In this document: piece by piece, positions 1 through 64,000 of the stretch
Layout of the letters: the number at the start of each line of letters is the position of its first letter
Numbering within the stretch: position 1 is the stretch's first letter
NCBI RefSeq assembly: GCF_014699005.1
Contig: NZ_JACWZY010000012.1
Span: forward strand, 62,001 to 126,000
From: Spirosoma profusum
GTDB lineage: Bacteria; Bacteroidota; Bacteroidia; Cytophagales; Spirosomataceae
Direction of reading: 5' to 3'
DNA: 64,000 nt
Notes under the pieces: generated by a model
What the model saw: the letters and a program-made list of their open reading frames with translations, nothing else
What the model was told of the DNA's origin: nothing
Database searches by the model: none
Translations under genes and position numbers: made by a program

Positions 1-1
1 T

Positions 2-373
2 GAGACTGAAGGTTTTTTTACACGTGATAAAGCGCGATGGGCCGACTCCTGGGCTCATACACCTTACGTCAATTTTGCCGCTAATTTGTATGGCGGAGAT
101 TTCAGGCTAATCAAAGGCTGGACCGATCTGGAAAAACAGTTCGCGAGCCAGTTCAAGAGTAAGAAGATAATCGATAAAGTCACGGTGCAGAACGCCAATT
201 ACACCATCCATCAGAATGGCAATATGGCGTTTGTTACGTACGACCAGACGTTGCTGGATAGCCACGGCAAAACGACCTCGAAAGAGACACGCGTAGTCGA
301 GAAGATTAACGGCAACTGGAAAATAATCAATGTAATCGCGCTAACAAACCTGCAGAATTTCGCTAAGAAATAA
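2..373 (+). CDS. NTF2-like (SnoaL-type) domain protein, 5' partial
   Basis: The frame is open from base 2, so the gene begins before the window; a TTG at 86 is probably internal. The visible 123 residues run from ETEGFFTRDKARWADSW through KQFASQFKSK to the C-terminal pattern RVVEKINGNWKIINV. That order (aromatic-rich helix, polar middle, closing beta strands with a G-W-K-I turn) is typical of the NTF2/SnoaL cone fold, found in small secreted or cytoplasmic proteins with very varied or unknown ligands. No catalytic residues can be assigned. The gene converges on the lipoprotein gene at 453-968, with a strong hairpin between them. The fold call is by pattern only; the specific function is unknown. 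Confidence 0.6.
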   Translation, partial: ETEGFFTRDKARWADSWAHTPYVNFAANLYGGDFRLIKGWTDLEKQFASQFKSKKIIDKVTVQNANYTIHQNGNMAFVTYDQTLLDSHGKTTSKETRVVEKINGNWKIINVIALTNLQNFAKK

Positions 374-387
374 GGAAATTCACGTTT

Positions 388-438
388 AAAATGTAAAAGC
401 CAGTAATCTGACTATCAGATCACTGGCTTTTACATTTT
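388..438. terminator. bidirectional hairpin terminator between convergent genes
   Basis: A perfect 17-bp stem (388-404 with 422-438) encloses a second 6-bp stem (406-411 with 415-420), giving an almost continuous hairpin. The outer stem begins with A residues and ends with T residues, so it can act as an intrinsic terminator in both directions, for the NTF2-like gene on the plus strand and the lipoprotein gene on the minus strand. Confidence 0.75.
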
Positions 439-452
439 AACGCGAATACAGT

Positions 453-968
453 TCAATTTATGGCTTGAGCAGTCTCGCCCGAAGCCATTTTGCCCGTAAT
501 AACATGGTCTTCAAGTAAGCGTTTGATGATACTGCTGGGTGGCACCTGTTCGCCATACGTTGGATTTGAGGAAACAATGGCTTTCCAGAATGGCTGACCT
601 GTGGCCGCAGTTTTCATGTCAACATCATACTCATATGGTACGTTGGTATACTGACTCGACTGGCCCCGCTGAACTAGTTCGAGTGTTAGTATGACGTCAC
701 TCTGACAGTTGGCTACCTGCTTACGGATTTCCTCGTCTGGATTACCGAACGACAGTGGAGTCAATGCCAGCGTGCATACGTCGTAATTCCTTGGAAACTG
801 ACGGGCGAATCCCTGGACATACTTTTCCGAAGCCTTCCGTAGTTTCGTCACAATCAGCACGCGCTTGAACGTTGGGATAGCGTCTGCCTGAACATTCGAT
901 TTCACCGTGACGCAGCCTGTCAAACTAACCATTATAGTTACAACAAGCCATTTGTAGAGCGTTTTCAT
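453..968 (-). CDS. conserved hypothetical lipoprotein
   Basis: About 171 residues from the ATG at 968. I prefer this start to the upstream TTG/GTG-type starts because it opens directly into a signal peptide (MKTLYKWLVV followed by hydrophobic residues) that ends in the lipobox SLTGC, with Cys19 as the lipidation site. The mature part has alternating beta/alpha character (KRVLIVTKL, DVILTLELV), suggesting a small Rossmann-like or flavodoxin-like fold. I recognise no named family. Stand-alone gene, divergent from the acylase gene at 1091 and convergent with the NTF2-like gene. Probably anchored in a membrane and facing the periplasm; role unknown. Confidence 0.7.
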   Translation of the reverse strand: MKTLYKWLVVTIMVSLTGCVTVKSNVQADAIPTFKRVLIVTKLRKASEKYVQGFARQFPRNYDVCTLALTPLSFGNPDEEIRKQVANCQSDVILTLELVQRGQSSQYTNVPYEYDVDMKTAATGQPFWKAIVSSNPTYGEQVPPSSIIKRLLEDHVITGKMASGETAQAIN

Positions 969-1090
969 AACTAAGAAGCGTTGATTTTCGTCTATTAAGA
1001 TAACTACATATACCAAATAAATAGTTAAATGCCAGTTAAAGATCCTTACTATGGATTGTTAACTATCTTACCAGAAAATAGATCAACGCT

Positions 1091-3454
1091 ATGCCGCAAC
1101 TGCTTTTCCTGCTCGTACTCTTTTTGCCCATAGCCTGCCACTCCCAATCCACGCAGTCGCTACGTACGCCCGGCCTTCAGCAACCTGTTGACATCATTCG
1201 TGATCGTTGGGGAGTCAATCACATTTACGCCAAAAACGAACACGATTTATTTTTTGCACAGGGTTATTCGGCCGCCCGCGATCGGCTTTTTCAGCTCGAA
1301 ATCTGGCGTCGACAGGCGACCGGTACCGTAGCCGAACTGCTGGGACCACAGGAAATTAAACGCGACATTGGTACCCGGCTGTTCAAGTTTCGGGGCAGCA
1401 TGGCGCAGGAATTAACGCATTATCATCCACGCGGAGCGCAGATTGTTCAGGCATTTGTGGATGGCATTAACGCCTACATTTCCGAAATTTTGAAAACACC
1501 CGAAAAACTACCTTTCGAATTCAATGTACTTCAGACAAAACCACAACCCTGGACACCTGCCGTAGTTATCAGTCGGCATCAGGGACTGCTTTACAACGTC
1601 CGTGACGAACTGGATTATGGTCGGCTGGTGAAACTGATTGGTGCCGACAAACTCCGTGAACTGGAATGGTTTCACCCCACTACCAAACCAACCGAACCCG
1701 ATCTGACGCTACGTGTAAACGGCGACGAATTGTTTCAGCCCATTTTGGAACTATACGAAGCATTTCGGCTTCCGCTGAAATTTCAGGGCCAGGCCAGCAA
1801 AGCCGACGAAGACGCGAGCAATCGCACAAAACAGTCAATCGACGATTGGTGGAATACCGAAAAACAGTACGTTGGCTCGAATAACTGGGTGATTTCGGGT
1901 AATAAATCGGCCAGTGGCTATCCCATGTTGGCCAACGATCCGCACCGATCTCAGGCAACACCTTCGTTACGTTACTGGGTCCATTTAAATGCTCCCGGCT
2001 GGAACGTAGTGGGTGCAGGCGAACCGACGCTGCCGGGAATTTCCATCGGCCACAACGATTACGGCGCGTGGGGATTGACCATTTTCGAGACTGATAACGA
2101 AGATCTCTACGTTTACGAAACCAATCCGACCAATCCGAATCAATATAAATACAAAGGGAGCTGGCTGACAATGACCACGTTGACCGAACGTATCGCCGTG
2201 AAGGGTGGCCAGCCTGTTACTGCTACGTTGAAATACACACGGCACGGACCGGTTGTGTTCGAAGATAGAATTCGCCATAAAGCGTATGCGATTCGGGCGG
2301 GTTCGCTGGAAATGGGCTGTGCGCCTTATCTGGCAAGCTTGCGAATGAATCAGGCCCGGAACTGGACCGAATTTCGACAGGCCTGCATGTTCAGTCGAGT
2401 GCCGGGTGAAAATATGATTTGGGCCGACAGAACGGGCACTATTGGCTGGCAGACGGTTGGCTTAGCGCCTATTCGAAAAAATTTCAGTGGTTTGGTGCCC
2501 GTTCCCGGCGACGGCCGTTTTGAGTGGAGTGGTTATTTACCCATTCAGCAGTTGCCCAATAAATTGAATCCAACAGAAGGCTTCATTGCGACAGCAAACA
2601 ACAATCTCACCCCACCCAATTTCCCGTACCGAAACGCCATTGGCTGGAGTTGGTCATCACCAAATAGAGCGCATCGTATCGAAGAAGTACTGGCAAACGG
2701 GACGCGAAAAACCATGAGTGATTTCACGGCTTTACAAGCTGATTACCTGTCGATTCCGGCCCGCACACTGGTACCGTTGCTGCAAAACCTGGCCTCGTCT
2801 ACTAACCAGACCGAACAGTCTCTGAATTACCTGCGTCGTTGGGATTATAAACTGGAGCCTAACTCCATTGCAGCCGCTATTTACGTAGCATGGGAGGATC
2901 AATTGAAGAAGACTGTTTACGAAAAATTGGTCCCGAAAAAAGCTCGGCCTTATCTGGAAAACCTCCCGTCGAAGCGCGTTTTCGACGTCATACTGGTGCC
3001 AACGCCCGACCGCGATACGTTGCTGCTAGGCTGTCTTGACCGTGCTGTGGCCGAATTGAGTACTCGCCTGGGCAACGATATGAACGACTGGAATTACGGG
3101 CAACGGAAAAATAAACACATTACTATTACGCACCCACTGAGCAACATGGTCGACGAGGCCATGCGTAAAAAAATAAACCTCGGTCCGGCTATTCGGGGTG
3201 GGTACGCCGAAACGGTCAACGCTACGTCGGCGAATTTGAACCAGACAAATGGTGCTTCGTTTCGTATCCTGATCGATACAGAAAACTGGGATAAAACATT
3301 GGGAATTAACAATCCCGGCCAATCTGGAAACCCTGACGATCCGCACTACGCCGATTTGTTTCCGTTGTGGGCCGAGAATGGTTATTTCCCGGTCTATTTC
3401 TCGAAAGAAAAAATCCAGACAGTTGCCGAATCAACCACGCGTTTACAGCCTTAA
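1091..3454 (+). CDS. penicillin acylase family protein (Ntn-hydrolase)
   Basis: 787 residues, the normal length for the penicillin G amidase / acyl-homoserine-lactone acylase family. These enzymes are exported precursors that cut themselves into an alpha and a beta chain, and the new N-terminal Ser of the beta chain hydrolyses amide bonds. The sequence shows a signal peptide (MPQLLFLLVLFLPIACHSQ, either lipidated at Cys16 or cut by signal peptidase I; proline at -3 makes the lipobox atypical), the alpha-chain signature DRWGVNHIYAKNEHDLFFAQ, and the beta-chain start SNNWVISGNKSASG with the nucleophile at Ser263. HGPVVFE, GENMIWADRTG and TANNN follow, as expected in the family. The true substrate (beta-lactam side chain, N-acyl homoserine lactone or another amide) cannot be read from sequence. 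Monocistronic, 89 bp upstream of argS. Confidence 0.9.
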   Translation: MPQLLFLLVLFLPIACHSQSTQSLRTPGLQQPVDIIRDRWGVNHIYAKNEHDLFFAQGYSAARDRLFQLEIWRRQATGTVAELLGPQEIKRDIGTRLFKFRGSMAQELTHYHPRGAQIVQAFVDGINAYISEILKTPEKLPFEFNVLQTKPQPWTPAVVISRHQGLLYNVRDELDYGRLVKLIGADKLRELEWFHPTTKPTEPDLTLRVNGDELFQPILELYEAFRLPLKFQGQASKADEDASNRTKQSIDDWWNTEKQYVGSNNWVISGNKSASGYPMLANDPHRSQATPSLRYWVHLNAPGWNVVGAGEPTLPGISIGHNDYGAWGLTIFETDNEDLYVYETNPTNPNQYKYKGSWLTMTTLTERIAVKGGQPVTATLKYTRHGPVVFEDRIRHKAYAIRAGSLEMGCAPYLASLRMNQARNWTEFRQACMFSRVPGENMIWADRTGTIGWQTVGLAPIRKNFSGLVPVPGDGRFEWSGYLPIQQLPNKLNPTEGFIATANNNLTPPNFPYRNAIGWSWSSPNRAHRIEEVLANGTRKTMSDFTALQADYLSIPARTLVPLLQNLASSTNQTEQSLNYLRRWDYKLEPNSIAAAIYVAWEDQLKKTVYEKLVPKKARPYLENLPSKRVFDVILVPTPDRDTLLLGCLDRAVAELSTRLGNDMNDWNYGQRKNKHITITHPLSNMVDEAMRKKINLGPAIRGGYAETVNATSANLNQTNGASFRILIDTENWDKTLGINNPGQSGNPDDPHYADLFPLWAENGYFPVYFSKEKIQTVAESTTRLQP

Positions 3455-3498
3455 CGTAACGCCGTCGCTTTTCCCACGCTACATCCTGCGACATTTCG

Positions 3499-3506
3499 TA
3501 CTTTTG
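3499..3506 (+). promoter_or_regulatory. Bacteroidota -7 promoter element for argS
   Basis: TACTTTTG matches the TAnnTTTG consensus used by the primary sigma factor of this phylum. It lies 37 bp before the argS ATG, which would give a leader of about 30 nt. No clear Shine-Dalgarno sequence precedes the start codon, as is usual in this phylum. Confidence 0.6.
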
Positions 3507-3543
3507 CACCACGAAACTGCTTTTTACGTAGTGTCGTCATCGG

Positions 3544-5328
3544 ATGGATATTCAGGAAGAGTTAAAAGTTGCCATTAAACAAGCCATCACCGAACTGTAT
3601 CAGCAGGAAATCGGTGAGGTTGCATTACAGCCTACTAAAAAAGAATTTGACGGACTATACACGTTCGTTACGTTTCCATTGACCAAAATTCTCCGCCAGA
3701 ATCCCGCGCAAATCGGTCAGTCGATTGGTACGTGGCTGGTCGATAACAGCCCTATAGTTAGTCAATTCAACGTAGTACAGGGATTTCTGAACCTCAGCAT
3801 TGATGATTCTGCCTGGATTACGGTGATGAACGACATGGCTACCGACGTAGCATTTGGTACGTTACCCGCTAAAAATCAGTCGGTAATGGTTGAGTTTTCG
3901 TCACCAAACACCAACAAGCCGCTGCATTTGGGGCATTTACGGAATAACTTCCTGGGCGATTCAGTGAGCCGGATTCTGGCTGCCAACGGATATGACGTAG
4001 TGAAAGCCTGCATTGTTAACGATCGGGGCGTTCATATCTGTAAATCGATGCTGGCCTATAAGATGTTCGGAGATGGCGAAACGCCTGAATCGGCTGGTAT
4101 GAAAGGCGATCATTTGATTGGCAAATACTACGTTCTGTTCGATAAAGCGTATAAAACGCAGATCGAAGAAATGGTGGCGCAGGGAACGCCCAAAGAAGAG
4201 GCCGAAAAGCAGGCTCCGCTGATGCAGGAAGTCCAGCAAATGCTACGTCTGTGGGAACAGGGCGATGCCGAAACGGTAGCGCTCTGGCGTAAATTGAATA
4301 ATTGGGTGTATGAAGGTTTCGACGCTACGTATCAGACAATTGGCGTTAGCTTCGACAAGACGTACTACGAATCGAACACGTATATTCTTGGAAAAGAGAT
4401 TGTTGAAGAAGGCCTTCAGAAAGGCGTTTTTTATCAAAAACCTGATAGTTCAGTCTGGATTGATCTGACAGAGGAAGGACTCGACCAGAAACTGGTGCTA
4501 CGTTCCGATGGTACGTCGGTATACATGACGCAGGACCTCGGCACTACCGATTTGAAGTTTCAGGATTTTCATAATGACCGCCAGATTTGGGTAGTTGGCA
4601 ACGAACAGGACTATCATTTTAACGTATTATTTGCTATACTACGTCGGCTGGGGCGCCCGTATGCCAACAATCTGTATCACCTGTCGTACGGTATGGTCGA
4701 TCTGCCCACGGGCAAGATGAAATCACGGGAAGGCACCGTAGTTGACGCCGACGATCTGATTCAGGAAACGACCGAAGCGGCTTCTACGGCTGCCGACGAA
4801 GCGGCTAAAGGAAAACTCGACGAATTCAGTGACGCCGAGAAAGCGGCCTTGTTCACTACGTTGGGTTTAGGTGCGTTGAAGTACTATTTGCTGAAGGTCG
4901 ATCCGCAGAAGCGGATGCAATTCAATCCAGCCGAATCGGTTGATTTACATGGCAATACGGGGCCGTATATTCAGTACGTTCATGCTCGTATTCAGTCTGT
5001 TTTACGTAAAGCTGTCGAATTAAACGTATTGACTGATAAGCCGGTGGAGGCAACCGATCTTGACGAAATTGAGCAGCAACTTGTATTTCTGTTAAGTCAG
5101 TATCCGCAGCGAGTTGAAGAGGCCGGGCAAGACTACGCTCCCTCCTATCTGGCGCAGTATGCCTACGAGTTAGCCAAAACTTTCAATCAGTTTTACGATA
5201 AATTGTCGATTCTGAAGGAGGTCGATCCAGTGAAGCTGCACACGCGCCTGGTTTTGGCCAAAGTGGTTGGTGAAACTATTCGGAAGGCAATGGGTTTAAT
5301 GGGAATAGACGTTCCTGATAAAATGTGA
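3544..5328 (+). CDS. argS: arginyl-tRNA synthetase
   Basis: Class I aminoacyl-tRNA synthetase of 594 residues that charges tRNA-Arg with arginine using ATP, in the cytosol. It shows the ArgS-specific N-terminal additional domain (about 1-95), the HIGH-type motif HLGH at residues 128-131 in the context SSPNTNKPLHLGHLRNN, the family signature for the catalytic core around GNEQDYHFNVLFAIL, and a KMSKS-loop variant, KMKSREGT. The C-terminal DALR anticodon-binding helical domain includes GPYIQYVHARIQSVLRKA. The length and the ATG at 3544 fit the family well. Own promoter just upstream; stands alone. Confidence 0.97.
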   Translation: MDIQEELKVAIKQAITELYQQEIGEVALQPTKKEFDGLYTFVTFPLTKILRQNPAQIGQSIGTWLVDNSPIVSQFNVVQGFLNLSIDDSAWITVMNDMATDVAFGTLPAKNQSVMVEFSSPNTNKPLHLGHLRNNFLGDSVSRILAANGYDVVKACIVNDRGVHICKSMLAYKMFGDGETPESAGMKGDHLIGKYYVLFDKAYKTQIEEMVAQGTPKEEAEKQAPLMQEVQQMLRLWEQGDAETVALWRKLNNWVYEGFDATYQTIGVSFDKTYYESNTYILGKEIVEEGLQKGVFYQKPDSSVWIDLTEEGLDQKLVLRSDGTSVYMTQDLGTTDLKFQDFHNDRQIWVVGNEQDYHFNVLFAILRRLGRPYANNLYHLSYGMVDLPTGKMKSREGTVVDADDLIQETTEAASTAADEAAKGKLDEFSDAEKAALFTTLGLGALKYYLLKVDPQKRMQFNPAESVDLHGNTGPYIQYVHARIQSVLRKAVELNVLTDKPVEATDLDEIEQQLVFLLSQYPQRVEEAGQDYAPSYLAQYAYELAKTFNQFYDKLSILKEVDPVKLHTRLVLAKVVGETIRKAMGLMGIDVPDKM

Positions 5329-5374
5329 TTAAATTGTTCAGTTTCAGTAGTTAATAAAGCCACGGTTTTCGCTT

Positions 5375-5382
5375 TACCTTTG
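5375..5382 (+). promoter_or_regulatory. Bacteroidota -7 promoter element for the glutathione peroxidase gene
   Basis: TACCTTTG, an exact TAnnTTTG match, 82 bp before the ATG at 5464. The leader would therefore be about 75 nt long. No strong -33 TTTG is visible at the expected distance. Confidence 0.55.
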
Positions 5383-5463
5383 GTAATGGAAATTCATCAC
5401 AATCTATTGTCACTTATCTAACGTATCTGATTTTAAAGTTCACTTTTGACCAAACAACCAACC

Positions 5464-6081
5464 ATGAAAAAGAATTTTGCATTGACCCTGACGGCTCTCG
5501 CGTCTGTCTTCATTTTATCCAGCTTTATGTCCTTCTCAACACTGAAAGGTATTTTCTTTGGCCGTAATGCAGCTATTTCGGCACCAGCCGATGCCAAAGC
5601 ACCCACCAAAAGCCTGTATGATTTCACAGTAAATTCACTTGATGGCAAACCTGTAGCGCTGAGTGGATTTAAAGGCAAAAAAGTGGTAATTCTGAACGTA
5701 GCGTCGAAATGCGGCTTTACTCCTCAGTACGCCGACTGGGAAAAATTCTATAAAGAACACGGTAGCAAAATCGTAGTATTGGGTTTCCCGGCCAACAATT
5801 TCAAAAGCCAGGAGCCCGGTTCTAACGAAGAAATTGCTGAGTTCTGCAAGAAAAACTACGGTGTTACGTTCCCGATGTTCGAGAAAGTATCTGTAATGGG
5901 TGACGATCAGGCTCCGCTTTACAAATGGCTGACAACCAAAGAAATGAATGGCTGGAACGAGCAGGTCCCTACCTGGAATTTCTGCAAATACGTTATCAAC
6001 GAAGAAGGCAAACTGACCAATTTCTTCGGTTCGAAAGTGAAACCCGAAGATGAAGAATTCAAGAAAGCTGTTGGAATTTAA
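5464..6081 (+). CDS. glutathione peroxidase family protein (thioredoxin-like peroxidase), exported
   Basis: 205 residues from the ATG at 5464; a TTG 18 bp upstream is in frame but less likely. An N-terminal hydrophobic stretch (MKKNFALTLTALASVFILSS) suggests export or membrane anchoring. The GPx fold is clear: NVASKCGFTPQY with the peroxidatic Cys83 (Cys, not selenocysteine), the GFPANNF box, a FCKKNYGV segment with a candidate resolving Cys, and the W-N-F-x-K box as WNFCKYVI. Such enzymes reduce hydrogen peroxide or lipid hydroperoxides, and bacterial Cys-type members usually take electrons from thioredoxin rather than glutathione. An unusual double palindrome follows the gene, before menA. 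Confidence 0.9.
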   Translation: MKKNFALTLTALASVFILSSFMSFSTLKGIFFGRNAAISAPADAKAPTKSLYDFTVNSLDGKPVALSGFKGKKVVILNVASKCGFTPQYADWEKFYKEHGSKIVVLGFPANNFKSQEPGSNEEIAEFCKKNYGVTFPMFEKVSVMGDDQAPLYKWLTTKEMNGWNEQVPTWNFCKYVINEEGKLTNFFGSKVKPEDEEFKKAVGI

Positions 6082-6083
6082 TT

Positions 6084-6176
6084 AGTGAATGAGCGAAAGA
6101 GTGAATGAGCGAAAGACCATCCGGTAGCAATTATCCGGCAGGTACTTTCGCTCATTCACTCTTTCGCTCATTCACT
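6084..6176. repeat. 32-bp perfect inverted repeat built from two 16-bp units per arm
   Basis: Each arm contains the same 16-mer twice in tandem (AGTGAATGAGCGAAAG at 6084-6099 and 6100-6115), and the second arm (6145-6176) is its exact reverse complement, also twice. The 29-bp centre holds a short CCGG-flanked inner fold. It fills the gap between the peroxidase stop and the menA start, so it may act as terminator and insulator. There is no T tract typical of an intrinsic terminator. Confidence 0.85.
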
Positions 6177-6184
6177 GTTTGACT

Positions 6185-7078
6185 ATGAAAAGTTGGATTG
6201 CCGCTGCCCGGCCACGTACGTTACCACTCTCTCTGGCCAGCATTATTCTGGGTAGTTTTCTGGCAGCAGCCAGCGGGCGATTTAGCTGGCTGATTGCCTT
6301 ACTGGCCGTTCTCACCACCATTTTCCTGCAAATCCTTTCCAACTTTGCCAACGATTACGGCGATGCGGTTTCGGGGAAAGATACCGAACTTCGGGTTGGG
6401 CCACGTCGGGCGGTGGCTACGGGCGATATCTCCAAAGAAGCAATGCTTCGGGGAATTATTGTTACTAGTGTTCTCTCGCTCATTAGTGGTATCGGACTGC
6501 TGGTGGTTGCCTTTCGGGAGGTCAGTGCGGAGTTGTTCTGGTTTTTTCTGGTGATTGGTTTACTGAGTATTGCGGCTGCTATCGGATACACAAACGGCAA
6601 GCGACCCTATGGCTACGCCGGTTTTGGTGATATTGCCGTACTCATTTTCTTTGGTTGGGTAGGCGTTTTGGGTACGTATTTTCTGCATACGCTATCATTT
6701 AATCCACTCTTACTGCTTCCTGCCACGAGCGTTGGTTTGTTTGCAACGGGTGTACTTAACGTTAACAACATTCGCGATATTGAAACCGATACGTTAACTG
6801 GCAAAAAGTCGATTCCAGCCCGAATCGGTTTGCTATTGGCCATTCGTTATCACTGGGGACTTTTGCTGACGGGTATGTTCTGCGCCCTGGTTTACTCCTT
6901 CCTGACCAATGCTGCCTGGGTCAGTTACCTTTATCTTCTTGCTTTTCCGCTCTTCATTCTAAACGGTCGTGCGGTCGCTACCCACAAACGCCCTGTCGAG
7001 TTGAACGCTCGTTTGGGGCAGTTGGCACTTTCTACTTTGCTCTTTGTGATTCTGTTTGGCGTGGGCCAGGTTTTATAG
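6185..7078 (+). CDS. menA: 1,4-dihydroxy-2-naphthoate polyprenyltransferase
   Basis: 297 residues from the ATG at 6185 (a TTG at 6179 is in frame). This is a UbiA-superfamily integral membrane prenyltransferase that attaches the polyprenyl chain to 1,4-dihydroxy-2-naphthoate, the membrane-committing step of menaquinone synthesis. It shows the first Asp-rich motif NDYGDAVSGKD with the following RVGPRRA typical of MenA, the second Asp motif NNIRDIETDTLTGKKSIPARIG, and about eight to nine hydrophobic segments. The start MKSWIAAARPRTLPLSL is the standard MenA N-terminus. Menaquinone is the expected respiratory quinone of this phylum and would be the partner of the complex I to which NuoC (60130-60618) belongs. 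Confidence 0.93.
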   Translation: MKSWIAAARPRTLPLSLASIILGSFLAAASGRFSWLIALLAVLTTIFLQILSNFANDYGDAVSGKDTELRVGPRRAVATGDISKEAMLRGIIVTSVLSLISGIGLLVVAFREVSAELFWFFLVIGLLSIAAAIGYTNGKRPYGYAGFGDIAVLIFFGWVGVLGTYFLHTLSFNPLLLLPATSVGLFATGVLNVNNIRDIETDTLTGKKSIPARIGLLLAIRYHWGLLLTGMFCALVYSFLTNAAWVSYLYLLAFPLFILNGRAVATHKRPVELNARLGQLALSTLLFVILFGVGQVL

Positions 7079-7259
7079 AAAATGGCCGTCTGTTTTGACA
7101 ATTACAACAGCTAGTAAGAATTACATTTGGCACTAAATTCCTGATTAATCTGCCTAGCGAGGTCGTATGTATTACACAATGACCAAATTCAATTATTAAT
7201 AAACTTTCTCTTCGTTCATTAGTTTTTCAGGAGATAATTCGCTCAAAAACCAGACTCAT

Positions 7260-7448
7260 ATGCAATCGATTAGATGGTATTCGCCAGGGGGCGACGCAGA
7301 CCAAGGAGGAAACACAGCTAATGACAATGACTCCAATCAGAGTCAGGAAGGACAGCACCAACCAGGAAATACGCCTTTAGACGATCAGGAAGAATTGGCC
7401 GATGGATATATTCATGGGCACGCCGAACAAGATGAAGCTAAGGAATAA
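7260..7448 (+). CDS. small acidic hydrophilic protein, hypothetical
   Basis: 62 residues, very rich in Asp, Glu, Gln, Asn and Gly, with no hydrophobic core, no cysteine and no signal peptide; probably intrinsically disordered. Evidence that it is a gene: an ATG start, a free-standing position in an otherwise empty 600-bp gap, and a good intrinsic terminator 52 bp after the stop codon. No family is recognised. A chance ORF with an unrelated terminator cannot be excluded. Confidence 0.5.
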   Translation: MQSIRWYSPGGDADQGGNTANDNDSNQSQEGQHQPGNTPLDDQEELADGYIHGHAEQDEAKE

Positions 7449-7499
7449 GTCTATATGCCATTCTTATAGAACCATTTCATTTTATGCAGAGTTAAGTCA

Positions 7500-7533
7500 G
7501 CCTGGTTTACAGCGGTAAGCCAGGCCACTTTTT
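7500..7533 (+). terminator. intrinsic terminator after the small acidic ORF
   Basis: An 11-bp stem (7500-7510 with 7515-7525, one G-T pair) with a 4-nt loop, followed by a run of six T within ACTTTTTTAA. The direction fits transcription of the 7260-7448 ORF on the plus strand. Confidence 0.7.
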
Positions 7534-7685
7534 TAATCTCCATTCATTTCTTTGCAACAGTCGAAATTTCAGCAAACGATACCAGATAGACCCTCATCTG
7601 GCACAAAATAAAACACACTTGTATGTGCCCAACTATTTCATTTTTGAGAAACCAAACGCTGCTTATCCATTTGCCGTAAGCATTA

Positions 7686-10559
7686 TTATTCCCGCACAAT
7701 CTTGCGCGTCAGCATTTCCTGACCGACCTGTATCGTAAGTAGATACGTCCCCACGATGTCGGGCATTTGTATGGATTCGGTCAGCGAAGAAACCGGGCCG
7801 AAAGGTTTCTGAAAAACAGATCGCCCCTGTAAATCGCGCAAGTGTAGCGTTACGTCCTTTTTCTGTGTCAGCGTAAGTTCGACTCGTACTACGTCGTGAG
7901 CCGGGTTAGGATAAATCCATAACTGACCACCCGCAAATTTCTCGGCTTCGGTAGGTATCACTACGTTGATAAGGGCTTGCCCAGTTGCCGTTCCTTTACC
8001 ACAACCGTTCTCGACACTCGCTACCGAATACGTAGTGGTTTGGGCGGGCCGAACACGGAGTTCGGTTGGTGTGACGCTGCTTAAAAAGTTAGTTCCGTCG
8101 GAGAGACTACCCTGCCAGGGAGCATCGCCTGTGAACGCCAGCGAAAGCGAAGCGGGTTGCCCCTGCAAAACCGACATTGATCCCGTCAACGTAGCAGTTG
8201 GCAACGGTTTAATGGTGAACGGATCGCTCGGAACCAGTTGCGGATTGGCGATACCACGTGGACGAACCCGCACGCGATACGCCGAGCCAGCCGGTACGTT
8301 AGCGGGAATGGTAGCTTTCAGGCTGGCTAACGTACCAGAACCGACCAGATTATCGCCGGAGAAATTACCGGTTGCATCCGAAAGTATTATGTCATACTGC
8401 CAGTTTTCGGGCTGATACGCATTTTCAGAAACCGCCGTTACGTCGAAACTTCCGCCGATGCAGACCGACGTAACGGTTTTAGCTGTCACTTTCGGCGGCA
8501 AAAAATTGATGGCTACCTGCCCTGATCCCGTTCCTTTGCCGCAAGCATTTTCAACGCTTGCAATGGAGTAAGAAGTGGTTGCCGTAACCTGAATGGGGAT
8601 GACGGCGGGGGTAATCGTTGTTGAAAAAGCCGATAATGACGAGCCATTCGATAACGTACCAGTCCAGGGTCCGTCGCCGGTGAGGGAGATGGTTAACGAC
8701 GCAGGTTGCCCCTGTAATACCGTCGCAGGACCGGTCAGGGTGGCGGTGGGTGGTGCTTTAATGGCAAAACCATCACTTGCCACGAGTTCGGCGTAAGGAA
8801 CTCCGCGCGGACGAACGCGCACCCGGTAACCAGAACCAACCGGAAGACCCGCCGGAATCGTCGCTTTTAACGTAGCAAGTGTGCCCGAACCTACGATTCG
8901 CTCCGTCGCAAAATTACCGGACGCATCCGAAAGTAATACGTCGTATTGCCAGCCAGCCGCTTTGGTCGTATTCTCCGGTGTGGCCGTTACGGTGAACGTA
9001 CCACCTGGACAAACGGAGGTCGTACCGGTTGCTTTAGCGGTTAAGCGAGGAGGGGCTTGTACCGTTACATTAAACTGGTCGGTTAAGCACTGCTGGCCGT
9101 CTGTAACCGAAATCGGGAAAGCACCCGCCTTGTCGGCAACGTAGCGAAACGAACGCCCTGTTTGCCCGCCGGGCCATCGGTAATCGCCTATCCACGAAGC
9201 CGAAAATTGCAACGTATCACCAAACTCAGTAGCCAAAGCGGTCGTTTTTGCTACGTTCTTCATGATGGTAAAACGGTCTCGAACGGAGCCATCGCTGGTC
9301 AGAAACTGCGCATCCAGCCGATTCTCCACTACGTCCAGCAACATGGAGCCGCCGATGATATTGTTATAATACAGCATAGCCGGATGCGGGTAATCAACAG
9401 CCTGCCCGCCAAGCTGCCCACCCGACCCATTCACTACGTATACGGTTCCCTGTCCCTTCGTCAGAATTGGGCACGAGTTCGGCGATCCATCGTAGCGACC
9501 CGTCGTATTCTCGACAACGTAAGCATTTTTGTCGTAGGTATTGGCCAGTCCGCGATGTCCTTTCATTCGATACGTTCGCTCATACCCATGACTATGCCCG
9601 TTCAGGACTAAATCAACGCCGTAACGCTCCAGAATGGGCGTCAGGTTTTCCCGAATGAGCCGCATGGCCTCTTCGGTGTCGGAGTTACGCCCCCCTTTAC
9701 TATAAGGTGGATGGTGGAAAATGACGACCGTCCAGGGCAGTTTATTAGCGGCCAGATCGCGCTTGAGCCATTGTACCTGCGTTGTCGTGGTATCATAAAG
9801 CCGAAACTGCCCCTCCTGCCTACCTTGAGAATCGAGTGAAATCAGATGAACCGGGCCATAATCAGCAGAAAAATACGATTTTGAACCTGATGGAACCCCA
9901 CCTGCTTCGCCCTGTTGCGGAAATGAAAACAGGTTGTAATACGGTATATTAAAGTTTACTTCACTATCGGCATAGTCATGATTACCGGGTGTTGTGAAGA
10001 TGGGTAAATTTCGGAGAGTTTGCGGATAGGCCGAAAAAACATACTTATTGTATTCGTCTTCCTGACCACAGCAATAGGCGTGATCGCCGAGCCAGACCCA
10101 AACATCGGCGCGCTTGTTAACAGTCGCATTCAGGTAGGACTGATAAACGTTTTTCTGATTATCATTACCTGCCCCAAAGTCGCCTAGCGCCCAGAGTCGA
10201 ATCGATTGCTTATCACCTGGAACTGGTGCTGTTTTAACGTAGTAATCATCGCCTGCTCCGAGCTGTTTATCATCGTACCCAACAGCGTAAGCGTAGCGTG
10301 TGGAGGGTTGCAATCCCTTTATAGTCAGGCTGTGTTCAACTCCCGACTGCGATTCGCTTATGTTACTATTTAGCTGATTCGTTTGCGGTCCGTACCAGAT
10401 TCGACCAACAGTAGGCTGATCGGTTTGCCACCGCACGACAACCGAAGTTGGCGTAAGCACCTGCAAATAAGGACCTCGCGTGATTTTCGCATTCTGTGCA
10501 TAAACAGCCTGGCAAAAAATTAAGAGGTACAGGATAATGACAAAGCGACTGAATTTCAT
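7686..10559 (-). CDS. secreted purple-acid-phosphatase-like metallophosphoesterase with Ig-like modules and T9SS sorting tail
   Basis: 957 residues. Order: signal peptide (MKFSRFVIILYLLIFCQAVYAQ); N-terminal purple-acid-phosphatase beta domain (about 24-110, RGPYLQVLTPTSVVVRWQT); a binuclear-metal phosphoesterase core with GDFGAGN, WLGDHAY, TPGNHD, HHPPYS and NGHSHGYER (about 125-330); then two long tandem beta modules of about 180 residues each that are close copies of one another (shared WQYDxxLSDAxGNF, VRVRPRG and VLQGQPASL); and a C-terminal type IX secretion signal (WIYPNPAHDVVRVELTL to LTRKIVRE). The enzyme is thus expected outside the cell or on its surface, hydrolysing phosphomonoesters for phosphate scavenging. 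The duplicated modules probably serve as spacers or binding domains. A -7 promoter element lies just upstream. Confidence 0.9.
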   Translation of the reverse strand: MKFSRFVIILYLLIFCQAVYAQNAKITRGPYLQVLTPTSVVVRWQTDQPTVGRIWYGPQTNQLNSNISESQSGVEHSLTIKGLQPSTRYAYAVGYDDKQLGAGDDYYVKTAPVPGDKQSIRLWALGDFGAGNDNQKNVYQSYLNATVNKRADVWVWLGDHAYCCGQEDEYNKYVFSAYPQTLRNLPIFTTPGNHDYADSEVNFNIPYYNLFSFPQQGEAGGVPSGSKSYFSADYGPVHLISLDSQGRQEGQFRLYDTTTTQVQWLKRDLAANKLPWTVVIFHHPPYSKGGRNSDTEEAMRLIRENLTPILERYGVDLVLNGHSHGYERTYRMKGHRGLANTYDKNAYVVENTTGRYDGSPNSCPILTKGQGTVYVVNGSGGQLGGQAVDYPHPAMLYYNNIIGGSMLLDVVENRLDAQFLTSDGSVRDRFTIMKNVAKTTALATEFGDTLQFSASWIGDYRWPGGQTGRSFRYVADKAGAFPISVTDGQQCLTDQFNVTVQAPPRLTAKATGTTSVCPGGTFTVTATPENTTKAAGWQYDVLLSDASGNFATERIVGSGTLATLKATIPAGLPVGSGYRVRVRPRGVPYAELVASDGFAIKAPPTATLTGPATVLQGQPASLTISLTGDGPWTGTLSNGSSLSAFSTTITPAVIPIQVTATTSYSIASVENACGKGTGSGQVAINFLPPKVTAKTVTSVCIGGSFDVTAVSENAYQPENWQYDIILSDATGNFSGDNLVGSGTLASLKATIPANVPAGSAYRVRVRPRGIANPQLVPSDPFTIKPLPTATLTGSMSVLQGQPASLSLAFTGDAPWQGSLSDGTNFLSSVTPTELRVRPAQTTTYSVASVENGCGKGTATGQALINVVIPTEAEKFAGGQLWIYPNPAHDVVRVELTLTQKKDVTLHLRDLQGRSVFQKPFGPVSSLTESIQMPDIVGTYLLTIQVGQEMLTRKIVRE

Positions 10560-10581
10560 ACGGTTATCAAAGAGATTACCG

Positions 10582-10589
10582 CAAAAATA
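10582..10589 (-). promoter_or_regulatory. Bacteroidota -7 promoter element for the phosphatase gene
   Basis: Read on the minus strand the bases are TATTTTTG, matching TAnnTTTG, 22 bp before the ATG at 10559. This gives a leader of only about 16 nt. Confidence 0.5.
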
Positions 10590-10637
10590 CAGTCGCTAGT
10601 CAGAACATCCTACATTTACCCTTTCTGATGCCGCCGT

Positions 10638-11042
10638 TTATCGGCTGATTGTCAGTAAGGAACGGTGCATTCGTAGAAGATACCGAACAGGCCAGTCGTT
10701 TTTGTTGTACGATTCGAGCTGACTGGTTTTCAGCAGCAGCATTCGCTCGATCCGTCGTCGTTCGTCGGCAGGAAGCGTTTTCATACGCGAGGGCATATCG
10801 TCCAGTACCTGACTTAATTGAATGCTGGCCGTTGACGGCAACGCAAAAAGAGACGCCAGTCGTTCGACATCCGACAGTTTCCAAAGATCGGGTTTAGCCC
10901 GACGATTCCGGATGGCATTGCCACTAAGTCCGATCGAAATTCCTAACTGTTCATCATTGAGTGGGCACTCCCGTAACCGCCACATAACGGCCTGATAATT
11001 ATTGACGAATGAGTGCAGCGTTGTGCGTAAATAATCGATCAA
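10638..11042 (-). CDS. putative HTH (XRE/Cro-like) regulatory protein
   Basis: Up to 134 residues from a TTG at 11042; the first ATG in frame is at 10985 (115 residues), and I cannot decide between them. The stretch LNDEQLGISIGLSGNAIRNRR resembles a Cro/CI-type helix-turn-helix (helix, tight turn, recognition helix with N-A-I-R-N-R-R), followed by KLSDVERLASLFALP, which matches the fourth and fifth helices of such domains. The remainder is basic and helical. It lies upstream of the phosphatase gene in the same direction, so it may regulate it or simply be a neighbour. Function inferred from fold only. Confidence 0.55.
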   Translation of the reverse strand: MIDYLRTTLHSFVNNYQAVMWRLRECPLNDEQLGISIGLSGNAIRNRRAKPDLWKLSDVERLASLFALPSTASIQLSQVLDDMPSRMKTLPADERRRIERMLLLKTSQLESYNKNDWPVRYLLRMHRSLLTISR

Positions 11043-11269
11043 AGTCGTACAAGATTAAAAGTGAACGTAGTATTTGTCCATACCAAATGGTGTAAACCCT
11101 TGCGCGATTTCGTGCTACGCAGCTATGCCCGCAGGGTAATCAGGGATAATGACTACTGGAATAATTAGCCTTATACAACATTCATGCCGTTGCACGATTT
11201 ACTCGAATTGTTTATATAAATTATTGATTTTAAATGAGTTACTAAAACAGACCTATTAACCTTTTGGTT

Positions 11270-11375
11270 AGACGTTTCTTTGTCATGCTGAGGCACAAAG
11301 CATCTTAAAGTACCCAAACCTGAGAGTAAGGAAACGTGAAGATACTTCGTGCCTCAGCATGACAAAAAAACGTCT
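11270..11375. repeat. palindromic intergenic repeat, family A copy 1
   Basis: The arms (11270-11306 and 11339-11375) are imperfect inverses that include the family core GTCATGCTGAGGCACGAAGC, here with a CACAAAGC variant in the left arm. The repeat lies between the end of ileS and the HTH gene. Five further copies are in this window. Confidence 0.85.
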
Positions 11376-11383
11376 GACAAAGA

Positions 11384-11419
11384 AAAAGGGCACCTCCCAA
11401 ATTTGAGAGATACCCTTTT
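11384..11419 (-). terminator. intrinsic terminator of ileS
   Basis: On the minus strand, a stem starting AAAAGGGTATCTC pairs with GAGGTGCCCTTTT (G-U pairs included) and runs into a T-rich tract. It begins about 40 bp after the ileS stop codon. Confidence 0.7.
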
Positions 11420-11459
11420 GAGTACTACGTTCTTTATGATACGTAGCGAACGTAAATCG

Positions 11460-14400
11460 TTACGCCTTATCTACTTTGATACGTAGTCGGAATTCGTCCA
11501 TATCAATTTCCGTTGCCGAACCGTTCAAATCTGGCACCAGTTCGAGCGAAACGGCCTGAACTTCCTGACTGATGTAATCCCGGTTGGTTTCGATAGCGGT
11601 CGCCAGTACCGCATCGTTACGTTCGAGCTGAATTTTTATCTTGTCGGTCACGGCAAAATCGCGGTCTTTACGCAGATTCTGTACGCGGTTCACAAAATCG
11701 CGGGCGATACCTTCGCTACGTAGTTCGTCCGTTACGTTCACGTCGAGGGCAACCGTCAGACCGCCTTCGCTGGCCACCAGCCAGCCGGGAATATCTTCGG
11801 TCTGAATTTCGACATCAGCCAGACGTAGTTCGTACTCGCCAATTTTCAGGTAATCAGTCCCTTCCAGTTCACGAAGTTGTTCTTCATTCATGGACGTAAT
11901 GGCTGCTGCTACGTCTTTCATCTGCTTTCCGAATTTCGGACCCAACGCCTTGAAGTTCGGTTTCACTCGTTTCTTCAGAATTCCGCTGGCATCGTCGACA
12001 AACTCGACCGCTTTTACGTTCACTTCCGACATAATAATCGGTGCTACGTGCAAAAGTTGTCGACGCGTATCAGCATTCAAAACCGGAATCAACACACGGC
12101 TAAGTGGCTGACGTACTTTCAGTTTGTGGCCTTTCCGCAAGGAGTGTACCAGCGACGAAACACCCTGAGCGCCATCCATCGACTCTTCCAGCTCGATATT
12201 AATCAGCGACTGGTCAGCCTTCGGAAAATCTGTCAGGTGAACCGACGTAGCGCCTTCCGTAAGATTCCGATACAACCAGTCCGCGTAGAACGGCGCGATG
12301 GGCGACATCAGTTGAGCCACCGTAGTCAGACACTCGTGCAGAGTCTCGTAAGCAGCCCGTTTGTCGGTCGTCATTTCGCCGTCGGACGTGACCGAAAGGT
12401 CGGCCCCGCCCAGCCAGAAACGCCGACGCGATAACCGAACGTACCAGTTCGAGAGTTGATCGTTCACAAAATCCTGAACAGCCCGGCCTGCTTTAGTCGG
12501 GTTGTAGCTGTCGAACTGGCGTTCCACTTCCTGAATGAGCGATTGCAGTTTCGAGATAATCCAGCGATCAAGCTCGGGCCGCTCGGCTACAGGAACGGTA
12601 CGTCCGGCAAACGAGAAATTATCCAGATTGGCGTAAAGCGCGAAGAAATTATACGTATTCGACAACGTACCGAATAACTTCCGCTGCACTTCACCAATGC
12701 CGTCAATATTGAATTTCAGGTTATCCCAGGGCTCGGCGTTGGTGATCATGTACCAGCGCGTCGCATCGGGACCATACTGCGCCAACGTAGCAAACGGGTC
12801 AACAGCGTTACCCAACCGTTTCGACATTTTGTTGCCGTTTTTATCAAGCACCAACCCCGTAGATACTACGTTCTTAAACGCCACTGAATCAAACAGCATT
12901 CCCGCAATAGCGTGAAGCGTAAAGAACCAGCCGCGCGTCTGGTCGACACCTTCCGAGATAAAATCAGCCGGAAACGCTTTTTCGAAAATATCCTTATTCT
13001 CAAATGGATAATGCCATTGCGCATAGGGCATCGCACCCGAATCGAACCAGACGTCGATCAGGTCAGACTCACGCTGCATGACGTTGCCACTGTCCGAAAC
13101 GAAATACACCTCATCGACGTAAGGCCGGTGCAGGTCATAATCTCCCAGAGAAAGCTGATGCAGGAAAGCTCCGTTTTTGCTACGTTGCTCATCGGTCAGG
13201 GCATCGCTCCACTGCGCTTTTTGTACGCGTTCTTTCAATTCTTCCACCGAACCAATACACACTTCTTCGCCCGTTTCGCTACGCCAGATCGGCAACGGCG
13301 TTCCCCAGAAACGACTGCGACTCAGGTTCCAGTCAACCAGGTTTTCGAGCCAGTTGCCGAAGCGACCCGTTCCGGTGCTTTCGGGTTGCCAGTTGATGGT
13401 TTTGTTCAATTCGACCAACCGATCTTTTGCCGCGGTTGTGCGGATAAACCAGCTATCGAGCGGATAGTATAAAATCGGTTTATCGGTCCGCCAGCAGTGC
13501 GGGTACGGGTGTTCATATTTCTCAACGCGAAAGGCTTTGTTTTCTTCCTTTAGTTTGATCGCAATCAGTACGTCGGTTGGTTTGAAATCAGGGGCGTCGC
13601 GTTCTTCATCGGAATAATATTCCTCCTTAACGTAGCGTCCGGCAAAATCCGTGATTTCATCCACAAACAGACCGTGTTTATCCACAATCGGTACGTCCTT
13701 ACCGGTTTCATCCTTCACCATAATGGGAGGAATTCCGGCAGCCTGCGCCACGCGAAAGTCGTCAGCCCCGAACGTTGGCGACGTATGTACGACACCGGTA
13801 CCATCTTCTGTCGTTACGAAATCACCCAAAATCACCCGGAAAGCGGGAACTTCAGGCGTTACGTAGGGCAGCAATTGTTCATACTCGATTCCTTCGAGAT
13901 GCGCGCCTTTGAACTCCGAAACAACATACCACGGAATAACTTTGTCGTTTGGCAGATACGCGTCGAAGGCCGGACTCTTTGGGTCGGTCTGATGGCCTTT
14001 TTCGTTAAACCAACGGCTCACCAACGCCTTCGCCAGTACTACGTGGATTGCCTCAAACGTGTACGGATTGAATGTCTTGACCAGTACATAGTCGATGTCT
14101 TTCCCAACTGTCAGGGCCGAGTTAGCGGGTAACGTCCAGGGCGTCGTTGTCCAGGCCAGAATATAGATATCGGCATCGGCCGAATCGAAGAACAGAAATC
14201 CTGATTTACCCGTTGGCTTCACCTTAAACTGGGCTACTACGGTCGTATCGCGCACATCTTTATACGTACCGGGCATATTTAATTCATGCGAACTCAGGCC
14301 CGTTCCCGCCTTGGGTGAATACGGCTGAATGGTGTACCCTTTATAGAGTAAACCTTTATCGTACAGCTGTTTGAGCAACCACCAGACGGATTCAATGTAT

Positions 14401-14891
14401 TCATTTTTATACGTAACGTAGGGATTGTCGAGATCGACCCAGTAGCCCATTTTCTGGGTCACTTCGTTCCATTGGTCGGTAAACCGCATTACCGTTTCGC
14501 GGCATTTGCGGTTATATTCCTCTACGCTGATGCCTCCCTCCGATTCAGGTTTGCCGATATCGTCTTTCGTGATACCAAGCTCCTTTTCGACCTGCAACTC
14601 AATGGGCAGCCCATGCGTATCCCAACCGCCTTTCCGTTCGACCTGAAAGCCTTGCAACGTTTTGTACCGGCAGAAAATATCTTTAATTGTCCGGGCCATG
14701 ACGTGGTGAATACCCGGCGTTCCGTTGGCCGACGGCGGACCTTCGTAGAACGTAAACCGGAGCTCCGGACCGTTTGGCTTCCCATCGCGAATGGCGACGG
14801 ATTGCTCAAATATCTGATTCTGATTCCAGTAGGTCAAAACCTCGGCCGCGATCTTCGCGTAATCGAGGGACTCATATTGCTGATACTTCAC
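11460..14891 (-). CDS. ileS: isoleucyl-tRNA synthetase
   Basis: About 1143 residues; class I synthetase that charges tRNA-Ile and edits misactivated valine. Motifs: the HIGH region as GPPSANGTPGIHHVMA (the usual form in this phylum's long IleS), RKGGWDTHGLPIE, the CP1 editing domain (around TTTPWTLPANSAL and GTGVVHTSPTFGADDF), the WFF box in the context SEGVDQTRGWFFTLHA, and KMSKS as KMSKRLGN. The long C-terminal extension fits the eukaryote-like IleS type. No ATG is present near the start: I choose the GTG at 14891 (VKYQQYESLDYAKIA); a TTG at 14906 in the same frame is the alternative. Own -7 element upstream and terminator downstream. Confidence 0.97.
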   Translation of the reverse strand: MKYQQYESLDYAKIAAEVLTYWNQNQIFEQSVAIRDGKPNGPELRFTFYEGPPSANGTPGIHHVMARTIKDIFCRYKTLQGFQVERKGGWDTHGLPIELQVEKELGITKDDIGKPESEGGISVEEYNRKCRETVMRFTDQWNEVTQKMGYWVDLDNPYVTYKNEYIESVWWLLKQLYDKGLLYKGYTIQPYSPKAGTGLSSHELNMPGTYKDVRDTTVVAQFKVKPTGKSGFLFFDSADADIYILAWTTTPWTLPANSALTVGKDIDYVLVKTFNPYTFEAIHVVLAKALVSRWFNEKGHQTDPKSPAFDAYLPNDKVIPWYVVSEFKGAHLEGIEYEQLLPYVTPEVPAFRVILGDFVTTEDGTGVVHTSPTFGADDFRVAQAAGIPPIMVKDETGKDVPIVDKHGLFVDEITDFAGRYVKEEYYSDEERDAPDFKPTDVLIAIKLKEENKAFRVEKYEHPYPHCWRTDKPILYYPLDSWFIRTTAAKDRLVELNKTINWQPESTGTGRFGNWLENLVDWNLSRSRFWGTPLPIWRSETGEEVCIGSVEELKERVQKAQWSDALTDEQRSKNGAFLHQLSLGDYDLHRPYVDEVYFVSDSGNVMQRESDLIDVWFDSGAMPYAQWHYPFENKDIFEKAFPADFISEGVDQTRGWFFTLHAIAGMLFDSVAFKNVVSTGLVLDKNGNKMSKRLGNAVDPFATLAQYGPDATRWYMITNAEPWDNLKFNIDGIGEVQRKLFGTLSNTYNFFALYANLDNFSFAGRTVPVAERPELDRWIISKLQSLIQEVERQFDSYNPTKAGRAVQDFVNDQLSNWYVRLSRRRFWLGGADLSVTSDGEMTTDKRAAYETLHECLTTVAQLMSPIAPFYADWLYRNLTEGATSVHLTDFPKADQSLINIELEESMDGAQGVSSLVHSLRKGHKLKVRQPLSRVLIPVLNADTRRQLLHVAPIIMSEVNVKAVEFVDDASGILKKRVKPNFKALGPKFGKQMKDVAAAITSMNEEQLRELEGTDYLKIGEYELRLADVEIQTEDIPGWLVASEGGLTVALDVNVTDELRSEGIARDFVNRVQNLRKDRDFAVTDKIKIQLERNDAVLATAIETNRDYISQEVQAVSLELVPDLNGSATEIDMDEFRLRIKVDKA

Positions 14892-14964
14892 GGCTGAGAG
14901 AATCAAAACGGCCTAAATCGCTCTGTTTGCGTCAGCAGCGACTTGGCCGGTAAAAAAATAAGTG

Positions 14965-14972
14965 CAAAGATA
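14965..14972 (-). promoter_or_regulatory. Bacteroidota -7 promoter element for ileS
   Basis: On the minus strand this reads TATCTTTG, an exact TAnnTTTG match, 74 bp before the proposed GTG start. A TTG lies about 14 bp further upstream, closer than the usual -33 spacing. Confidence 0.55.
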
Positions 14973-15021
14973 CGGAAATTTGCCGCAACGGGCAGACTAC
15001 GTATGGGTTCAGATTTCTCGT

Positions 15022-15029
15022 TACCTTTG
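15022..15029 (+). promoter_or_regulatory. Bacteroidota -7 promoter element for the antitoxin-like gene
   Basis: TACCTTTG, an exact match, on the plus strand 65 bp before the ATG at 15094. It sits back to back with the ileS promoter in the divergent intergenic region. Confidence 0.5.
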
Positions 15030-15093
15030 TTTAGTAAGTAAACAAAACGCATCGGTCAGAACGTTCATAGATTAGGTCGCTGCATTTATCAAG

Positions 15094-15399
15094 ATGGAAA
15101 ACAACCTGCAAACCCCGCTTACCGAACCTCAGTTAGAGTTGCTGAAGATGTTCTCGCACAAGGTTGATGATGCGGATTGGATAGCCATTAAACGCATGAT
15201 TGTGAAGTATTTCGCACAAAAAGCGATCAACGGCGCTGATCAGGTTTGGGAGGAGTAAGGCTGGGATGGTAAGAAAATTGAAGAAATCCTAAATACCCAT
15301 CTGCCTACCACTACTGTTTTGTTGAAAAGAAGCTTTCAAAATTCAGGAAACAACTTGAAAATGAACGCTTTTGTCATGCTGACGAAGGAAGCATCTTAA
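15094..15399 (+). pseudogene. antitoxin-like small protein interrupted by an in-frame TAA
   Basis: The ATG at 15094 opens a 54-codon frame (MENNLQTPLTEPQLELLKMF to ADQVWEE) that stops at TAA 15256-15258. The same frame then continues GWDGKKIEEILNTHLPT and stays open to a TAA at 15397. N-termini of the form MENxLxTPLTEPQLELLK with an ending VWxEKGWxxxxxxxxLNTHxxT are what I know from small antitoxin-type proteins of Bacteroidota that sit upstream of PIN-domain toxins; here the Lys expected between EE and GW is a stop codon. No toxin gene follows, and the frame runs straight into the palindrome at 15364-15466. Best read as a decayed antitoxin remnant, but a functional truncated 54-residue protein cannot be excluded. 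The family assignment is from memory of pattern. Confidence 0.55.
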
Positions 15400-15466
15400 C
15401 GTTCCCTAATTTGCTCGTTAGGATATGTTAAGATGCTTCCTTCGTCAGCATGACAAAAAAGGCGTT
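15364..15466. repeat. palindromic intergenic repeat, family A copy 2
   Basis: The arms 15364-15400 and 15427-15466 are near-perfect inverses with the variant core GTCATGCTGACGAAGGAAGC instead of GAGGCACGAAGC. The left arm lies inside the extended reading frame of the broken antitoxin-like gene. Confidence 0.9.
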
Positions 15467-15659
15467 AAAGATTGAACCGTTTCAAAAACTGAGTTATGTG
15501 CCTTTGTGACGTTAGACTCTCACGTCTGCGGTTTGGTGGTTTACCACATAACGTATCAGCAAAACCGTTCATCTAATTCGCCTTGCCTGCTTAGTCTGGA
15601 AATCAGTATTTTGGAGGTTATTGAACAACCGTTTACTAAACTCCATTTTCAAACTAATC

Positions 15660-16772
15660 ATGCGAAAAATTACCTATCTGTTCAGTGCAGCCGCGCTATG
15701 TTTAAGTTCGCTGTCTGCCGTTGCCCAGCTTATATTTCCAGCCGATGGCGGCAACAAAAAAGCGTCTGTCTCCGAACGTATCGGCATCACCGACGTAACG
15801 ATTCACTACGACCGACCCGCCGTGAAAGGTCGCGAAGGAAAAGTCTGGGGTGAACTGGTGCATTATGGTTACAAAGATTTAGGATTTGGTTCCAGTAAAG
15901 AATCTCCCTGGCGGGCGGGGGCCAACGAAAACACTACTATTACGTTCAGCACCGACGTGAACGTAGAAGGCAAACCACTGGCAGCGGGTACGTATGGTCT
16001 GATGATGGGCGTTCAGGAAAATGACGTAACGGTGATTTTTTCGAAGAATGCTACGTCCTGGGGCAGCTACTTTTACGATCCCAAAGAGGATGCGCTACGT
16101 GTTTCGGTGAAACCGCTGAAAAATCAGCCGTCGGTGGAACGACTCAAGTATGAGTTCATGAACGAAACCGACAGTTCGGCGGTCATTGCCTTGCTATGGG
16201 AAAAATGGACAATTCCATTTACGGTTTCGGTTAACCTCGTGCAAACGCAGCTGGCTTCGCTACGTAACGAACTACGGAGCGAAAAAGGGTTCCGCTGGGA
16301 TGCCTATCAGCAAGCGGCTAATTACGTAGCGGACCATAAAACTAACCTTGAAGAAGGACTGCGCTGGGCGGATTATTCCATCAACGGACAGTTTGTTGGC
16401 GAAAAGAATTTCAGTACGTTACAAACCAAAGCCCGGCTCCTTGCTATGCTAAACCGAACAGCCGAAGCCGACGCGCTTATGAAAGAAGCCCTGCCGATGG
16501 CCAACATGCAGCAGGGCTATCAATACGGCCGACAGTTGATTAACCAGAAAAAAGGTAAAGAAGCACTCACGTTTTTTCAGGATTATGCAAAAAAATACCC
16601 TAACGTATTCACGGCGAACATGGGCCTGATGCGGGCTTACTCGGCGGTAGGCGATTACAAATCGGCCACCGACTGGGGCAAAAAAGCACTCGCTGTGGCT
16701 CCTGATAACAACAACAAAGCCAACGTTGAGCGCTTACTAGGTCAGTTGCAGCAAGGGAAAGATGTGAATTAA
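15660..16772 (+). CDS. secreted DUF2911 domain protein with C-terminal TPR-like helices
   Basis: 370 residues from the ATG at 15660 (a TTG 39 bp upstream is in frame but would break up the signal peptide). Signal peptide MRKITYLFSAAALCLSSLSAVAQ. Residues of about 35-185 match the DUF2911 pattern of this phylum: VSERIGITDVTIHYDRPAVKGR, VWGELVHYG, WRAGANENTTITF, LAAGTYGLMM and ATSWGSYFY. The C-terminal half has helix pairs resembling TPRs (AANYVADHKTNLEEGLRWAD, KEALTFFQDYAKKYPN, KSATDWGKKALAVAPDN). The domain has no established biochemical role; the protein is probably periplasmic. Monocistronic, 98 bp before the HPF-like gene. Confidence 0.85.
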   Translation: MRKITYLFSAAALCLSSLSAVAQLIFPADGGNKKASVSERIGITDVTIHYDRPAVKGREGKVWGELVHYGYKDLGFGSSKESPWRAGANENTTITFSTDVNVEGKPLAAGTYGLMMGVQENDVTVIFSKNATSWGSYFYDPKEDALRVSVKPLKNQPSVERLKYEFMNETDSSAVIALLWEKWTIPFTVSVNLVQTQLASLRNELRSEKGFRWDAYQQAANYVADHKTNLEEGLRWADYSINGQFVGEKNFSTLQTKARLLAMLNRTAEADALMKEALPMANMQQGYQYGRQLINQKKGKEALTFFQDYAKKYPNVFTANMGLMRAYSAVGDYKSATDWGKKALAVAPDNNNKANVERLLGQLQQGKDVN

Positions 16773-16870
16773 TTGGCGACGTTGGTACAAACAAAATGAC
16801 GCTATCAGGCTTTATAGAGAAAAGCTGCCACTATGAACGGGCAGTTAACTCAACGTAAAACCACAGTGCC

Positions 16871-17242
16871 ATGCAATCAGACGAAAGTTTAGACAATGTA
16901 CGCTTAGATATTGAAGCCGTAGGGTTCACTCTGGACGACGATATGCGGGCCTCCGTCCTGGATGCGCTCACCAAGCTTCGACGTTTCTACAAAGGCGATG
17001 TTATCACAGCCGATGTGTATCTGAAAGTAGAACCGAGTCAACGTAGCAACAACCGACACGTAGGCATCAAATACGGCATCCCTGGTAACGATGCTTTCGC
17101 CGAAGACTCCGGCGATAACTGGTATGAGCTAATCAATAACGTAGTGGGCAAGCTCCAACGCCAGTTAGAAAAGCGTTTTGGTAACCACACCCACGACCAC
17201 CGCGCTAACATCGACGAAATCGACCCAGCCAGTTTAGTTTAA
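16871..17242 (+). CDS. HPF/RaiA-family ribosome-associated protein
   Basis: 123 residues. The layout fits the short hibernation-promoting-factor fold (beta-alpha-beta-beta-beta-alpha): an N-terminal strand and helix (DDMRASVLDALTKLRRFYKG), strands (VITADVYLKVEPSQRSNNRHVGIKYGIPG), and the long final helix with basic residues (WYELINNVVGKLQRQLEKRFG), then an acidic, His-rich tail. Members bind the 30S subunit and shut down or stabilise idle ribosomes under stress. The length suggests the short form without the dimerising C-terminal domain. The assignment rests on pattern and secondary structure. A hairpin follows the stop codon. Confidence 0.7.
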   Translation: MQSDESLDNVRLDIEAVGFTLDDDMRASVLDALTKLRRFYKGDVITADVYLKVEPSQRSNNRHVGIKYGIPGNDAFAEDSGDNWYELINNVVGKLQRQLEKRFGNHTHDHRANIDEIDPASLV

Positions 17243-17264
17243 TTTTAGGGTTTGTAAATATAAC

Positions 17265-17293
17265 CGCCCGGTTTTCGCAGAGAAGGCCGGGCG
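17265..17293 (+). terminator. hairpin after the HPF-like gene
   Basis: A 7-bp GC stem (CGCCCGG at 17265-17271 with CCGGGCG at 17287-17293) lies 23 bp after the stop codon. The following sequence is only moderately T-rich, so this is a weak intrinsic terminator at best. Confidence 0.5.
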
Positions 17294-17393
17294 ATTGATT
17301 GTTACTGATAGCTACCCCGAAGTAATTAATATATCATTTGGCTATAATAGTTTATTTAAGTATGTTTGATGACCCATCCGTAACAACCCAAGT

Positions 17394-17591
17394 ATGAGTG
17401 ATGAAGAACGCGCTGAGTGGCTGGCTCAACGTAAACGATTAGTTTTCTATTTTGAAGAAACTCAACAACAAATTATTGATTACCCAGCTAAAGCAAACGA
17501 TGAAGATTACTTGTTTCTGACTCGGAAAGCCATTTATTATCAGGATATGATTAATAAGTTAGATGACCTCTTAAACTCAGGCGATAACTAA
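17394..17591 (+). CDS. small hypothetical protein
   Basis: 65 residues, charged and predicted mostly helical (MSDEERAEWLAQRKRLVFYF to NKLDDLLNSGDN). No family recognised, no signal peptide. It is followed after 7 bp by another small ORF in the same direction, so the two probably form one transcript. Base composition is visibly AT-richer than in neighbours, and the hexamer CTACGT/ACGTAG, common elsewhere in the window, is absent from this stretch; both suggest recent acquisition. Confidence 0.55.
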   Translation: MSDEERAEWLAQRKRLVFYFEETQQQIIDYPAKANDEDYLFLTRKAIYYQDMINKLDDLLNSGDN

Positions 17592-17598
17592 AAAAGCT

Positions 17599-17853
17599 AT
17601 GCAAACGACACTTCACACCCTTATTGATCAGTATAATGCAACCAGTAATGAGGCTGAACAACAATCAATCAAAAATCAAATTCACTTACAGTATTACCAT
17701 GCTTCTGCCGCTGAACGGCAAGCCGTCCGAGATAGTATGCAACCCTTCTTAGATGAGATTGAACAGGAAATGATTGAAAAAGACCCAATCGCTCGACAGA
17801 CCTACGAAATGTTAAAACGCTTTGAGGCTTCGAAAGCGGTGGCTGGGCATTGA
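17599..17853 (+). CDS. small hypothetical helical protein
   Basis: 84 residues, nearly all helical and polar (DQYNATSNEAEQQSIKNQIH, MQPFLDEIEQEMIEKDPIAR), without cysteine or signal peptide. The start codon lies 7 bp after the preceding small gene's stop codon, suggesting translational coupling. The broken PhyH gene follows 39 bp downstream. No family recognised; a small accessory or regulatory protein acquired together with its neighbours is a guess. Confidence 0.55.
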   Translation: MQTTLHTLIDQYNATSNEAEQQSIKNQIHLQYYHASAAERQAVRDSMQPFLDEIEQEMIEKDPIARQTYEMLKRFEASKAVAGH

Positions 17854-17892
17854 TATAGATTTACTCCCACAATAAGTCAGGATCTTACTTTA

Positions 17893-18660
17893 ATGTTTAG
17901 TCAGGCTAGAACCGATTTAGCAGAAAAAGGCTTTACCATCATTCCCGATTTCTTTACGGATGAAGTGCTTCACGCATTTACAGAAGCTATTGAACAAGCA
18001 TCAGCAATAAGTCCTAATTTCCGGCGTACTACCGATTTATTCGCTATTCGTAACTTATTACAGGAAGTCCCGATTTTGCCTGAGCTCCTCTGGACTATCC
18101 CATTTAACCGCTTACTCGATACTGTAGTTGGCTACGGCTACGATTGTGTAAAAGGCATTTATTTCGACAAACCCGCCCAATCGAATTAGGTTGTACCTTA
18201 TCATCAAGATTTACAGATTTCGGTAGATCGTCAAGAGCAAGTAGCCCACTGGACTAATTGGAATTCACGACATGGGTCATGGTCAGTTCAGCCTTCCCAT
18301 TATTATCTTAATTACCTGTACACAGTTCGTATTCATCTAGATTATTGTGATGAGAAAAATGGTGCCCTGAAGGTTATTCCAGGCTCTCATCGACTAGGCA
18401 TCTTACCCGATGCTGACTTACAGACGTTAAACAAAAGCCAAGCAACAATTTGCGCTGTACTTAAAGGTGGGCTTTTGATCATGAGACCGCTCTTAGTACA
18501 TGCGTCAGGCAAAAGCACCAGTAACACGAACCGGCGTGTCATTCATTTAGAACTAACTGACCGGCAACTTCCTAAAGGTTTGCAGTGGCGCGAATTCTCT
18601 CGTCGTTGGACGAAGATAGGTTATACACGGAAGATGCTTACTCTTAATTCACTTCCTTAG
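17893..18660 (+). pseudogene. phytanoyl-CoA dioxygenase (PhyH) family gene with in-frame amber codon
   Basis: A single frame of 256 codons is interrupted only by TAG at 18187-18189 (codon 99). Both sides are well-formed PhyH protein: before the stop FTIIPDFFTDEVLHAF and GIYFDKPAQSN; after it VVPYHQDLQISVD, HLDYCDEKNGALKVIPGSHR, LLVHASGKSTSNTNRR. The iron ligands His104, Asp106 and His203 and the 2-oxoglutarate Arg (about 214) are all present. Homologues usually have Trp right after the SN that precedes VPYHQD, so TGG to TAG is the simplest origin. Fe(II)/2-oxoglutarate enzymes of this family hydroxylate small molecules. As written, only a 98-residue fragment lacking the active site would be made, unless the codon is read through. 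A sequencing error is also possible. Confidence 0.8.
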
Positions 18661-18741
18661 AATCTTCAAAAGTGGTTAGTATTCAGTCCAAATAGCAAAC
18701 TGAATCAGTCTGTCAATCATTCGCTGTAAATCGATCAAATG

Positions 18742-18781
18742 GCAAATAAAAACTCCCGGCCATGTGAACCACAGCCGGGAG
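18742..18781 (-). terminator. intrinsic terminator of nrdA
   Basis: On the minus strand an 8-bp stem CTCCCGGC / GCCGGGAG (18774-18781 and 18753-18760) is followed by TTTTTATTTG. It begins about 30 bp after the nrdA stop codon; a textbook rho-independent terminator. Confidence 0.85.
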
Positions 18782-18812
18782 CAGAAACTTGAATCCTTAA
18801 ATCAAAACTCGT

Positions 18813-21293
18813 TTACGAACCACACATCTCGCAACCTTCCGGGTCATCGAGCGAGCAGGTCATGGCGGCATATTGCTGTTCTAAATCTGTAACCATTGGT
18901 ACAGGCGCTGGCGTTGCGTTGGTCGCATGTTCTTTGGCGTATTGCGCGTAATCAAGTGGTTTCTCAACGGGCGCGGTTTCGGCCAGGGCGGGTTCGAGTT
19001 GGGGTTCGGCTTGTGGTTGTACTACGGTGAACTTCACAGCGTCGGCAGCGGCTTTCGTGCGGAGGTAGTACATACCTGTTTTCAGGCCCGCTTTCCAGGC
19101 GTAGAAGTGCATCGATGTCAGTTTGCCGAAGTTCGAATCCTGAATGTGAATATTCAGCGACTGTGACTGGCAAATGTAGGCACCCCGGTCGGCAGCCATG
19201 TCGATGATGTGCTTCTGCTTAATCTCCCAAACCGTTTTATACAGGTCTTTGATGTTCTGCGGAATGTTCGGAATCTGCTGCACCGAACCATTGGCCAGAA
19301 TCAGGTTATTCTTCATGGCGTCGTTCCACAAGCCCAGTTTCACGAGGTCTTTGAGCAGGTGTTTGTTCACCACCACGAATTCGCCCGACAGTACGCGACG
19401 GGTGTAAATGTTGCTGGTGTAGGGCTCAAAGCATTCGTTGTTACCCAGAATCTGCGAGGTTGATGCGGTTGGCATCGGTGCTAACAGCAGCGAGTTCCGA
19501 ACGCCGTGTTCTACTACGTCCTTGCGCAGGCTTTCCCAATCCCAGCGACCTGATTTTGGTTTCACACCCCACATATCGAACTGGAAAACACCCTGCGAAA
19601 TCGGCGACCCTTTCCAGGTTTCGTACGGTCCGTACTCTTTCGCCTGTTCCATCGACGCCGTCATGGCACCGAAGTAGATCGTCTCGAAAATATCCTCGTT
19701 CAACCGACGCGCTTCATCCGACTCGAACGGCATACGTAGCATGATGAACGCATCGGCCAGCCCCTGCACACCCAAACCGATTGGCCGGTGGCGCATGTTG
19801 CTCCGACGGGCTTCTTCAACCGGGTAGTAGTTGATATCGATAATTTTGTTGAGGTTGCGTGTAGCCGTTTTCGTTACCTCATACAGTTTCTGGTGATCCA
19901 ATCGCATAATGCCATCTGGATCACGTTTGATGAACTTCGGCAGCGCGATAGACGCCAGGTTACAAACCGCTACTTCGTCGGCAGCCGTATATTCGATAAT
20001 CTCGGTGCAGAGGTTCGACGACTTAATGGTACCCAGGTTTTTCTGGTTCGATTTTTTGTTAGCCGCGTCCTTATATAACATGTAAGGCGTGCCGGTTTCC
20101 GTCTGCGATTCCAGAATTTTGAACCACAATTCCTGCGCTTTCACTGTCCGACGTGCGCGGCCTTCACGTTCATACCGTTCGTATAAAGCTTCGAATTCAT
20201 CGCCGTAGCAATCGGCCAGGCCGGGGCATTCGTGCGGACAGAACAACGACCAAACGTCATCCGCTTCCACGCGCTTCATGAACAAATCGGGCGTCCAGAG
20301 TGCGTAGAACAGGTCGCGGGCGCGACCTTCTTCCTTGCCCGAGTTCTTTTTCAGATCCAGAAACTCAAAAACATCAGCGTGCCAGGGTTCCAGATAAATC
20401 GCAAACGAGCCTTTCCGCTTTCCACCTCCCTGATCAACGTAACGAGCCGTATCGTTGAAGACACGTAGCATTGGCACAATTCCATTAGAGGTTCCGTTAG
20501 TGCCTTTAATGTACGTACCCGTTGCCCGAACGTTGTGAATGCTCAAACCAATACCACCCGCCGACTGCGAGATTTTGGCCGTCTGCTTCAACGTATCATA
20601 AATACCATCGATGGAGTCATCTTTCATCGTCAGCAGGAAGCAACTCGACATTTGCGGCTTCGGCGTACCGGCATTGAACAACGTAGGCGTTGCGTGCGTG
20701 AACCACTTCTCCGACAGCAGGTTATATGTTTCAATGGCCGCGTCGATATCTTCCTGGTGGATTCCGACAGCTACACGCATCAGCATGTGTTGCGGGCGTT
20801 CGGCGATACGTCCGTCGAGTTTCAGCAGGTACGATTTTTCGAGGGTTTTGTAGCCGAAATAATCATAGCCGTAATCCCGGTCGTAAATGATCGTTGAATC
20901 GAGCAAGGCCGCGTGCTGACGTACCACTTCATACACTTCCCGCGAAATCAGTGACGCATTTTCGCCGGTTTTTGGGTCTTCGTACTGGTACAGTTTTTTG
21001 ATGGTACCGGAGAACGATTTATTCGTCTCCTTGTGCAGGTTCGAGATGGCAATCCGGGCGGCCAGAATGGCGTAGTCCGGGTGCTTGGTGGTCATCGATG
21101 CCGCTGTTTCAGCAGCCAGGTTATCGAGTTCGGTGGTTTTAACACCGTCATAGAGACCGCTCACGACTTTTACGGCAACTTCAACAGGCTGAACATAAGC
21201 AGGGTCGAGACCGTAACATAGTTTTTCGATTCGAGCGGTGATTTTGTCGAACTTGACAGACTCCCGACGGCCATCACGTTTAAGTACGAACAT
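18813..21293 (-). CDS. nrdA: class I ribonucleoside-diphosphate reductase, large (alpha) subunit
   Basis: 826 residues. It reduces ribonucleoside diphosphates to deoxy forms, using a radical supplied by the small subunit NrdB. An N-terminal ATP-cone ([20 protein letters not shown]) indicates allosteric control of activity by dATP. The core shows [20 protein letters not shown] with the active-site Cys, [31 protein letters not shown] with the radical-site region, and [20 protein letters not shown]. The C-terminal tail ends CEMCGS, the redox-shuttle CxxC. The linker before the tail (about 740-800) is unusually rich in Pro, Ala and Glu. The nrdB partner is not in the window, so the two subunits are not adjacent on this side. 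A strong terminator follows. Confidence 0.96.
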
Positions 21294-21811
21294 GAGTAGA
21301 TGGGCTAGTTATGTATGGAAAAATGATTGGTACAAATTGAAAGTTGAAGCGGATTATTGACTCGATTTGGTCGTTAAGAAGAAGCGAGCCTGCCAGGGCA
21401 ACAATTACAAAGTAACTCCAGAAAATAATTCATAGAATTAAACATACTGACAGCGCACGGCGTGTTAAAGTTCTATTGAATCAGACGGAAAAACAACTCA
21501 GAAGGTTCGATGATTTTGGTCAATCCTGAAAACATACAATTCTAAGAAGTAGGTTAAGAAATTGTTAAGTCATCATCCTGAACGACTTACCAACAGTCTT
21601 ACTTCAGAAATAATCTAAGAAAATAAACAGCGATTTTTTATAGAAGACAACGAGGTCAGAAACTGAGCAACGCTGTTCTTGACAGGGAGATAAAACCGTT
21701 TGGAAAAGTAACAAGAAAAGTAACCCAATGCAAGGGATTATGACCTGATTGTTAGTAAACGGGGGTATTTACTGTGTTCATAATCAGCTTATAAAAGAAG
21801 CATTAAAAACG
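21294..21811. other. long intergenic region between divergent nrdA and rpmE2
   Basis: About 600 bp lies between the two start codons, AT-rich, with no ORF of convincing composition, no repeat of the palindrome families seen elsewhere, and no riboswitch I can recognise. It presumably contains the nrdA promoter and upstream control region. I saw no clear TAnnTTTG match facing nrdA. Confidence 0.4.
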
Positions 21812-21843
21812 TTTGACAATCCTCAAAAAACGCCGTACATTTG
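21812..21843 (+). promoter_or_regulatory. Bacteroidota promoter (-33 TTTG / -7 TAnnTTTG) for rpmE2
   Basis: TTTG at 21812-21815 and TACATTTG at 21836-21843 are separated by 20 bp, a full match to the phylum's housekeeping promoter. The predicted leader of about 45 nt contains a small hairpin (TCGGT at 21853-21857 with ACCGA at 21863-21867) before the ATG at 21897. Confidence 0.75.
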
Positions 21844-21896
21844 CAGTCCTTTTCGGTCGGAAACCGAGAAGATGACAAGAAACTGAGCATTAAATC

Positions 21897-22139
21897 ATGA
21901 AAAAGGGCATTCACCCGGATTACCGCGATGTGGTATTCCACGACCTGTCGAGCGATTATAAATTCCTGACGCGCTCAACAGTTCAGACCAGAGACACCAT
22001 CGAGTTCGAAGGTAAAACCTACCCACTCGTTAAGATTGAAGTTAGTTCGCAATCGCACCCTTTCTATACCGGCAAGAACGTACTGCTCGATACTGCCGGT
22101 CGGGTCGATAAGTTCCGCAAGCGCTACGGCACGAAATAA
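21897..22139 (+). CDS. rpmE2: 50S ribosomal protein L31 type B
   Basis: 80 residues beginning [20 protein letters not shown] and ending [10 protein letters not shown]. This is the cysteine-free (zinc-independent) type B form of L31, lacking the CxxC pairs of the type A protein. L31 binds at the 50S/30S interface (bridge B1b region). Type B is the common form in this phylum and is often the only copy. Own promoter upstream and perfect terminator downstream, so it is a single-gene transcript. Confidence 0.95.
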
Positions 22140-22165
22140 GCGGTTCTACAACCTCAATTACCACG

Positions 22166-22203
22166 CTCCCCTGTTGCGCCAACGTAACAGGGGAGTTTTT
22201 TTT
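22166..22203 (+). terminator. intrinsic terminator of rpmE2
   Basis: A perfect 10-bp GC-rich stem (CTCCCCTGTT at 22166-22175 with AACAGGGGAG at 22186-22195) is followed by eight T. It lies 26 bp after the stop codon. Confidence 0.9.
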
Positions 22204-22382
22204 AGCAATTTGCTACGTTGGTCATAAATTGTCAGTTGCCGTCGTTCTGATCCAACTTGAACTATCTATAATTTACAGGATAATCGATTGATTTTAAGTG
22301 TACTGCTGTCGCATGGAGCTTCGACAGCAGTACGTTCACATAGTCATAATTCACGTTAATCCATTGACGTATCGCTCTCCAG

Positions 22383-23072
22383 ATGAAAAAAATCCTGATT
22401 ATTGAAGACGACCGACGTATCGCCCAGAACATCAGCCGGGGGCTTCAGGAAGAAGGGTATTCCACCGAAGTGGTGTATGAAGGGCTCAATGGCCGCCAGA
22501 TAGCCTTACAACCCGGTATCGATTTGCTAATCCTGGATATTAACCTGCCGGGGTTGAATGGCTTTGAAGTCTGTCGGAGTGTGCGGTCGGAGAAACCAAA
22601 CTTGCCCATTATTATGCTTACGGCACTGGGCGAGATTGAAGATAAAGTCGAAGGGCTGTCGCTGGGGGCCGACGATTATCTGGTAAAGCCTTTCGATTTC
22701 CGCGAGCTGGTCGCCCGTGTAGCCACCTGTTTCCGGCGGGCGTCGCATACGACCGAAACCAGCCGCGAGGAAGTCTGGCAGGTAGCAAATCTGACGGTGA
22801 ACGTAACAACTAAAGAAGTCAGGCGTAATAACACGCTGATCGATTTGACAGCCCGCGAATTTGCCCTACTCGAATACCTGATGCGGAACAAAGGCCGAGT
22901 TCTCTCGAAAGCCGATATTGCCGAAACCGTCTGGAATCTCAATTTCGACCCTGGTACCAACGTAGTGGAAGTCTACGTAAATTACCTGCGCAAAAAAATA
23001 GATCGCGACTTCGAACCCAAGCTCATTCACACCCGCCCCGGACTGGGGTACGTAGTGAAAGAAGAAGCGTAG
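22383..23072 (+). CDS. OmpR/PhoB-family response regulator of the metal-efflux locus
   Basis: 229 residues: receiver domain (about 1-120) with acidic pocket EDD, phosphoacceptor Asp52 in LLILDINLPG, the conserved Thr in IIMLTALGE and Lys in YLVKPF, then a winged-helix DNA-binding domain (about 130-227) with LTAREFALLEYLMRNKGRVLS and VEVYVNYLRKKID. It is the DNA-binding partner of the kinase encoded immediately downstream. Position directly before a TolC/adaptor/CzcA-type pump set suggests it activates that set in response to metal, as CzcR/CusR do. The signal is inferred from neighbours only. Confidence 0.92.
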   Translation: MKKILIIEDDRRIAQNISRGLQEEGYSTEVVYEGLNGRQIALQPGIDLLILDINLPGLNGFEVCRSVRSEKPNLPIIMLTALGEIEDKVEGLSLGADDYLVKPFDFRELVARVATCFRRASHTTETSREEVWQVANLTVNVTTKEVRRNNTLIDLTAREFALLEYLMRNKGRVLSKADIAETVWNLNFDPGTNVVEVYVNYLRKKIDRDFEPKLIHTRPGLGYVVKEEA

Positions 23073-23160
23073 AGCAGAGGGCATAGGGGTAATGGCATAG
23101 GGTAAACGTTCCAATCCCACGCCCTTCGCCCCATGCCCCATGCCCTCACCCCCATGCTCT
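23071..23160. repeat. GC-rich palindrome, family B copy 1, filling the regulator-kinase gap
   Basis: The left arm AGAGCAGAGGGCATAGGGG (from 23071) pairs with the right arm ending CCCATGCTCT at 23160; the inner part repeats GGGCATGGGG-like units. It overlaps the last bases of the regulator stop codon and ends one base before the kinase ATG at 23161. The same family recurs at 27204-27266 and 63766-63844. Confidence 0.8.
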
Positions 23161-24528
23161 ATGACCATTCGTAACCGCATCGCGCTTCAGTTCTCGCTCA
23201 TTGTAGCTTCTATTCTGGTGGTGTTTTCGGTGCTGATTTATTTTATTTCGGCAACGTATCGGCGGGAGGAATTTTATGACCGATTGAAGAACAAAGCGCT
23301 CACAACGGTTCGCTTTCTGATTGAAGTGAAAGAGGTAGATCAGAAGCTACTCAAAATTATCGACCGTAATACGTTGACGGCGCTGTTCGACGAGAAAGTG
23401 CTGGTTTTCGATGCCAAAAACAAGTTGATCTATGCCAGCGTCGATGATCAGGTCATTCATTTTGAGTCTTCCTTATTAGATGAGGTACGTCAGCGGAAAG
23501 AGGTTGAAACGTTTAGCGGGCATAATGAACTGGTCGGTTTGCTTTACCAGCACGACGATCGCAATCTGGTGGTGCTGGCATCGGCCTATGACAAATTCGG
23601 GGAAAGTAAATTAGACAACCTCCGCCTGACTCTGGGATGGGGGCTTTTTGTCGGTATAAGTATTAGTATCGGGCTGGGAATTTTCTTTGCGGGGCAGTCG
23701 CTACGTCCTATCAGCCAGATTAATGAGCAGGTATCGACCATCACGGCCCGCAATCTTCAGCAACGCCTGGACGAGGGCAATCGTCAGGACGAAATTGCCC
23801 GGCTGGCCATCAATTTTAATACGGTACTGCAACGGCTGGAGCAGGCTTTCGACCAGCAGCGAAGTTTTGTTTCACACGCATCGCACGAGCTTCGAACTCC
23901 TTTGGCCGCCCTGAAGTCGGAAATACAACTGGGCCTGCGCAAACGGCTGACGGTAGGCGAATATGAGGAAATTCTAACGAACCTGATGTCAGACACAGAC
24001 CGCCTTATTGGTCTGACTAACAGCCTGTTGTTTTTGGCCCGCACGATGGAGTCGAGTAGTCATGTCCTCTTTCAACGGGTACGTATCGACGATGTTATTT
24101 TCGTAGCGAAAGACGAACTGGTTGGAGCTAAATCAACGTATCGGATTGAGGTCGATTATCAGAACATCCCTGAAACCGAAACGGAAACCGTTGTTTACGG
24201 AAACGAGGATTTGCTCAAGCAAGTCTTGTTGAACCTCTTCGATAATGCCTGTAAATATTCGTCCAATCAAACGGCTCAGATACGTATCAGCACCAACGCC
24301 CAACACTGCCAGATTAGCATTGAAGATCAGGGCATTGGCATGAGCGCTGAGGATGTCCAGCATATTTTTGAGCCCTTCTACCGCGCCCAGAACGTACTGG
24401 AGTATGACGGTTTCGGGATTGGGCTATCGATTTCGGCCAAGTTGATCGAACTGCATCGGGGCACACTTGCCGTCGAAAGCCAATTAGGGAAAGGAAGCAA
24501 GTTCACCATTTCACTACCACATCTGTAA
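23161..24528 (+). CDS. sensor histidine kinase of the metal-efflux locus
   Basis: 455 residues from the ATG at 23161. An upstream ATG at 23140 is in frame but lies inside the palindrome and would add seven non-family residues. First transmembrane segment about 8-30, periplasmic sensor region about 32-155 with no recognised domain, second transmembrane segment about 158-178, HAMP linker (SLRPISQINEQVSTITARNL), dimerisation box SHASHELRTPLAALKSE with phosphoacceptor His242, and HATPase with N box NLFDNACKYSSN, G1 DQGIGM, F FEPFYR and G2 GFGIGLSIS. It should phosphorylate the response regulator encoded upstream. The periplasmic region is short and lacks an obvious His/Met-rich metal site. Confidence 0.92.
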   Translation: MTIRNRIALQFSLIVASILVVFSVLIYFISATYRREEFYDRLKNKALTTVRFLIEVKEVDQKLLKIIDRNTLTALFDEKVLVFDAKNKLIYASVDDQVIHFESSLLDEVRQRKEVETFSGHNELVGLLYQHDDRNLVVLASAYDKFGESKLDNLRLTLGWGLFVGISISIGLGIFFAGQSLRPISQINEQVSTITARNLQQRLDEGNRQDEIARLAINFNTVLQRLEQAFDQQRSFVSHASHELRTPLAALKSEIQLGLRKRLTVGEYEEILTNLMSDTDRLIGLTNSLLFLARTMESSSHVLFQRVRIDDVIFVAKDELVGAKSTYRIEVDYQNIPETETETVVYGNEDLLKQVLLNLFDNACKYSSNQTAQIRISTNAQHCQISIEDQGIGMSAEDVQHIFEPFYRAQNVLEYDGFGIGLSISAKLIELHRGTLAVESQLGKGSKFTISLPHL

Positions 24529-24531
24529 ACT

Positions 24532-24600
24532 GGTAGTCATTCTCAGCGTGTGGCCCAAACAGACAGAGCCTGTTTGGGCCACACGCTGAGAATGACTACC
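24532..24600. repeat. 30-bp perfect inverted repeat between kinase and TolC-like gene
   Basis: Arms 24532-24561 and 24571-24600 are exact reverse complements, with a 9-nt loop. The stem contains TTCTCAGCGTGTGGCCCAAA. It starts 4 bp after the kinase stop codon. No T tract follows, so termination is possible but not assured. Confidence 0.9.
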
Positions 24601-24723
24601 AATGACAATCTTCACAGCTTTTCTCTAATATTTTTCTAATGTTTTTTTAAAGCCTCTATAATCCGGTTCTAATCCTGTCTTAATGTAGGTTAAAGACATT
24701 TGTAGCCCAACATCCAGTTCTCT

Positions 24724-26007
24724 ATGCGGCTACTACTTTTTGTCTTCGTAGCTACCCTGTCTTTACCTGACTTTTCATTTGCTCAGTTACAAACGACTTC
24801 GGCGTTGCAGCAGGATTCGCTTCGCTTGACGCTACGTCAGGCCGACAGCCTGTTTGTAAAAAACAACCTTCTGTTGCTCGCCGAGCGATTTCGATTGGAA
24901 GCCAGTCAGGCGCAGGAATTGCAAGCCAGTTTATACGACAATCCGACCGTCAGTCTGGAGGTGAGTGCGTACAACGGTGATGCCCGGCGCGTGCTGGACG
25001 TAGGGCGTCAGGGCGAAAAAATCGTTGGTATACAACAGCTTCTGTACACCGCTGGCAAACGTAACAAACGGATTGCGCTGGCCGCCGAAGCTACCCGACT
25101 TACGCAATTTGAAGTACTGGATTTGCTACGTGGTCTCCGCTTTGATCTCCGAAGCCGATTCTATTCGATTTATTTTCAGCAAAAAACACTGGCCCGGTTC
25201 AACCAGCAACTTACTACGTTGCAGAATACCGTAACGGCTTACGAAGTGCAGTATAATCGAAACAACGTATCACTGCGCGAGCTGCTACGTCTGAAAGCCC
25301 TTCTGTTCCAGATCAGTAATGACCGTACGGCTATTCTGTTTCAACTCGCTGATGATCAGCGTGCCCTACGAACGTTGATTAGTGTAGATCAGCCTGTTAG
25401 GCCAGTAGTAATTGACGAAACGTTGGCGCAGTACAAATTACCGATCCAGTCGGAAGATACACTCCAGCAGATAGCCCTACGAAACCGCCCTGACCTGAGA
25501 GCATCGGAGTCGCTCAGCAAACAAGCCGAACTGAATTATAACCTGCAACGAGCCCTGGCAACCCCCGATTTGCGGGTAGGCGGTACGTATGACCAGGCCG
25601 GTAGTTACGTCCAGAACTATGTTGGTTTGTCAGTTTCAGCTGATCTTCCGGTTTTCAATCGCAATCAGGGAGCGATTCGGGCGGCACGTAGCCAGATCAG
25701 TTACCAGAACCAGTTGCAGCGGCAGAAAGTCGTGCAGGTAAACAACGAAGTGGCGACCTCTCTCCAGAAAGTCCGGGAAGTCGAACGACGGGTGCAATCA
25801 GTTGAGGGACAGTTTACGGAACAGTTCGATGAATTGAACCGTGGAGTGGTCACCAGTTTTCAGAAGGGGAATATTTCACTACTCGAATTTGTCGATTTGA
25901 TTGAAGCGTACAACGACAGCATCAGCCAGCTCAACCGGCTGAAAGCCGACCGGGTGAGTGCATACGAAGAGTTGAACTACCTCATTGGGGAAGATTTATT
26001 TAAGTAA
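24724..26007 (+). CDS. TolC-family outer-membrane efflux protein (CzcC-like)
   Basis: 427 residues with a signal peptide (MRLLLFVFVATLSLPDFSFAQ). It has the two repeated halves typical of outer-membrane efflux channels, each with a long coiled-coil hairpin: residues of about 35-200 (LTLRQADSLFVKNNLLLLAE, YNRNNVSLRELLRLKALLFQ) and about 230-425 (ALRNRPDLRASESLSKQAEL, SFQKGNISLLEFVDLIEAYN). The channel would trimerise in the outer membrane and connect to the adaptor and RND pump encoded next. The order outer-membrane channel, adaptor, pump is that of czcCBA. Likely first gene of the pump transcript, 195 bp after the kinase gene. Confidence 0.9.
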   Translation: MRLLLFVFVATLSLPDFSFAQLQTTSALQQDSLRLTLRQADSLFVKNNLLLLAERFRLEASQAQELQASLYDNPTVSLEVSAYNGDARRVLDVGRQGEKIVGIQQLLYTAGKRNKRIALAAEATRLTQFEVLDLLRGLRFDLRSRFYSIYFQQKTLARFNQQLTTLQNTVTAYEVQYNRNNVSLRELLRLKALLFQISNDRTAILFQLADDQRALRTLISVDQPVRPVVIDETLAQYKLPIQSEDTLQQIALRNRPDLRASESLSKQAELNYNLQRALATPDLRVGGTYDQAGSYVQNYVGLSVSADLPVFNRNQGAIRAARSQISYQNQLQRQKVVQVNNEVATSLQKVREVERRVQSVEGQFTEQFDELNRGVVTSFQKGNISLLEFVDLIEAYNDSISQLNRLKADRVSAYEELNYLIGEDLFK

Positions 26008-26123
26008 ATGGAGAATGTAGAATGCGTGATGAGGTTGTCCCAGACATCATCACTTAATACAAATTGCTCATTACCCATTTAATTAGAAACCACAGATAAC
26101 CGGACGTATCAACCGGAATAACC

Positions 26124-27203
26124 ATGAAAACCACTCTTTTTTTACTCATCAGCAACGTAGCACTCCTGATTTCCTGCGGGCCAAAACCCGAACCCGAACA
26201 GGAAAAAGCGTTTATGCTGTCGGATACGATGATGCACCGGATTTCAATCGACAGCGTAACCACGCAGCCGGTACGTAGCGAACTCACCTTGGTGGGCAAA
26301 GTGATGGCCGACGAAAACCGCGTCATTAAAGTCTTCCCACTGGTTGGCGGCAACGTAGAGGACGTAAAGGTTGAACTGGGCGACTACGTTCGAAAAGGTC
26401 AGACAATTGCTTCCATTCGGTCGGGCGAGGTGGCGGATATCGAACGGCAGGGGATTCAGGCCCGATCGGATCTGCTGCTGGCCGAAAAAAACCTGCGCGT
26501 TGCTCAGGACCTGTTCGAAACCAAACTCACGTCGCAACGCGAAGTTGTAGCCGCTCAGAAAGAAGTGGAAAAAGCGCAGGCCGAAGCCAATCGGGTTGCT
26601 GAAGTATCCCGGATTTACGGGCTGGGGAAAACGTCGATGTATACGGTTAAAGCGCCCATCGACGGCTACGTGATCGAGAAAAACGTGAACCGGGGTATGC
26701 AGCTACGTTCCGACAACGCCAACAATCTGTTCACCATTGGACAAATCAGTGAAGTTTCGGTATTGGCCAACGTCAACGAAAGCGATATCGGGCGGGTACG
26801 TATCGGCATGGATGCAACGATTCAGACACTTAGCTATCCAGATGAATTATTCCGGGGCAAAGTTGATAAAATCTATACCGTCCTCGATCCCGGCACCAAA
26901 GCCATGACCGTTCGTATTCGACTGGGAAACAAGGGCATGAAGCTACGTCCGGAGATGCACGCCACTGTTACGTTGCATTACGAAGATGGCGGGCAAATGG
27001 CTACCGTACCGGCTGGCTCGGTGATATTCGACCAGTCGAAACACTTTGTCATGGTGTTCCGAAGCCGCTCCGACATCGACACCCGCGAAGTCAACATCCT
27101 GAAATCGGTGGGTGATGTAGCCTACATTAAATCCGGCCTGAAACCGGGCGAACGAGTGATTTCCAAAAACCAGCTACTGGTCTACGACGCGATAAACGAC
27201 TAA
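26124..27203 (+). CDS. RND efflux periplasmic adaptor lipoprotein (CzcB/CusB-like)
   Basis: 359 residues. Signal peptide with lipobox LLISC, Cys18 as lipid anchor. Membrane-fusion-protein layout: beta-barrel and lipoyl halves (VFPLVGGNVEDVKVELGDYVRKGQTIASI), a helical hairpin (AEKNLRVAQDLFETKLTSQ to AQKEVEKAQAEANRVAEVSR), the second lipoyl half (TVKAPIDGYVIEKNVNRGMQL), a beta-barrel domain and the membrane-proximal domain near VGDVAYIKSGLKPGERVISKN. It bridges the inner-membrane pump and the outer-membrane channel. No N- or C-terminal His- or Met-rich metal-binding tail is present, so metal specificity cannot be told from this subunit. The stop codon is followed at once by a palindrome. Confidence 0.9.
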   Translation: MKTTLFLLISNVALLISCGPKPEPEQEKAFMLSDTMMHRISIDSVTTQPVRSELTLVGKVMADENRVIKVFPLVGGNVEDVKVELGDYVRKGQTIASIRSGEVADIERQGIQARSDLLLAEKNLRVAQDLFETKLTSQREVVAAQKEVEKAQAEANRVAEVSRIYGLGKTSMYTVKAPIDGYVIEKNVNRGMQLRSDNANNLFTIGQISEVSVLANVNESDIGRVRIGMDATIQTLSYPDELFRGKVDKIYTVLDPGTKAMTVRIRLGNKGMKLRPEMHATVTLHYEDGGQMATVPAGSVIFDQSKHFVMVFRSRSDIDTREVNILKSVGDVAYIKSGLKPGERVISKNQLLVYDAIND

Positions 27204-27266
27204 ATGGCATAGGCTCAGGGCATAGGGTAAATTACAACCCTGCCCTCTGCCCTTACCCCTCTGCCA
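27204..27266. repeat. GC-rich palindrome, family B copy 2, filling the adaptor-pump gap
   Basis: The left arm contains GGCATAGGCTCAGGGCATAG and the right arm CTGCCCTTACCCCTCTGCC; they pair imperfectly. The element occupies the entire 63-bp gap between the adaptor stop codon (27201-27203) and the pump ATG (27267). Confidence 0.75.
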
Positions 27267-30200
27267 ATGAACAAATTCATTCGGGATGTTGTCGGTTTCT
27301 CGCTGAAGAACCGCTTCTTCATATTTTTCATGACCATCGGACTGGTGATTGCCGGTGTGGTCAGCTATCTGAATACCCCACTCGAAGCCTTTCCCGACGT
27401 CACCAATACGCAAATCATTATCGTAACGGAATGGAACGGCCGGTCGGCGGAAGAAATCGAACGGTTCGTGACGGTGCCGATTGAGGTCGCCATGAACTCG
27501 GTGCAGCGAAAAACCAATGTCCGTTCCATCACCATGTTCGGCCTCAGCATCATCAAGGTGATTTTTGATGATGACGTAGAGGATTTTTTCGCCCGACAGC
27601 AGGTTAATAACCAGCTCCGAACGGTTTCGCTCCCCGAAAATGTTGAACCCGACGTTCAGCCACCTTACGGCCCTACGGGTGAAATTTTCCGCTTTACCCT
27701 TAAATCGGCTTCCCGCGACAGCCGCGAATTACTTACCCTACACAACTGGATCATCGACCGCCAGCTACGTTCCGTGCCGGGTATAGCCGACGTAGTGGCC
27801 TTCGGAGGACGGGAAAAGAGCTATGAAATTCGGGTAAATCCCACGCAGTTAGCCAAATACGACATTACGCCACTGGAAGTGTATCAGGCGGTTACACGTA
27901 GCAACATCAACGTCGGCGGTGATGTAATCGAACGTAACGGGCAAGCCTACGTAGTACGCGGCATCGGTTTACTCACGTCGATTCAGGACATCGAAAACCT
28001 GATTGTAGAAGACCTCGACGGTAATCCGGTGCTGGTGAAGAACGTAGCAGAAGTGGCCGAATCGAATCTGCCCCGCGTCGGGCAGGTGGGTCTGGACGCC
28101 AACGACGACGTAGTGGAAGGCATCGTGGTGATGCGGAAAAACGAAAACCCGAGTGAAGTGCTGGCCCGCACAAAAGCCAAAATCGATGAGCTCAACGAAC
28201 GCATATTACCCTCTGACGTCAAGATGGTTACGTTCTACGACCGCGACAATCTGATTAGTTTCTGTACGCGAACGGTGCTGCATAACCTCACCGAAGGGAT
28301 TATTCTGGTCACGGTCATCGTGTTCCTGTTCATGGCCGACTGGCGCACCACGGTCATCGTCTCCATCATTATTCCGCTAGCCCTGCTGTTTGCGTTCATG
28401 TGCCTGCGGATACGTGGTATGTCGGCGAATCTGCTCTCGATGGGCGCAGTCGATTTCGGTATCATCATCGACGGCGCTGTGGTAATGGTCGAAGGAATTT
28501 TCGTTACGCTCGACCACCTGGCCCATCAGACGGGTATGAGCAAGTTCAACCGGATGTCGAAACTGGGGCTTATCAAGAAAACAGGTGGTGAATTGGGCAA
28601 AGCCGTTTTCTTCTCTAAGCTTATCATTATCACGGCCTTATTACCCATCTTCTCATTCCAGAAAGTAGAGGGTAAAATGTTTTCGCCCCTGGCCTGGACA
28701 CTCGGCTTTGCTCTCCTTGGCGCGCTGCTGTTTACCCTCACGCTGGTGCCGTTGCTGTGCTCTATTCTTCTGAAGAAAAATGTGCGGGAGAAAAACAATC
28801 CGCTGGTCAATTTCTTCAATCGGATCGTGATGGCAGGTTTCAATCGATGCTACGCTAATCGACGACTCAGTTTGCTGGCGGCAATTCTATTTATGAGTGC
28901 TACGTTCGCATCGGCCACGCTCATGGGTACGGAATTTCTGCCGACGCTCAACGAAGGGGCCCTTTGGGTAGAAGCCAAATTGCCTATGAGTAGTTCGCTG
29001 AATCAGACGGTGGGAATGGTGAAAATTCTCCGAAAAAAACTGATGGAATTCCCCGAAGTAAACGGCGTATTGTCGCAAACGGGACGTTCCAACGATGGCA
29101 CTGACCCATCGGGATTTTACTACGTGCAAATGCAGGTGAACCTCAAACCCAAAGACGACTGGAAACGTAAGATCACGACCGACCAGCTGATTGAGGAAAT
29201 GGACGCGAAGTTGAAGCAGTTTCAGGGCATTAACTACAACTACTCACAGCCCATTATCGACAACGTAGCAGAAGCCGTTGCGGGGATGAACGCCAGTAAC
29301 GCCGTCAAAATTTTCGGTGATGACCTTAACGAATTGAACAAACTGGCCAATACAGTCCTTGGCGCCATCCGCGACGTACCGGGCGTGAAAGACGTGGGTA
29401 TTCTTCGAAACATCGGCCAGCCCGAAATCAGCGTTCTCTTTCATGACCACAAAATGGCCCTTTACGGCGTATCTCCGGCTGATGCACAGGCGGTTATCGA
29501 AATGGCGATTGGTGGCAAAACGGCGTCGATTCTGTACGAGGGCGAACGCAAATTCGATATTCGGGTCCGTTACGATGAGCGTTACCGGAAAACCGAAGAC
29601 GATATCATGCGGCTGATGGTACCAACGCTACGTGGCAGTAAAATCCCACTGCGTGAAATTGCTACAATCCGTGAAGTAACCGGCCCTGCTTTTGTCTATC
29701 GCGACAACAATAAACGATTTATTGGCGTGAAGTTCTCGGTGCGCGAACGCGATTTGGGTAGTACTATTGCCGATGCCCAGCACCGGGTCAACGCGGCTCT
29801 AAAAAGCCTGCCCAAAGGCTATTCCATCAACTGGACTGGCGAATTTGAAAACCAGGTACGGGCAACCGGACGGCTGGGGCAGGTGGTCCCGCTAAGTTTA
29901 GCCGCCATTTTCGTTATCCTCTTTGTTCTGTTTGGCAACGCCAAAGACGCCGGACTGGTACTACTTAACGTACCGTTTGCCTTGATTGGCGGTATTCTGG
30001 CCATCCACATAACGGGCATCAACTTTGGCATTTCGGCAGGGGTTGGATTCATTGCCCTTTTTGGTATCTGCGTGCAGAATGGCGTCATTCTGATCTCGGT
30101 TTTCAATAACAATCGGCAGCAGAAAATGCCTCTCGACGTAGCAATTCGGGAAGGTGTTCAATCGCGGATTCGTCCCGTGATTATGACAGCACTCATGGCC

Positions 30201-30395
30201 GCCATCGGTCTGTTGCCAGCCGCCGTATCGACGGGAATTGGCTCCGAAACGCAGAAACCACTCGCCATCGTTGTGATCGGCGGACTGATTACGGCAACCA
30301 TTCTGACGCTGCTGATTTTCCCGATTATCTACCGAATGTTTTACCGGCACAACATGACGCACAAGCCTAAATCGCTGGCGGTTGCGGTGGAGTAA
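27267..30395 (+). CDS. heavy-metal efflux RND pump, CzcA family
   Basis: 1042 residues, the full length of the family, with twelve expected transmembrane segments. The inner-membrane trimer exports cations from periplasm or cytosol using proton influx. The segment LLSMGAVDFGIIIDGAVVMVE (about residue 390-408) carries the D-F-G-x3-D-G-A signature of the Czc-type HME-RND group (Co/Zn/Cd, Ni/Co), in contrast to the Cus-type pattern with D-A-A/M and E-N-A-H-K for Cu/Ag. Other family marks: NRFFIFFMTIGLVIAGVVSY at the N-terminus, AFPDVTNTQI, GPTGEIFRFTL and GIGSETQKPLAIVVIGG near the end. With the regulator, kinase, channel and adaptor it forms a complete metal-efflux locus; the metal is an inference from the motif. 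Confidence 0.93.
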   Translation: MNKFIRDVVGFSLKNRFFIFFMTIGLVIAGVVSYLNTPLEAFPDVTNTQIIIVTEWNGRSAEEIERFVTVPIEVAMNSVQRKTNVRSITMFGLSIIKVIFDDDVEDFFARQQVNNQLRTVSLPENVEPDVQPPYGPTGEIFRFTLKSASRDSRELLTLHNWIIDRQLRSVPGIADVVAFGGREKSYEIRVNPTQLAKYDITPLEVYQAVTRSNINVGGDVIERNGQAYVVRGIGLLTSIQDIENLIVEDLDGNPVLVKNVAEVAESNLPRVGQVGLDANDDVVEGIVVMRKNENPSEVLARTKAKIDELNERILPSDVKMVTFYDRDNLISFCTRTVLHNLTEGIILVTVIVFLFMADWRTTVIVSIIIPLALLFAFMCLRIRGMSANLLSMGAVDFGIIIDGAVVMVEGIFVTLDHLAHQTGMSKFNRMSKLGLIKKTGGELGKAVFFSKLIIITALLPIFSFQKVEGKMFSPLAWTLGFALLGALLFTLTLVPLLCSILLKKNVREKNNPLVNFFNRIVMAGFNRCYANRRLSLLAAILFMSATFASATLMGTEFLPTLNEGALWVEAKLPMSSSLNQTVGMVKILRKKLMEFPEVNGVLSQTGRSNDGTDPSGFYYVQMQVNLKPKDDWKRKITTDQLIEEMDAKLKQFQGINYNYSQPIIDNVAEAVAGMNASNAVKIFGDDLNELNKLANTVLGAIRDVPGVKDVGILRNIGQPEISVLFHDHKMALYGVSPADAQAVIEMAIGGKTASILYEGERKFDIRVRYDERYRKTEDDIMRLMVPTLRGSKIPLREIATIREVTGPAFVYRDNNKRFIGVKFSVRERDLGSTIADAQHRVNAALKSLPKGYSINWTGEFENQVRATGRLGQVVPLSLAAIFVILFVLFGNAKDAGLVLLNVPFALIGGILAIHITGINFGISAGVGFIALFGICVQNGVILISVFNNNRQQKMPLDVAIREGVQSRIRPVIMTALMAAIGLLPAAVSTGIGSETQKPLAIVVIGGLITATILTLLIFPIIYRMFYRHNMTHKPKSLAVAVE

Positions 30396-30457
30396 AGCTG
30401 TGCACTTCGAATAAAAACGTATCGATCTTCTTTGTTACAAGTGCAGAAGTATTGATA

Positions 30458-30553
30458 CGTTTTTGTCATTCTGAGGAACGAAGAATCTTAAGGCGTCCTG
30501 ACTTTAGCGTTTAGAAACGTTAAGATTCTTCGTTCCTCAGAATGACAAAAACG
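30458..30553. repeat. palindromic intergenic repeat, family A copy 3 (perfect 33-bp arms)
   Basis: The arms 30458-30490 and 30521-30553 are exact reverse complements. The core variant is GTCATTCTGAGGAACGAAGA. It lies between the pump gene and the thioesterase promoter and probably separates the two transcripts. Confidence 0.92.
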
Positions 30554-30586
30554 GCACTTTTCAACCTGTACTCTAACAGGCCTTTG

Positions 30587-30594
30587 TACCTTTG
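30587..30594 (+). promoter_or_regulatory. Bacteroidota -7 promoter element abutting the thioesterase start
   Basis: TACCTTTG, exact match, ends only 4 bp before the ATG at 30599. Transcription would begin about at that ATG, implying a leaderless message or use of the next in-frame ATG at 30608. Confidence 0.55.
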
Positions 30595-30598
30595 CAAC

Positions 30599-31342
30599 AT
30601 GGCTTTTATGCAGACCGATACGTTCACGCTACGTGGCTATGAGTGCGATGCCTTCGGGCGAATGAGTGTGACTGCCCTGATGAACCAGATGCAGGAATCG
30701 GCAAACCGAAATGCGATTGATTACGGCATCGGTATCAGCGATCTGGCGCAACGAGGGTTTGGCTGGATGCTCATGCGGTTTCATCTTCGGATGCACCAGT
30801 ACCCGCGCTACGGGCAAACCATCCGCCTGACTACGTATCCGACGCTTGTTGAGAAGTATTTCATCTACCGCGATTTTCAGGTACTGTCCGAAGATGGTAC
30901 GTTACTGGCCGATGCCGCCAGTACGTGGCTGGTGTTTGGGATGGAAAAACGGGCGATGGTTCCCCTCCCCGATTTTATTCGTCAGTTGACTCCGCCAACG
31001 ATTCTTGAACCACTTCCCAAGCTGTCAACCAAGCCTGATTTCTCCACTACGTCTTTCTCGCCTGATACCGAAAAATTGGTTGAGGTTGGCTGGCTGAGCA
31101 TCGACCAGAACCACCATGTTAACAACGTAGCGTATGTCGGCTGGCTGCTCGAAGCCGTTCCCGATACGTTGCTGCAAACGCAGGAATTAGCCGAGCTTGA
31201 TTTAGTGTTCCGAACCGAAAGCCACTGGCGCGATCAGCTCAACATTCAGTCAGTAGCCGAAACCACAGAGACGCTGTTGCACCGAATCATTCAGCAGGAA
31301 TCTGGAAAGGAAGTGCTGCTGGCACAAAGCCGGTGGCGGTAG
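30599..31342 (+). CDS. acyl-ACP thioesterase family protein (hotdog fold)
   Basis: 247 residues from the ATG at 30599; MQTDTFTLRGYECD from the ATG at 30608 is an equally plausible N-terminus. Double-hotdog layout of the FatA/FatB-like bacterial family: first hotdog with YECDAFGRMSVTALMNQMQE and GWMLMRFHLRMHQYPRYGQ, second with VEVGWLSIDQNHHVNNVAYV, where Asp, Asn and His (DQNHHVNN) match the active-site region. Such enzymes release fatty acids from acyl carrier protein in the cytosol. In heterotrophic bacteria their physiological role (lipid remodelling, free fatty acids for lipoproteins or secondary lipids) is often unclear. Converges on the heme-binding protein gene. Confidence 0.85.
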   Translation: MAFMQTDTFTLRGYECDAFGRMSVTALMNQMQESANRNAIDYGIGISDLAQRGFGWMLMRFHLRMHQYPRYGQTIRLTTYPTLVEKYFIYRDFQVLSEDGTLLADAASTWLVFGMEKRAMVPLPDFIRQLTPPTILEPLPKLSTKPDFSTTSFSPDTEKLVEVGWLSIDQNHHVNNVAYVGWLLEAVPDTLLQTQELAELDLVFRTESHWRDQLNIQSVAETTETLLHRIIQQESGKEVLLAQSRWR

Positions 31343-31346
31343 AAAT

Positions 31347-31453
31347 TTTTTGTCATGCTGAGGCACGAAGCATCTTAACGTTTCCTAACGAGCTAGTAAG
31401 GACGCTTTAAGATGCTTCGTGCCTCAGCATGACAAAAACCGCATGACAAAAAA
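31347..31453. repeat. palindromic intergenic repeat, family A copy 4, plus third partial arm
   Basis: The arms 31347-31378 and 31407-31438 are exact 32-bp inverses with the core GTCATGCTGAGGCACGAAGC. A further truncated arm end (GCATGACAAAAAA) follows at 31441-31453, as if a second copy had been partly deleted. Located between the convergent thioesterase and cytochrome-like genes. Confidence 0.9.
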
Positions 31454-31458
31454 GGTAC

Positions 31459-34400
31459 CTACCGTCCCATAATGAGCCGGGTTTGGGCGGGCGATTGCGG
31501 AGCGTCCTGAAGCTGAATAGCCAGTTTTTCGTCTTTAAACTGCGATCTGTCGATGGTTAACGTAATGGTTTGCACACCCTGCGGCAACTCAGCAATTGCT
31601 CCTTTTGGGGTCAATTTCAGAGGTCTCTGTCCAGCCCAGGCGGTTACGCCAGCAGTCGAGTTTAGGGCTAGCTCTACGTTTCCTTTGCTCACAACCTCTA
31701 CGTCGAACCGCACGATACTGTATTTTTTGGTTGGACTCACCTCAATAATCGGCAATTCGCTAATCGGCAACCCACCTGATACGTTGCTGTAAATAGGCGT
31801 GAAGGGAAGCTTTCCGTTGTCTTTTGCTACGTACCCAGCATCTGCCGCAATTTTCTGAGTTAGTTCTTTCGATCCTGAAACCGTACTCCAACGCCGGACA
31901 AATCGGGCCGTCGGTACGCGAAAATCTCCTGACTCACCAATTTTCGACAGGAATCCAATCAGGTTGATGAATTCTTCTTTTTCAAGACCCGCCGTCAGTC
32001 CAGCGGGCATCAGTGAACCGGGCGTTTTTTCGACGGTGTTAATCTGGTTTTTGGGGATGGCAATCTCCGTACCCGCTACGTCACGTACCACGACTTCTGA
32101 CGTACCGTTGCTGACCAGATAGGCCATCATTTCACTGCCATCTTTTTTTACGATACGTTGCAGTTCGTACCCTTCTTTGATGGATAACGTGGGATAAAGC
32201 ACCGACCGGATGATCGTCTCGACCGGCGAACTCGTACCCAGACTGCTCAAATCAGGGCCGATACGTCCCCCCGCTCCGCCAATGGCATGACAGGTCTGGC
32301 AAAGTAACTCACTTCTTCGAAATACCTTTTCGCCCAGCATCGGATTGGCCGACTGGCTAATGGTTTTCGCCAGCGCCGTAATTTCCTGATCGTTGAGTTG
32401 CTGCGGCATTCGCTCGACGGGTAACGTACCACCCGACGCTTCGAATGCTTTTATTAAATGCAGCGTCTCATCGGTTCGTTGCCGATTCCACGGAATGTTA
32501 CGCGGCATCAGTTGGCGACCGGCTTTCGCAACTTGTTCGGGTATTTTTTTAGCGTCAATAGCGTCAGCTAATGCCTGCGTGGTTTCTTTTTTCGCGAAAA
32601 ATGCCTGAAATAATTCGGTTGCATCGGTTTCGGCGGGTAGTGTTCGCAGGAGGTCTGTGCCGATACGGGCCGCTTCGGCTGCATCCAGCGACATCAGTTG
32701 AGCTGTAGCCAGCAGACGCAACTCCGCCGTATTTTTCGGGCCACTCATATCGACCAGAATCTTTTTGGCGTTGTCGTTACCCATTGAAGCAAGGGCACCT
32801 AAGGCAGCTTTTTTAATGGGCTTACTGCCCTGCCGAATCAGACTGACCAACTTGTCATTCAGAGATTCCAGCCGCCATAATCCAGCCAACTGAATCGCGC
32901 TCGTGGCAACAGCTTCGTCGTCGCTGGTGATGAAATTGGCAATTCGGTTCAGGTCGTTGGTTGGCTTTACGTTACGTTGGCGAGCAGCATCGGCTAGGGC
33001 GCTCAGTCGGGCTGCGGTGTTTTTGTCGCGTGCGCCATATCCCTGCACCGTCATATCGAACAACGTAGTGAGTTCGGCGGGTTTACCGTATTTGGCAATC
33101 GACGCCAGAGCATCTTTCTGATACTCGTCGGGTATTTGGCCTTTTTGATAGAGCTGCGTTAGCTGGGTAGCCGCTTCGGCATTACTCAGTGATTTAAGCG
33201 CAAAAGCTGTTTTTCGAGAATCACCTAAAAAATTAGGGTCGGTTTTCAGGCGGTTGGCCCATTGCGGCTCCAGTTCACGAATGGTTTGCCAGAGCGCGAA
33301 ATCCAGAAATTCGTCCATCGGCTGATCCAGCGCGCTCAAAGCGGTTTTGGCTGCTTCGGGCGATGCTACGTTGCGTAGGGCAATAACCGCTTCCAACCGA
33401 ACGCGAGGATGCACGTCCGCTACCGCCTTCGACAACAAAGTCGGCTCATCTTTTATTTTGCCATGCCACAACCGGAATGCACGTACCGCTGCCGCCCGCG
33501 CATCAGGTTTTTCCGCTTTCAACAGTTTCAGCAATAGCGGCTCATTCACTACGTCAAGGGTTTGATACGTCCAGAGGGCTTCGAGTAGCAAATGTTCATT
33601 GTCAGCGTCTTTAGTATCTAGCTTAGAAACCCACTGTTCTAGTACGGGAATTACCTCTTTGGCGCCGTGTCGTTTGAGTACCTGCTTGGCCTGTAGGCGA
33701 GTCCAGTCTTCGGGCTGACGTAGCGCGTCGAGCAGTTCCTGAACACTAGCTTTTTCCAGTTGCGGCTTTTTAACCAGCGGGCGATTTTTTGCCACAATCC
33801 GCCAGATACGTCCGTGCTGCTGATCCCGGCGTGGGTCGTGGAAATCCACTTCGCCGTGCTGAATGATGGGATTGTACCAGTCTGCTACGTAGATCGCGCC
33901 ATCGGGCCCAACCGAAATATCGACCGGACGAAACGCTACGTTGTCGGTCCACATCAGGTCTTCCAGTTGGCGGGATGCAAAGCCGCTGCCCTGCTCTTCC
34001 AGCTTGAATCGATTGATTCGGTTCGCACGAAAGTCGTTGGTGATCAAACTGCCCTGCCAGGCTTCGGGCAGATGTCGCCCTGAAATAACGTCTAGCCCGC
34101 TATGTTTCGGCTGACCGGGATTCAGACCACGCAGGATACGTTCTGCACCGGGAGCGGTCAGGAACGTAGCACCCGGAAAGGCGTAGTTGATGCCTTCGAA
34201 ACCGGCACCATCAGTCAGAAACGTAGTGCCCCAACGCGTGAACTGCAAACCCCACGGATTGACCAGCCCTTTGGCATACACATCGAGGTCAAGTTTTTCG
34301 GGACGTAGCTGCCAGACACCCCCGCCCTCAAGGCGCTTGATACCCGACGGCGTTTCGACGTGACTATATATATATATGGACTGGTTGAAATACAAGCTTC

Positions 34401-34947
34401 CCTCCGGGCCCCAACGAAACGTATGAATCAGGTGGTGCGTATCGGCCGTGCCAAAACCACTCAGAATCCGGCGTTTTTTATCCGCTTTTCCGTCGCCATC
34501 CGTATCCGCGAAATGCAGAATCTCCGTCGAGTTTGCTACGTATACGCCACCGTCACCCGGCAGAATACCCGTTGGCGTCAATAGCCCTTCAGCGAAAATG
34601 GTCGATTTATCGGCCTTGCCATCGCCGTTGGTGTCTTCCAGAACAAAAATTTTGTCGTTGGCCTGTTCGCCGGTTTTCAGATGCGGGTAAGCCGTACTGC
34701 TCACTACCCACAGTCGCCCTTCACTGTCCCAGTTCATTTGAATGGGTTTCGCTACCATTGGCTCAGCCGCAAACAGCGTTACTTCAAAGCCGTCGGCAAT
34801 CTTGAACGATTCGAGTTCGCGCTTTACGTCCGGGTCGGGCACGTCGTCGGGGTTATTGTCCTGAGTAACTAATGCGGTCGTCAGCAGAATGACGGGAATG
34901 AGCAGACTTTTCCGCAGAAAGGATTTTATGGAGTTAATTCGTTGCAT
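31459..34947 (-). CDS. PVC-type heme-binding CxxCH protein with beta-propeller and HEAT repeats
   Basis: 1162 residues. N-terminal hydrophobic signal segment (LRKSLLIPVILLTTALV). Residues of about 40-400 form a sorbosone-dehydrogenase-like beta-propeller (FKIADGFEVTLFAAEPMV, DTNGDGKADKSTIFAEGL, GLVNPWGLQFTRWGTTFLTD, VGPDGAIYVADWYNPIIQH). About 410-820 is a HEAT-like alpha-repeat region. A single c-type heme motif CQTCH (Cys883, Cys886, His887) lies in a cytochrome domain, GGAGGRIGPDLSSL following it. The C-terminus (about 1000-1162) is a beta domain. This architecture is abundant in Planctomycetes and in some Bacteroidota, usually near degradative genes, and is thought to oxidise sugars or related compounds in the periplasm; the substrate is not known. 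The SGNH hydrolase gene lies 21 bp upstream, in one operon. Confidence 0.87.
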   Translation of the reverse strand: MQRINSIKSFLRKSLLIPVILLTTALVTQDNNPDDVPDPDVKRELESFKIADGFEVTLFAAEPMVAKPIQMNWDSEGRLWVVSSTAYPHLKTGEQANDKIFVLEDTNGDGKADKSTIFAEGLLTPTGILPGDGGVYVANSTEILHFADTDGDGKADKKRRILSGFGTADTHHLIHTFRWGPEGSLYFNQSIYIYSHVETPSGIKRLEGGGVWQLRPEKLDLDVYAKGLVNPWGLQFTRWGTTFLTDGAGFEGINYAFPGATFLTAPGAERILRGLNPGQPKHSGLDVISGRHLPEAWQGSLITNDFRANRINRFKLEEQGSGFASRQLEDLMWTDNVAFRPVDISVGPDGAIYVADWYNPIIQHGEVDFHDPRRDQQHGRIWRIVAKNRPLVKKPQLEKASVQELLDALRQPEDWTRLQAKQVLKRHGAKEVIPVLEQWVSKLDTKDADNEHLLLEALWTYQTLDVVNEPLLLKLLKAEKPDARAAAVRAFRLWHGKIKDEPTLLSKAVADVHPRVRLEAVIALRNVASPEAAKTALSALDQPMDEFLDFALWQTIRELEPQWANRLKTDPNFLGDSRKTAFALKSLSNAEAATQLTQLYQKGQIPDEYQKDALASIAKYGKPAELTTLFDMTVQGYGARDKNTAARLSALADAARQRNVKPTNDLNRIANFITSDDEAVATSAIQLAGLWRLESLNDKLVSLIRQGSKPIKKAALGALASMGNDNAKKILVDMSGPKNTAELRLLATAQLMSLDAAEAARIGTDLLRTLPAETDATELFQAFFAKKETTQALADAIDAKKIPEQVAKAGRQLMPRNIPWNRQRTDETLHLIKAFEASGGTLPVERMPQQLNDQEITALAKTISQSANPMLGEKVFRRSELLCQTCHAIGGAGGRIGPDLSSLGTSSPVETIIRSVLYPTLSIKEGYELQRIVKKDGSEMMAYLVSNGTSEVVVRDVAGTEIAIPKNQINTVEKTPGSLMPAGLTAGLEKEEFINLIGFLSKIGESGDFRVPTARFVRRWSTVSGSKELTQKIAADAGYVAKDNGKLPFTPIYSNVSGGLPISELPIIEVSPTKKYSIVRFDVEVVSKGNVELALNSTAGVTAWAGQRPLKLTPKGAIAELPQGVQTITLTIDRSQFKDEKLAIQLQDAPQSPAQTRLIMGR

Positions 34948-34968
34948 GGTCTCTATTTTCGCGAGTCT

Positions 34969-36192
34969 CTACTTTAGCTGAGTAAGCTGATACGTTGCGG
35001 ATTTGGGCTGGCGGCTTACCGCAATTTGTCCTTCCAGCCATTTAATGATTAAACTTTGCTCTTCCAGCCCCTTTTTGTGCCGTCCCTGCTCGTAAGATCG
35101 GAAGCCGATAATGTAGGTTCGATTCAGGGGGCGGTATTGAAAAAAGAACTGTTCGTTCTTCTTCAAAATCATTTGCCGCAACTCCGCCGATTGCGTAAAA
35201 GCTGGCCCCTGCCGAATGACAACACCATCGGCCCATTCTTTTGCTGACGCCGTTTTTACATCGTCGTTATCGATAGTAAGCGTATAAAATCCTTTTTTCA
35301 GTCCCGAAATTTTAATCAGTCGTCCGTTGTTCACATCGATGATTTTTCCGTCCTGTTGCGGGGCCACTAATGGCAGGTACGTATCATCCACTTTGAAACT
35401 CAGATTCCCGGTCGATTTATCGAAATTGATCATTTTAGCGGGCGCAATGGCATCCGCCGATTTCGTTACGTCGATATTTATTTCGCCGAAACGCGAGTTG
35501 AGACCAAGTCCTTTTTCAAGAATAGTAGCCAGATAATAGTAGCCCGTTTCGTTCAGGTGAATACCGTTGTCGGTTATCATGGCCTTTTTACTGACTTCCT
35601 GAACCGGTTTAAACAGATCGATGTAGCGTTTTTTACGATCCGAAGCCAATTTGGAAATGGCCGATGCGTATTGCTCCAGTTCGGCGTTACGTTGCGTCAG
35701 TTTATCAGCGGATTGCCCCGACAGAATTGGAATTGGCGATAAAAGAATGGTTTTCGCGCCGAGCGAGTCAATCTTGTTGATCAACTGGTTTAAACCCTGC
35801 TGGAAACGTGGCAGTCCCGATTCGCCTTCCTGCGCTTCAATACCTCCGTAGGCGATAAAAACCACCGTCGGTTTGGCCTTCGCGATTTCGTTGATTAACG
35901 CTTCGTAGGGAGTCGGTGGCGTCGTAATATCACTACGTCCATCGCCAAAAACGTCGTCGCCCGACCAGCCCAGGTTTCGATACGTTACGTCCCGGTCTGG
36001 CCACCGCGTGGTTAAAGCCAGTTCCAGATAGCCAAATTGCATGTCGTTCTCGAACAGCGAATTACCCAGAAATACGACCCGGTCGCCCGATTGGAAATTG
36101 AATGGTTCTGCTACGTTCTGTCCGCGAACGAACTGGCTGGAGAAACAAAGTAGTAGATGTATAAGTAAGCCTGGTAGGATCGGTTTTCGCAT
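34969..36192 (-). CDS. SGNH/GDSL-family hydrolase (putative carbohydrate esterase), secreted
   Basis: 407 residues from the ATG at 36192; an upstream in-frame start at 36222 would place ten residues before the signal peptide. Signal peptide MRKPILPGLLIHLLLCFSSQ. Block I reads FLGNSLFEND with nucleophile Ser45 (GNS replaces the usual GDS); the oxyanion Gly region is near NLGWSGDDVFGDG, and the catalytic Asp/His block is ITDNGIHLNETGYYYLATIL. A C-terminal beta-rich extension (about 230-407) is typical of members that accompany heme-binding CxxCH proteins. It may remove acetyl or other ester groups from a polysaccharide. Cotranscribed with the cytochrome-like gene downstream, and divergent from the sigma factor gene. 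Confidence 0.82.
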   Translation of the reverse strand: MRKPILPGLLIHLLLCFSSQFVRGQNVAEPFNFQSGDRVVFLGNSLFENDMQFGYLELALTTRWPDRDVTYRNLGWSGDDVFGDGRSDITTPPTPYEALINEIAKAKPTVVFIAYGGIEAQEGESGLPRFQQGLNQLINKIDSLGAKTILLSPIPILSGQSADKLTQRNAELEQYASAISKLASDRKKRYIDLFKPVQEVSKKAMITDNGIHLNETGYYYLATILEKGLGLNSRFGEINIDVTKSADAIAPAKMINFDKSTGNLSFKVDDTYLPLVAPQQDGKIIDVNNGRLIKISGLKKGFYTLTIDNDDVKTASAKEWADGVVIRQGPAFTQSAELRQMILKKNEQFFFQYRPLNRTYIIGFRSYEQGRHKKGLEEQSLIIKWLEGQIAVSRQPKSATYQLTQLK

Positions 36193-36359
36193 CAGTAAGC
36201 GTATATATGGGTATTGGCACAAATAACAATGAGTACGTTGATTTTACCTAAAATCAAAAGCTCAAATCAACCAAAGTTTAATCACCTACATTGGTTTCAA
36301 AATATTTATTTTTAAAGTATAAATTTAAATTTGACAGTATCTTTTCGTTTTTATTCCCC

Positions 36360-36971
36360 ATGCATTCGAATACGGTAGATGATGATGCGCTGTTATGGCA
36401 TCAGTTTCAGCAGGGCGATTCGGCATCGCTCGGGAAACTGATGACCAAACATTATACGGCGCTGATTCACTACGGTACGAAGTTCAATCGAAATACCGAC
36501 TTCATCCGCGATTGCATGCAGGATATATTCGTGGAACTCTGGAATCGGCGGGCAACATTGAGTTCGCTTAGTACGGCGCAAGTCAGGCCGTACCTGATGA
36601 CGATGCTACGTCGGCTGCTGCATCAACACTATTTGGACCAGCAGCGATACGATTTTCAGCCTATTTCGGAGGATAGTGATACGTCATTCTTCGACATTTC
36701 ATTTTCGCCGGAAGATCAGTTTATTTCCAATGAGAATCTGCATCAACATGCAAATCGCGTCGGTCAATTACTGGATAAACTGCCGCGTCGGGCTAAGGAA
36801 GCGATATATCTTCGCTTTTACGAAAATTTAGACAGGTCTTCCATTGCCCAGATTATGGGAATATCCGAGCAATCCGTTTCTAATTTGTTTCAGACCACGT
36901 TTCGGCAGCTACGTCAGCAAATAAATACCGAGTTCTTCTGGCTCTGTTTGCTGCTTTTTTACTGGCTCTGA
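36360..36971 (+). CDS. ECF RNA polymerase sigma factor (FecI-like, Bacteroidota type)
   Basis: 203 residues from the ATG at 36360; the open frame extends 69 bp upstream but with low-complexity, non-family sequence. Region sigma-2 with GTKFNRNTDFIRDCMQDIFV (core-binding and -10 recognition) and region sigma-4 with LDKLPRRAKEAIYLRFYENL and SSIAQIMGISEQSVSNLFQT (helix-turn-helix for the -35 element). It ends in a hydrophobic tail (FFWLCLLLFYWL) seen in many sigma factors of this kind. It should direct transcription of the SusC-SusD genes downstream when released by the FecR-type protein encoded next. Confidence 0.92.
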   Translation: MHSNTVDDDALLWHQFQQGDSASLGKLMTKHYTALIHYGTKFNRNTDFIRDCMQDIFVELWNRRATLSSLSTAQVRPYLMTMLRRLLHQHYLDQQRYDFQPISEDSDTSFFDISFSPEDQFISNENLHQHANRVGQLLDKLPRRAKEAIYLRFYENLDRSSIAQIMGISEQSVSNLFQTTFRQLRQQINTEFFWLCLLLFYWL

Positions 36972-37049
36972 AATAATTCCCGGAATTTTTCCACCAAAAG
37001 CAGTATCCGCTTATTTGTTTTCCCTATCAGGTAATGAACGTGATTTATC

Positions 37050-38150
37050 ATGCCTGACTACGTAACATTCACTACCGAAGATTTTCTGGCCGATCCGTTT
37101 TTCCAGGGCTGGGTCAGGAATCCTACGGCTGCGAATGAAGCCTTCTGGCAGGAATGGCTCACGCAGCATCCTGAACGAATGGATGAAGTGAAACTGGCTC
37201 GTCAGCTTTTACTGAGTTTGCAGACGGAACAGCCCGTTATCAGTCCGGAGCAGATTCAGGAGGATGTACAGCGAATGTTGCAAAAAATCAGCGTGCAAAA
37301 TCACCGGCAACCTTTCCAGACTGTATCGCGCACGAACAACATCAGGTGGTTAGCTATAGCCGCAACGGTCCTGCTCTTGCTGGGTATTGGCTGGTGGTTT
37401 ACTCGTCCCGAAAATGGGGCAGTTATTGGGCCGCAGCTAACGTCGGTTCAAAAATCAGATGGCATGCAGGAGCAACGTAACGATACGCAACAACCTCTTC
37501 GAGTGAGCCTGCCCGACGGCAGTGTTGCTACGTTGTCGCCCAGGTCTGTGCTAACGTACCCAGCGGTTTTTAGCGATTCGAGCCGGGAAGTCAATCTGGT
37601 TGGTGAAGCGTTCTTCGAGGTAACCCGTAATCCTGACAAACCGTTTCTGGTGTATGCTGACCAGATTGTTACGCGTGTATTAGGAACGAGTTTCCGCGTA
37701 AGTGCCTACCCTCAACAACAGCAATTAACCGTAGCGGTACGTACGGGAAAAGTAGCCGTGTATGCCCGTGCTACGTCAGAAAATACGCACAAAGGCGTTG
37801 TCGATAAACGTATTATTTCGCTCACGCCCAATCAGCAGGTCAATTTCTCAAAAGCAGATGCCGCCTTCCGGAAAACGCTGGTCGAAAAGCCAGCGGTGAT
37901 TGACCAGACCGTTAAAATCAACGATTTTGATTTCGACGAAACGCCCGTCAGCGATGTACTTCAGCGGTTTGAGAAAGCCTATGGAATCGACATCATTTAC
38001 GATTCTGATTTGCTACGTGACTGCGCACTGACAGCCTCCCTTGCCGACGAAACCATGACCGAAAAACTGGCGATCGTTTGTAAGGGCATCGGTGCTACGT
38101 ATGAGATTATCGACGGTAAAATTGTGATTCATTCAACAGGATGCCGGTAA
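37050..38150 (+). CDS. FecR-type anti-sigma factor
   Basis: 366 residues. An N-terminal cytoplasmic part (about 1-90, FQGWVRNPTAANEAFWQEWL) binds the sigma factor; one transmembrane segment (WLAIAATVLLLLGIGWWF, about 96-115) follows; then the periplasmic FecR domain (LPDGSVATLSPRSVLTYPAVF, REVNLVGEAFFEVTRNPDKPF, VTRVLGTSFRVSAYP) and a C-terminal DUF4974-like domain (DFDFDETPVSDVLQRFEKAY). The C-terminal domain is thought to contact the STN domain of the TonB-dependent receptor. It lies 78 bp after the sigma factor gene and 339 bp before susC. Confidence 0.93.
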   Translation: MPDYVTFTTEDFLADPFFQGWVRNPTAANEAFWQEWLTQHPERMDEVKLARQLLLSLQTEQPVISPEQIQEDVQRMLQKISVQNHRQPFQTVSRTNNIRWLAIAATVLLLLGIGWWFTRPENGAVIGPQLTSVQKSDGMQEQRNDTQQPLRVSLPDGSVATLSPRSVLTYPAVFSDSSREVNLVGEAFFEVTRNPDKPFLVYADQIVTRVLGTSFRVSAYPQQQQLTVAVRTGKVAVYARATSENTHKGVVDKRIISLTPNQQVNFSKADAAFRKTLVEKPAVIDQTVKINDFDFDETPVSDVLQRFEKAYGIDIIYDSDLLRDCALTASLADETMTEKLAIVCKGIGATYEIIDGKIVIHSTGCR

Positions 38151-38190
38151 TGAAGTGGCTTAAACTATTGGCTATAAACGATCTATATAT

Positions 38191-38280
38191 TTTTGTCATG
38201 CTGACGAAGGAAGCATCTTAAAGCATCCTGATTCGTGAGTGATGAAACGTTAAGATGCTTCGTGCCTCAGCATGACAAAA
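38191..38280. repeat. palindromic intergenic repeat, family A copy 5, with mismatched arm subtypes
   Basis: The left arm (38191-38220) carries the subtype GCTGACGAAGGAAGCATC, as in copy 2; the right arm (38251-38280) carries the complement of GCTGAGGCACGAAGCATC, as in copy 4. The two arms still pair, with a few mismatches in the middle. A truncated extra arm end (CAGCATGACAAAAAATC) follows at about 38287-38303. Confidence 0.88.
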
Positions 38281-38361
38281 AATAATCAGCATGACAAAAA
38301 ATCAACTAAACACCTAACCCTGCCTATGCCCCAACTCAACTTTCTCACCTGATAAACGAAC

Positions 38362-38395
38362 GAAGCCGACGGTGCGGCCAGGCACCATCGGCTTC
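38362..38395 (+). promoter_or_regulatory. hairpin in the susC upstream region
   Basis: A 14-bp stem (38362-38375 with 38382-38395, one mismatch/wobble) with a 6-nt loop lies 95 bp before the susC ATG. It has no T tract. It could be the 3' end of the FecR transcript or a leader structure that controls susC expression. Confidence 0.45.
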
Positions 38396-38489
38396 TAAAG
38401 CTCCCTCTATTTTCTCAGCCCGAGCATCCAAAAAATTTGGATGAGAGGAATTGGTTTGTCTGTTTTTCAACAAAAACCCGCTAAATCTA

Positions 38490-41400
38490 ATGAAAAAATC
38501 ATTAACGCTTACGCTAATGAAAATCACTGCCATTCAGCTTTTTGTGGCGTTGATACTAACCGCCGTCAGCTACGCTGGCGACGTAGAAGCGCAGGAAGTT
38601 CTCGAACGTAGAGTCAACATAACCATTGAACAGGCTACCCTGAAACAGGCGCTGATGCAGGTCAGTCAGGTAGCCAACGTAAAATTTGTTTTCAACTCAA
38701 AAGTGATACGTTCGGATGAGCGTGTTTCGATTACGGCCCACAACGAACGGCTGGCCGACGTACTGAACCGATTACTTAAACCGCGCCATGTTCAGTACGA
38801 AGTGGCTGGTAAACAGATAATTTTTTCCCGGACGGAGCCGGAAGCATCACTGGTGCCAGACCTTCAATTCGACAGCAACAAGCCGCCGAAAATTACCGAT
38901 GTATCTGTTTCAGGTACGGTTCAGGACGAAAAAGGAATTGGTTTGCCGGGTGTAAGTATCGTCCTCAAAGGAACAAATCGCGGATCTACAACCGATGCCC
39001 AGGGAACGTATCGAATTGACGTTCCCGATGCCAGTGCCGTCCTGATTTTCAGTTTTGTAGGGTATCGGAGTCAGGAAGTTTTGGTCGGGAATCAGACTCA
39101 ATTGAACGTAACGTTGCTGCCTGATAATCAATCGCTGAACGAAGTCGTGGTGGTTGGCTATGGATCGGTCAAAAAGTCGGATTTAACAGGTTCGGTGTCG
39201 TCGGTCGGTGCGGATAAGATCACGCAGGTAAAAGGTATTTCCAACGTAGCGCAGGCTTTGCAGGGTTTTGCCGCCGGGGTTCAGGTTAATCAGTCGTCGG
39301 GGCAACCGGGCGAGGCCATGATCATTAAAATACGGGGTACAAATTCGATCAGCGGAGGAAACGCACCTTTATACGTAGTGGATGGGCTTCCGCTGGATGG
39401 CTTGAGCGCCCAGCTTAACCCCGACGATATAGATCGAATTGAAGTCCTCAAAGATGCCTCATCTACAGCCATTTACGGATCACGAGGGGCGAACGGTGTT
39501 ATCATTATATCTACCAAAAAAGGTAAAGAAGGCAAACCAAAGATTTCGTATAATGGCTATTATGGTGTTCAGAGTCTCCGCAAAAAAGTTGATCTGATTG
39601 GCGCCCGCGACTTTGCCATTTTACAGAATGAAGTAATAACCAACGATAATGCGTCGGGTCTGAATACGCCACAGAAAGCTTTACCCTGGACGACTGCGCA
39701 AATTGACTCGCTGGGCGGGCGAGGCACCGACTGGCAGGATTTGGTGTATCGAAATGCCATTGTTCAGAATCATGATCTATCGGTTAGTGGCGGTTCGCAG
39801 AATCTGAAATATTATACCTCGTTCGGCTACTACGATCAGGATGGGATTATTCGCAATTCCAATTTCAAGCGCATGTCTTTCCGCGTTAATCTGAGCTACG
39901 ACATCAGCAAAAAATTATCGGTCAGCAACAGTTTTTCGCTCCAGAATTCAATCTACCGCCAGGCGATTTACGCCGGAGCCGATGGCGGTGGTGGTATTCC
40001 CTTTACCACGATGGTGATACCACCAACGCAGGGGCCCTACGACGCCAATGGCAATTACACAAAATTTACCGGCGTCTCGTATGGCGAAACCAACCCGCTG
40101 GGCCTATCGACCGAACTGTATAATCCATCGGCCAACCTACGACTCATCGGCAATACGACGCTTGTGTATGAACTGGTTAAGGGACTGAAGCTGAATACCA
40201 GCGTGGGTATCGATGGCGGCTACACCAAAAGCGATTACTACGCCCCATCGACAATCAGCATTGGGCAGCCGGGTGGAAAGGCGTCCAAGGGTTACAGTAA
40301 CACCAGTACGTTCGTTACCGAAGATTACCTGACCTATTCCACAATCATCAACAAACACACAATTGATGCGCTGGGCGGTTTTACGTATCAAAGTAATCAG
40401 TCCGAAAACCTAAACAGCGGTACCGGTATTGGCTTTATTACCAACGACTTTACCAACAATAACATTAGTGCCGCCACCACGCCGGGCCTGCCCAGCACTG
40501 GTTATTCAGACAGTAAACTGGTGTCGTATCTGGGTCGCTTGAATTATAATTTCGGCGATAAGTACTACGTTACGGTAACCGGTCGATACGATGGTTCGTC
40601 GCGGTTTTCAGAAGATAAAAAGTTTGCGTTCTTCCCATCGGGGGCCTTCGCCTGGCGTATTTCGGAAGAGCCATTTATGAAACAAATTCCGACTATTTCG
40701 ACCCTGAAGCTTCGAACAACGTATGGGTTTTCCGGCAATCAGGCAATTGCCAATTACCAGACGCTTGCCCGGCTTACCAATACGAACGTAGTATTTAGCA
40801 ATGTCAACAACATTGCCTACGTGCAGGGCTCATTGGCGTACAATAACCTGAAATGGGAAACCACCCGCCAGTTAGACATCGGCCTTGATCTGGGTTTCCT
40901 GCGCGACCGAATCCAACTCACGCTGGACTATTATGACAAGAAAACCGAAGATCTGCTACTGAATGTTGGTCTGCCTACGTCGTCGGGTTTTAGTACGGTT
41001 CTGCAAAATATTGGTGCTGTTCAGAATCGTGGTTTTGAGTTTCAGCTGACCACCGTAAACACCACAGGCGCGCTACGTTGGAATTCGGTCGTAACCATTT
41101 CGCACAACAACACCAAGGTACTACAACTGGAAAATGACCCGCAGGGCAATCCTGTTACGTATAAGGAAGTCGGCGCTGGCGGCAACTGGTTCCCGATACA
41201 GGTGGGACAGTCGATCAATGAATTATACGGCTACAAAGTGTTGGGCATTTATCAGACCAACGATGAAGCCGTGAAAAATGGCGAACCCACCAAACGGGCT
41301 GGCGATTATAAATTCTGGGACCGCGATGGTAATGGCGTAGTAGATGGCAACGACCGGTCCACGCTTACGCACCTGACGCCCAAAGTGACCTTTGGCTTCA

Positions 41401-41873
41401 ATAACAACCTGACGTACAAGAATTTCAACCTGTCGCTACTGTTCGTGGGTTCATTGGGAAATGACATTGTCAATGAGTTCAGGAAATATAATATTACGTT
41501 AAACGGCAACTGGACACCTACCAAGGAAGCTTTTAACCAACGCTGGACCGGCTCTGGGAATGGGTTCGATGTTCCCTCTTCGAAGAGTGGTAGTTCCATT
41601 CGCGATTACGCCAACAGTTTATGGGTCGAAAACGGCTCCTACGTAAAGCTGCGCGACATTACGTTAGGCTACACCTTACCTACTACGTTGCTGAAGTCGG
41701 CGAAGATTTCATCAGTCAATGTGTATGTGAGTGCGCAGAACTACCTCACCATTACCAAATACACGGGTTACGACCCGGAAGTTTCCTGGAGTGCAGCTTC
41801 TGTAAATGGCTGGGACCGAGGGAACTATCCATCTATGAAATCAATCACCGCTGGTTTGAAAGTTGATTTTTAA
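38490..41873 (+). CDS. SusC/RagA-family TonB-dependent outer-membrane receptor with STN domain
   Basis: 1127 residues from the ATG at 38490 (earlier in-frame starts add a non-signal stretch). Signal peptide about 1-35 (ATAIQLFVAL-type, ending near YAGDVEAQ); STN signalling domain about 40-115 (VNITIEQATLKQALMQVS, KFVFNSKVI); carboxypeptidase-regulatory-like beta domain (VSGTVQDEKGIGLPGVSIVL); TonB-plug domain with NEVVVVGYGSVKKSDLTGSV, NSISGGNAPLYVVDGLP and DASSTAIYGSRGANGVIII; then the barrel to the C-terminal KVDF. Imports oligomers together with the SusD partner. The STN domain implies surface signalling through the FecR and sigma factor pair upstream, so uptake of substrate would induce the locus. 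Confidence 0.95.
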   Translation: MKKSLTLTLMKITAIQLFVALILTAVSYAGDVEAQEVLERRVNITIEQATLKQALMQVSQVANVKFVFNSKVIRSDERVSITAHNERLADVLNRLLKPRHVQYEVAGKQIIFSRTEPEASLVPDLQFDSNKPPKITDVSVSGTVQDEKGIGLPGVSIVLKGTNRGSTTDAQGTYRIDVPDASAVLIFSFVGYRSQEVLVGNQTQLNVTLLPDNQSLNEVVVVGYGSVKKSDLTGSVSSVGADKITQVKGISNVAQALQGFAAGVQVNQSSGQPGEAMIIKIRGTNSISGGNAPLYVVDGLPLDGLSAQLNPDDIDRIEVLKDASSTAIYGSRGANGVIIISTKKGKEGKPKISYNGYYGVQSLRKKVDLIGARDFAILQNEVITNDNASGLNTPQKALPWTTAQIDSLGGRGTDWQDLVYRNAIVQNHDLSVSGGSQNLKYYTSFGYYDQDGIIRNSNFKRMSFRVNLSYDISKKLSVSNSFSLQNSIYRQAIYAGADGGGGIPFTTMVIPPTQGPYDANGNYTKFTGVSYGETNPLGLSTELYNPSANLRLIGNTTLVYELVKGLKLNTSVGIDGGYTKSDYYAPSTISIGQPGGKASKGYSNTSTFVTEDYLTYSTIINKHTIDALGGFTYQSNQSENLNSGTGIGFITNDFTNNNISAATTPGLPSTGYSDSKLVSYLGRLNYNFGDKYYVTVTGRYDGSSRFSEDKKFAFFPSGAFAWRISEEPFMKQIPTISTLKLRTTYGFSGNQAIANYQTLARLTNTNVVFSNVNNIAYVQGSLAYNNLKWETTRQLDIGLDLGFLRDRIQLTLDYYDKKTEDLLLNVGLPTSSGFSTVLQNIGAVQNRGFEFQLTTVNTTGALRWNSVVTISHNNTKVLQLENDPQGNPVTYKEVGAGGNWFPIQVGQSINELYGYKVLGIYQTNDEAVKNGEPTKRAGDYKFWDRDGNGVVDGNDRSTLTHLTPKVTFGFNNNLTYKNFNLSLLFVGSLGNDIVNEFRKYNITLNGNWTPTKEAFNQRWTGSGNGFDVPSSKSGSSIRDYANSLWVENGSYVKLRDITLGYTLPTTLLKSAKISSVNVYVSAQNYLTITKYTGYDPEVSWSAASVNGWDRGNYPSMKSITAGLKVDF

Positions 41874-41891
41874 TGTAACTGAAACACGACC

Positions 41892-43346
41892 ATGAAAAAT
41901 TATATAATCGCTCTAGTTATTGGATGTTTTCTGGCTGTTACGTTGTCTGGCTGTCAGGAAGATCTAATTGAAAAACCCAAGACGTTCGTTAGTCCAAACA
42001 CGTTTTTTGCCAATGCCGATGGTTACGAACAGGTTGTGAAAGGCATTTACTCAACGCTGCCCAGTCTGTTCACTGCCAATGGCATGATGATGCGGGAAAT
42101 GTTCAGCGATTACAGTGGTTCACCGTCGCCCTCGTATGAGCAGGCGCTGCCAACGTACCAGAATAATCACCAACCCTTTTTCTACAATGTGCGGGGCGAG
42201 TGGGCGAATGAGTACACGATCATAAAAAATGCGAATTTCATTCTAAGTTACCTTGACCCCGCCACCAATCTGTCAGCTACTAAAAAGAAGGAACTTACTG
42301 CTGAAGCCAGGTTTTTACGCGCTTTTGCGTATTTCCAGTTGGTGCAGTTTTTCGGCGATGTGCCTATTCGCACAACCCCACTGAGCGATTACAATCAGGC
42401 GCAGGCTCCCCGTTCTCCGCAGGCCGATGTGTATAAGTTAATTCTTGACGATTTGATATACGCCGAAGCGAATCTGCCGGAGCAAACAACTCAGCAGGGG
42501 CGCGTTTATAAACTGGTAGCAACTGCCCAACTGGCTAAAGTGTATCTGACGATGGCCGGTAATCCGTTGAAACAGACGCAGTATTTTCAGAATGCTCGGG
42601 AAAAAGCGCTGGCCGTCATCAATTCGGGTAAATTCCAGCTCGTTTCCGATTATGCACTGTTATTTCACAACACGGCTTACACGACTGAGAGTATCTGGGA
42701 GCAACTTTTTCGAACTGAAGTTGGCGGCAACGGTTTGCAGGCGTTGAGCAGCACCGCAAAAGGATTTATACCGATACTCTTGCCGTCGAGCTGGTTCATC
42801 AGCAGTTTTGCCAAAGGTGACCAACGTAAAGAATGGGGAATCAAACAGAATTATAAAGGGCCCGATGGCGCTACGTTGGCACCGTTTTACCAGAAGTTTG
42901 TAAACACTACGTTCATCGACGCAGGAGCCACGCCTTCAGGTGTCATCAATGGCTATACCGTACCATTTTTACGCCTGGGAGAAATCTACCTGATCGCTGC
43001 CGAAGCCGAGAACGAAGTCAGTGGTCCGGCCAATGCTTATCAGTACATTAATCGTATTCGCCAACGGGCGCGGGTTACCAAAAGCGATGCGACGAACGTA
43101 CCGGATTTGGCCAGCCTGTCGAAAGAACAGTTCCGGGAAGCAGTGTATATGGAACGCAAATGGGAACTGCACGAGGAAGGCAACGCGTGGTTCGACTTAA
43201 AACGTACCGGGACCCTGACCAAAATCCAGACGATACGTAGCGCCGATCTGGTACGTCCAATTGGTACGTATAATGATACGTGGTACATTCCTGATAACGA
43301 GATTCAAAATAATACCATTGACCAAAATCCATCTTACGGAAAATGA
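41892..43346 (+). CDS. RagB/SusD-family nutrient-uptake lipoprotein
   Basis: 484 residues. Lipobox TLSGC with Cys21. N-terminal SusD half with TPR-like helices (FFANADGYEQVVKGIYSTLP, AEARFLRAFAYFQLVQFFGD, TQQGRVYKLVATAQLAKVYL) and the C-terminal RagB domain (VPFLRLGEIYLIAAEAENEV, YINRIRQRARV, REAVYMERKWELHEEGNAWFDLKRTG). It forms the surface lid on SusC and binds the substrate. The gene starts 18 bp after susC, and its stop codon overlaps the next start codon (ATGA), showing one translation-coupled transcript. Confidence 0.95.
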   Translation: MKNYIIALVIGCFLAVTLSGCQEDLIEKPKTFVSPNTFFANADGYEQVVKGIYSTLPSLFTANGMMMREMFSDYSGSPSPSYEQALPTYQNNHQPFFYNVRGEWANEYTIIKNANFILSYLDPATNLSATKKKELTAEARFLRAFAYFQLVQFFGDVPIRTTPLSDYNQAQAPRSPQADVYKLILDDLIYAEANLPEQTTQQGRVYKLVATAQLAKVYLTMAGNPLKQTQYFQNAREKALAVINSGKFQLVSDYALLFHNTAYTTESIWEQLFRTEVGGNGLQALSSTAKGFIPILLPSSWFISSFAKGDQRKEWGIKQNYKGPDGATLAPFYQKFVNTTFIDAGATPSGVINGYTVPFLRLGEIYLIAAEAENEVSGPANAYQYINRIRQRARVTKSDATNVPDLASLSKEQFREAVYMERKWELHEEGNAWFDLKRTGTLTKIQTIRSADLVRPIGTYNDTWYIPDNEIQNNTIDQNPSYGK

Positions 43347-45712
43347 CCCATCCTTTCCAACTGGTACGTAACGTAATAAGATGTACGCTGGTCGGCTGGC
43401 TGGGTTTTGCTACGTCGGGGTACGCCCAAACCCGAATTTTTGTTGCTCCGTCGGGAAGTGATAAACAGGCTGGTACGTTGGCATCGCCACTGGCAACGCT
43501 CGACAAAGCGCTGGCGAACGTAAAAACAGCCCCGCAGAACGAGGTACACATCTATCTACGTAACGGCGTCTATTATTTACCCAAAACGCTACGTATCACT
43601 CCGCAGCAAATTGGCAATAAGACGCTGTTAATCAGTGCTTACCAACGTGAGCAAGTCGAGCTAAATGGCGGACGAAAACTGGCGTTACGTTGGCAAAAAT
43701 CCGACAACGGAATCTGGACAGCGAACGTAGCAGGCGAACCGTTTGAGCAGTTGTACGTCAACGGGAAGAAGCAGGTGCTGGCTCGTTATCCAAACTACGA
43801 TTCGACGGCCCACGTATTTAACGGAACAGCCGCCGACGCCATCAGCCGAACGCGGGCGAGTCGCTGGAAAAATCCGGTGGGTGGCTACGTTCACGCCATT
43901 CACCGGCACGAGTGGGGCGGTTTTCATTACCGCATAACGGGCAAAACGGGGGATACGCTTAGCTATGAAGGTGGCTGGCAGAATAACCGACCGATGGGGA
44001 TGCATAAGAACCAGCGTTTTGTCGAAAATATTTACGAGGAATTGGATGCCCCCGGCGAATGGTTTTACGACAAAACCACCCAAACGCTTTCGTTCATCCC
44101 TCCCGCCGGTCTTGACCTAAACACAGCCGTTGTGGAAGTATCGCGCCTAAAATCGTTGGTGGAGTTGGTTGGGGCGCCAGAGGCACCGCTACGTCAGGTA
44201 CGTATTCAGGGAATCCGGCTGACTAACACCGAACGCACGTTTATGGAGCCGTATGAACCGCTGCTACGTAGCGACTGGATGCTGTACAGAGGGGCAGCGG
44301 TTTATCTGGAAAACACTGAAAACTGCCGTATCGAGTCCTGCGAACTTACCCATCTGGGTGGAAACGCCATTCTCGTCAGTCGATATAATCGGAACGCAAC
44401 GGTTAATGGTTGCCATATTCATCACGTGGGCGCTACGGCCATTGGTTTTGTGGGGGATACGTCGGCGGTTCGTTCTCCTGCATATCGGTATGAGTGGTTT
44501 GTGCCTTATGCCAAGATGGACCTTCGGCCGGGGCCGAAAAATAATCGGTATCCGGCGAACTGCACAGCCAGCGACAACCTCATTCACCACATCGGCGAGA
44601 TTGAAAAACAGGCTACCGGCGTCGAAATATCCATGGCTTCCGACATTACGGTACGTCATAATACGATTTATCAACTACCCCGCGCGGGCATCAACATTGG
44701 CGACGGTACGTGGGGTGGGCATCTGATTGAGTTCAACGATGTGTTCGATACGGTTCTCGAAACCGGCGATCATGGTTCATTCAATTCCTGGGGGCGCGAC
44801 CGCTTCTGGCATCCCAACCGAAAAACGATGGATAGTCTGGTAGCGGCTCATCCCGAATTGATTAAGCTCGATGCGCAGAAACCGGTTGTCATCCGAAATA
44901 ACCGGTTCCGCTGCGACCACGGCTGGGACATAGACCTCGACGATGGCAGTAGTAACTTTCTCATTTCCAGTAATCTACTATTGAATGGCGGATTGAAATT
45001 TCGGGAAGGATTTTACCGTACCGCCGAAAACAATGTGATTCTGAATAATTCCTTTCATCCGCACGTCTGGTTCAAAAACAGTGAGGATGTGTTTCGGAAA
45101 AACATCGTCATGCGTGGCTATTTCCCGATTCAGGTGAATTATTGGGGCAAAGAGCTGGACAACAATTTCTTCCCCGACCAGACCGCTCTACAAAAAGCAC
45201 AACAAAACGGCACCGATGCCCACAGCCAATTTGGCGACCCACAATTTACTAATCCTAAGCAGGGCGATTACAGTGTAGAAAAGGGAAGTCCCGCGCTGGC
45301 GGTTGGTTTTCAGAACTTCCCGATGAATAAGTTTGGCGTTCAGAAAGCGTCTTTACGAGTTTTAGCCCGTTCGCCGAAACTCCCTGAGTTAATCAATTCG
45401 CACAAAGAATCGAACGTAGCGGAGACGACCTGGTTAGGCATTCGGATACGTAACGTGCAGGGTCCGGGCGACCGGTCGGCGTTTGGATTGCCGGATGAAA
45501 AGGGGGTCGTTGTGCTCAACGTACCCAAAGAAAGCAAATTGGCCGCATCAGGTTTACAGAAAGACGACGTAATACGAAGCATCAACGGCACCGACGTAGC
45601 AACCATCACTCAACTGGTGAGTATGCAGCAGCAACTGCATTTTATGAGCACCATACCCATTCGCGTGATGCGAAATCAACGTATCGTAGAGGTTCAATTG
45701 CCTGTGAAGTGA
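43343..45712 (+). CDS. right-handed beta-helix protein with C-terminal PDZ domain (putative polysaccharide-active enzyme)
   Basis: 789 residues; the ATG at 43343 overlaps the SusD stop codon. Signal peptide (NVIRCTLVGWLGFATSGYAQ). The start RIFVAPSGSDKQAGTLASPL is the N-terminus of many pectin-lyase-like beta-helix proteins. Coil residues follow over about 290-620 (CRIESCELTHLGGNAILVS, ATVNGCHIHHVGATAIGFV, DITVRHNTIYQLPRAGINIG, NNRFRCDHGWDIDLDDGSS). Residues of about 690-789 form a PDZ-like domain (GVVVLNVPKESKLAASGLQKDD, VIRSINGTDVATITQL). Linked to susCD, it is the only candidate glycan-active enzyme transcribed with them, perhaps a lyase or glycosidase. Catalytic residues cannot be named, and PDZ on a beta-helix enzyme is an uncommon pairing. 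Confidence 0.82.
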   Translation: MTHPFQLVRNVIRCTLVGWLGFATSGYAQTRIFVAPSGSDKQAGTLASPLATLDKALANVKTAPQNEVHIYLRNGVYYLPKTLRITPQQIGNKTLLISAYQREQVELNGGRKLALRWQKSDNGIWTANVAGEPFEQLYVNGKKQVLARYPNYDSTAHVFNGTAADAISRTRASRWKNPVGGYVHAIHRHEWGGFHYRITGKTGDTLSYEGGWQNNRPMGMHKNQRFVENIYEELDAPGEWFYDKTTQTLSFIPPAGLDLNTAVVEVSRLKSLVELVGAPEAPLRQVRIQGIRLTNTERTFMEPYEPLLRSDWMLYRGAAVYLENTENCRIESCELTHLGGNAILVSRYNRNATVNGCHIHHVGATAIGFVGDTSAVRSPAYRYEWFVPYAKMDLRPGPKNNRYPANCTASDNLIHHIGEIEKQATGVEISMASDITVRHNTIYQLPRAGINIGDGTWGGHLIEFNDVFDTVLETGDHGSFNSWGRDRFWHPNRKTMDSLVAAHPELIKLDAQKPVVIRNNRFRCDHGWDIDLDDGSSNFLISSNLLLNGGLKFREGFYRTAENNVILNNSFHPHVWFKNSEDVFRKNIVMRGYFPIQVNYWGKELDNNFFPDQTALQKAQQNGTDAHSQFGDPQFTNPKQGDYSVEKGSPALAVGFQNFPMNKFGVQKASLRVLARSPKLPELINSHKESNVAETTWLGIRIRNVQGPGDRSAFGLPDEKGVVVLNVPKESKLAASGLQKDDVIRSINGTDVATITQLVSMQQQLHFMSTIPIRVMRNQRIVEVQLPVK

Positions 45713-45714
45713 AA

Positions 45715-45745
45715 ACAGAAAAGTGGTTTTGAACCGCTTTTCTGT
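45715..45745. terminator. terminator hairpin between convergent genes
   Basis: The 14-bp stem ACAGAAAAGTGGTT (45715-45728) with AACCGCTTTTCTGT (45732-45745) has one G-T pair and a 3-nt loop, between the ends of the beta-helix gene and the surface-protein gene. It can serve both directions. Confidence 0.65.
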
Positions 45746-45753
45746 CACAAACG

Positions 45754-48700
45754 CTAATTCAATCTAAGTTTACTTCCTGAAGCATATATCAGTTGGCCTG
45801 ACGGGCTGAAGGTCACTCGAAGGGCATTTCCCGTATAGCTAGCTGGCAGCGTTACAGCGTGATTCAGCGTCATTACGTCTGTACTGACCGGTAAACGTCC
45901 ACACGACCAGACCGTCGGATCATCCCAGGCGCCAGCTTTGATCGTAAACATATTTACACAAGCCGTCGAGTTAGTCACTGTAATCTGGAACGTAGTCGAA
46001 AGAGTCAGTCCGCCTGGATCGGTAACCACAACCGTTACCGTGAAAGGCGAACCAACCGTAGAGGAAGGTGTGCCACTGATTGTTGACGGGGCCGTAAACG
46101 TGAGCCCAATTGGTAATCCACTCACTTCCAGGGCGAGGCCGTTCGGCGTTTCTGCATCGGTAAAATTACTGGCGGAAATAAGCAGAAGAAAAGGCTGGTT
46201 CACAGGGGCTACTTGTGGCCCAATGCTCTGAACCACAGCAGGATTTGTGTTGGATACCGGCAACACACTTAGCGTAAACGTAGTCGAAACCGACAAACCG
46301 ATTGGATCGGTAGCCACGATCGTTACAGTAAATGGTGAACCAACCGTGGTAGAGGGAGTGCCTGAGATGGTAGTTGGGGCGGAGAAACTAAGTCCATTGG
46401 GTAATCCACTCACCGTCAGGGTAAGGTTATTGGGGGTTTCTGCATCAGTGAACGTACCGGAGGGAATAGTAAATAAATAGGCCGTCTCTACAGTTGCCGT
46501 CTGTGAAGCAATAAGCTGCGCCACCGTTGGAGGTGTTTGGGGTGGAGGGCTTACCGTCAGCAGGAACGTAGTGTTTACCGACAAATTGCCTGGATCAGTG
46601 GCAATTACTGTTATTAAAAAAGGAGAGCCGACCGTAGTAGAGGGCGTTCCTGAGATGATATTCGGTGAAGTAAAGCTAAGTCCAGCAGGCAATCCAGCCA
46701 CACTTAGTGTAAGGTTATTCGGCGTTTGGGCGTCGGTGAACGTAGCAGAAGGAATGGTAAAGATATAACTTACGTTTAACGTAGCAGTCTGTGAGCCAAT
46801 GCCCTGCGCTACAGTTGGTGGTGTATTTTTATCCGTAATCGTTACACTCACCGAATTTGTAGCAATGCCGTTATAGGCCGGATCGGTGCTGGTAGTAGTT
46901 TGAATTATGTGGGCAGTATGCATGCCCTCCACTACGTTGTCATCAATAGCGGTTACGCTCACCGTCTGGGCTATGCTATAGGAAGATGGTGTGAATGTCA
47001 GCGAAGTAGGACTAACTGACAACTGTGAACCAGGATTGATAGACACGATTACATTGGCCACCGGCTGACTGTTGAGCTTAACCATATATGAATCAGTAGC
47101 TCCGCCTTCAACAACGGTTGTGCTGCTGCCGGATTCAACGACCAGCACCCGATTCAGCGGAACGTAATAACCACCCGGATTACCCAGATTACCCGTTGTG
47201 GCTATATACGAATTCTGACCATCGCCAACGACGGCAAGTTGATACGTAGCAGTCTGATTTAAGCCCAGATTGGCAGGTGCTGTCCAACCGCTTACGTCGT
47301 TTGTACGTACCGAACCTGAAATAGTTTGATCATCAAACGTCAGTCTATCCACCAGTGTAGCCGACGTATTGTAAATATTTATTTCATCGCTACGTCCAAG
47401 ATTCTCTGTATTTCCACCAAGCACTTTAACCGAAGTGGGCAGATACCAGGCTCTTCGGAAAACGGACACATCGGCCTCCGTCACAACAACCGATTCGCCC
47501 GGTTGCACGATGCCTAAGCCACTCAGTGAAAATGAACCTGCCTGACGCGAATTATCGTCGTAGCTCCAGCCAGTCAGATTAACGGATGCATTACCCACAT
47601 TAGTTAATTCGAAATATTCGCCGGGCGTACCACTGTACATATATTCGGTGATACGGATGATGCCCACTGGAGTCGAGCTAACCGAGAAGGAAAACATAGC
47701 AGTGGTCATATTACTTGCCGGATCGATGGCCGTGATCGTGACCGACGACAACCCTCCCGTAGTAGGTGTACCGCTAATTGCCCGGGTGACGACATTAAAC
47801 GACAAGCCATTGGGAAGGCCTGTAGCGGCATAAAGAAGCGTCTGACTCTCTGGGTCGGTGAAAGCCGGTACTACGTAGCTAAACGAGACGCCCACGGTGG
47901 CAGTCTGATTACTGAGCGAAGCGGCAACCGATGGCTGATTGGCGTTAATAAGTATCCCCAAAGTGGCCGTTACTGAAGCTCCTGCCGGATCGGTGGCTAC
48001 TACTGTTACCGTATTGGGGCCGCTGACCGTTGGTATACCAGAAATAATACGTGTCACATTATCGGCACTCAGACCAGCCGCTACACCCGTGATGATGTAA
48101 GCAAGTGTCTGACTCTCCGGGTCCGTAAAAGTGGGTACAGTATAGCTGAAGGGTACGGCAACAACACCGTTCTGGTCGGAAATAGCAGGAGCAACGGGGG
48201 GCAGATTAGCCGAGCCTACCGTCGTGCTAACTGTGGCCGTAGAGCCGTTATTAACCTTATTCGATTCTGTAATGGTGTTGGCCTCATCAACAACAGCAGC
48301 ACCGGGCTGTACAGTAATAGTACCCTCAGTGGGCGACGATACAGTAACTGTCAACCTAGCACTGCTACTGGCGGATATAGCCCCCCCTTCAAAGGATACG
48401 ACACCACCTGATTGCGTCGCCGTGAAATTGTCTGCTTCAGTTGCACTGACGTAAGAAACCCCCGCTGGCAGCGTAAACGAAACCGGTACGTTGGTAGCCG
48501 TAGCATTGCCTATGTTGCCAACAACCAAACTATATATAAAGGGTTGGTCCACAATGGCCGACGATGGGCCTGCCACAGACACGGTCAGATCGGGTTGAGC
48601 CGGAATGTTAACTCCCTTTACCGTTACCATGTCGAATCGCCAATTTCCTGATGTTGCATACGTTGAGCCTGGATTGGCAGCCGTATAACTTGTAGGACTA

Positions 48701-49275
48701 ACCGCTGGAACCGAAAATTCCGCAACGATACGGAAACGAACATCGGTACGATTATCAATGGCCGTGATGGATGATAAATCGTACTGGTTGTTGTTATAGA
48801 ATTGATCGCCTGCTGTAGCGGAAAAGGGCGGTGTGACATCCGTGTAAGACGTGCCCCCATCGGTAGAGTATTGCAGGCGAGCTCTATTGACAGCTGTATT
48901 GCTAAAACGTTGATCCCAGGAAACCGTCAGACTCTGGAAACCAGTCGTTGCAACCCGGAATTCGATACCGGCGGTTTTATTGTTTTGGGTAGCAGACGGA
49001 AAGTTGGCAACGCCATAGCCTGTGTTGTCAGAAGCTGCCGGATCACTTGAGCCAGACCCGTTGGCAAACGATCCTGTTGTACCACCGACAGTGCTTAAAC
49101 TACCTGTGCCCGTCGACGGCGTTGTCGTGCCCGTACTGTTGGATACATCAGAGGGAACAGAATTGAAATTCCATTGAGTGATAGTCGTTTGCGCCCAACT
49201 GGCCGACCCCATTAGCCATAGCGCTAAAAGGGGAAAGCAAGTCAGAAAAACACGACGCAAGGAAACGTGCTTCAT
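45754..49275 (-). CDS. large secreted multi-domain surface protein (Ig-like repeats, lamin-tail domain)
   Basis: 1173 residues. Signal peptide ends ...MGSASWAQ. Order by eye: a jelly-roll-like N-terminal region (about 30-225, SLTVSWDQRFSNTAVNRARL); a DUF11/CARDB-like domain (about 228-350, VAGPSSAIVDQPFIYSLVVG); two cadherin/putative-Ig repeats (about 360-540); a lamin-tail domain (about 543-690, IIRITEYMYSGTPGEYFELT); a Calx-beta-like stretch (about 730-835); three highly similar Ig repeats (about 840-1110, each with FTDAxTPN, GLPxGLxF and ISGTPSTTVGSPF); and a short C-terminal segment (WDDPTVWSCGRLPVSTDV). No canonical T9SS tail is obvious. Probably an adhesive or matrix protein on the surface. 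A -7 element lies upstream. Confidence 0.8.
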   Translation of the reverse strand: MKHVSLRRVFLTCFPLLALWLMGSASWAQTTITQWNFNSVPSDVSNSTGTTTPSTGTGSLSTVGGTTGSFANGSGSSDPAASDNTGYGVANFPSATQNNKTAGIEFRVATTGFQSLTVSWDQRFSNTAVNRARLQYSTDGGTSYTDVTPPFSATAGDQFYNNNQYDLSSITAIDNRTDVRFRIVAEFSVPAVSPTSYTAANPGSTYATSGNWRFDMVTVKGVNIPAQPDLTVSVAGPSSAIVDQPFIYSLVVGNIGNATATNVPVSFTLPAGVSYVSATEADNFTATQSGGVVSFEGGAISASSSARLTVTVSSPTEGTITVQPGAAVVDEANTITESNKVNNGSTATVSTTVGSANLPPVAPAISDQNGVVAVPFSYTVPTFTDPESQTLAYIITGVAAGLSADNVTRIISGIPTVSGPNTVTVVATDPAGASVTATLGILINANQPSVAASLSNQTATVGVSFSYVVPAFTDPESQTLLYAATGLPNGLSFNVVTRAISGTPTTGGLSSVTITAIDPASNMTTAMFSFSVSSTPVGIIRITEYMYSGTPGEYFELTNVGNASVNLTGWSYDDNSRQAGSFSLSGLGIVQPGESVVVTEADVSVFRRAWYLPTSVKVLGGNTENLGRSDEINIYNTSATLVDRLTFDDQTISGSVRTNDVSGWTAPANLGLNQTATYQLAVVGDGQNSYIATTGNLGNPGGYYVPLNRVLVVESGSSTTVVEGGATDSYMVKLNSQPVANVIVSINPGSQLSVSPTSLTFTPSSYSIAQTVSVTAIDDNVVEGMHTAHIIQTTTSTDPAYNGIATNSVSVTITDKNTPPTVAQGIGSQTATLNVSYIFTIPSATFTDAQTPNNLTLSVAGLPAGLSFTSPNIISGTPSTTVGSPFLITVIATDPGNLSVNTTFLLTVSPPPQTPPTVAQLIASQTATVETAYLFTIPSGTFTDAETPNNLTLTVSGLPNGLSFSAPTTISGTPSTTVGSPFTVTIVATDPIGLSVSTTFTLSVLPVSNTNPAVVQSIGPQVAPVNQPFLLLISASNFTDAETPNGLALEVSGLPIGLTFTAPSTISGTPSSTVGSPFTVTVVVTDPGGLTLSTTFQITVTNSTACVNMFTIKAGAWDDPTVWSCGRLPVSTDVMTLNHAVTLPASYTGNALRVTFSPSGQLIYASGSKLRLN

Positions 49276-49341
49276 AAACTGATTATGGCTGTTACGGATT
49301 AAGAGTTCAGACGCTCAATGGGAGAAAGTATCTGATTAGCA

Positions 49342-49349
49342 CAAAATTA
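49342..49349 (-). promoter_or_regulatory. Bacteroidota -7 promoter element for the surface protein gene
   Basis: Reads TAATTTTG on the minus strand (TAnnTTTG), 66 bp before the ATG at 49275. Confidence 0.45.
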
Positions 49350-49424
49350 CAACTCAACTTCACACGATCGGCTATAGTAACAATCTATTACTATGGCGCT
49401 TGTTAATGAGCCAACGTCTACAAA

Positions 49425-49468
49425 AAATAATCGGCACCGAAAAGCTAAGCTTCCGGTGCCGATTATTT
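49425..49468. terminator. intrinsic terminator with A- and T-tracts
   Basis: A perfect 15-bp stem (AAATAATCGGCACCG at 49425-49439 with its inverse at 49454-49468), preceded by A residues and followed by T residues, so it works on both strands. On the minus strand it lies about 80 bp after the DUF4394 gene and would separate it from the surface protein gene. Confidence 0.75.
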
Positions 49469-49476
49469 TTTTTATC

Positions 49477-49528
49477 CATCCCGAACGCCCTGGTGATGAC
49501 GTTTGTCATCACCAGGGCGTTCGGGATG
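49477..49528. repeat. 24-bp perfect inverted repeat with 4-nt loop
   Basis: The arms 49477-49500 and 49505-49528 are exact inverses containing CGAACGCCCTGGTGATGAC. It lies immediately beside the terminator hairpin at 49425-49468, so the DUF4394 gene is followed by two unrelated long hairpins in tandem. Confidence 0.88.
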
Positions 49529-49550
49529 ACTCTATTCAGGAGAACCTGTC

Positions 49551-51122
49551 TTAAAAACCTAAACCGAGCGCAAAGCCGCGAACGGTCGGGTTACCCGGAA
49601 TGGTGGCCACAGCCGAAGCAGCACCAGACCCTAAATTGATGCTATATATGGTTGTTGTTCCACCAGAACGTAGCAGTGCATAACCCATATTGCTCGTGCC
49701 GCCAATATCGAATCCATTGCCCCCTTCGGCACTAAAGCCCAGACCACCAACTGGAACCAACGTACCATTATTTGGTGGATTTTGGATAACCAACGTAGCG
49801 TTGGCCGTACGAATGTCAATGTCATACAACGTAGTAGCCGTAGAACCAGCGAAGTTGTTGGTATAAGCCGCAGCTGTTACAACGGGCGAGCCTGGATTCA
49901 ACGGTGTGTCCTGAGCGGCCAGCGTTCCATCATTTGGATTGAGACGCAAATCCTGACCACTGTTGGTAACCACCCGAATCCGGTCAACGGTTGGGTTGAA
50001 GTCGAAGCCAATGTCCGTGCCGGACAGCGTCGGACTGAATGGGCCACCGCCAACAGCTGTAGCAGCTCCCGTACCCAGATTGATGGTATACAGACGGCTC
50101 GTACTGCCCAGTACGTACAACTGTCCATTCGCCGGACGGAAATCAAGCCCATAAACCGTTTCGCCCGGTTGCATACCTGTAATCGCTTTCGCAACAGGCG
50201 ATGGCGACATCGGGTTGAAGATCCACAGATTGTTCGAACCATCAGCCGAATAAGCCACCGGCTCCGTTGGAATGGCCAATCCTACGATGCTCATTCCTCC
50301 TGGCAAACCACCCAGATATTCAACGCGGCCGTTGCTCAGATTCACCTGATAAAAACCCTGCGTATTGTTGCTGATCAGGGCAGCCACAGCGTCGCCATTA
50401 GGTGCAATATCGAAACTTCCCGTACCAGCGATGTCGATGCCCAGCATACCTACTTCCACCAACGTACCATTATTAGGGGGGTCCTGCCGGTATAATTTGT
50501 CGGTAATCGGATCGATGTCATACAACGTAGTGGTGGTTGCGCCCGACCGGTTGTTGGTATAGGCTGCACCCGACAGTGCCACGCCCGGAACACCATTAAT
50601 CGCACCATCTGCCATAGCAAGACCTCCCGTTTCTGGATGCAGCCGTAGGTTCTGGCCTTTGTTCGTAATAAGGCGAATCCGGTCGACGGTTGGGTTGAAA
50701 TCAAAGCCCACAACGTCGCCATTGACAGCGGGCGAGAAAGGGCCTGTTCCCAAGGCTGTTGCTACCCCACTCGCCAGGTTGATCATGTACAACCGGCTCC
50801 CGTTACTAACCGCATAAAGTTGCCCCGTTGCCGGGCGAAAATCAATCGCTGTCAGGCGTTCATTGTTCAGTACACCGGTAACCGTTATGGTGCCCATATT
50901 AGCCGACGGATTCTGGGTATTCAGCTTAATAAGCTGATTATTATCGGTCAATACGTAGAACATGAAATCAGCCGATAATCGGGCGTTAGCCGTATTTACC
51001 TGTGGCTCAAGTTGTACCTGAGCATCACGGCAGGATTCGAGTGTCATCAGGGAGCCAACAGTCAGCAAACCCATGAAAAGGCGGAGTGGTTGTTTGTAGC
51101 GCATAACTGTAGTTTTTTTCAT
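49551..51122 (-). CDS. DUF4394 lipoprotein with two repeated domains
   Basis: 523 residues. Signal peptide and lipobox LESC with Cys31. The mature protein consists of two copies of one beta-propeller-like domain, about 50-285 and 290-523. Both copies carry FRPATGQLY/FRPANGQLY, GFDFNPTVDRIR, NxGQxLRLxP and the segments AYTNN, TTLYDID and NPPNNGTLV. This is the DUF4394 pattern, whose function is not established. Members are usually extracellular. Monocistronic, with two hairpins after the stop codon. An ATG at 51104 is an alternative start. Confidence 0.88.
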   Translation of the reverse strand: MKKTTVMRYKQPLRLFMGLLTVGSLMTLESCRDAQVQLEPQVNTANARLSADFMFYVLTDNNQLIKLNTQNPSANMGTITVTGVLNNERLTAIDFRPATGQLYAVSNGSRLYMINLASGVATALGTGPFSPAVNGDVVGFDFNPTVDRIRLITNKGQNLRLHPETGGLAMADGAINGVPGVALSGAAYTNNRSGATTTTLYDIDPITDKLYRQDPPNNGTLVEVGMLGIDIAGTGSFDIAPNGDAVAALISNNTQGFYQVNLSNGRVEYLGGLPGGMSIVGLAIPTEPVAYSADGSNNLWIFNPMSPSPVAKAITGMQPGETVYGLDFRPANGQLYVLGSTSRLYTINLGTGAATAVGGGPFSPTLSGTDIGFDFNPTVDRIRVVTNSGQDLRLNPNDGTLAAQDTPLNPGSPVVTAAAYTNNFAGSTATTLYDIDIRTANATLVIQNPPNNGTLVPVGGLGFSAEGGNGFDIGGTSNMGYALLRSGGTTTIYSINLGSGAASAVATIPGNPTVRGFALGLGF

Positions 51123-51284
51123 TCGGGAGTCGTTAAATGATAAATGAAAACGATACTCACAGGGCTATACGGCTACGATCATAAAATAGATTTGCAAAAA
51201 TTAAAAATTCGTTAAAAAACAATTTAACGGTATTTATCCAATCTACGAACGTAGTGCATTCGGATAACGTAACAGGTTATGGGT

Positions 51285-52043
51285 TTACATGTAAATCACG
51301 CATTCGACAGGCCAACGCGTATGAATTAACTCAGCTAACACCTGCAATCCCCACACTTCAGAACGTTGGTGCCCAATAGCGACCACGGCTATACCAGTCT
51401 CATCGACAGCCACTTGGGCAGGCTTTCGATACGCTCCCGTCAGGTACATATTCGCCCCTCGCCCATCCGCTTCCCGAACAAGGGCATCGGTCATGGCACC
51501 TACTACGGCAATGCGAGAGCTTTCGGCATTCCAGCCACTAGCGAGGTGCCCAGCTTCGGCTCTGTCGTAGCCGCCAAACAATTCTTTAATTCGGGTCAGC
51601 CAGCTATCGAACTCATCTTCCGCTACGTTCACAATCATGCCCAGCGGTCGTTGGGGCAGGATTGTGCCATCGTCGGTAACCGACTGCTTATAGCCAATTG
51701 GCTCAGGCGGAGACGTAGCACCTAGTTCATGCGCCAGTTGCCTGTTATGGCCTACCGTCATCGTTTCATCGAAAGGCAGATGGTGCGACAGTACGCCAAT
51801 ATCGGCGGGTATTGTTGAGAGATCGAGTTGCCAGGGGCGGTGCAGCCAGATGGCGTCGAGGTGTTGTTCAGCTATCCATTCGGCCAGCGTCGGAAACGGT
51901 TCCAGTGCCAGGCCGATACGTCGTATGGATCGTTTTGAGGGGTAATAAATTCCACCCTGTTCATCGGCTGGATAGTTTTCAGTAGTCAGTTCGCTACGCA
52001 GGAAATCCCCAATCTCCTGAAGCGAAGGATGTTCTGTATTCAT
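51285..52043 (-). CDS. Nif3-like dinuclear metal center protein
   Basis: 252 residues. The pattern fits the NIF3/YbgI family, hexameric proteins with a two-metal site: HLDAIWLHRPWQLD and VLSHHLPFDE in the first half supply His/Asp ligands, RIAVVGAMTDALVREADGRGA and NMYLTGAY form the second lobe, and AVVAIGHQRSEVWGLQVLAE supplies the final His-Glu pair (family consensus G-H-x-x-S-E). The molecular role of this family is uncertain; proposals include GTP cyclohydrolase-type hydrolase and metal chaperone. Single gene on the minus strand; a palindrome separates it from the MFS gene. Confidence 0.75.
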   Translation of the reverse strand: MNTEHPSLQEIGDFLRSELTTENYPADEQGGIYYPSKRSIRRIGLALEPFPTLAEWIAEQHLDAIWLHRPWQLDLSTIPADIGVLSHHLPFDETMTVGHNRQLAHELGATSPPEPIGYKQSVTDDGTILPQRPLGMIVNVAEDEFDSWLTRIKELFGGYDRAEAGHLASGWNAESSRIAVVGAMTDALVREADGRGANMYLTGAYRKPAQVAVDETGIAVVAIGHQRSEVWGLQVLAELIHTRWPVECVIYM

Positions 52044-52083
52044 ACTTCTTTAAACTACCCTTATTCTTTATGGTTATTTTTTT

Positions 52084-52167
52084 AACCACAAAGAGCGCTA
52101 AGGTTTACGCAAAGTACCGCGAAGCACTCTGCGAATCCTTGCGTAAACCTCTACGCTCTTTGCGGTT
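52084..52167. repeat. imperfect ~31-bp inverted repeat between Nif3-like and MFS genes
   Basis: The left arm (52084-52114, AACCACAAAGAGCGCTAAGG at its start) pairs with the right arm (52137-52167, CTCTTTGCGGTT at its end) with three or four mismatches. It fills the divergent intergenic region and ends about 65 bp before the MFS ATG. Confidence 0.8.
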
Positions 52168-52232
52168 TGAAAAGCGAAATCCTGAATAAAAGCGTATGTT
52201 TATCCACCTAAATTCCTAAGCTGATCAGTACA

Positions 52233-53498
52233 ATGACCCACTGGCGTATTAAACTTTCACTGATTCTCAACTATTTCGTATTTGCGATTCTGCTCAATAG
52301 TGTAGGCACAGTTATCTTACAGGTTCAGAATAACTACGGCGTTTCCGAATCTTCGGCCAGCGTGCTCGAAGCATTTAAAGACCTCACCATTGCCCTTGTC
52401 TCGTTTCTGATCGCGTCATACATCACCCGGATTGGCTACAAACGGGCGATGCTTTTCGCACTTGCTTTGGTAACACTGGCCTGTCTGTTGATGCCGCAGG
52501 TACCCGCCTTCTGGACGACCAAATTGCTCTTTGCCGCTACCGGTGCTGGATTTGCCCTCATCAAAGTGTCCGTTTTTGCCACTATCGGTCTGATAACGAA
52601 CGATGCCAACGAACACGCCAGTTTCATGAATTTTCTCGAATCGTTTTTCATGATTGGCGTATTGTCGGGATATTTCCTGTTCAGTGCTTTCGTAGATGAC
52701 AAGAATCCCCAATCGACGAGCTGGTTAACAACGTACTACGTGTTGGCTGGAATTTCGCTGATAGCTTTCCTTCTCCTACTCAGCACATCCATCGACGAGT
52801 CGGGCGTTCGTCACGAAGCGACAAAGAGTTTTGCCGACGATCTGGGCGATATGCTACGTCTGGCCATTTTACCCGTTGTACTCGTATTTATTTTTACGGC
52901 CTTCGTCTACGTACTGATGGAGCAAGGCATCATGAGCTGGCTCCCAACATTCAACAGCAAGATTCTAAAGTTACCCGTTTCGCTGAGTATTCAGATGGCC
53001 AGCATTCTGGCGGCTTCAACGGCGGCTGGACGTTTTCTGGCGGGAGTTCTACTGAACAGAATTTCGTGGTACTGGCTTCTGATGATTTGCCTTGTAGTAT
53101 CGGCGGGGTTGGTTCTGCTGGCGCTTCCGCTGGCCGCTTCGGTCGATGGGAGTAACGTAACGGGTTGGGGCGATGCGCCGGTTGCAGCTTTTGTTTTCCC
53201 GCTCATTGGCCTTTGCATTGCGCCAATTTACCCGGCCATCAACTCGGCAATTTTAAGCAGTCTGCCGCTACGTCAGCACGGGCCAATGGCTGGTCTGATC
53301 GTCATTTTCTCCGCACTGGGAGGAACAACTGGCTCCATCATCACAGGACACGTTTTTGAAGCCTACGGCGGTCAGACAGCCTTTTACTTTTCGCTAATCC
53401 CCATCGGCCTGCTTCTGCTGCTAATCACCATATTTCACCGAATGCAGCAGAAAACCGGCCGGGAAGTGAAGCTGGTGTCAGGTGTGGGAGGGCATTAA
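52233..53498 (+). CDS. MFS transporter (FucP/sugar-type)
   Basis: 421 residues with about twelve hydrophobic segments and the usual central cytoplasmic loop (about 185-205, DESGVRHEATKSFADD). The N-terminal half has the short MFS loop signature SYITRIGYKRAMLFALALV; the C-terminal half has AAGRFLAGVLLNRISWYWLL and FPLIGLCIAPIYPAINSAIL, which resemble the FucP group of sugar:proton symporters. The substrate is not evident. The gene overlaps by 4 bp, tail to tail, with the lipoprotein gene at 53495. Confidence 0.88.
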   Translation: MTHWRIKLSLILNYFVFAILLNSVGTVILQVQNNYGVSESSASVLEAFKDLTIALVSFLIASYITRIGYKRAMLFALALVTLACLLMPQVPAFWTTKLLFAATGAGFALIKVSVFATIGLITNDANEHASFMNFLESFFMIGVLSGYFLFSAFVDDKNPQSTSWLTTYYVLAGISLIAFLLLLSTSIDESGVRHEATKSFADDLGDMLRLAILPVVLVFIFTAFVYVLMEQGIMSWLPTFNSKILKLPVSLSIQMASILAASTAAGRFLAGVLLNRISWYWLLMICLVVSAGLVLLALPLAASVDGSNVTGWGDAPVAAFVFPLIGLCIAPIYPAINSAILSSLPLRQHGPMAGLIVIFSALGGTTGSIITGHVFEAYGGQTAFYFSLIPIGLLLLLITIFHRMQQKTGREVKLVSGVGGH

Positions 53499-53950
53499 GG
53501 TTTGCTTTTTTCGTAGGTATAGAGATTGCCGTCTAATTCGGTATTATCGAAAATCAGTTTCGTTGAACAAACGCTAAAAACACCCTGATTCAATGTTACA
53601 ACGGATGTACCTGATGACTTATTGATCGTTTTGTACCTGATCGATTTGTCAGGCTGCTCTAAAACTAATTGATAACTGATGGTTTCTTTACCTTCCTCGT
53701 ATAAAGTAGCTTTCTGTTGATCATCAATGGCCATTTCAAGTAATTTATCCGGGGTTTTGACATCTCCTGTCCATCCAGATTTACTTGATACCAGTCGCCA
53801 ACGTCCTACAGCTTGTTTTTTAGCTTCACTAAGACCAATGGTTGATGATCCACAATCTTCTTGGGCAATTGATTTTTGCTGACAGTTAACCAGTAAGCTC
53901 GATCCTATCATAAGGACAGAAGCTAGCAAGATTTTAAGTAAACTTTTCAT
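53495..53950 (-). CDS. small lipoprotein, lipocalin-like hypothetical
   Basis: 151 residues from the ATG at 53950; the open frame extends further upstream, but only this start gives a clean signal peptide (MKSLLKILLASVLMIGSSLLVNC, Cys23 as probable lipid site, with Asn at -1 being unusual). The stretch AVGRWRLVSSKSGWTG followed by short beta strands (TISYQLVLEQPDKSIRYKTI, TSVVTLNQGVFSVCSTKLIF) resembles small lipocalin-like lipoproteins of this phylum. Ligand unknown. Base composition is AT-richer and CTACGT motifs are lacking, as in the metalloprotease region next to it. Confidence 0.6.
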   Translation of the reverse strand: MKSLLKILLASVLMIGSSLLVNCQQKSIAQEDCGSSTIGLSEAKKQAVGRWRLVSSKSGWTGDVKTPDKLLEMAIDDQQKATLYEEGKETISYQLVLEQPDKSIRYKTINKSSGTSVVTLNQGVFSVCSTKLIFDNTELDGNLYTYEKSKP

Positions 53951-54123
53951 GGTACTAATGTTTATCCCAATGACCATATTCATAGACAAAGGGTTGGAAT
54001 ACCTTTCTCCGAAATAAACCATACTCCTCACTATCTTCAAATCAATTCTTTAATTGAGAAGGGAGAAGTATGGTTATAAAATTCGCTGTATGTTCATTTC
54101 AATGTAATGAGTACTTCAAAATA

Positions 54124-55197
54124 TCAATTCAATGTACGATCTCCAGTTTTAAGAATTGTTCCTCCCGGATTTCCTACTTCATGTATCCAGATATCATAAA
54201 CACCTGGAGTAAGAAGAGGGCGAAAATTGGCATTATTCGGTATATCTGCCTTGTTAATCAAAACACCTGATTTGAAAATCTTACACGTAACAGTTGTTGA
54301 ACAGAAACGGGATATTTGCCATCGGATAAGACATTCCCTAAAGAAACCTTGCGGAGCAATAAGATCAAACCATATTTGGGTCATTACATCATCTCCATAT
54401 ACGGCTCTTAGAGCGGATATATCCCATTCAGAAAACGAACTCCACTGTGGAATAGAGTTTGAGTCGGTCGTAAGGCCCGTGGCTGGACCACTATTGAAAA
54501 CAGACTGTGGGTCACTTGATGGTGAAAATGGAGCCTGGAAATTGTTGAAATTACCAAGATCTGTGTGCATGAAACCAAAGTTGTGCCCAATTTCATGAGC
54601 GATTGTGTAATGCAGTCGACTATCTGTCATTGATTCAGATTGAAAGTTAAGATCAATCGTTGGCCCAGGATTACAATTTGACGGCCACGTACCCAACCCA
54701 TATTCTCCAGCCGCGAAACTTGAATTATACCGTATGGTAATATCTGGGGAATACAGTTCAGTATAGTACATGTTAACTCGGCAAAAGGAAACGTCATTCC
54801 AACTATTGATTGCCGCTTGAGTTGCCACAATGACTTTTTGCCTCTAGGTTTCATTCGGAAAGCTATGGTCAACGGTTACAGCTACGTTTGGTGCATGCCA
54901 GGAAGATACCAGAGGAGTGAAGTCGACAAGTGTCTGGCTCTTTTTAGCATTCTTTGATTTTTTAGGCTTATCAAATTTGATATCTCCCTGTACAACCCAG
55001 TAGTCTCCTTTATCAACGACATCACTTTTCTTAAATCCCAAGGCTAAGATCTTTTTTAAAACAACGTCTGTTTCGTCCAATTTGACCGTTGAGGCCGCTG
55101 GGATTGTGTCATCCGGATGACAAGATGTAATTAGGAGTAGACCAACGCAGAGCACAGTAGTAGCTGCATACCGAATTGACTTTACGAAAAAGTTCAT
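54124..55197 (-). pseudogene. M57-type (HExxHxxGxxH) metalloprotease lipoprotein gene with in-frame amber codon
   Basis: One frame of 358 codons is broken only by TAG (plus-strand 54844-54846). The first part has a signal peptide and lipobox LLLITSC (Cys26) and the M57 propeptide-like pattern VVLKKILALGFKKSDVVDKG-D-Y-x-V-x-G-D-I. After the stop, RQKVIVATQAAINSWNDV leads into the catalytic motif HEIGHNFGFMH (His201, Glu202, His205, His211 in joined numbering), then a C-terminal beta domain. Homologues have Trp at the first position of WRxAxxxAINxWN, so a TGG to TAG change explains the break. Secreted zinc proteases of this kind are common in soil Bacteroidota. As written only a 117-residue fragment would be made; a sequencing error or readthrough are the alternatives. 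Confidence 0.78.
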
Positions 55198-55597
55198 AAC
55201 TTTGACTGGTTTAATAGTGAAACATTGAACTGCTCAAAGCCCCGCGTCCGGTCGCCAAACTGTCGTGGGGCTTTTACTATTTGAAACCGTTTACCAAGAG
55301 AATAGTTACTAATAATAAAAAAAGTACAAACAACACTCTTAATAAGATAGTCAATTAACAAGTATACAGATGTTGTAATTTTTACACATGAACACCCTAA
55401 CTGTCACTAAATCGCTGTCGATTATTATTAACAATCTTGTATATATTGTCGGATATATAGTTTATTTAACAGTAGACTTTTCTACCGTAATATAAAATTT
55501 CTTAAAAAAATTAAATAGATATATTATTACGGACTGAAGAAGCTTGCTGAATAGGCATGGCAAGTTCAACTCGCAGTTTAGTGTAGCCTACATATAA
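55198..55597. other. AT-rich intergenic region with one hairpin
   Basis: 400 bp without a gene. It contains a hairpin at 55236-55274 (AAAGCCCCGCG with CGTGGGGCTTT, one wobble, then TTACTATTT) that reads best as a terminator on the plus strand, where no gene is seen, but could also end the deacylase transcript on the minus strand. The rest (55280-55597) is very AT-rich and likely holds the protease promoter. No repeat or ORF recognised. Confidence 0.45.
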
Positions 55598-57193
55598 TTA
55601 TTTCCCCACTATATATCCCGGTCCCATCAGCAATTGACCCGGTCGCTGGCCGTTGTGTTTTCCATTTTCAACCACAGGCGTTCCGTTGACTAATACGTAA
55701 GAGATGCCGGTTGTGTAAGCGTGGGGCTGGTCATACGTAGCGCGATCGGCAACGGTTTTTTCATCGAACAGAACAACATCGGCGGCATAACCCGGACGTA
55801 GCAAACCCCGATCTGCGAGTCGGAAACGTTGCGCGGGAAGTGATGTCATTCGGCGGATGGCTTCTTCAAGAGGGATAATATGCCGTTCGCGAACGTAGTG
55901 GCCCAGTACGCGGGCATTGGTGCCATACGCGCGGGGATGCGGCATTCCCGACCCAAATTTCGCTACGCCCGCATCCGAAGCAATCATAGTGTTTGGATAC
56001 CGAAGAATATTCTCTACGTCGGTTTCCGACATAGTGTGGTACACCATCTGAATACGTTTCAGGCTGGCTTTTTCCATCAATTCCATGACCAGTTCAGCCT
56101 CCGTTTCGGCGTTGTTCTTACGGCCCAATTTCTGATTGATGGCGCTGATACTCTTACCATTGAACGTAGTATCGGGTTTGTAGCTGGCCACGACCGCGTA
56201 CTCGTAATTCTTCCGCAGGTTCTTCCTGAGTGTTTCCAGCATTTCATTACGTATTTTGGTACGTATCGCCGGATCATGAAAACGGATCATCACGGCAGAA
56301 TCCCCATCAGCCAGCGCCCATGATGGTAAAATACTCTCTAGCGACGTACTGGAAGCGGTGTATGGATACTGATCGACCGTTACGTCCAAACCTTCCCGAC
56401 GAGCGGCTTCCACCAGTTCAACCGTTTCGGTGCTTTTGCCCCATAATGGCTTACTGGCTACTTTAAAATGCGAAATTTCTACTGGAATATTTGCCTCGCG
56501 ACTAATCTGAATTGCCTCGGTAACAGCATCCTTTACGTTCTGTCCCTCGTTACGTATGTGCGATGCGTACACACCACCGTAGCGCGCTGCCGTTTTGGCC
56601 AGATTCACCACTTCGGGCGTACGGGCATACGTACCGGGCGTGTAGATGAGCCCTGTAGAGATGCCCACAGCTCCGTCTTTCATAGCCTGTTCAACCAGCG
56701 CTTCCATATCAATCTGTTCGCGGGCGGTTGGTTCGCGAAAAGCCATTTTCATGACTTTCATACGTACCGAATTATGGCCAATCAGCGCACCCACGTTAAT
56801 CGACGTTTTCATCAGTCGCAACGTATCGAAATACATTTTCAGATTTGAACTCGACCCGCCACAGTTGCCGGTTATCACTGTCGTAACGCCATCATGAATA
56901 AAATTGGGAGCGCCGGGCTGAGCTTCGAGACTACCTTCTACATGGGCATGTACATCGATGAAACCCGGCGCCACAATCAGCCCTTTAGCATCAATGGACT
57001 GTTTAGCATCGGCCGCCGGAATCGTTCCGACGCGGGCGATACGTCCATTCTGAATGGCAATGTCGGCATAAACCCATGGATTACCCGTTCCATCGACAAC
57101 GCGGCCGTTTCGGATAACCAGATCATAAGGTTGAGCGAGAAGAAGACCGGGAAGAAAAATAGAAAATAGCAGTACGTAAAGACGAGAATACAT
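55598..57193 (-). CDS. N-acyl-D-amino-acid deacylase (D-aminoacylase), exported
   Basis: 531 residues. Signal peptide MYSRLYVLLFSIFLPGLLLAQ. Amidohydrolase superfamily enzyme: beta-domain start YDLVIRNGRVVDGTGNPW, metal motif APGFIDVHAHVEG (H-x-H), VTTVITGNCGGS with the family's metal-bridging Cys, GAVGISTGLIYTPGTYA, YASHIRNEGQNV, VEISHFKVA and the catalytic Asp in MIASDAGV, then C-terminal beta domain RGLLRPGYAADVVLFDEKTV. The enzyme hydrolyses N-acyl-D-amino acids, or related dihydropyrimidine/dipeptide amides, to the free amino acid. The signal peptide places it in the periplasm, where D-amino-acid derivatives from peptidoglycan may be the substrate. A palindrome separates its start from the DinB gene. 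Confidence 0.9.
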   Translation of the reverse strand: MYSRLYVLLFSIFLPGLLLAQPYDLVIRNGRVVDGTGNPWVYADIAIQNGRIARVGTIPAADAKQSIDAKGLIVAPGFIDVHAHVEGSLEAQPGAPNFIHDGVTTVITGNCGGSSSNLKMYFDTLRLMKTSINVGALIGHNSVRMKVMKMAFREPTAREQIDMEALVEQAMKDGAVGISTGLIYTPGTYARTPEVVNLAKTAARYGGVYASHIRNEGQNVKDAVTEAIQISREANIPVEISHFKVASKPLWGKSTETVELVEAARREGLDVTVDQYPYTASSTSLESILPSWALADGDSAVMIRFHDPAIRTKIRNEMLETLRKNLRKNYEYAVVASYKPDTTFNGKSISAINQKLGRKNNAETEAELVMELMEKASLKRIQMVYHTMSETDVENILRYPNTMIASDAGVAKFGSGMPHPRAYGTNARVLGHYVRERHIIPLEEAIRRMTSLPAQRFRLADRGLLRPGYAADVVLFDEKTVADRATYDQPHAYTTGISYVLVNGTPVVENGKHNGQRPGQLLMGPGYIVGK

Positions 57194-57261
57194 AGATCGA
57201 GTCAGTGGGCTAAAAAAGAGAATGAACCAATATGACTCTTTTTCTGCGCAAAATCAACCGG

Positions 57262-57335
57262 AATGATGTATGAAGTAGGATGCATGATATATCTGCTGTG
57301 AAAAATACATCATACATCCTAGTTCATACATCATT
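57262..57335. repeat. inverted repeat between DinB-like and deacylase genes
   Basis: The left arm begins AATGATGTATGAAGTAGGATGC at 57262; the right arm (57305-57335) ends CATACATCATT and touches the DinB stop codon. Pairing is good over about 26 bp with a few mismatches. Possible terminator of the DinB gene. Confidence 0.75.
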
Positions 57336-57826
57336 TAATTCTCGTCAGCACTTGGCCCGTAACTGCCAGGAATGGGAATATCGAGCAATCGAAGGAAAAC
57401 GCCCATTTGAGCGCGATGATGAACAATCTGGTTGAGTGCGGTACGGATAACTTCGTGTTTGGGCGACGTAAAGTAGATTTCGGCTCCGCTACGTAACGTC
57501 CAGGGATCATTCAGGACAGCCTCACTTTCAGGCACAAGCAGCGATTTACCATCAGCCAGACAGGTTTCCAGATACGTCATCAGTTCAGCAGTATTATTGA
57601 TCTCATCTTCTTTGTACGGGTTTGCCTCAAAATCCAGTCCATCGGTTGCTATCGCCATAGTTACCCACGTTGGCAAATTCGCGATATGCGTAGCCAATTG
57701 CCTGACTGTCATACTTTTTTCATGGGGTTTCCAATCGTATTTATCGTCAGGAATGCGTTGTAACATTTTGCGCGTTGTCTGGGTCTCCTGCTCAAGTTCG
57801 GTCAAAAACACGGGTATCAGTTGCAT
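57335..57826 (-). CDS. DinB-family protein
   Basis: 163 residues, a four-helix bundle of the DinB/YfiT superfamily. The metal-binding His triad is visible: SMTVRQLATHIANLP, then EVIRTALNQIVHHRAQMGVF, with the phylum-typical ending LLDIPIPGSYGPSADE. Members are putative metal-dependent transferases, some acting with bacillithiol or other thiols; the substrate here is not known. It has a clear own promoter in the divergent region shared with the M1 peptidase gene. Confidence 0.9.
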   Translation of the reverse strand: MQLIPVFLTELEQETQTTRKMLQRIPDDKYDWKPHEKSMTVRQLATHIANLPTWVTMAIATDGLDFEANPYKEDEINNTAELMTYLETCLADGKSLLVPESEAVLNDPWTLRSGAEIYFTSPKHEVIRTALNQIVHHRAQMGVFLRLLDIPIPGSYGPSADEN

Positions 57827-57854
57827 AGGATTTTGTTTGGTTTATTGTTCGTTA

Positions 57855-57862
57855 CAAAGGTA
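57855..57862 (-). promoter_or_regulatory. Bacteroidota -7 promoter element for the DinB gene
   Basis: Reads TACCTTTG on the minus strand, an exact TAnnTTTG match, 28 bp before the ATG at 57826. Confidence 0.6.
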
Positions 57863-57956
57863 AATGGCCCCTGTGACAGCCCTATGTCAGCAGTGTTTGG
57901 CAGGTTAAAACGAATTTTCAACTACCTTGCATCCACCGCCAGAAATACGATTTCCC

Positions 57957-59921
57957 ATGAAACAAGCCCTGTTTCTTTTCCTGATTTTCACTACGCTTAT
58001 CGGTGTTGCGCAACCGACGAAACCCATTTTCCCGACGCCTTTAAGCCCGCGTCTGGCGAATTACCAGATCGACGTAACGCTTGACCCTGTCGCGAAAAAA
58101 ATCACCGGACACGAAACACTGACCTGGCGCAACGCATCGCCCGACCTTATTACCGAGTTGCAGTTTCACCTGTATCTCAATGCGTTTAAGAACGACCGCA
58201 CTACGTTCATGCGCGAATCGGGTGGGCAGTTGCGAGGCACCGAAATTGACCGAAACGCCGACATTGATCCGTATGGCTCCATCGACATTGTTTCAATGCA
58301 GGAAAAGGGAGGGCAATCGCTAACGTATCAGTTCATTCAACCCGACGATAACAACACCAGCGACCAGACGGTAATTCGGGTGCCGTTGAGCAAACCACTG
58401 GAGCCGGGCCAAACCATCGCGCTGGACATTGCTTTCCGGGCTAAATTGCCGAAAATCTTTGCCCGCACGGGTTTTGACGATGACTTTTTTCTGGTGGGAC
58501 AATGGTTTCCTAAAATTGGTGTCTATGAGCCAGCAGGATCGCGCTACCGCCCCGTCGGACCGGCAAAAGTGGGCCAATGGAATTGCCACCAGTTTCACGC
58601 TCATTCGGAGTTCTACGCCGATTATGGCGTTTACGATGTAAATATCACAACACCGAAGGAGTATTGGGTAAGCGCGGTCGGCCTGTTTACGTCCGAAAAA
58701 ATGCATAAGAATGGCACCAAAACCATTCTGTATCATGCCGAGGACGTAGTGGATTTTGCCTGGACCGCTTCTCCGCATTTTCAGGTGATTAACGATAAAT
58801 GGAAACGTCCTTCGGGTGGCAACGTAGATATTGAACTGGTCATGCAGCCCGAACACGTGCATCAGGCGAAACGTCACCTGGATGCAGCCAAAGCCGCGCT
58901 GGCTTACTTCGACAAACACCTCGGCAAATATCCATTCCCGAATTTGACCATCGTTGATCCGCCCCTGAGTGCCGACGGTGCAGCCGGCATGGAATATCCA
59001 ACGTTTATCACCGCCGGAACAGCTTCTTTTTTGTCTGAAGGCTTCCGCATTCCTGAACAGGTAGTTGTGCATGAGTTTGGCCATCAATACTTTATGCAGC
59101 TTTTGGCCACCAACGAGTTCGAAGAAGCCTGGCTTGATGAGGGCGTAAATCAGTATTATGAAGGCCGGATCATGGATGCTACGTATGGCGCCCGTATGTC
59201 GGTCGTAAATCTGTTTGGCTTTCGGATGGGCGACCTGGAAAGTTCGCGGGATAGTTACGTGCATCAGGACAACCCGGCCATTGGATCGTCGTTTGGCAAT
59301 ACGTGGCAACTCCCTGAAGGACAATACGCTGTACTGACTTATACCAAAACCGCTACGTGGATGCGAACGCTGGAGGGCTTGGTTGGCCGGGCGGTGATGG
59401 ACGAAATTATGCAGACGTATTTAATCCGCTGGAAGTTTAAACATCCGAGCGGGCAAAACTTCATCGACGTTGTTAACGAAATCGTGCCGAAGCGACTAAG
59501 CTCGAAATATGGCCCCGACATGAACTGGTTTTTTGAGCAGGTGCTCTACGGCGAACAGGTTGTAGATTATCGGTTGGCATCACTACGTAACAAGACGTTG
59601 GGTGGCGGTTATCAGTCGACGGTGACCGTTGAGCGAAAGGGCGACGGCCGGATGCCAGTAGACGTATTGGTGCATTTCGACAATGGTAAAGAGCTGATGC
59701 TGTTCTGGGACGGAAAAGGTCGGCAACGGCAGTTTACGATGACTGAAAATGCCAGAGCTGTATGGGCGAAGGTTGATCCAAAGCAGAAAATTTACATGGA
59801 TACGGATTTGAACAACAACAGCTTAACCCTCGAACCTTCGTCGGCACCGGCGGCTAAATTTGCCACAAAATTCCTGTTCTGGGTCGAAAACTGGATGCAG
59901 TGGCTGGCCTGGCTGGCGTAA
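57957..59921 (+). CDS. M1-family metallopeptidase (gluzincin), exported
   Basis: 654 residues from the ATG at 57957 (an upstream TTG at 57927 is in frame). Signal peptide MKQALFLFLIFTTLIGVAQ. N-terminal saddle domain (YQIDVTLDPVAKKITGHETL), a divergent GAMEN region GAAGMEYPTF, and the zinc site HEFGH (His372, His376) with the distal ligand Glu395 in AWLDEGVNQYYE, the exact HExxH-18-E spacing. The C-terminal part is short and ends hydrophobic (WMQWLAWLA). It cleaves N-terminal residues from peptides in the periplasm. A partial -7 element (TACCTTGC) lies about 30 bp before the start, facing away from the DinB promoter. Confidence 0.9.
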   Translation: MKQALFLFLIFTTLIGVAQPTKPIFPTPLSPRLANYQIDVTLDPVAKKITGHETLTWRNASPDLITELQFHLYLNAFKNDRTTFMRESGGQLRGTEIDRNADIDPYGSIDIVSMQEKGGQSLTYQFIQPDDNNTSDQTVIRVPLSKPLEPGQTIALDIAFRAKLPKIFARTGFDDDFFLVGQWFPKIGVYEPAGSRYRPVGPAKVGQWNCHQFHAHSEFYADYGVYDVNITTPKEYWVSAVGLFTSEKMHKNGTKTILYHAEDVVDFAWTASPHFQVINDKWKRPSGGNVDIELVMQPEHVHQAKRHLDAAKAALAYFDKHLGKYPFPNLTIVDPPLSADGAAGMEYPTFITAGTASFLSEGFRIPEQVVVHEFGHQYFMQLLATNEFEEAWLDEGVNQYYEGRIMDATYGARMSVVNLFGFRMGDLESSRDSYVHQDNPAIGSSFGNTWQLPEGQYAVLTYTKTATWMRTLEGLVGRAVMDEIMQTYLIRWKFKHPSGQNFIDVVNEIVPKRLSSKYGPDMNWFFEQVLYGEQVVDYRLASLRNKTLGGGYQSTVTVERKGDGRMPVDVLVHFDNGKELMLFWDGKGRQRQFTMTENARAVWAKVDPKQKIYMDTDLNNNSLTLEPSSAPAAKFATKFLFWVENWMQWLAWLA

Positions 59922-60022
59922 GGTTAGGGTGATTTTTTGTATCTTTAGGTTAAAATCGAAACTGATTTAATAATATCAGCCCACTGCTTTAGCTGTAGGT
60001 TCACGAAATAGAAACCGCATTT

Positions 60023-60075
60023 ACTCAACCGTTTTAACGGTTTAATAGGCACACAAACCGTTAAAACGGTTGAGT
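60023..60075. repeat. 21-bp perfect inverted repeat upstream of nuoC
   Basis: The arms 60023-60043 and 60055-60075 are exact inverses containing CAACCGTTTTAACGGTTT, itself an internal palindrome. A second short hairpin (CCCACGCTTAAAAGCATGGG at 60099-60118) ends 11 bp before the nuoC ATG, and a third, weaker one (GCCCACTGCTTTAGC) precedes it at about 59978. Confidence 0.82.
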
Positions 60076-60129
60076 GATACGACAACCTTATTTCCAACCC
60101 ACGCTTAAAAGCATGGGCTTTTAAAACGA

Positions 60130-60618
60130 ATGACATTCCCCGAAATCGCAGACCTTCTTACCATTCAATTTGGCGACCTGCAAATCAACACCCAAAATCT
60201 ACAGCCTTTTCTCATCGTTCCCACCGAACGTCTGGTAGCGGTATGTCAGTTTCTTCGCGACGACGAACGGTTGTTTTTTGATCTGCTGGCCTGCGTGACA
60301 GGCATTGATAATGGTCTGGATGCCAATACGATGGAGGTTGTTTATAACGTAACATCCATTCCTTACGAACATAACCTGATGCTGAAAGTCGTGGTGCCAC
60401 GTAACGCCGGAGGAAATCGTCTGCCGTCGGTGCCGAGCGTCGCACACATCTGGCGAACTGCCGACTGGCACGAACGGGAAGCCTTCGATCTGGTCGGTAT
60501 TCAGTTCGAGAATCACCCCGACCTGCGCCGAATTCTGCTCCCCGCCGATTGGGTGGGTCATCCGCTCCGGGTTGACTATCAGGAAGAAGAACAATATCAC
60601 GGCATAAAGACAAAGTAA
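60130..60618 (+). CDS. nuoC: NADH-quinone oxidoreductase subunit C
   Basis: 162 residues. Matches the 30-kDa subunit of complex I: LFFDLLACVTGID, MEVVYNVTSIPYEHNLMLKV, and the signature ADWHEREAFDLVGIQFENHP followed by DLRRILLPADWVGHPLRVDY. It sits in the peripheral arm next to NuoD/NuoB and is needed for electron transfer from NADH to quinone. The usual neighbours nuoA, B and D are not adjacent here: the upstream gene is a peptidase and the downstream gene an unrelated secreted protein. The upstream region is made of hairpins, and no clear promoter is seen. Confidence 0.93.
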   Translation: MTFPEIADLLTIQFGDLQINTQNLQPFLIVPTERLVAVCQFLRDDERLFFDLLACVTGIDNGLDANTMEVVYNVTSIPYEHNLMLKVVVPRNAGGNRLPSVPSVAHIWRTADWHEREAFDLVGIQFENHPDLRRILLPADWVGHPLRVDYQEEEQYHGIKTK

Positions 60619-60694
60619 AACAGCGACATTTATAGTCAGCTATTGACAGTTTCGGCTTTTCGTTTGTTATTGCTTTATCTGTTTTTTCGAAGCA

Positions 60695-62365
60695 ATGAAA
60701 ACCCTGAATCGACGCTATTTCTACTTACTGCTTTTTACAGGCTGTTTCCACTACGTATCGTCTTACGCCCAGTCAGTCGATTCGGTGATCGTGACCGGAC
60801 GTATCCGAAATTTGTCGGCTCGGCTCTACCGCGAAGCTCCGACTGTTTTTATGAGTCGGACGAATATTTTGCAGGCCAATCGCGAGTTGGTACGTCCCGC
60901 CCCACTCAACCTCGACGGTACGTTCCGGGTGTCCCTGCCACTCATTTATCCGCAGGAAGAGCTGTTTTTCAATTACGGACGCATTTCAACGGCTCTGCTG
61001 GCCTCACCCGGTACACTCACGATTGACCTGGATGCAGATTCTTTGTTTTCGACCGCTGTGCCGTTCAAATTTGGTGGCGTAAATGCACAGGTGAATCAGC
61101 AATTTGCCCGCTACAAGGCTTTCGAGGCCAGTTATCCCAACAAACCTGATGGTAAAAAACTATCGAATCAGGTCAATAACATGGGCAATGAAGCTGCTTA
61201 TAAATTGGTAGCCAGTGCTTATCGGGCGCCCTTCGCAGCTTTTGCCGCGAAAGAAAAACCATTTCCATTGCTGGTTCGCTGGGTGGGCTATACCAATCGA
61301 TACAATGCTGCGGCCTTTCTATATGACAAAGCTGCTTATGAAAATGACGATTTATCGGAGATATCCATTGATTCACTACGTCCCGTCGACGACCAGATTC
61401 TGACACTGGCGCGGGCTTCGGCTATGAACCGGTTTGCCAACTACGTTACCCAGCGCGTATCTACAACGATTTCCAATAATGGCAAGAATGGCCTGTCGGT
61501 TCGGGTGCTGTCTACGTTGCTCGACCGATACGGTAAAGACCTCACCGCCGACGAGCGTTTACGATTAAATGACTACGCCCTGAAAAATTCGGCCCGTGCC
61601 GCTGACCTGCGTTTCTTTGAACGATTAGTCCAACGTAGTCCTGATACGTTGCAACGGCTGGTCAACTACGAAACCATGATCGAACGTAGCAGGCAGACAT
61701 TTGACGGCCCGGCGGTGAGCTACATGGCAGCGTATTGGCTGGCCAGTACCTTGCCAGGACTTACTCTCGATTTTGCCCATTTACTGTACGATTATGCTCG
61801 TCCGCAGGTGAACGATTCAGCCTTAGGTCAGTCGCTGGATGAATTGTATCGACTTGAAATAAAGGATAGTACACGTATTCGGGCGGCTGTACAGACGTTG
61901 CAGAACGCCAATACGGCAAAGGGAGCCGTTGAAATTTCTCCCGGCGTATTTTTTACGCAGAATCGACTGGGCAGTGGCGCTACGTTGTTCGACCAGGTAA
62001 TAAACTCGAATCGGGGAAAGGTTATCTACGTATTGATGGTACCAAACGACGAAGCGGGCAGGCAGGCGGCACAGGACGCGCAACGGCTACGTAGTGCGTA
62101 CCGCCCACGTGATTTTGCCCTGATTTACGTACCCATGCCCGACACGAATAAACAGGTTTGGCCCGAAATCGCGACCCGATACAACCTAACCGGCGACCAT
62201 TTGCTGCTGACTGACAACCAGTTATTCGATGCCGTTGAACGGATGCGTGCCGATGGCGAAATCTCGGCTATGGTGATTAATCGAACGGGTAAAATCATTA
62301 AACGTAACGCTCCGCTCCCGGCTGATTTTGAAGAAGCTCAGAAGCTGCTGGATAAAAATTTGTGA
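60695..62365 (+). CDS. secreted protein with TlpA/thioredoxin-like C-terminal domain lacking visible catalytic cysteines
   Basis: 556 residues with a signal peptide (MKTLNRRYFYLLLFTGCFHY to SSYAQ). The N-terminal beta domain (about 30-130, VIVTGRIRNLSARLYREAPT, LDGTFRVSLPLIYPQEELFF, ALLASPGTLTIDLDADSLF) resembles the DUF4369-type front domain that precedes TlpA-like thioredoxins in this phylum. A long helical middle follows. The C-terminus (about 430-556, GKVIYVLMVPNDEAGRQA, FALIYVPMPDT, LTDNQLFDAVERMRADGEIS, AMVINRTGKIIKRNAPLP) follows the thioredoxin beta-alpha order, including the conserved region before the cis-Pro, but has no CxxC pair. It may be a non-redox binding protein. Function unknown. 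Confidence 0.65.
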   Translation: MKTLNRRYFYLLLFTGCFHYVSSYAQSVDSVIVTGRIRNLSARLYREAPTVFMSRTNILQANRELVRPAPLNLDGTFRVSLPLIYPQEELFFNYGRISTALLASPGTLTIDLDADSLFSTAVPFKFGGVNAQVNQQFARYKAFEASYPNKPDGKKLSNQVNNMGNEAAYKLVASAYRAPFAAFAAKEKPFPLLVRWVGYTNRYNAAAFLYDKAAYENDDLSEISIDSLRPVDDQILTLARASAMNRFANYVTQRVSTTISNNGKNGLSVRVLSTLLDRYGKDLTADERLRLNDYALKNSARAADLRFFERLVQRSPDTLQRLVNYETMIERSRQTFDGPAVSYMAAYWLASTLPGLTLDFAHLLYDYARPQVNDSALGQSLDELYRLEIKDSTRIRAAVQTLQNANTAKGAVEISPGVFFTQNRLGSGATLFDQVINSNRGKVIYVLMVPNDEAGRQAAQDAQRLRSAYRPRDFALIYVPMPDTNKQVWPEIATRYNLTGDHLLLTDNQLFDAVERMRADGEISAMVINRTGKIIKRNAPLPADFEEAQKLLDKNL

Positions 62366-62406
62366 TGCTACGTTCGTCTTTAGCTCTGGAGCCTATTTAA
62401 AATCCA

Positions 62407-62499
62407 TTTTTGTCATGCTAAGGAACGAAGCATCTTAACGTTTCCAGACACACAAACAAGGATAGTTTAAGATGCTTCGTTCCTCAGCATGACAAAAAA
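62407..62499. repeat. palindromic intergenic repeat, family A copy 6
   Basis: The arms 62407-62438 and 62467-62499 are inverses with one mismatch (left arm GCTAAGGAACG, right arm complement GCTGAGGAACG). Core subtype GAGGAACGAAGC. It lies between the thioredoxin-like gene and the barrel gene. Confidence 0.9.
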
Positions 62500-62616
62500 C
62501 CCTCTTTAGCGTTGTATTCTCGAAAGTTTAAACAGCTTCCTAATCTAAAGTCGATACGTTCAAAACCGACGTAGCGAAATTCTGGTTATGCTTTGCGTAG
62601 TGAAGTAAACAACTCT

Positions 62617-63765
62617 ATGCGGAAACCATACTCCAGTTCTTTTGTCAGGCACTTGTTGCTGATTGGCTTATTCATGGGCCAGTCTGCCGACGTACTGGCT
62701 CAGACGCTGGTGAAGCGGTTGTTCAACCGTTTTCTGAACGATACTACGTCGTCTTCCAATCCGCATGTATCGTTTTATCCGACGCTGGCGTATGCGCCAG
62801 AAACCAGCTTCGAGCTTGGAGCGTCGGCGCTTTACCTTTATCATGCCAACAACAAGGTGCAACAGAACCGGCTGAGTCAGCTTCAGGCGTTCAGTTTTGT
62901 TACGTTACGTGGTCAATACGGCCTTTTCCTCGACCATACCATTTACGGTGATAACGACCGCTGGTATTTTCTGGGACGCGGGCGCATCCAACGATTTCCA
63001 ATCCTTTATTACGGCATTGGTCCCCAAACGAAACCAGATCATCCTGCCACAGTTGATGCGTTTTCGGTTCAACTTCGCGAACGAGCCATGCGCCGACTTC
63101 GACCTAACCTGTTTGGTGGACTGGAGCTTGATTTTCAACACTTAAGTCATATTGAGTTCGAGCAGCCCGAAGGCATGACGCATGACCTTCCGCTGGGTAG
63201 CAATGGTACGTCGAACATTGGTCTTGGACCCGGACTTATTTACGATAGTCGTCCGAGTGCGCTAAATCCACGTAGCGGTTTTTTTGGTGAAGTAGCTTAC
63301 CTCAATTATGGGCAATCACGCGACAACGCTCTTTCCTTTCACAATCTGTTTGCCGATGTACGGATGTATCATCCAATGCGAAAAAATCAGGTACTGGCCT
63401 GGCAGGTCTACGGTAATTTAACGTCAGGTAACGTTCCGTTTAACCAACTGGCTCTGCTGGGTGGCGAAACCATCATGCGGGGTTACTACATGGGCCGTTA
63501 TCGGGATAAGTTTCACGCGGCTGCCCAGATCGAATATCGCTGGTTACCCTTTCCATTCAGCCAGCGATTTGGAGCCGTCGTATTTGCAGCTGTCGGTACG
63601 GTCGCGCCCGCTATCAATCAGGTTCAGTTTAATCACCTGCTACCAACCGGCGGAACAGGTATCCGCTACCTTCTCTTCAAGAAAAAAGATGTTTTTCTAC
63701 GCGCCGATATGGGCATTACCCGCGAAGGCGTAGGCTTCTACATCCTCACCGGCGAATCGTTTTGA
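62617..63765 (+). CDS. BamA/TamA-type outer-membrane beta-barrel protein without POTRA domains
   Basis: 382 residues from the ATG at 62617 (a TTG 24 bp upstream is in frame). Signal peptide MRKPYSSSFVRHLLLIGLFM to VLAQ. The sequence is made of amphipathic beta strands with aromatic girdles (YGLFLDHTIYGDNDRWYFLG, GLGPGLIYDSRPSALNPRSG, FFGEVAYLNYGQSRDN, LALLGGETIMRGYYMGRYRD, AAAQIEYRWLPFPFSQRFG), matching the surface-antigen/Omp85 barrel including the R-G-Y/F motif in strand loop L6 (MRGYYMG). There is no room for POTRA domains, so it is a barrel-only relative whose cargo or ligand is unknown. A perfect palindrome follows the stop codon. Confidence 0.82.
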   Translation: MRKPYSSSFVRHLLLIGLFMGQSADVLAQTLVKRLFNRFLNDTTSSSNPHVSFYPTLAYAPETSFELGASALYLYHANNKVQQNRLSQLQAFSFVTLRGQYGLFLDHTIYGDNDRWYFLGRGRIQRFPILYYGIGPQTKPDHPATVDAFSVQLRERAMRRLRPNLFGGLELDFQHLSHIEFEQPEGMTHDLPLGSNGTSNIGLGPGLIYDSRPSALNPRSGFFGEVAYLNYGQSRDNALSFHNLFADVRMYHPMRKNQVLAWQVYGNLTSGNVPFNQLALLGGETIMRGYYMGRYRDKFHAAAQIEYRWLPFPFSQRFGAVVFAAVGTVAPAINQVQFNHLLPTGGTGIRYLLFKKKDVFLRADMGITREGVGFYILTGESF

Positions 63766-63844
63766 GTGGCAAAGGGCATGGGGCGTTGGGCATAGGGTAA
63801 AAGTAAAGGCAACCCTCTGCCCAACGCCCCATGCCCTTTGCCAC
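63766..63844. repeat. GC-rich palindrome, family B copy 3
   Basis: The arms 63766-63798 and 63812-63844 are 33-bp inverses with a single mismatch, containing GGCAAAGGGCATGGGGCGTT. It begins at the base after the barrel gene stop codon and ends one base before the stop codon of the convergent peptidase gene, filling the gap exactly. Confidence 0.9.
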
Positions 63845-63845
63845 G

Positions 63846-64000
63846 CTACAAACCGTTTTTATCCAGCAAATAAACCAGCGCAGCCATCGACGCACCACCG
63901 AGTTCAAGTTCACGCTGGCTAACGGTTTCGAACGTATCGACCATTGTGTGGTGGTAATCAAAATAACGCTGAGAATCTGGCTTAAAACCGAAGAGTACTG
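63846..64000 (-). CDS. M28-family metallopeptidase, C-terminal fragment (runs off the window)
   Basis: The last 51 residues are visible, ending at a TAG at 63846-63848; the rest lies beyond the window. The peptide VLFGFKPDSQRYFDYHHTMV-D-T-F-E-T-V and RELELGGASMAALVYLLD is the usual C-terminus of exported M28 aminopeptidases in this phylum, in which the YHH-T/S-D-T-F segment contributes a zinc-ligand His. The overlapping ORF on the same strand in another frame (63746-63961) reads into the palindrome and is not real. Confidence 0.75.
   Translation of the reverse strand, partial: VLFGFKPDSQRYFDYHHTMVDTFETVSQRELELGGASMAALVYLLDKNGL

Follow-up and report, generated by a model that had tools for sequence, protein, structure and literature searches.

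The window, by which we mean the whole stretch of 64,000 nucleotides analysed here, carries 322 copies of the degenerate octamer ACGTANYR (158 on the plus and 164 on the minus strand), about one per 199 bp, the first at 232 and the last at 63932. They run through ileS (11460..14906, minus strand), where 21 copies fill 21 of the 35 positions at which synonymous codons permit the motif; those on the plus strand start at 11894, 12245, 12439, 12665, 12785, 13630, 14264 and 14411, and those on the minus strand have their low ends at 11477, 11615, 11714, 11730, 11907, 12042, 12596, 12864, 13178, 13566, 13689, 13857 and 14037. Permissible positions are filled at 20 of 40 in a 957-aa ORF (7686..10559, minus strand), at 20 of 35 in a 789-aa ORF (43343..45712, plus strand) and at 10 of 12, among the highest values in our sample, in a 383-aa ORF with DUF2911 and TPR (15621..16772, plus strand). 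The motif also forms an overlapping double copy of 12 bp, YRNTACGTANYR, which is seen first at 4323..4334 and another 12 times with starts at 11437, 16258, 26269, 43231, 43362, 43587, 44262, 47240, 56257, 57487, 59581 and 60749. Two adjoining ORFs of 181 and 234 aa on the minus strand (53495..54828; GC 0.38 and 0.41) have 1 of 12 permissible positions filled and are perhaps a recent arrival, and the widest gap between consecutive copies in the window spans 2,373 bp (17139..19512).

What the first-pass annotation had noticed was an excess of the hexamer CTACGT/ACGTAG, and this excess is real: the window holds 103 copies of CTACGT and 87 of ACGTAG, 190 in all, against 31 expected for both strands from base composition (6.1x). 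Its estimate of about 15 in ileS comes close to the 14 that we count, and four genes of 2.4-2.9 kb other than its beta-helix gene, to which it ascribed 9, hold 7, 4, 10 and 10. The Markov comparison it suggested was run on a 464-kb sample (the window plus 20 stretches of the same genome, motif-poor stretches L005 and L017 included) and gave 5.5x over order 0, 2.1x over order 3, a ratio not near 1, and 1.24x over order 4, a model that has the 5-mer ACGTA built in already. As the unit of the motif the hexamer had to be dropped, an octamer with a free sixth base being the better fit: the true unit is ACGTANYR, a non-palindromic degenerate octamer with soft flank preferences, of which CTACGT/ACGTAG is a projection. 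In the same sample ACGTANYR is enriched 10.3x over order 1 and 6.1x over order 2, where ACGTANYY, ACGTANRR and ACGTANRY reach 1.33x, 0.95x and 0.80x; the octamers ACGTAGCA and AACGTAGC stand at 5.9x and 3.9x over order 3, and AACGTAGC, rightly singled out earlier as a frequent context, is the preferred form of ACGTANYR. Genome-wide there are 39,401 copies of ACGTANYR in 8.73 Mb, one per 222 bp (4.5/kb), against 3,143 of the reversed pattern, and 4,503 copies of AACGTAGC against 259 of its reversed form. The motif is asymmetric, the overlapping palindromic doubles amounting to 13 pairs among the window's 322 copies. Outside positions -3 to +9 the flanks show slight biases only, at -21, -8, +13 and +22. 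The Haemophilus uptake signal has an AT-tract flank; by flank base composition, nothing of that type surrounds ACGTANYR.

Codon usage and protein composition as the cause are refuted by synonymous shuffles and by noncoding DNA. In 294 ORFs (L005 and L017 included) the motif occurs 1,902 times, against 308 +/- 14 in 20 shuffles that keep both the protein and the codon usage, and all six phases are enriched, two of them weakly (1.7x and 2.3x) and four at 7.4-11.6x; the frame independence claimed in the first-pass annotation therefore holds, the enrichment not being confined to one codon phase. Where synonymous codons allow the motif in these ORFs, it is present at 1,899 of 3,895 positions (48.8%), whereas the genome's own codon usage would give 7.3% and that of low species 5.8%; when the sample was enlarged to 41 loci, with motif-poor ones and L235, L238, L239, L246 and L247 included, occupancy was 3,390/7,205. 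All occupancy work used ORFs of at least 150 aa from a simple longest-first caller. Between genes, too, the motif was confirmed: in 50.3 kb that contain no ORF of 70 aa there are 188 copies (3.74/kb, computed without L005 and L017), compared with 5 in 20.4 kb (0.24/kb) of low relatives. Placement is nevertheless somewhat short of perfectly context-free, since density falls to 3.7 per kb over the initial 90 bp of a gene, against 5.0-5.9, and to 3.5 per kb in tandem spacers, against 5.4-5.8, with no avoidance seen upstream of genes (all without L005 and L017). Among genes in which no permissible position is filled are an integrase and members of likely defence islands.

The motif lies on both strands, as had been reported, and by gene strand its copies divide without bias into 954 and 948. 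A replication-strand check, likewise proposed at the outset, was possible in the single-contig relative G106, where both replichores carry the motif without significant orientation bias (370 versus 348 copies on the G-rich strand in 20 stretches; 350 versus 316 and 304 versus 279 with stricter skew cut-offs, z 0.8-1.3). Among the sampled copies, L005 and L017 left aside, we found no helical phasing, no even spacing and no inverted terminator-like pairs, and copies at a distance of 8-11 bp from each other fall slightly short of expectation (33 versus 46). Neighbouring copies at 12-200 bp do not lower occupancy, and there is no saturation, in a distance table that left out L005, L017, L235, L238, L239, L246 and L247.

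At positions 1-4, with L005 and L017 set aside, every one of the 12 substitutions shows odds of motif over one-base neighbour that are 8.2-14.1 times as high as in low species, transitions and transversions being similarly biased. At positions 5, 7 and 8 this ratio is 4.5-8.3, and the one-off variants there are enriched 1.3-2.4x in their own right. This partial enrichment of weak sites is what graded affinity would give. Since all 12 substitutions are biased and one copy does not make another close by dispensable, the bias works on the complete word at each site rather than through one kind of mutation; in all the sequence contexts that we tested, our data show the octamer as a whole to be favoured at individual sites. 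If this were a bias in fixation, its scaled coefficient would be about ln 12 = 2.5 per site.

Related genera, which the first-pass annotation had proposed to compare, show high copy number in two genera and several congeners at chance. Five of 36 same-genus genomes lie above 5x control and 27 at 1.0-2.1x, 18 congeners staying below 1.6x, and two genomes of a second genus stand at 4.8x with closely similar specificity. Among congeners the share of permissible sites that is filled runs from 5%, the level of chance, to 49%, values that for the relatives come from a conserved region, as these were sampled mostly around ileS. Specificity, soft flanks included and L005 and L017 excluded, is closely similar in G106, in pooled G167/G131/G140 and in pooled g18. 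Species of the same genus and similar GC, among them G004, G126 and G146, have the motif at chance. At G000 sites the motif is retained in 79 of 153 cases by three high relatives (background identity 0.77), in 43 of 165 by three further high relatives (0.73) and in 19 of 270 by five low relatives (0.75), orthologues below 60% identity or with a stop being left out. In ileS, G131 has 15 sites, 11 of them at the same place as a site in G000 (G161 and G164, with partial ileS, left out), but as proof of ancestral retention such sharing was mostly removed by a control for jointly permissible positions: against random placement on these, it is 1.3-1.8x in 19 of 21 high-species pairs, the outliers being G106-G018 (2.6x) and G018-G044 (2.5x). 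In the ileS tree, 8 of whose 28 inner branches are open, high species are scattered among low ones, and either loss from an ancestor or repeated gain is possible. Six low species, with 15-51 kb of ORFs searched in each, yielded no 6-mer or 3+3 spaced word as a replacement of comparable strength; their strongest, at 2.8x, is CGANNNTCG in G146, which is palindromic and was counted on either strand. Permissible positions number 9.0-10.6/kb in the sampled high genomes and 7.5-9.0/kb in five low ones, with low species G149 at 10.7/kb.

Some factor thus seems to favour ACGTANYR in this lineage, and a putative sequence-recognising protein is the likely cause. We give negligible probability to the idea that base composition, codon usage or protein content produces the motif as a side effect: the sampled low species do show codon-context habits, at about 1.6-3.5x over synonymous shuffles, yet shuffles give 308 rather than 1,902 copies, congeners of similar GC sit at chance and noncoding DNA is enriched too. 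Chi and FtsK-type orienting signals are polar, so although the motif is frequent across the core chromosome, the lack of significant polarity in G106 replichores and by gene strand makes Chi-like recombination control or an FtsK-type signal very improbable. A DNA uptake signal, which the first-pass annotation had entertained, would, if of the Neisseria/Haemophilus type, have competent cells take up motif-bearing DNA and recombination spread it by molecular drive. Like such signals, the motif is abundant in particular clades, missing from some lineages and scarce in recently arrived DNA, and a ComEC-type channel is found in 31 of 32 genomes (the sole one without a match is 71% complete), but the channel is just as present in low species, density is far above one per DNA fragment, and copies show neither saturation nor even spacing. 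Moreover, PilB/PilT/GspE-like ATPases (PF00437) gave short fragments only in the 32 genomes (at most 119 of 370 positions, with 43 of 44-61 candidates scored in many genomes), marginally above cut-off in three of them, a cut-off passed by 13 of 14 controls; we consider uptake improbable. The suggested methylation signal would be HIP1-like, with ACGTANYR the site of an orphan or restriction-linked methyltransferase, whose methylation, or mismatch repair directed by it, would keep the motif frequent. Such an enzyme could plausibly recognise an asymmetric, degenerate 8-mer, and in cyanobacteria HIP and alternative HIPs accompany matching methyltransferases (PMC4390886). We find no support for it here and think it unlikely, as none of three families is common to all seven high genomes: PF00145 (C5) is absent from five (G167, G131, G140, G106, G044), and PF01555 (N4/N6) and PF02086 (D12) from three each, and PF07669 and PF02384, which match in 30 of 32 genomes, all seven high and most low ones included, are too widespread to speak for or against it. 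Soft flank preferences also speak against it, as does a density of 4.5/kb: the published repair model saturates well below this, at roughly 1/kb (PMC4390886).

A drive that brings no benefit, through biased repair or gene conversion, would need a factor that resolves mismatches in heteroduplex or newly made DNA towards ACGTANYR at any position. A bias that is largely free of context and strand, the lack of saturation between neighbours and the likeness of transitions and transversions at positions 1-4 suit it, and that permissible positions are commoner on average in high genomes is a weak hint of proteins having been bent, a hint undercut by low G149. With no candidate enzyme found and the graded enrichment of weak sites looking more like affinity, we rate it rather doubtful; Vsr, the familiar case of motif-directed repair, corrects one type of mismatch and not all.

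We tentatively favour, as a possibility, that the motif forms a dense chromosomal binding platform for an abundant nucleoid or maintenance protein. The high species would share one homologous DNA-recognising protein, which may read an asymmetric site of about 12 bp as a monomer and would be abundant and chromosomal, with a nucleoid-organising or genome-maintenance role. Each bound site would confer a small benefit, by which the chromosome could have evolved into a platform of about 39,000 sites, and a species in which the protein is lost or weakened would drop back to chance. On the side of the platform are an occupancy of 48.8% against 7.3% and 5.8%, noncoding DNA enriched like coding DNA, even use of gene strands and G106 replichores, neighbours that do not lower occupancy, odds graded by position, a specificity alike across two genera and a retention highest in high relatives. 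Against it, an occluding chromatin protein might cause upstream avoidance, of which none is seen, the first 90 bp of genes and tandem spacers are thinner, phasing and regular spacing are lacking, pairs at 8-11 bp are scarce, and we know of no bacterial nucleoid protein whose own motif is enriched tenfold genome-wide. All that we observed also fits a bias in repair or conversion that works at each site and brings no benefit. In more general terms, we are about as ready to accept as to doubt that an undescribed sequence-specific Spirosomataceae factor rewrites the whole chromosome towards ACGTANYR, site by site and largely regardless of genes, filling half of the sampled permissible positions and perhaps slightly bending proteins: either a sequence-coded bacterial chromatin or a biased-repair drive at the level of the motif, with some congeners showing it strongly and others not at all.

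Why genomes fill with one short word is unsettled, HIP1 being a known example, and among the literature matches listed, which mostly lay outside subscription journals, no paper dealt with ACGTANYR or any iterated motif in Spirosomaceae. The congeners, whose occupancy ranges from 5% to 49% and whose specificity is very much alike wherever occupancy is high, offer a natural experiment, so the responsible gene should be findable by comparing gene content. The effect is large enough to measure selection against drive, and motif-free stretches may serve as a clock that marks newly acquired DNA.

Among known systems, the DUS and USS of Neisseriaceae and Pasteurellaceae share with ACGTANYR a clade-specific abundance and a scarcity in recently acquired DNA. 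They occur roughly once per kb; ACGTANYR is denser, shows no spacing or saturation, has a specificity alike across two genera and comes without a type IV pilus ATPase among the candidates scored in 32 genomes. Chi resembles it in core-genome frequency, but ACGTANYR lacks strand polarity and has the palindrome ACGT rather than a G-rich core. Vsr/Dcm repair, which shows that a repair bias can raise a motif, acts on one mismatch type beside 5-methylcytosine, whereas here all substitutions tested are biased and C5 methylases are missing from five of seven high genomes. From HIP1 (GCGATCGC), to which the first-pass annotation had likened it, ACGTANYR departs in being asymmetric, degenerate and not palindromic, in its 4.5/kb against the 0.3-2.7 per kb given for HIP1 (PMC4390886), in the lack of a common methyltransferase of the PF00145, PF01555 or PF02086 families and in that of a replacement word of similar strength in six low species. 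The likeness stands in that both, as are the alternative HIPs, are short iterated motifs, genome-wide and independent of coding, and in their distribution: HIP1, its cause likewise unsettled, is common in most of its clade and low in sporadic members (PMC4390886).

The over-representation of CTACGT/ACGTAG reported in the first-pass annotation is real and stronger than was claimed, the window holding 190 copies or 6.1 times the expectation from base composition, and the Markov check, run on 464 kb of the S. profusum genome (G000), gives an excess of 2.1-fold relative to an order-3 model and of 1.24-fold relative to order 4. The hexamer, however, is not the unit. Substituting positions one by one shows that the real unit is the octamer ACGTANYR, whose sixth base is free and whose excess is 10.3-fold under an order-1 and 6.1-fold under an order-2 model (under the latter, ACGTANYY is at 1.33-fold, ACGTANRR at 0.95-fold and ACGTANRY at 0.80-fold). 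Its flank preferences are soft and span -3 to +9 (C/G at -2, non-C at -1, G at N, non-G at +9); outside this span there are slight base biases only and no AT tracts were found. The draft genome (8.73 Mb, 81 contigs, GC 0.48) has 39,401 copies, one per 222 bp, against 3,143 of the reversed pattern, and 322 of them lie in the window.

Consistent with the earlier proposal that protein or codon selection alone cannot explain the excess, 294 ORFs carry 1,902 copies where synonymous shuffling, with proteins and codon usage kept, leads us to expect 308 +/- 14; this rules out codon usage as the cause. As was also proposed, copies occur on both strands (954 vs 948 by gene strand) and between genes, with 188 in 50.3 kb of DNA lacking an ORF of 70 aa (3.74/kb) vs 5 in 20.4 kb (0.24/kb) in low relatives, i.e. 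those with near-chance motif levels. The most telling measure is the occupancy of permissible positions, those at which synonymous codons could spell the motif with the protein unchanged: 1,899 of 3,895 (48.8%) in 366 kb are occupied, against 7.3% expected by own codon usage and 5.8% by that of low relatives; with 400 kb added, motif-poor stretches included, occupancy is 3,390/7,205 (47.1%).

The enrichment is largely context-free. Spacers hold 5.4 (divergent), 3.5 (tandem) and 5.8 (convergent) copies per kb, and bins over 0-400 bp upstream of gene starts 3.8-5.3. Copies are rarer in the first 90 bp of genes (3.7 per kb) than in the following 510 bp (5.0-5.9), a dip seen also in the congener G106 (1.3 vs 1.9-2.0). 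The suggested comparison of replication strands, made in 20 stretches of the single-contig chromosome of G106, gave 370 copies for the G-rich strand against 348 for its partner. Gaps between copies are uneven (CV 1.29), with no helical period and no excess of inverted pairs except for YRNTACGTANYR, in which two copies overlap (114 such pairs, distance 4), and copies 8-11 bp apart are slightly under-represented (33 vs 46). Since permissible positions are filled at a rate of 0.52-0.56 when a second copy lies 12-100 bp off and of 0.28 if the nearest is >400 bp away, copies do not fill a need in each other's stead; some of this fall with distance will be due to between-gene differences. The window also carries an inverted repeat of ~80 bp, whole or partial, at 11282-11363, 15373-15454, 31352-31433, 38195-38295 and 62427-62493. 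It looks like a REP/terminator-type element, the copy at 15373 having arms GTCATGCTGACGAAGGAAGCATCTTAA and the complement thereof, with an A run after them, and its 10-mers are the most over-represented of the 464-kb sample.

Occupancy per gene in G000 has a single mode near 0.5 across the 163 genes that offer ten or more permissible positions, and four of these genes are at zero: one whose 632-aa product has QueC and DpnII-MboI domains (motif-free or poor stretch L005:11092-15135), a tyrosine integrase (L011:4978-6264) and two without Pfam match (L017:237-9349, where a Shedu SduA gene lies too). TIR and Roc-COR genes sit on the nearly motif-free L247:1-20000. In this genome, absence of the motif may be a sign of defence and newly acquired DNA; read most simply, incoming DNA is empty at first and fills slowly. 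The ten well-filled genes that were looked up include those of housekeeping enzymes, among them two pseudouridine synthases, and also those of a kinase resembling HipA and of a protein with no match. A further 20-kb stretch (L235, G000:C13:20001-40000) has 0.65 motifs per kb, yet its genes are those of ordinary metabolism (aminotransferases, S15 peptidase, PAS kinase); it is either a large block imported recently or a contig binned wrongly.

Among 36 genomes of the genus, G000 included, motif/reversed-control ratios are highest in G000 (12.5), G167 (8.7), G131 (7.8), G140 (5.9) and G106 (5.8), intermediate in G164 (3.7), G089 (3.2), G161 and G114 (2.8 each) and 1.0-2.1 in the remaining 27. Both sampled genomes of a second genus, g18 (G018, G044), reach 4.8 and 4.7; read by eye, no other sampled genus of the family exceeds about 2.3 (150 genomes in all) and nothing in the phylum sample outside it about 1.7 (395 in all). 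Several Bacteroidota of that sample strongly avoid the motif (G351, G537, G402, G269, G356, G195, G386; in G351, 13 copies vs 1,761 reversed), perhaps because a word contained in it is a restriction target. Occupancy, from relatives sampled mostly around ileS, tracks these ratios: G167 36%, G131 33%, G140 30%, G106 22%, G018 16%, G044 15%, G114 13%, G089 and G098 9%, G143 and G149 8%, and 5-6.5% in G159, G146, G151, G126 and G004, whose own expectation is 4.6-5.5%. Specificity, together with that for the flanks, differs little between G106, pooled G167/G131/G140 and pooled g18; G at N is less strongly preferred in G106 and in g18. Two 20-kb stretches of g18 (L118, L119) have merely 14 and 8 motifs and the ileS regions of G018 and G044 1.8 and 2.2 per kb; enrichment in this genus is patchy. 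The low species G146 (L160, L161, L116) has a spaced palindrome, CGANNNTCG, 2.8-fold over synonymous shuffles, possibly a weak motif in its own right.

An ileS tree disperses the high species, placing G131 among low ones and G140 next to low G098; the best named matches to the ileS of the window, among those listed, are Larkinella and Fibrella (74-76% identity). Aligned motif places of G000 retain the motif in 79/153 cases in G167, G131 and G140 (background identity 0.77), 43/165 in G106, G018 and G044 (0.73) and 19/270 in five low species (0.75). On jointly permissible positions, places are shared 2.5-2.6 times as often as at random in two of 21 pairs and only 1.3-1.8 times in the other 19, so inheritance of single sites is not proven.

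As for the kind of process, motif-over-neighbour odds were computed against 600 kb of low relatives. At positions 1-4 all 12 substitutions show a rise of 8.2-14.1-fold; at positions 5, 7 and 8, where one-off variants are themselves enriched 1.3-2.4-fold, it is 4.5-8.3-fold. A bias of single mutation type (deamination, one glycosylase, Vsr) should not raise the odds for all 12. The word is read as a whole by something that tolerates deviations in a graded way on the 3' side; were this a fixation bias, ln 12 would correspond to some 2.5 scaled units at each site. On average, permissible positions are denser in the sampled high genomes (9.0-10.6/kb) than in five low ones (7.5-9.0/kb), a hint that amino-acid changes are affected too, albeit weak because low G149 reaches 10.7/kb and the stretches sampled were not the same.

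We think the cause is a putative monomeric DNA-recognising protein common to the high species, whose most likely role would, tentatively, be that of a dense chromosomal binding platform. Biased repair, ranked next, seems to us somewhat improbable, and modification, ranked after it, rather unlikely. G167, G131, G140, G106 and G044 have no C5 methylase (PF00145), G000, G140 and G044 no PF01555, and G000, G131 and G140 no PF02086. PF07669 and PF02384 match in 30/32 genomes, many weakly, and so allow no decision; judged by match strength, the strong matches of G000 have no equally strong ones in G167 or G131. The first-pass annotation also considered an uptake signal. ComEC is present in 31/32 genomes, high and low alike; PilB/PilT/GspE-type ATPases came up as short fragments only, in 16/32 genomes and 3 marginally above cut-off (43 candidates scored in genomes with more than 43), which speaks against this idea.

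Compared with known systems, ACGTANYR differs from DUS/USS, as far as the search of 32 genomes reaches, in going without the pilus these require, and from Chi in showing no polarity. Its proposed likeness to HIP1 holds in part: ACGTANYR is no palindrome and any methylase link is hypothetical, but both are short words iterated through a chromosome.
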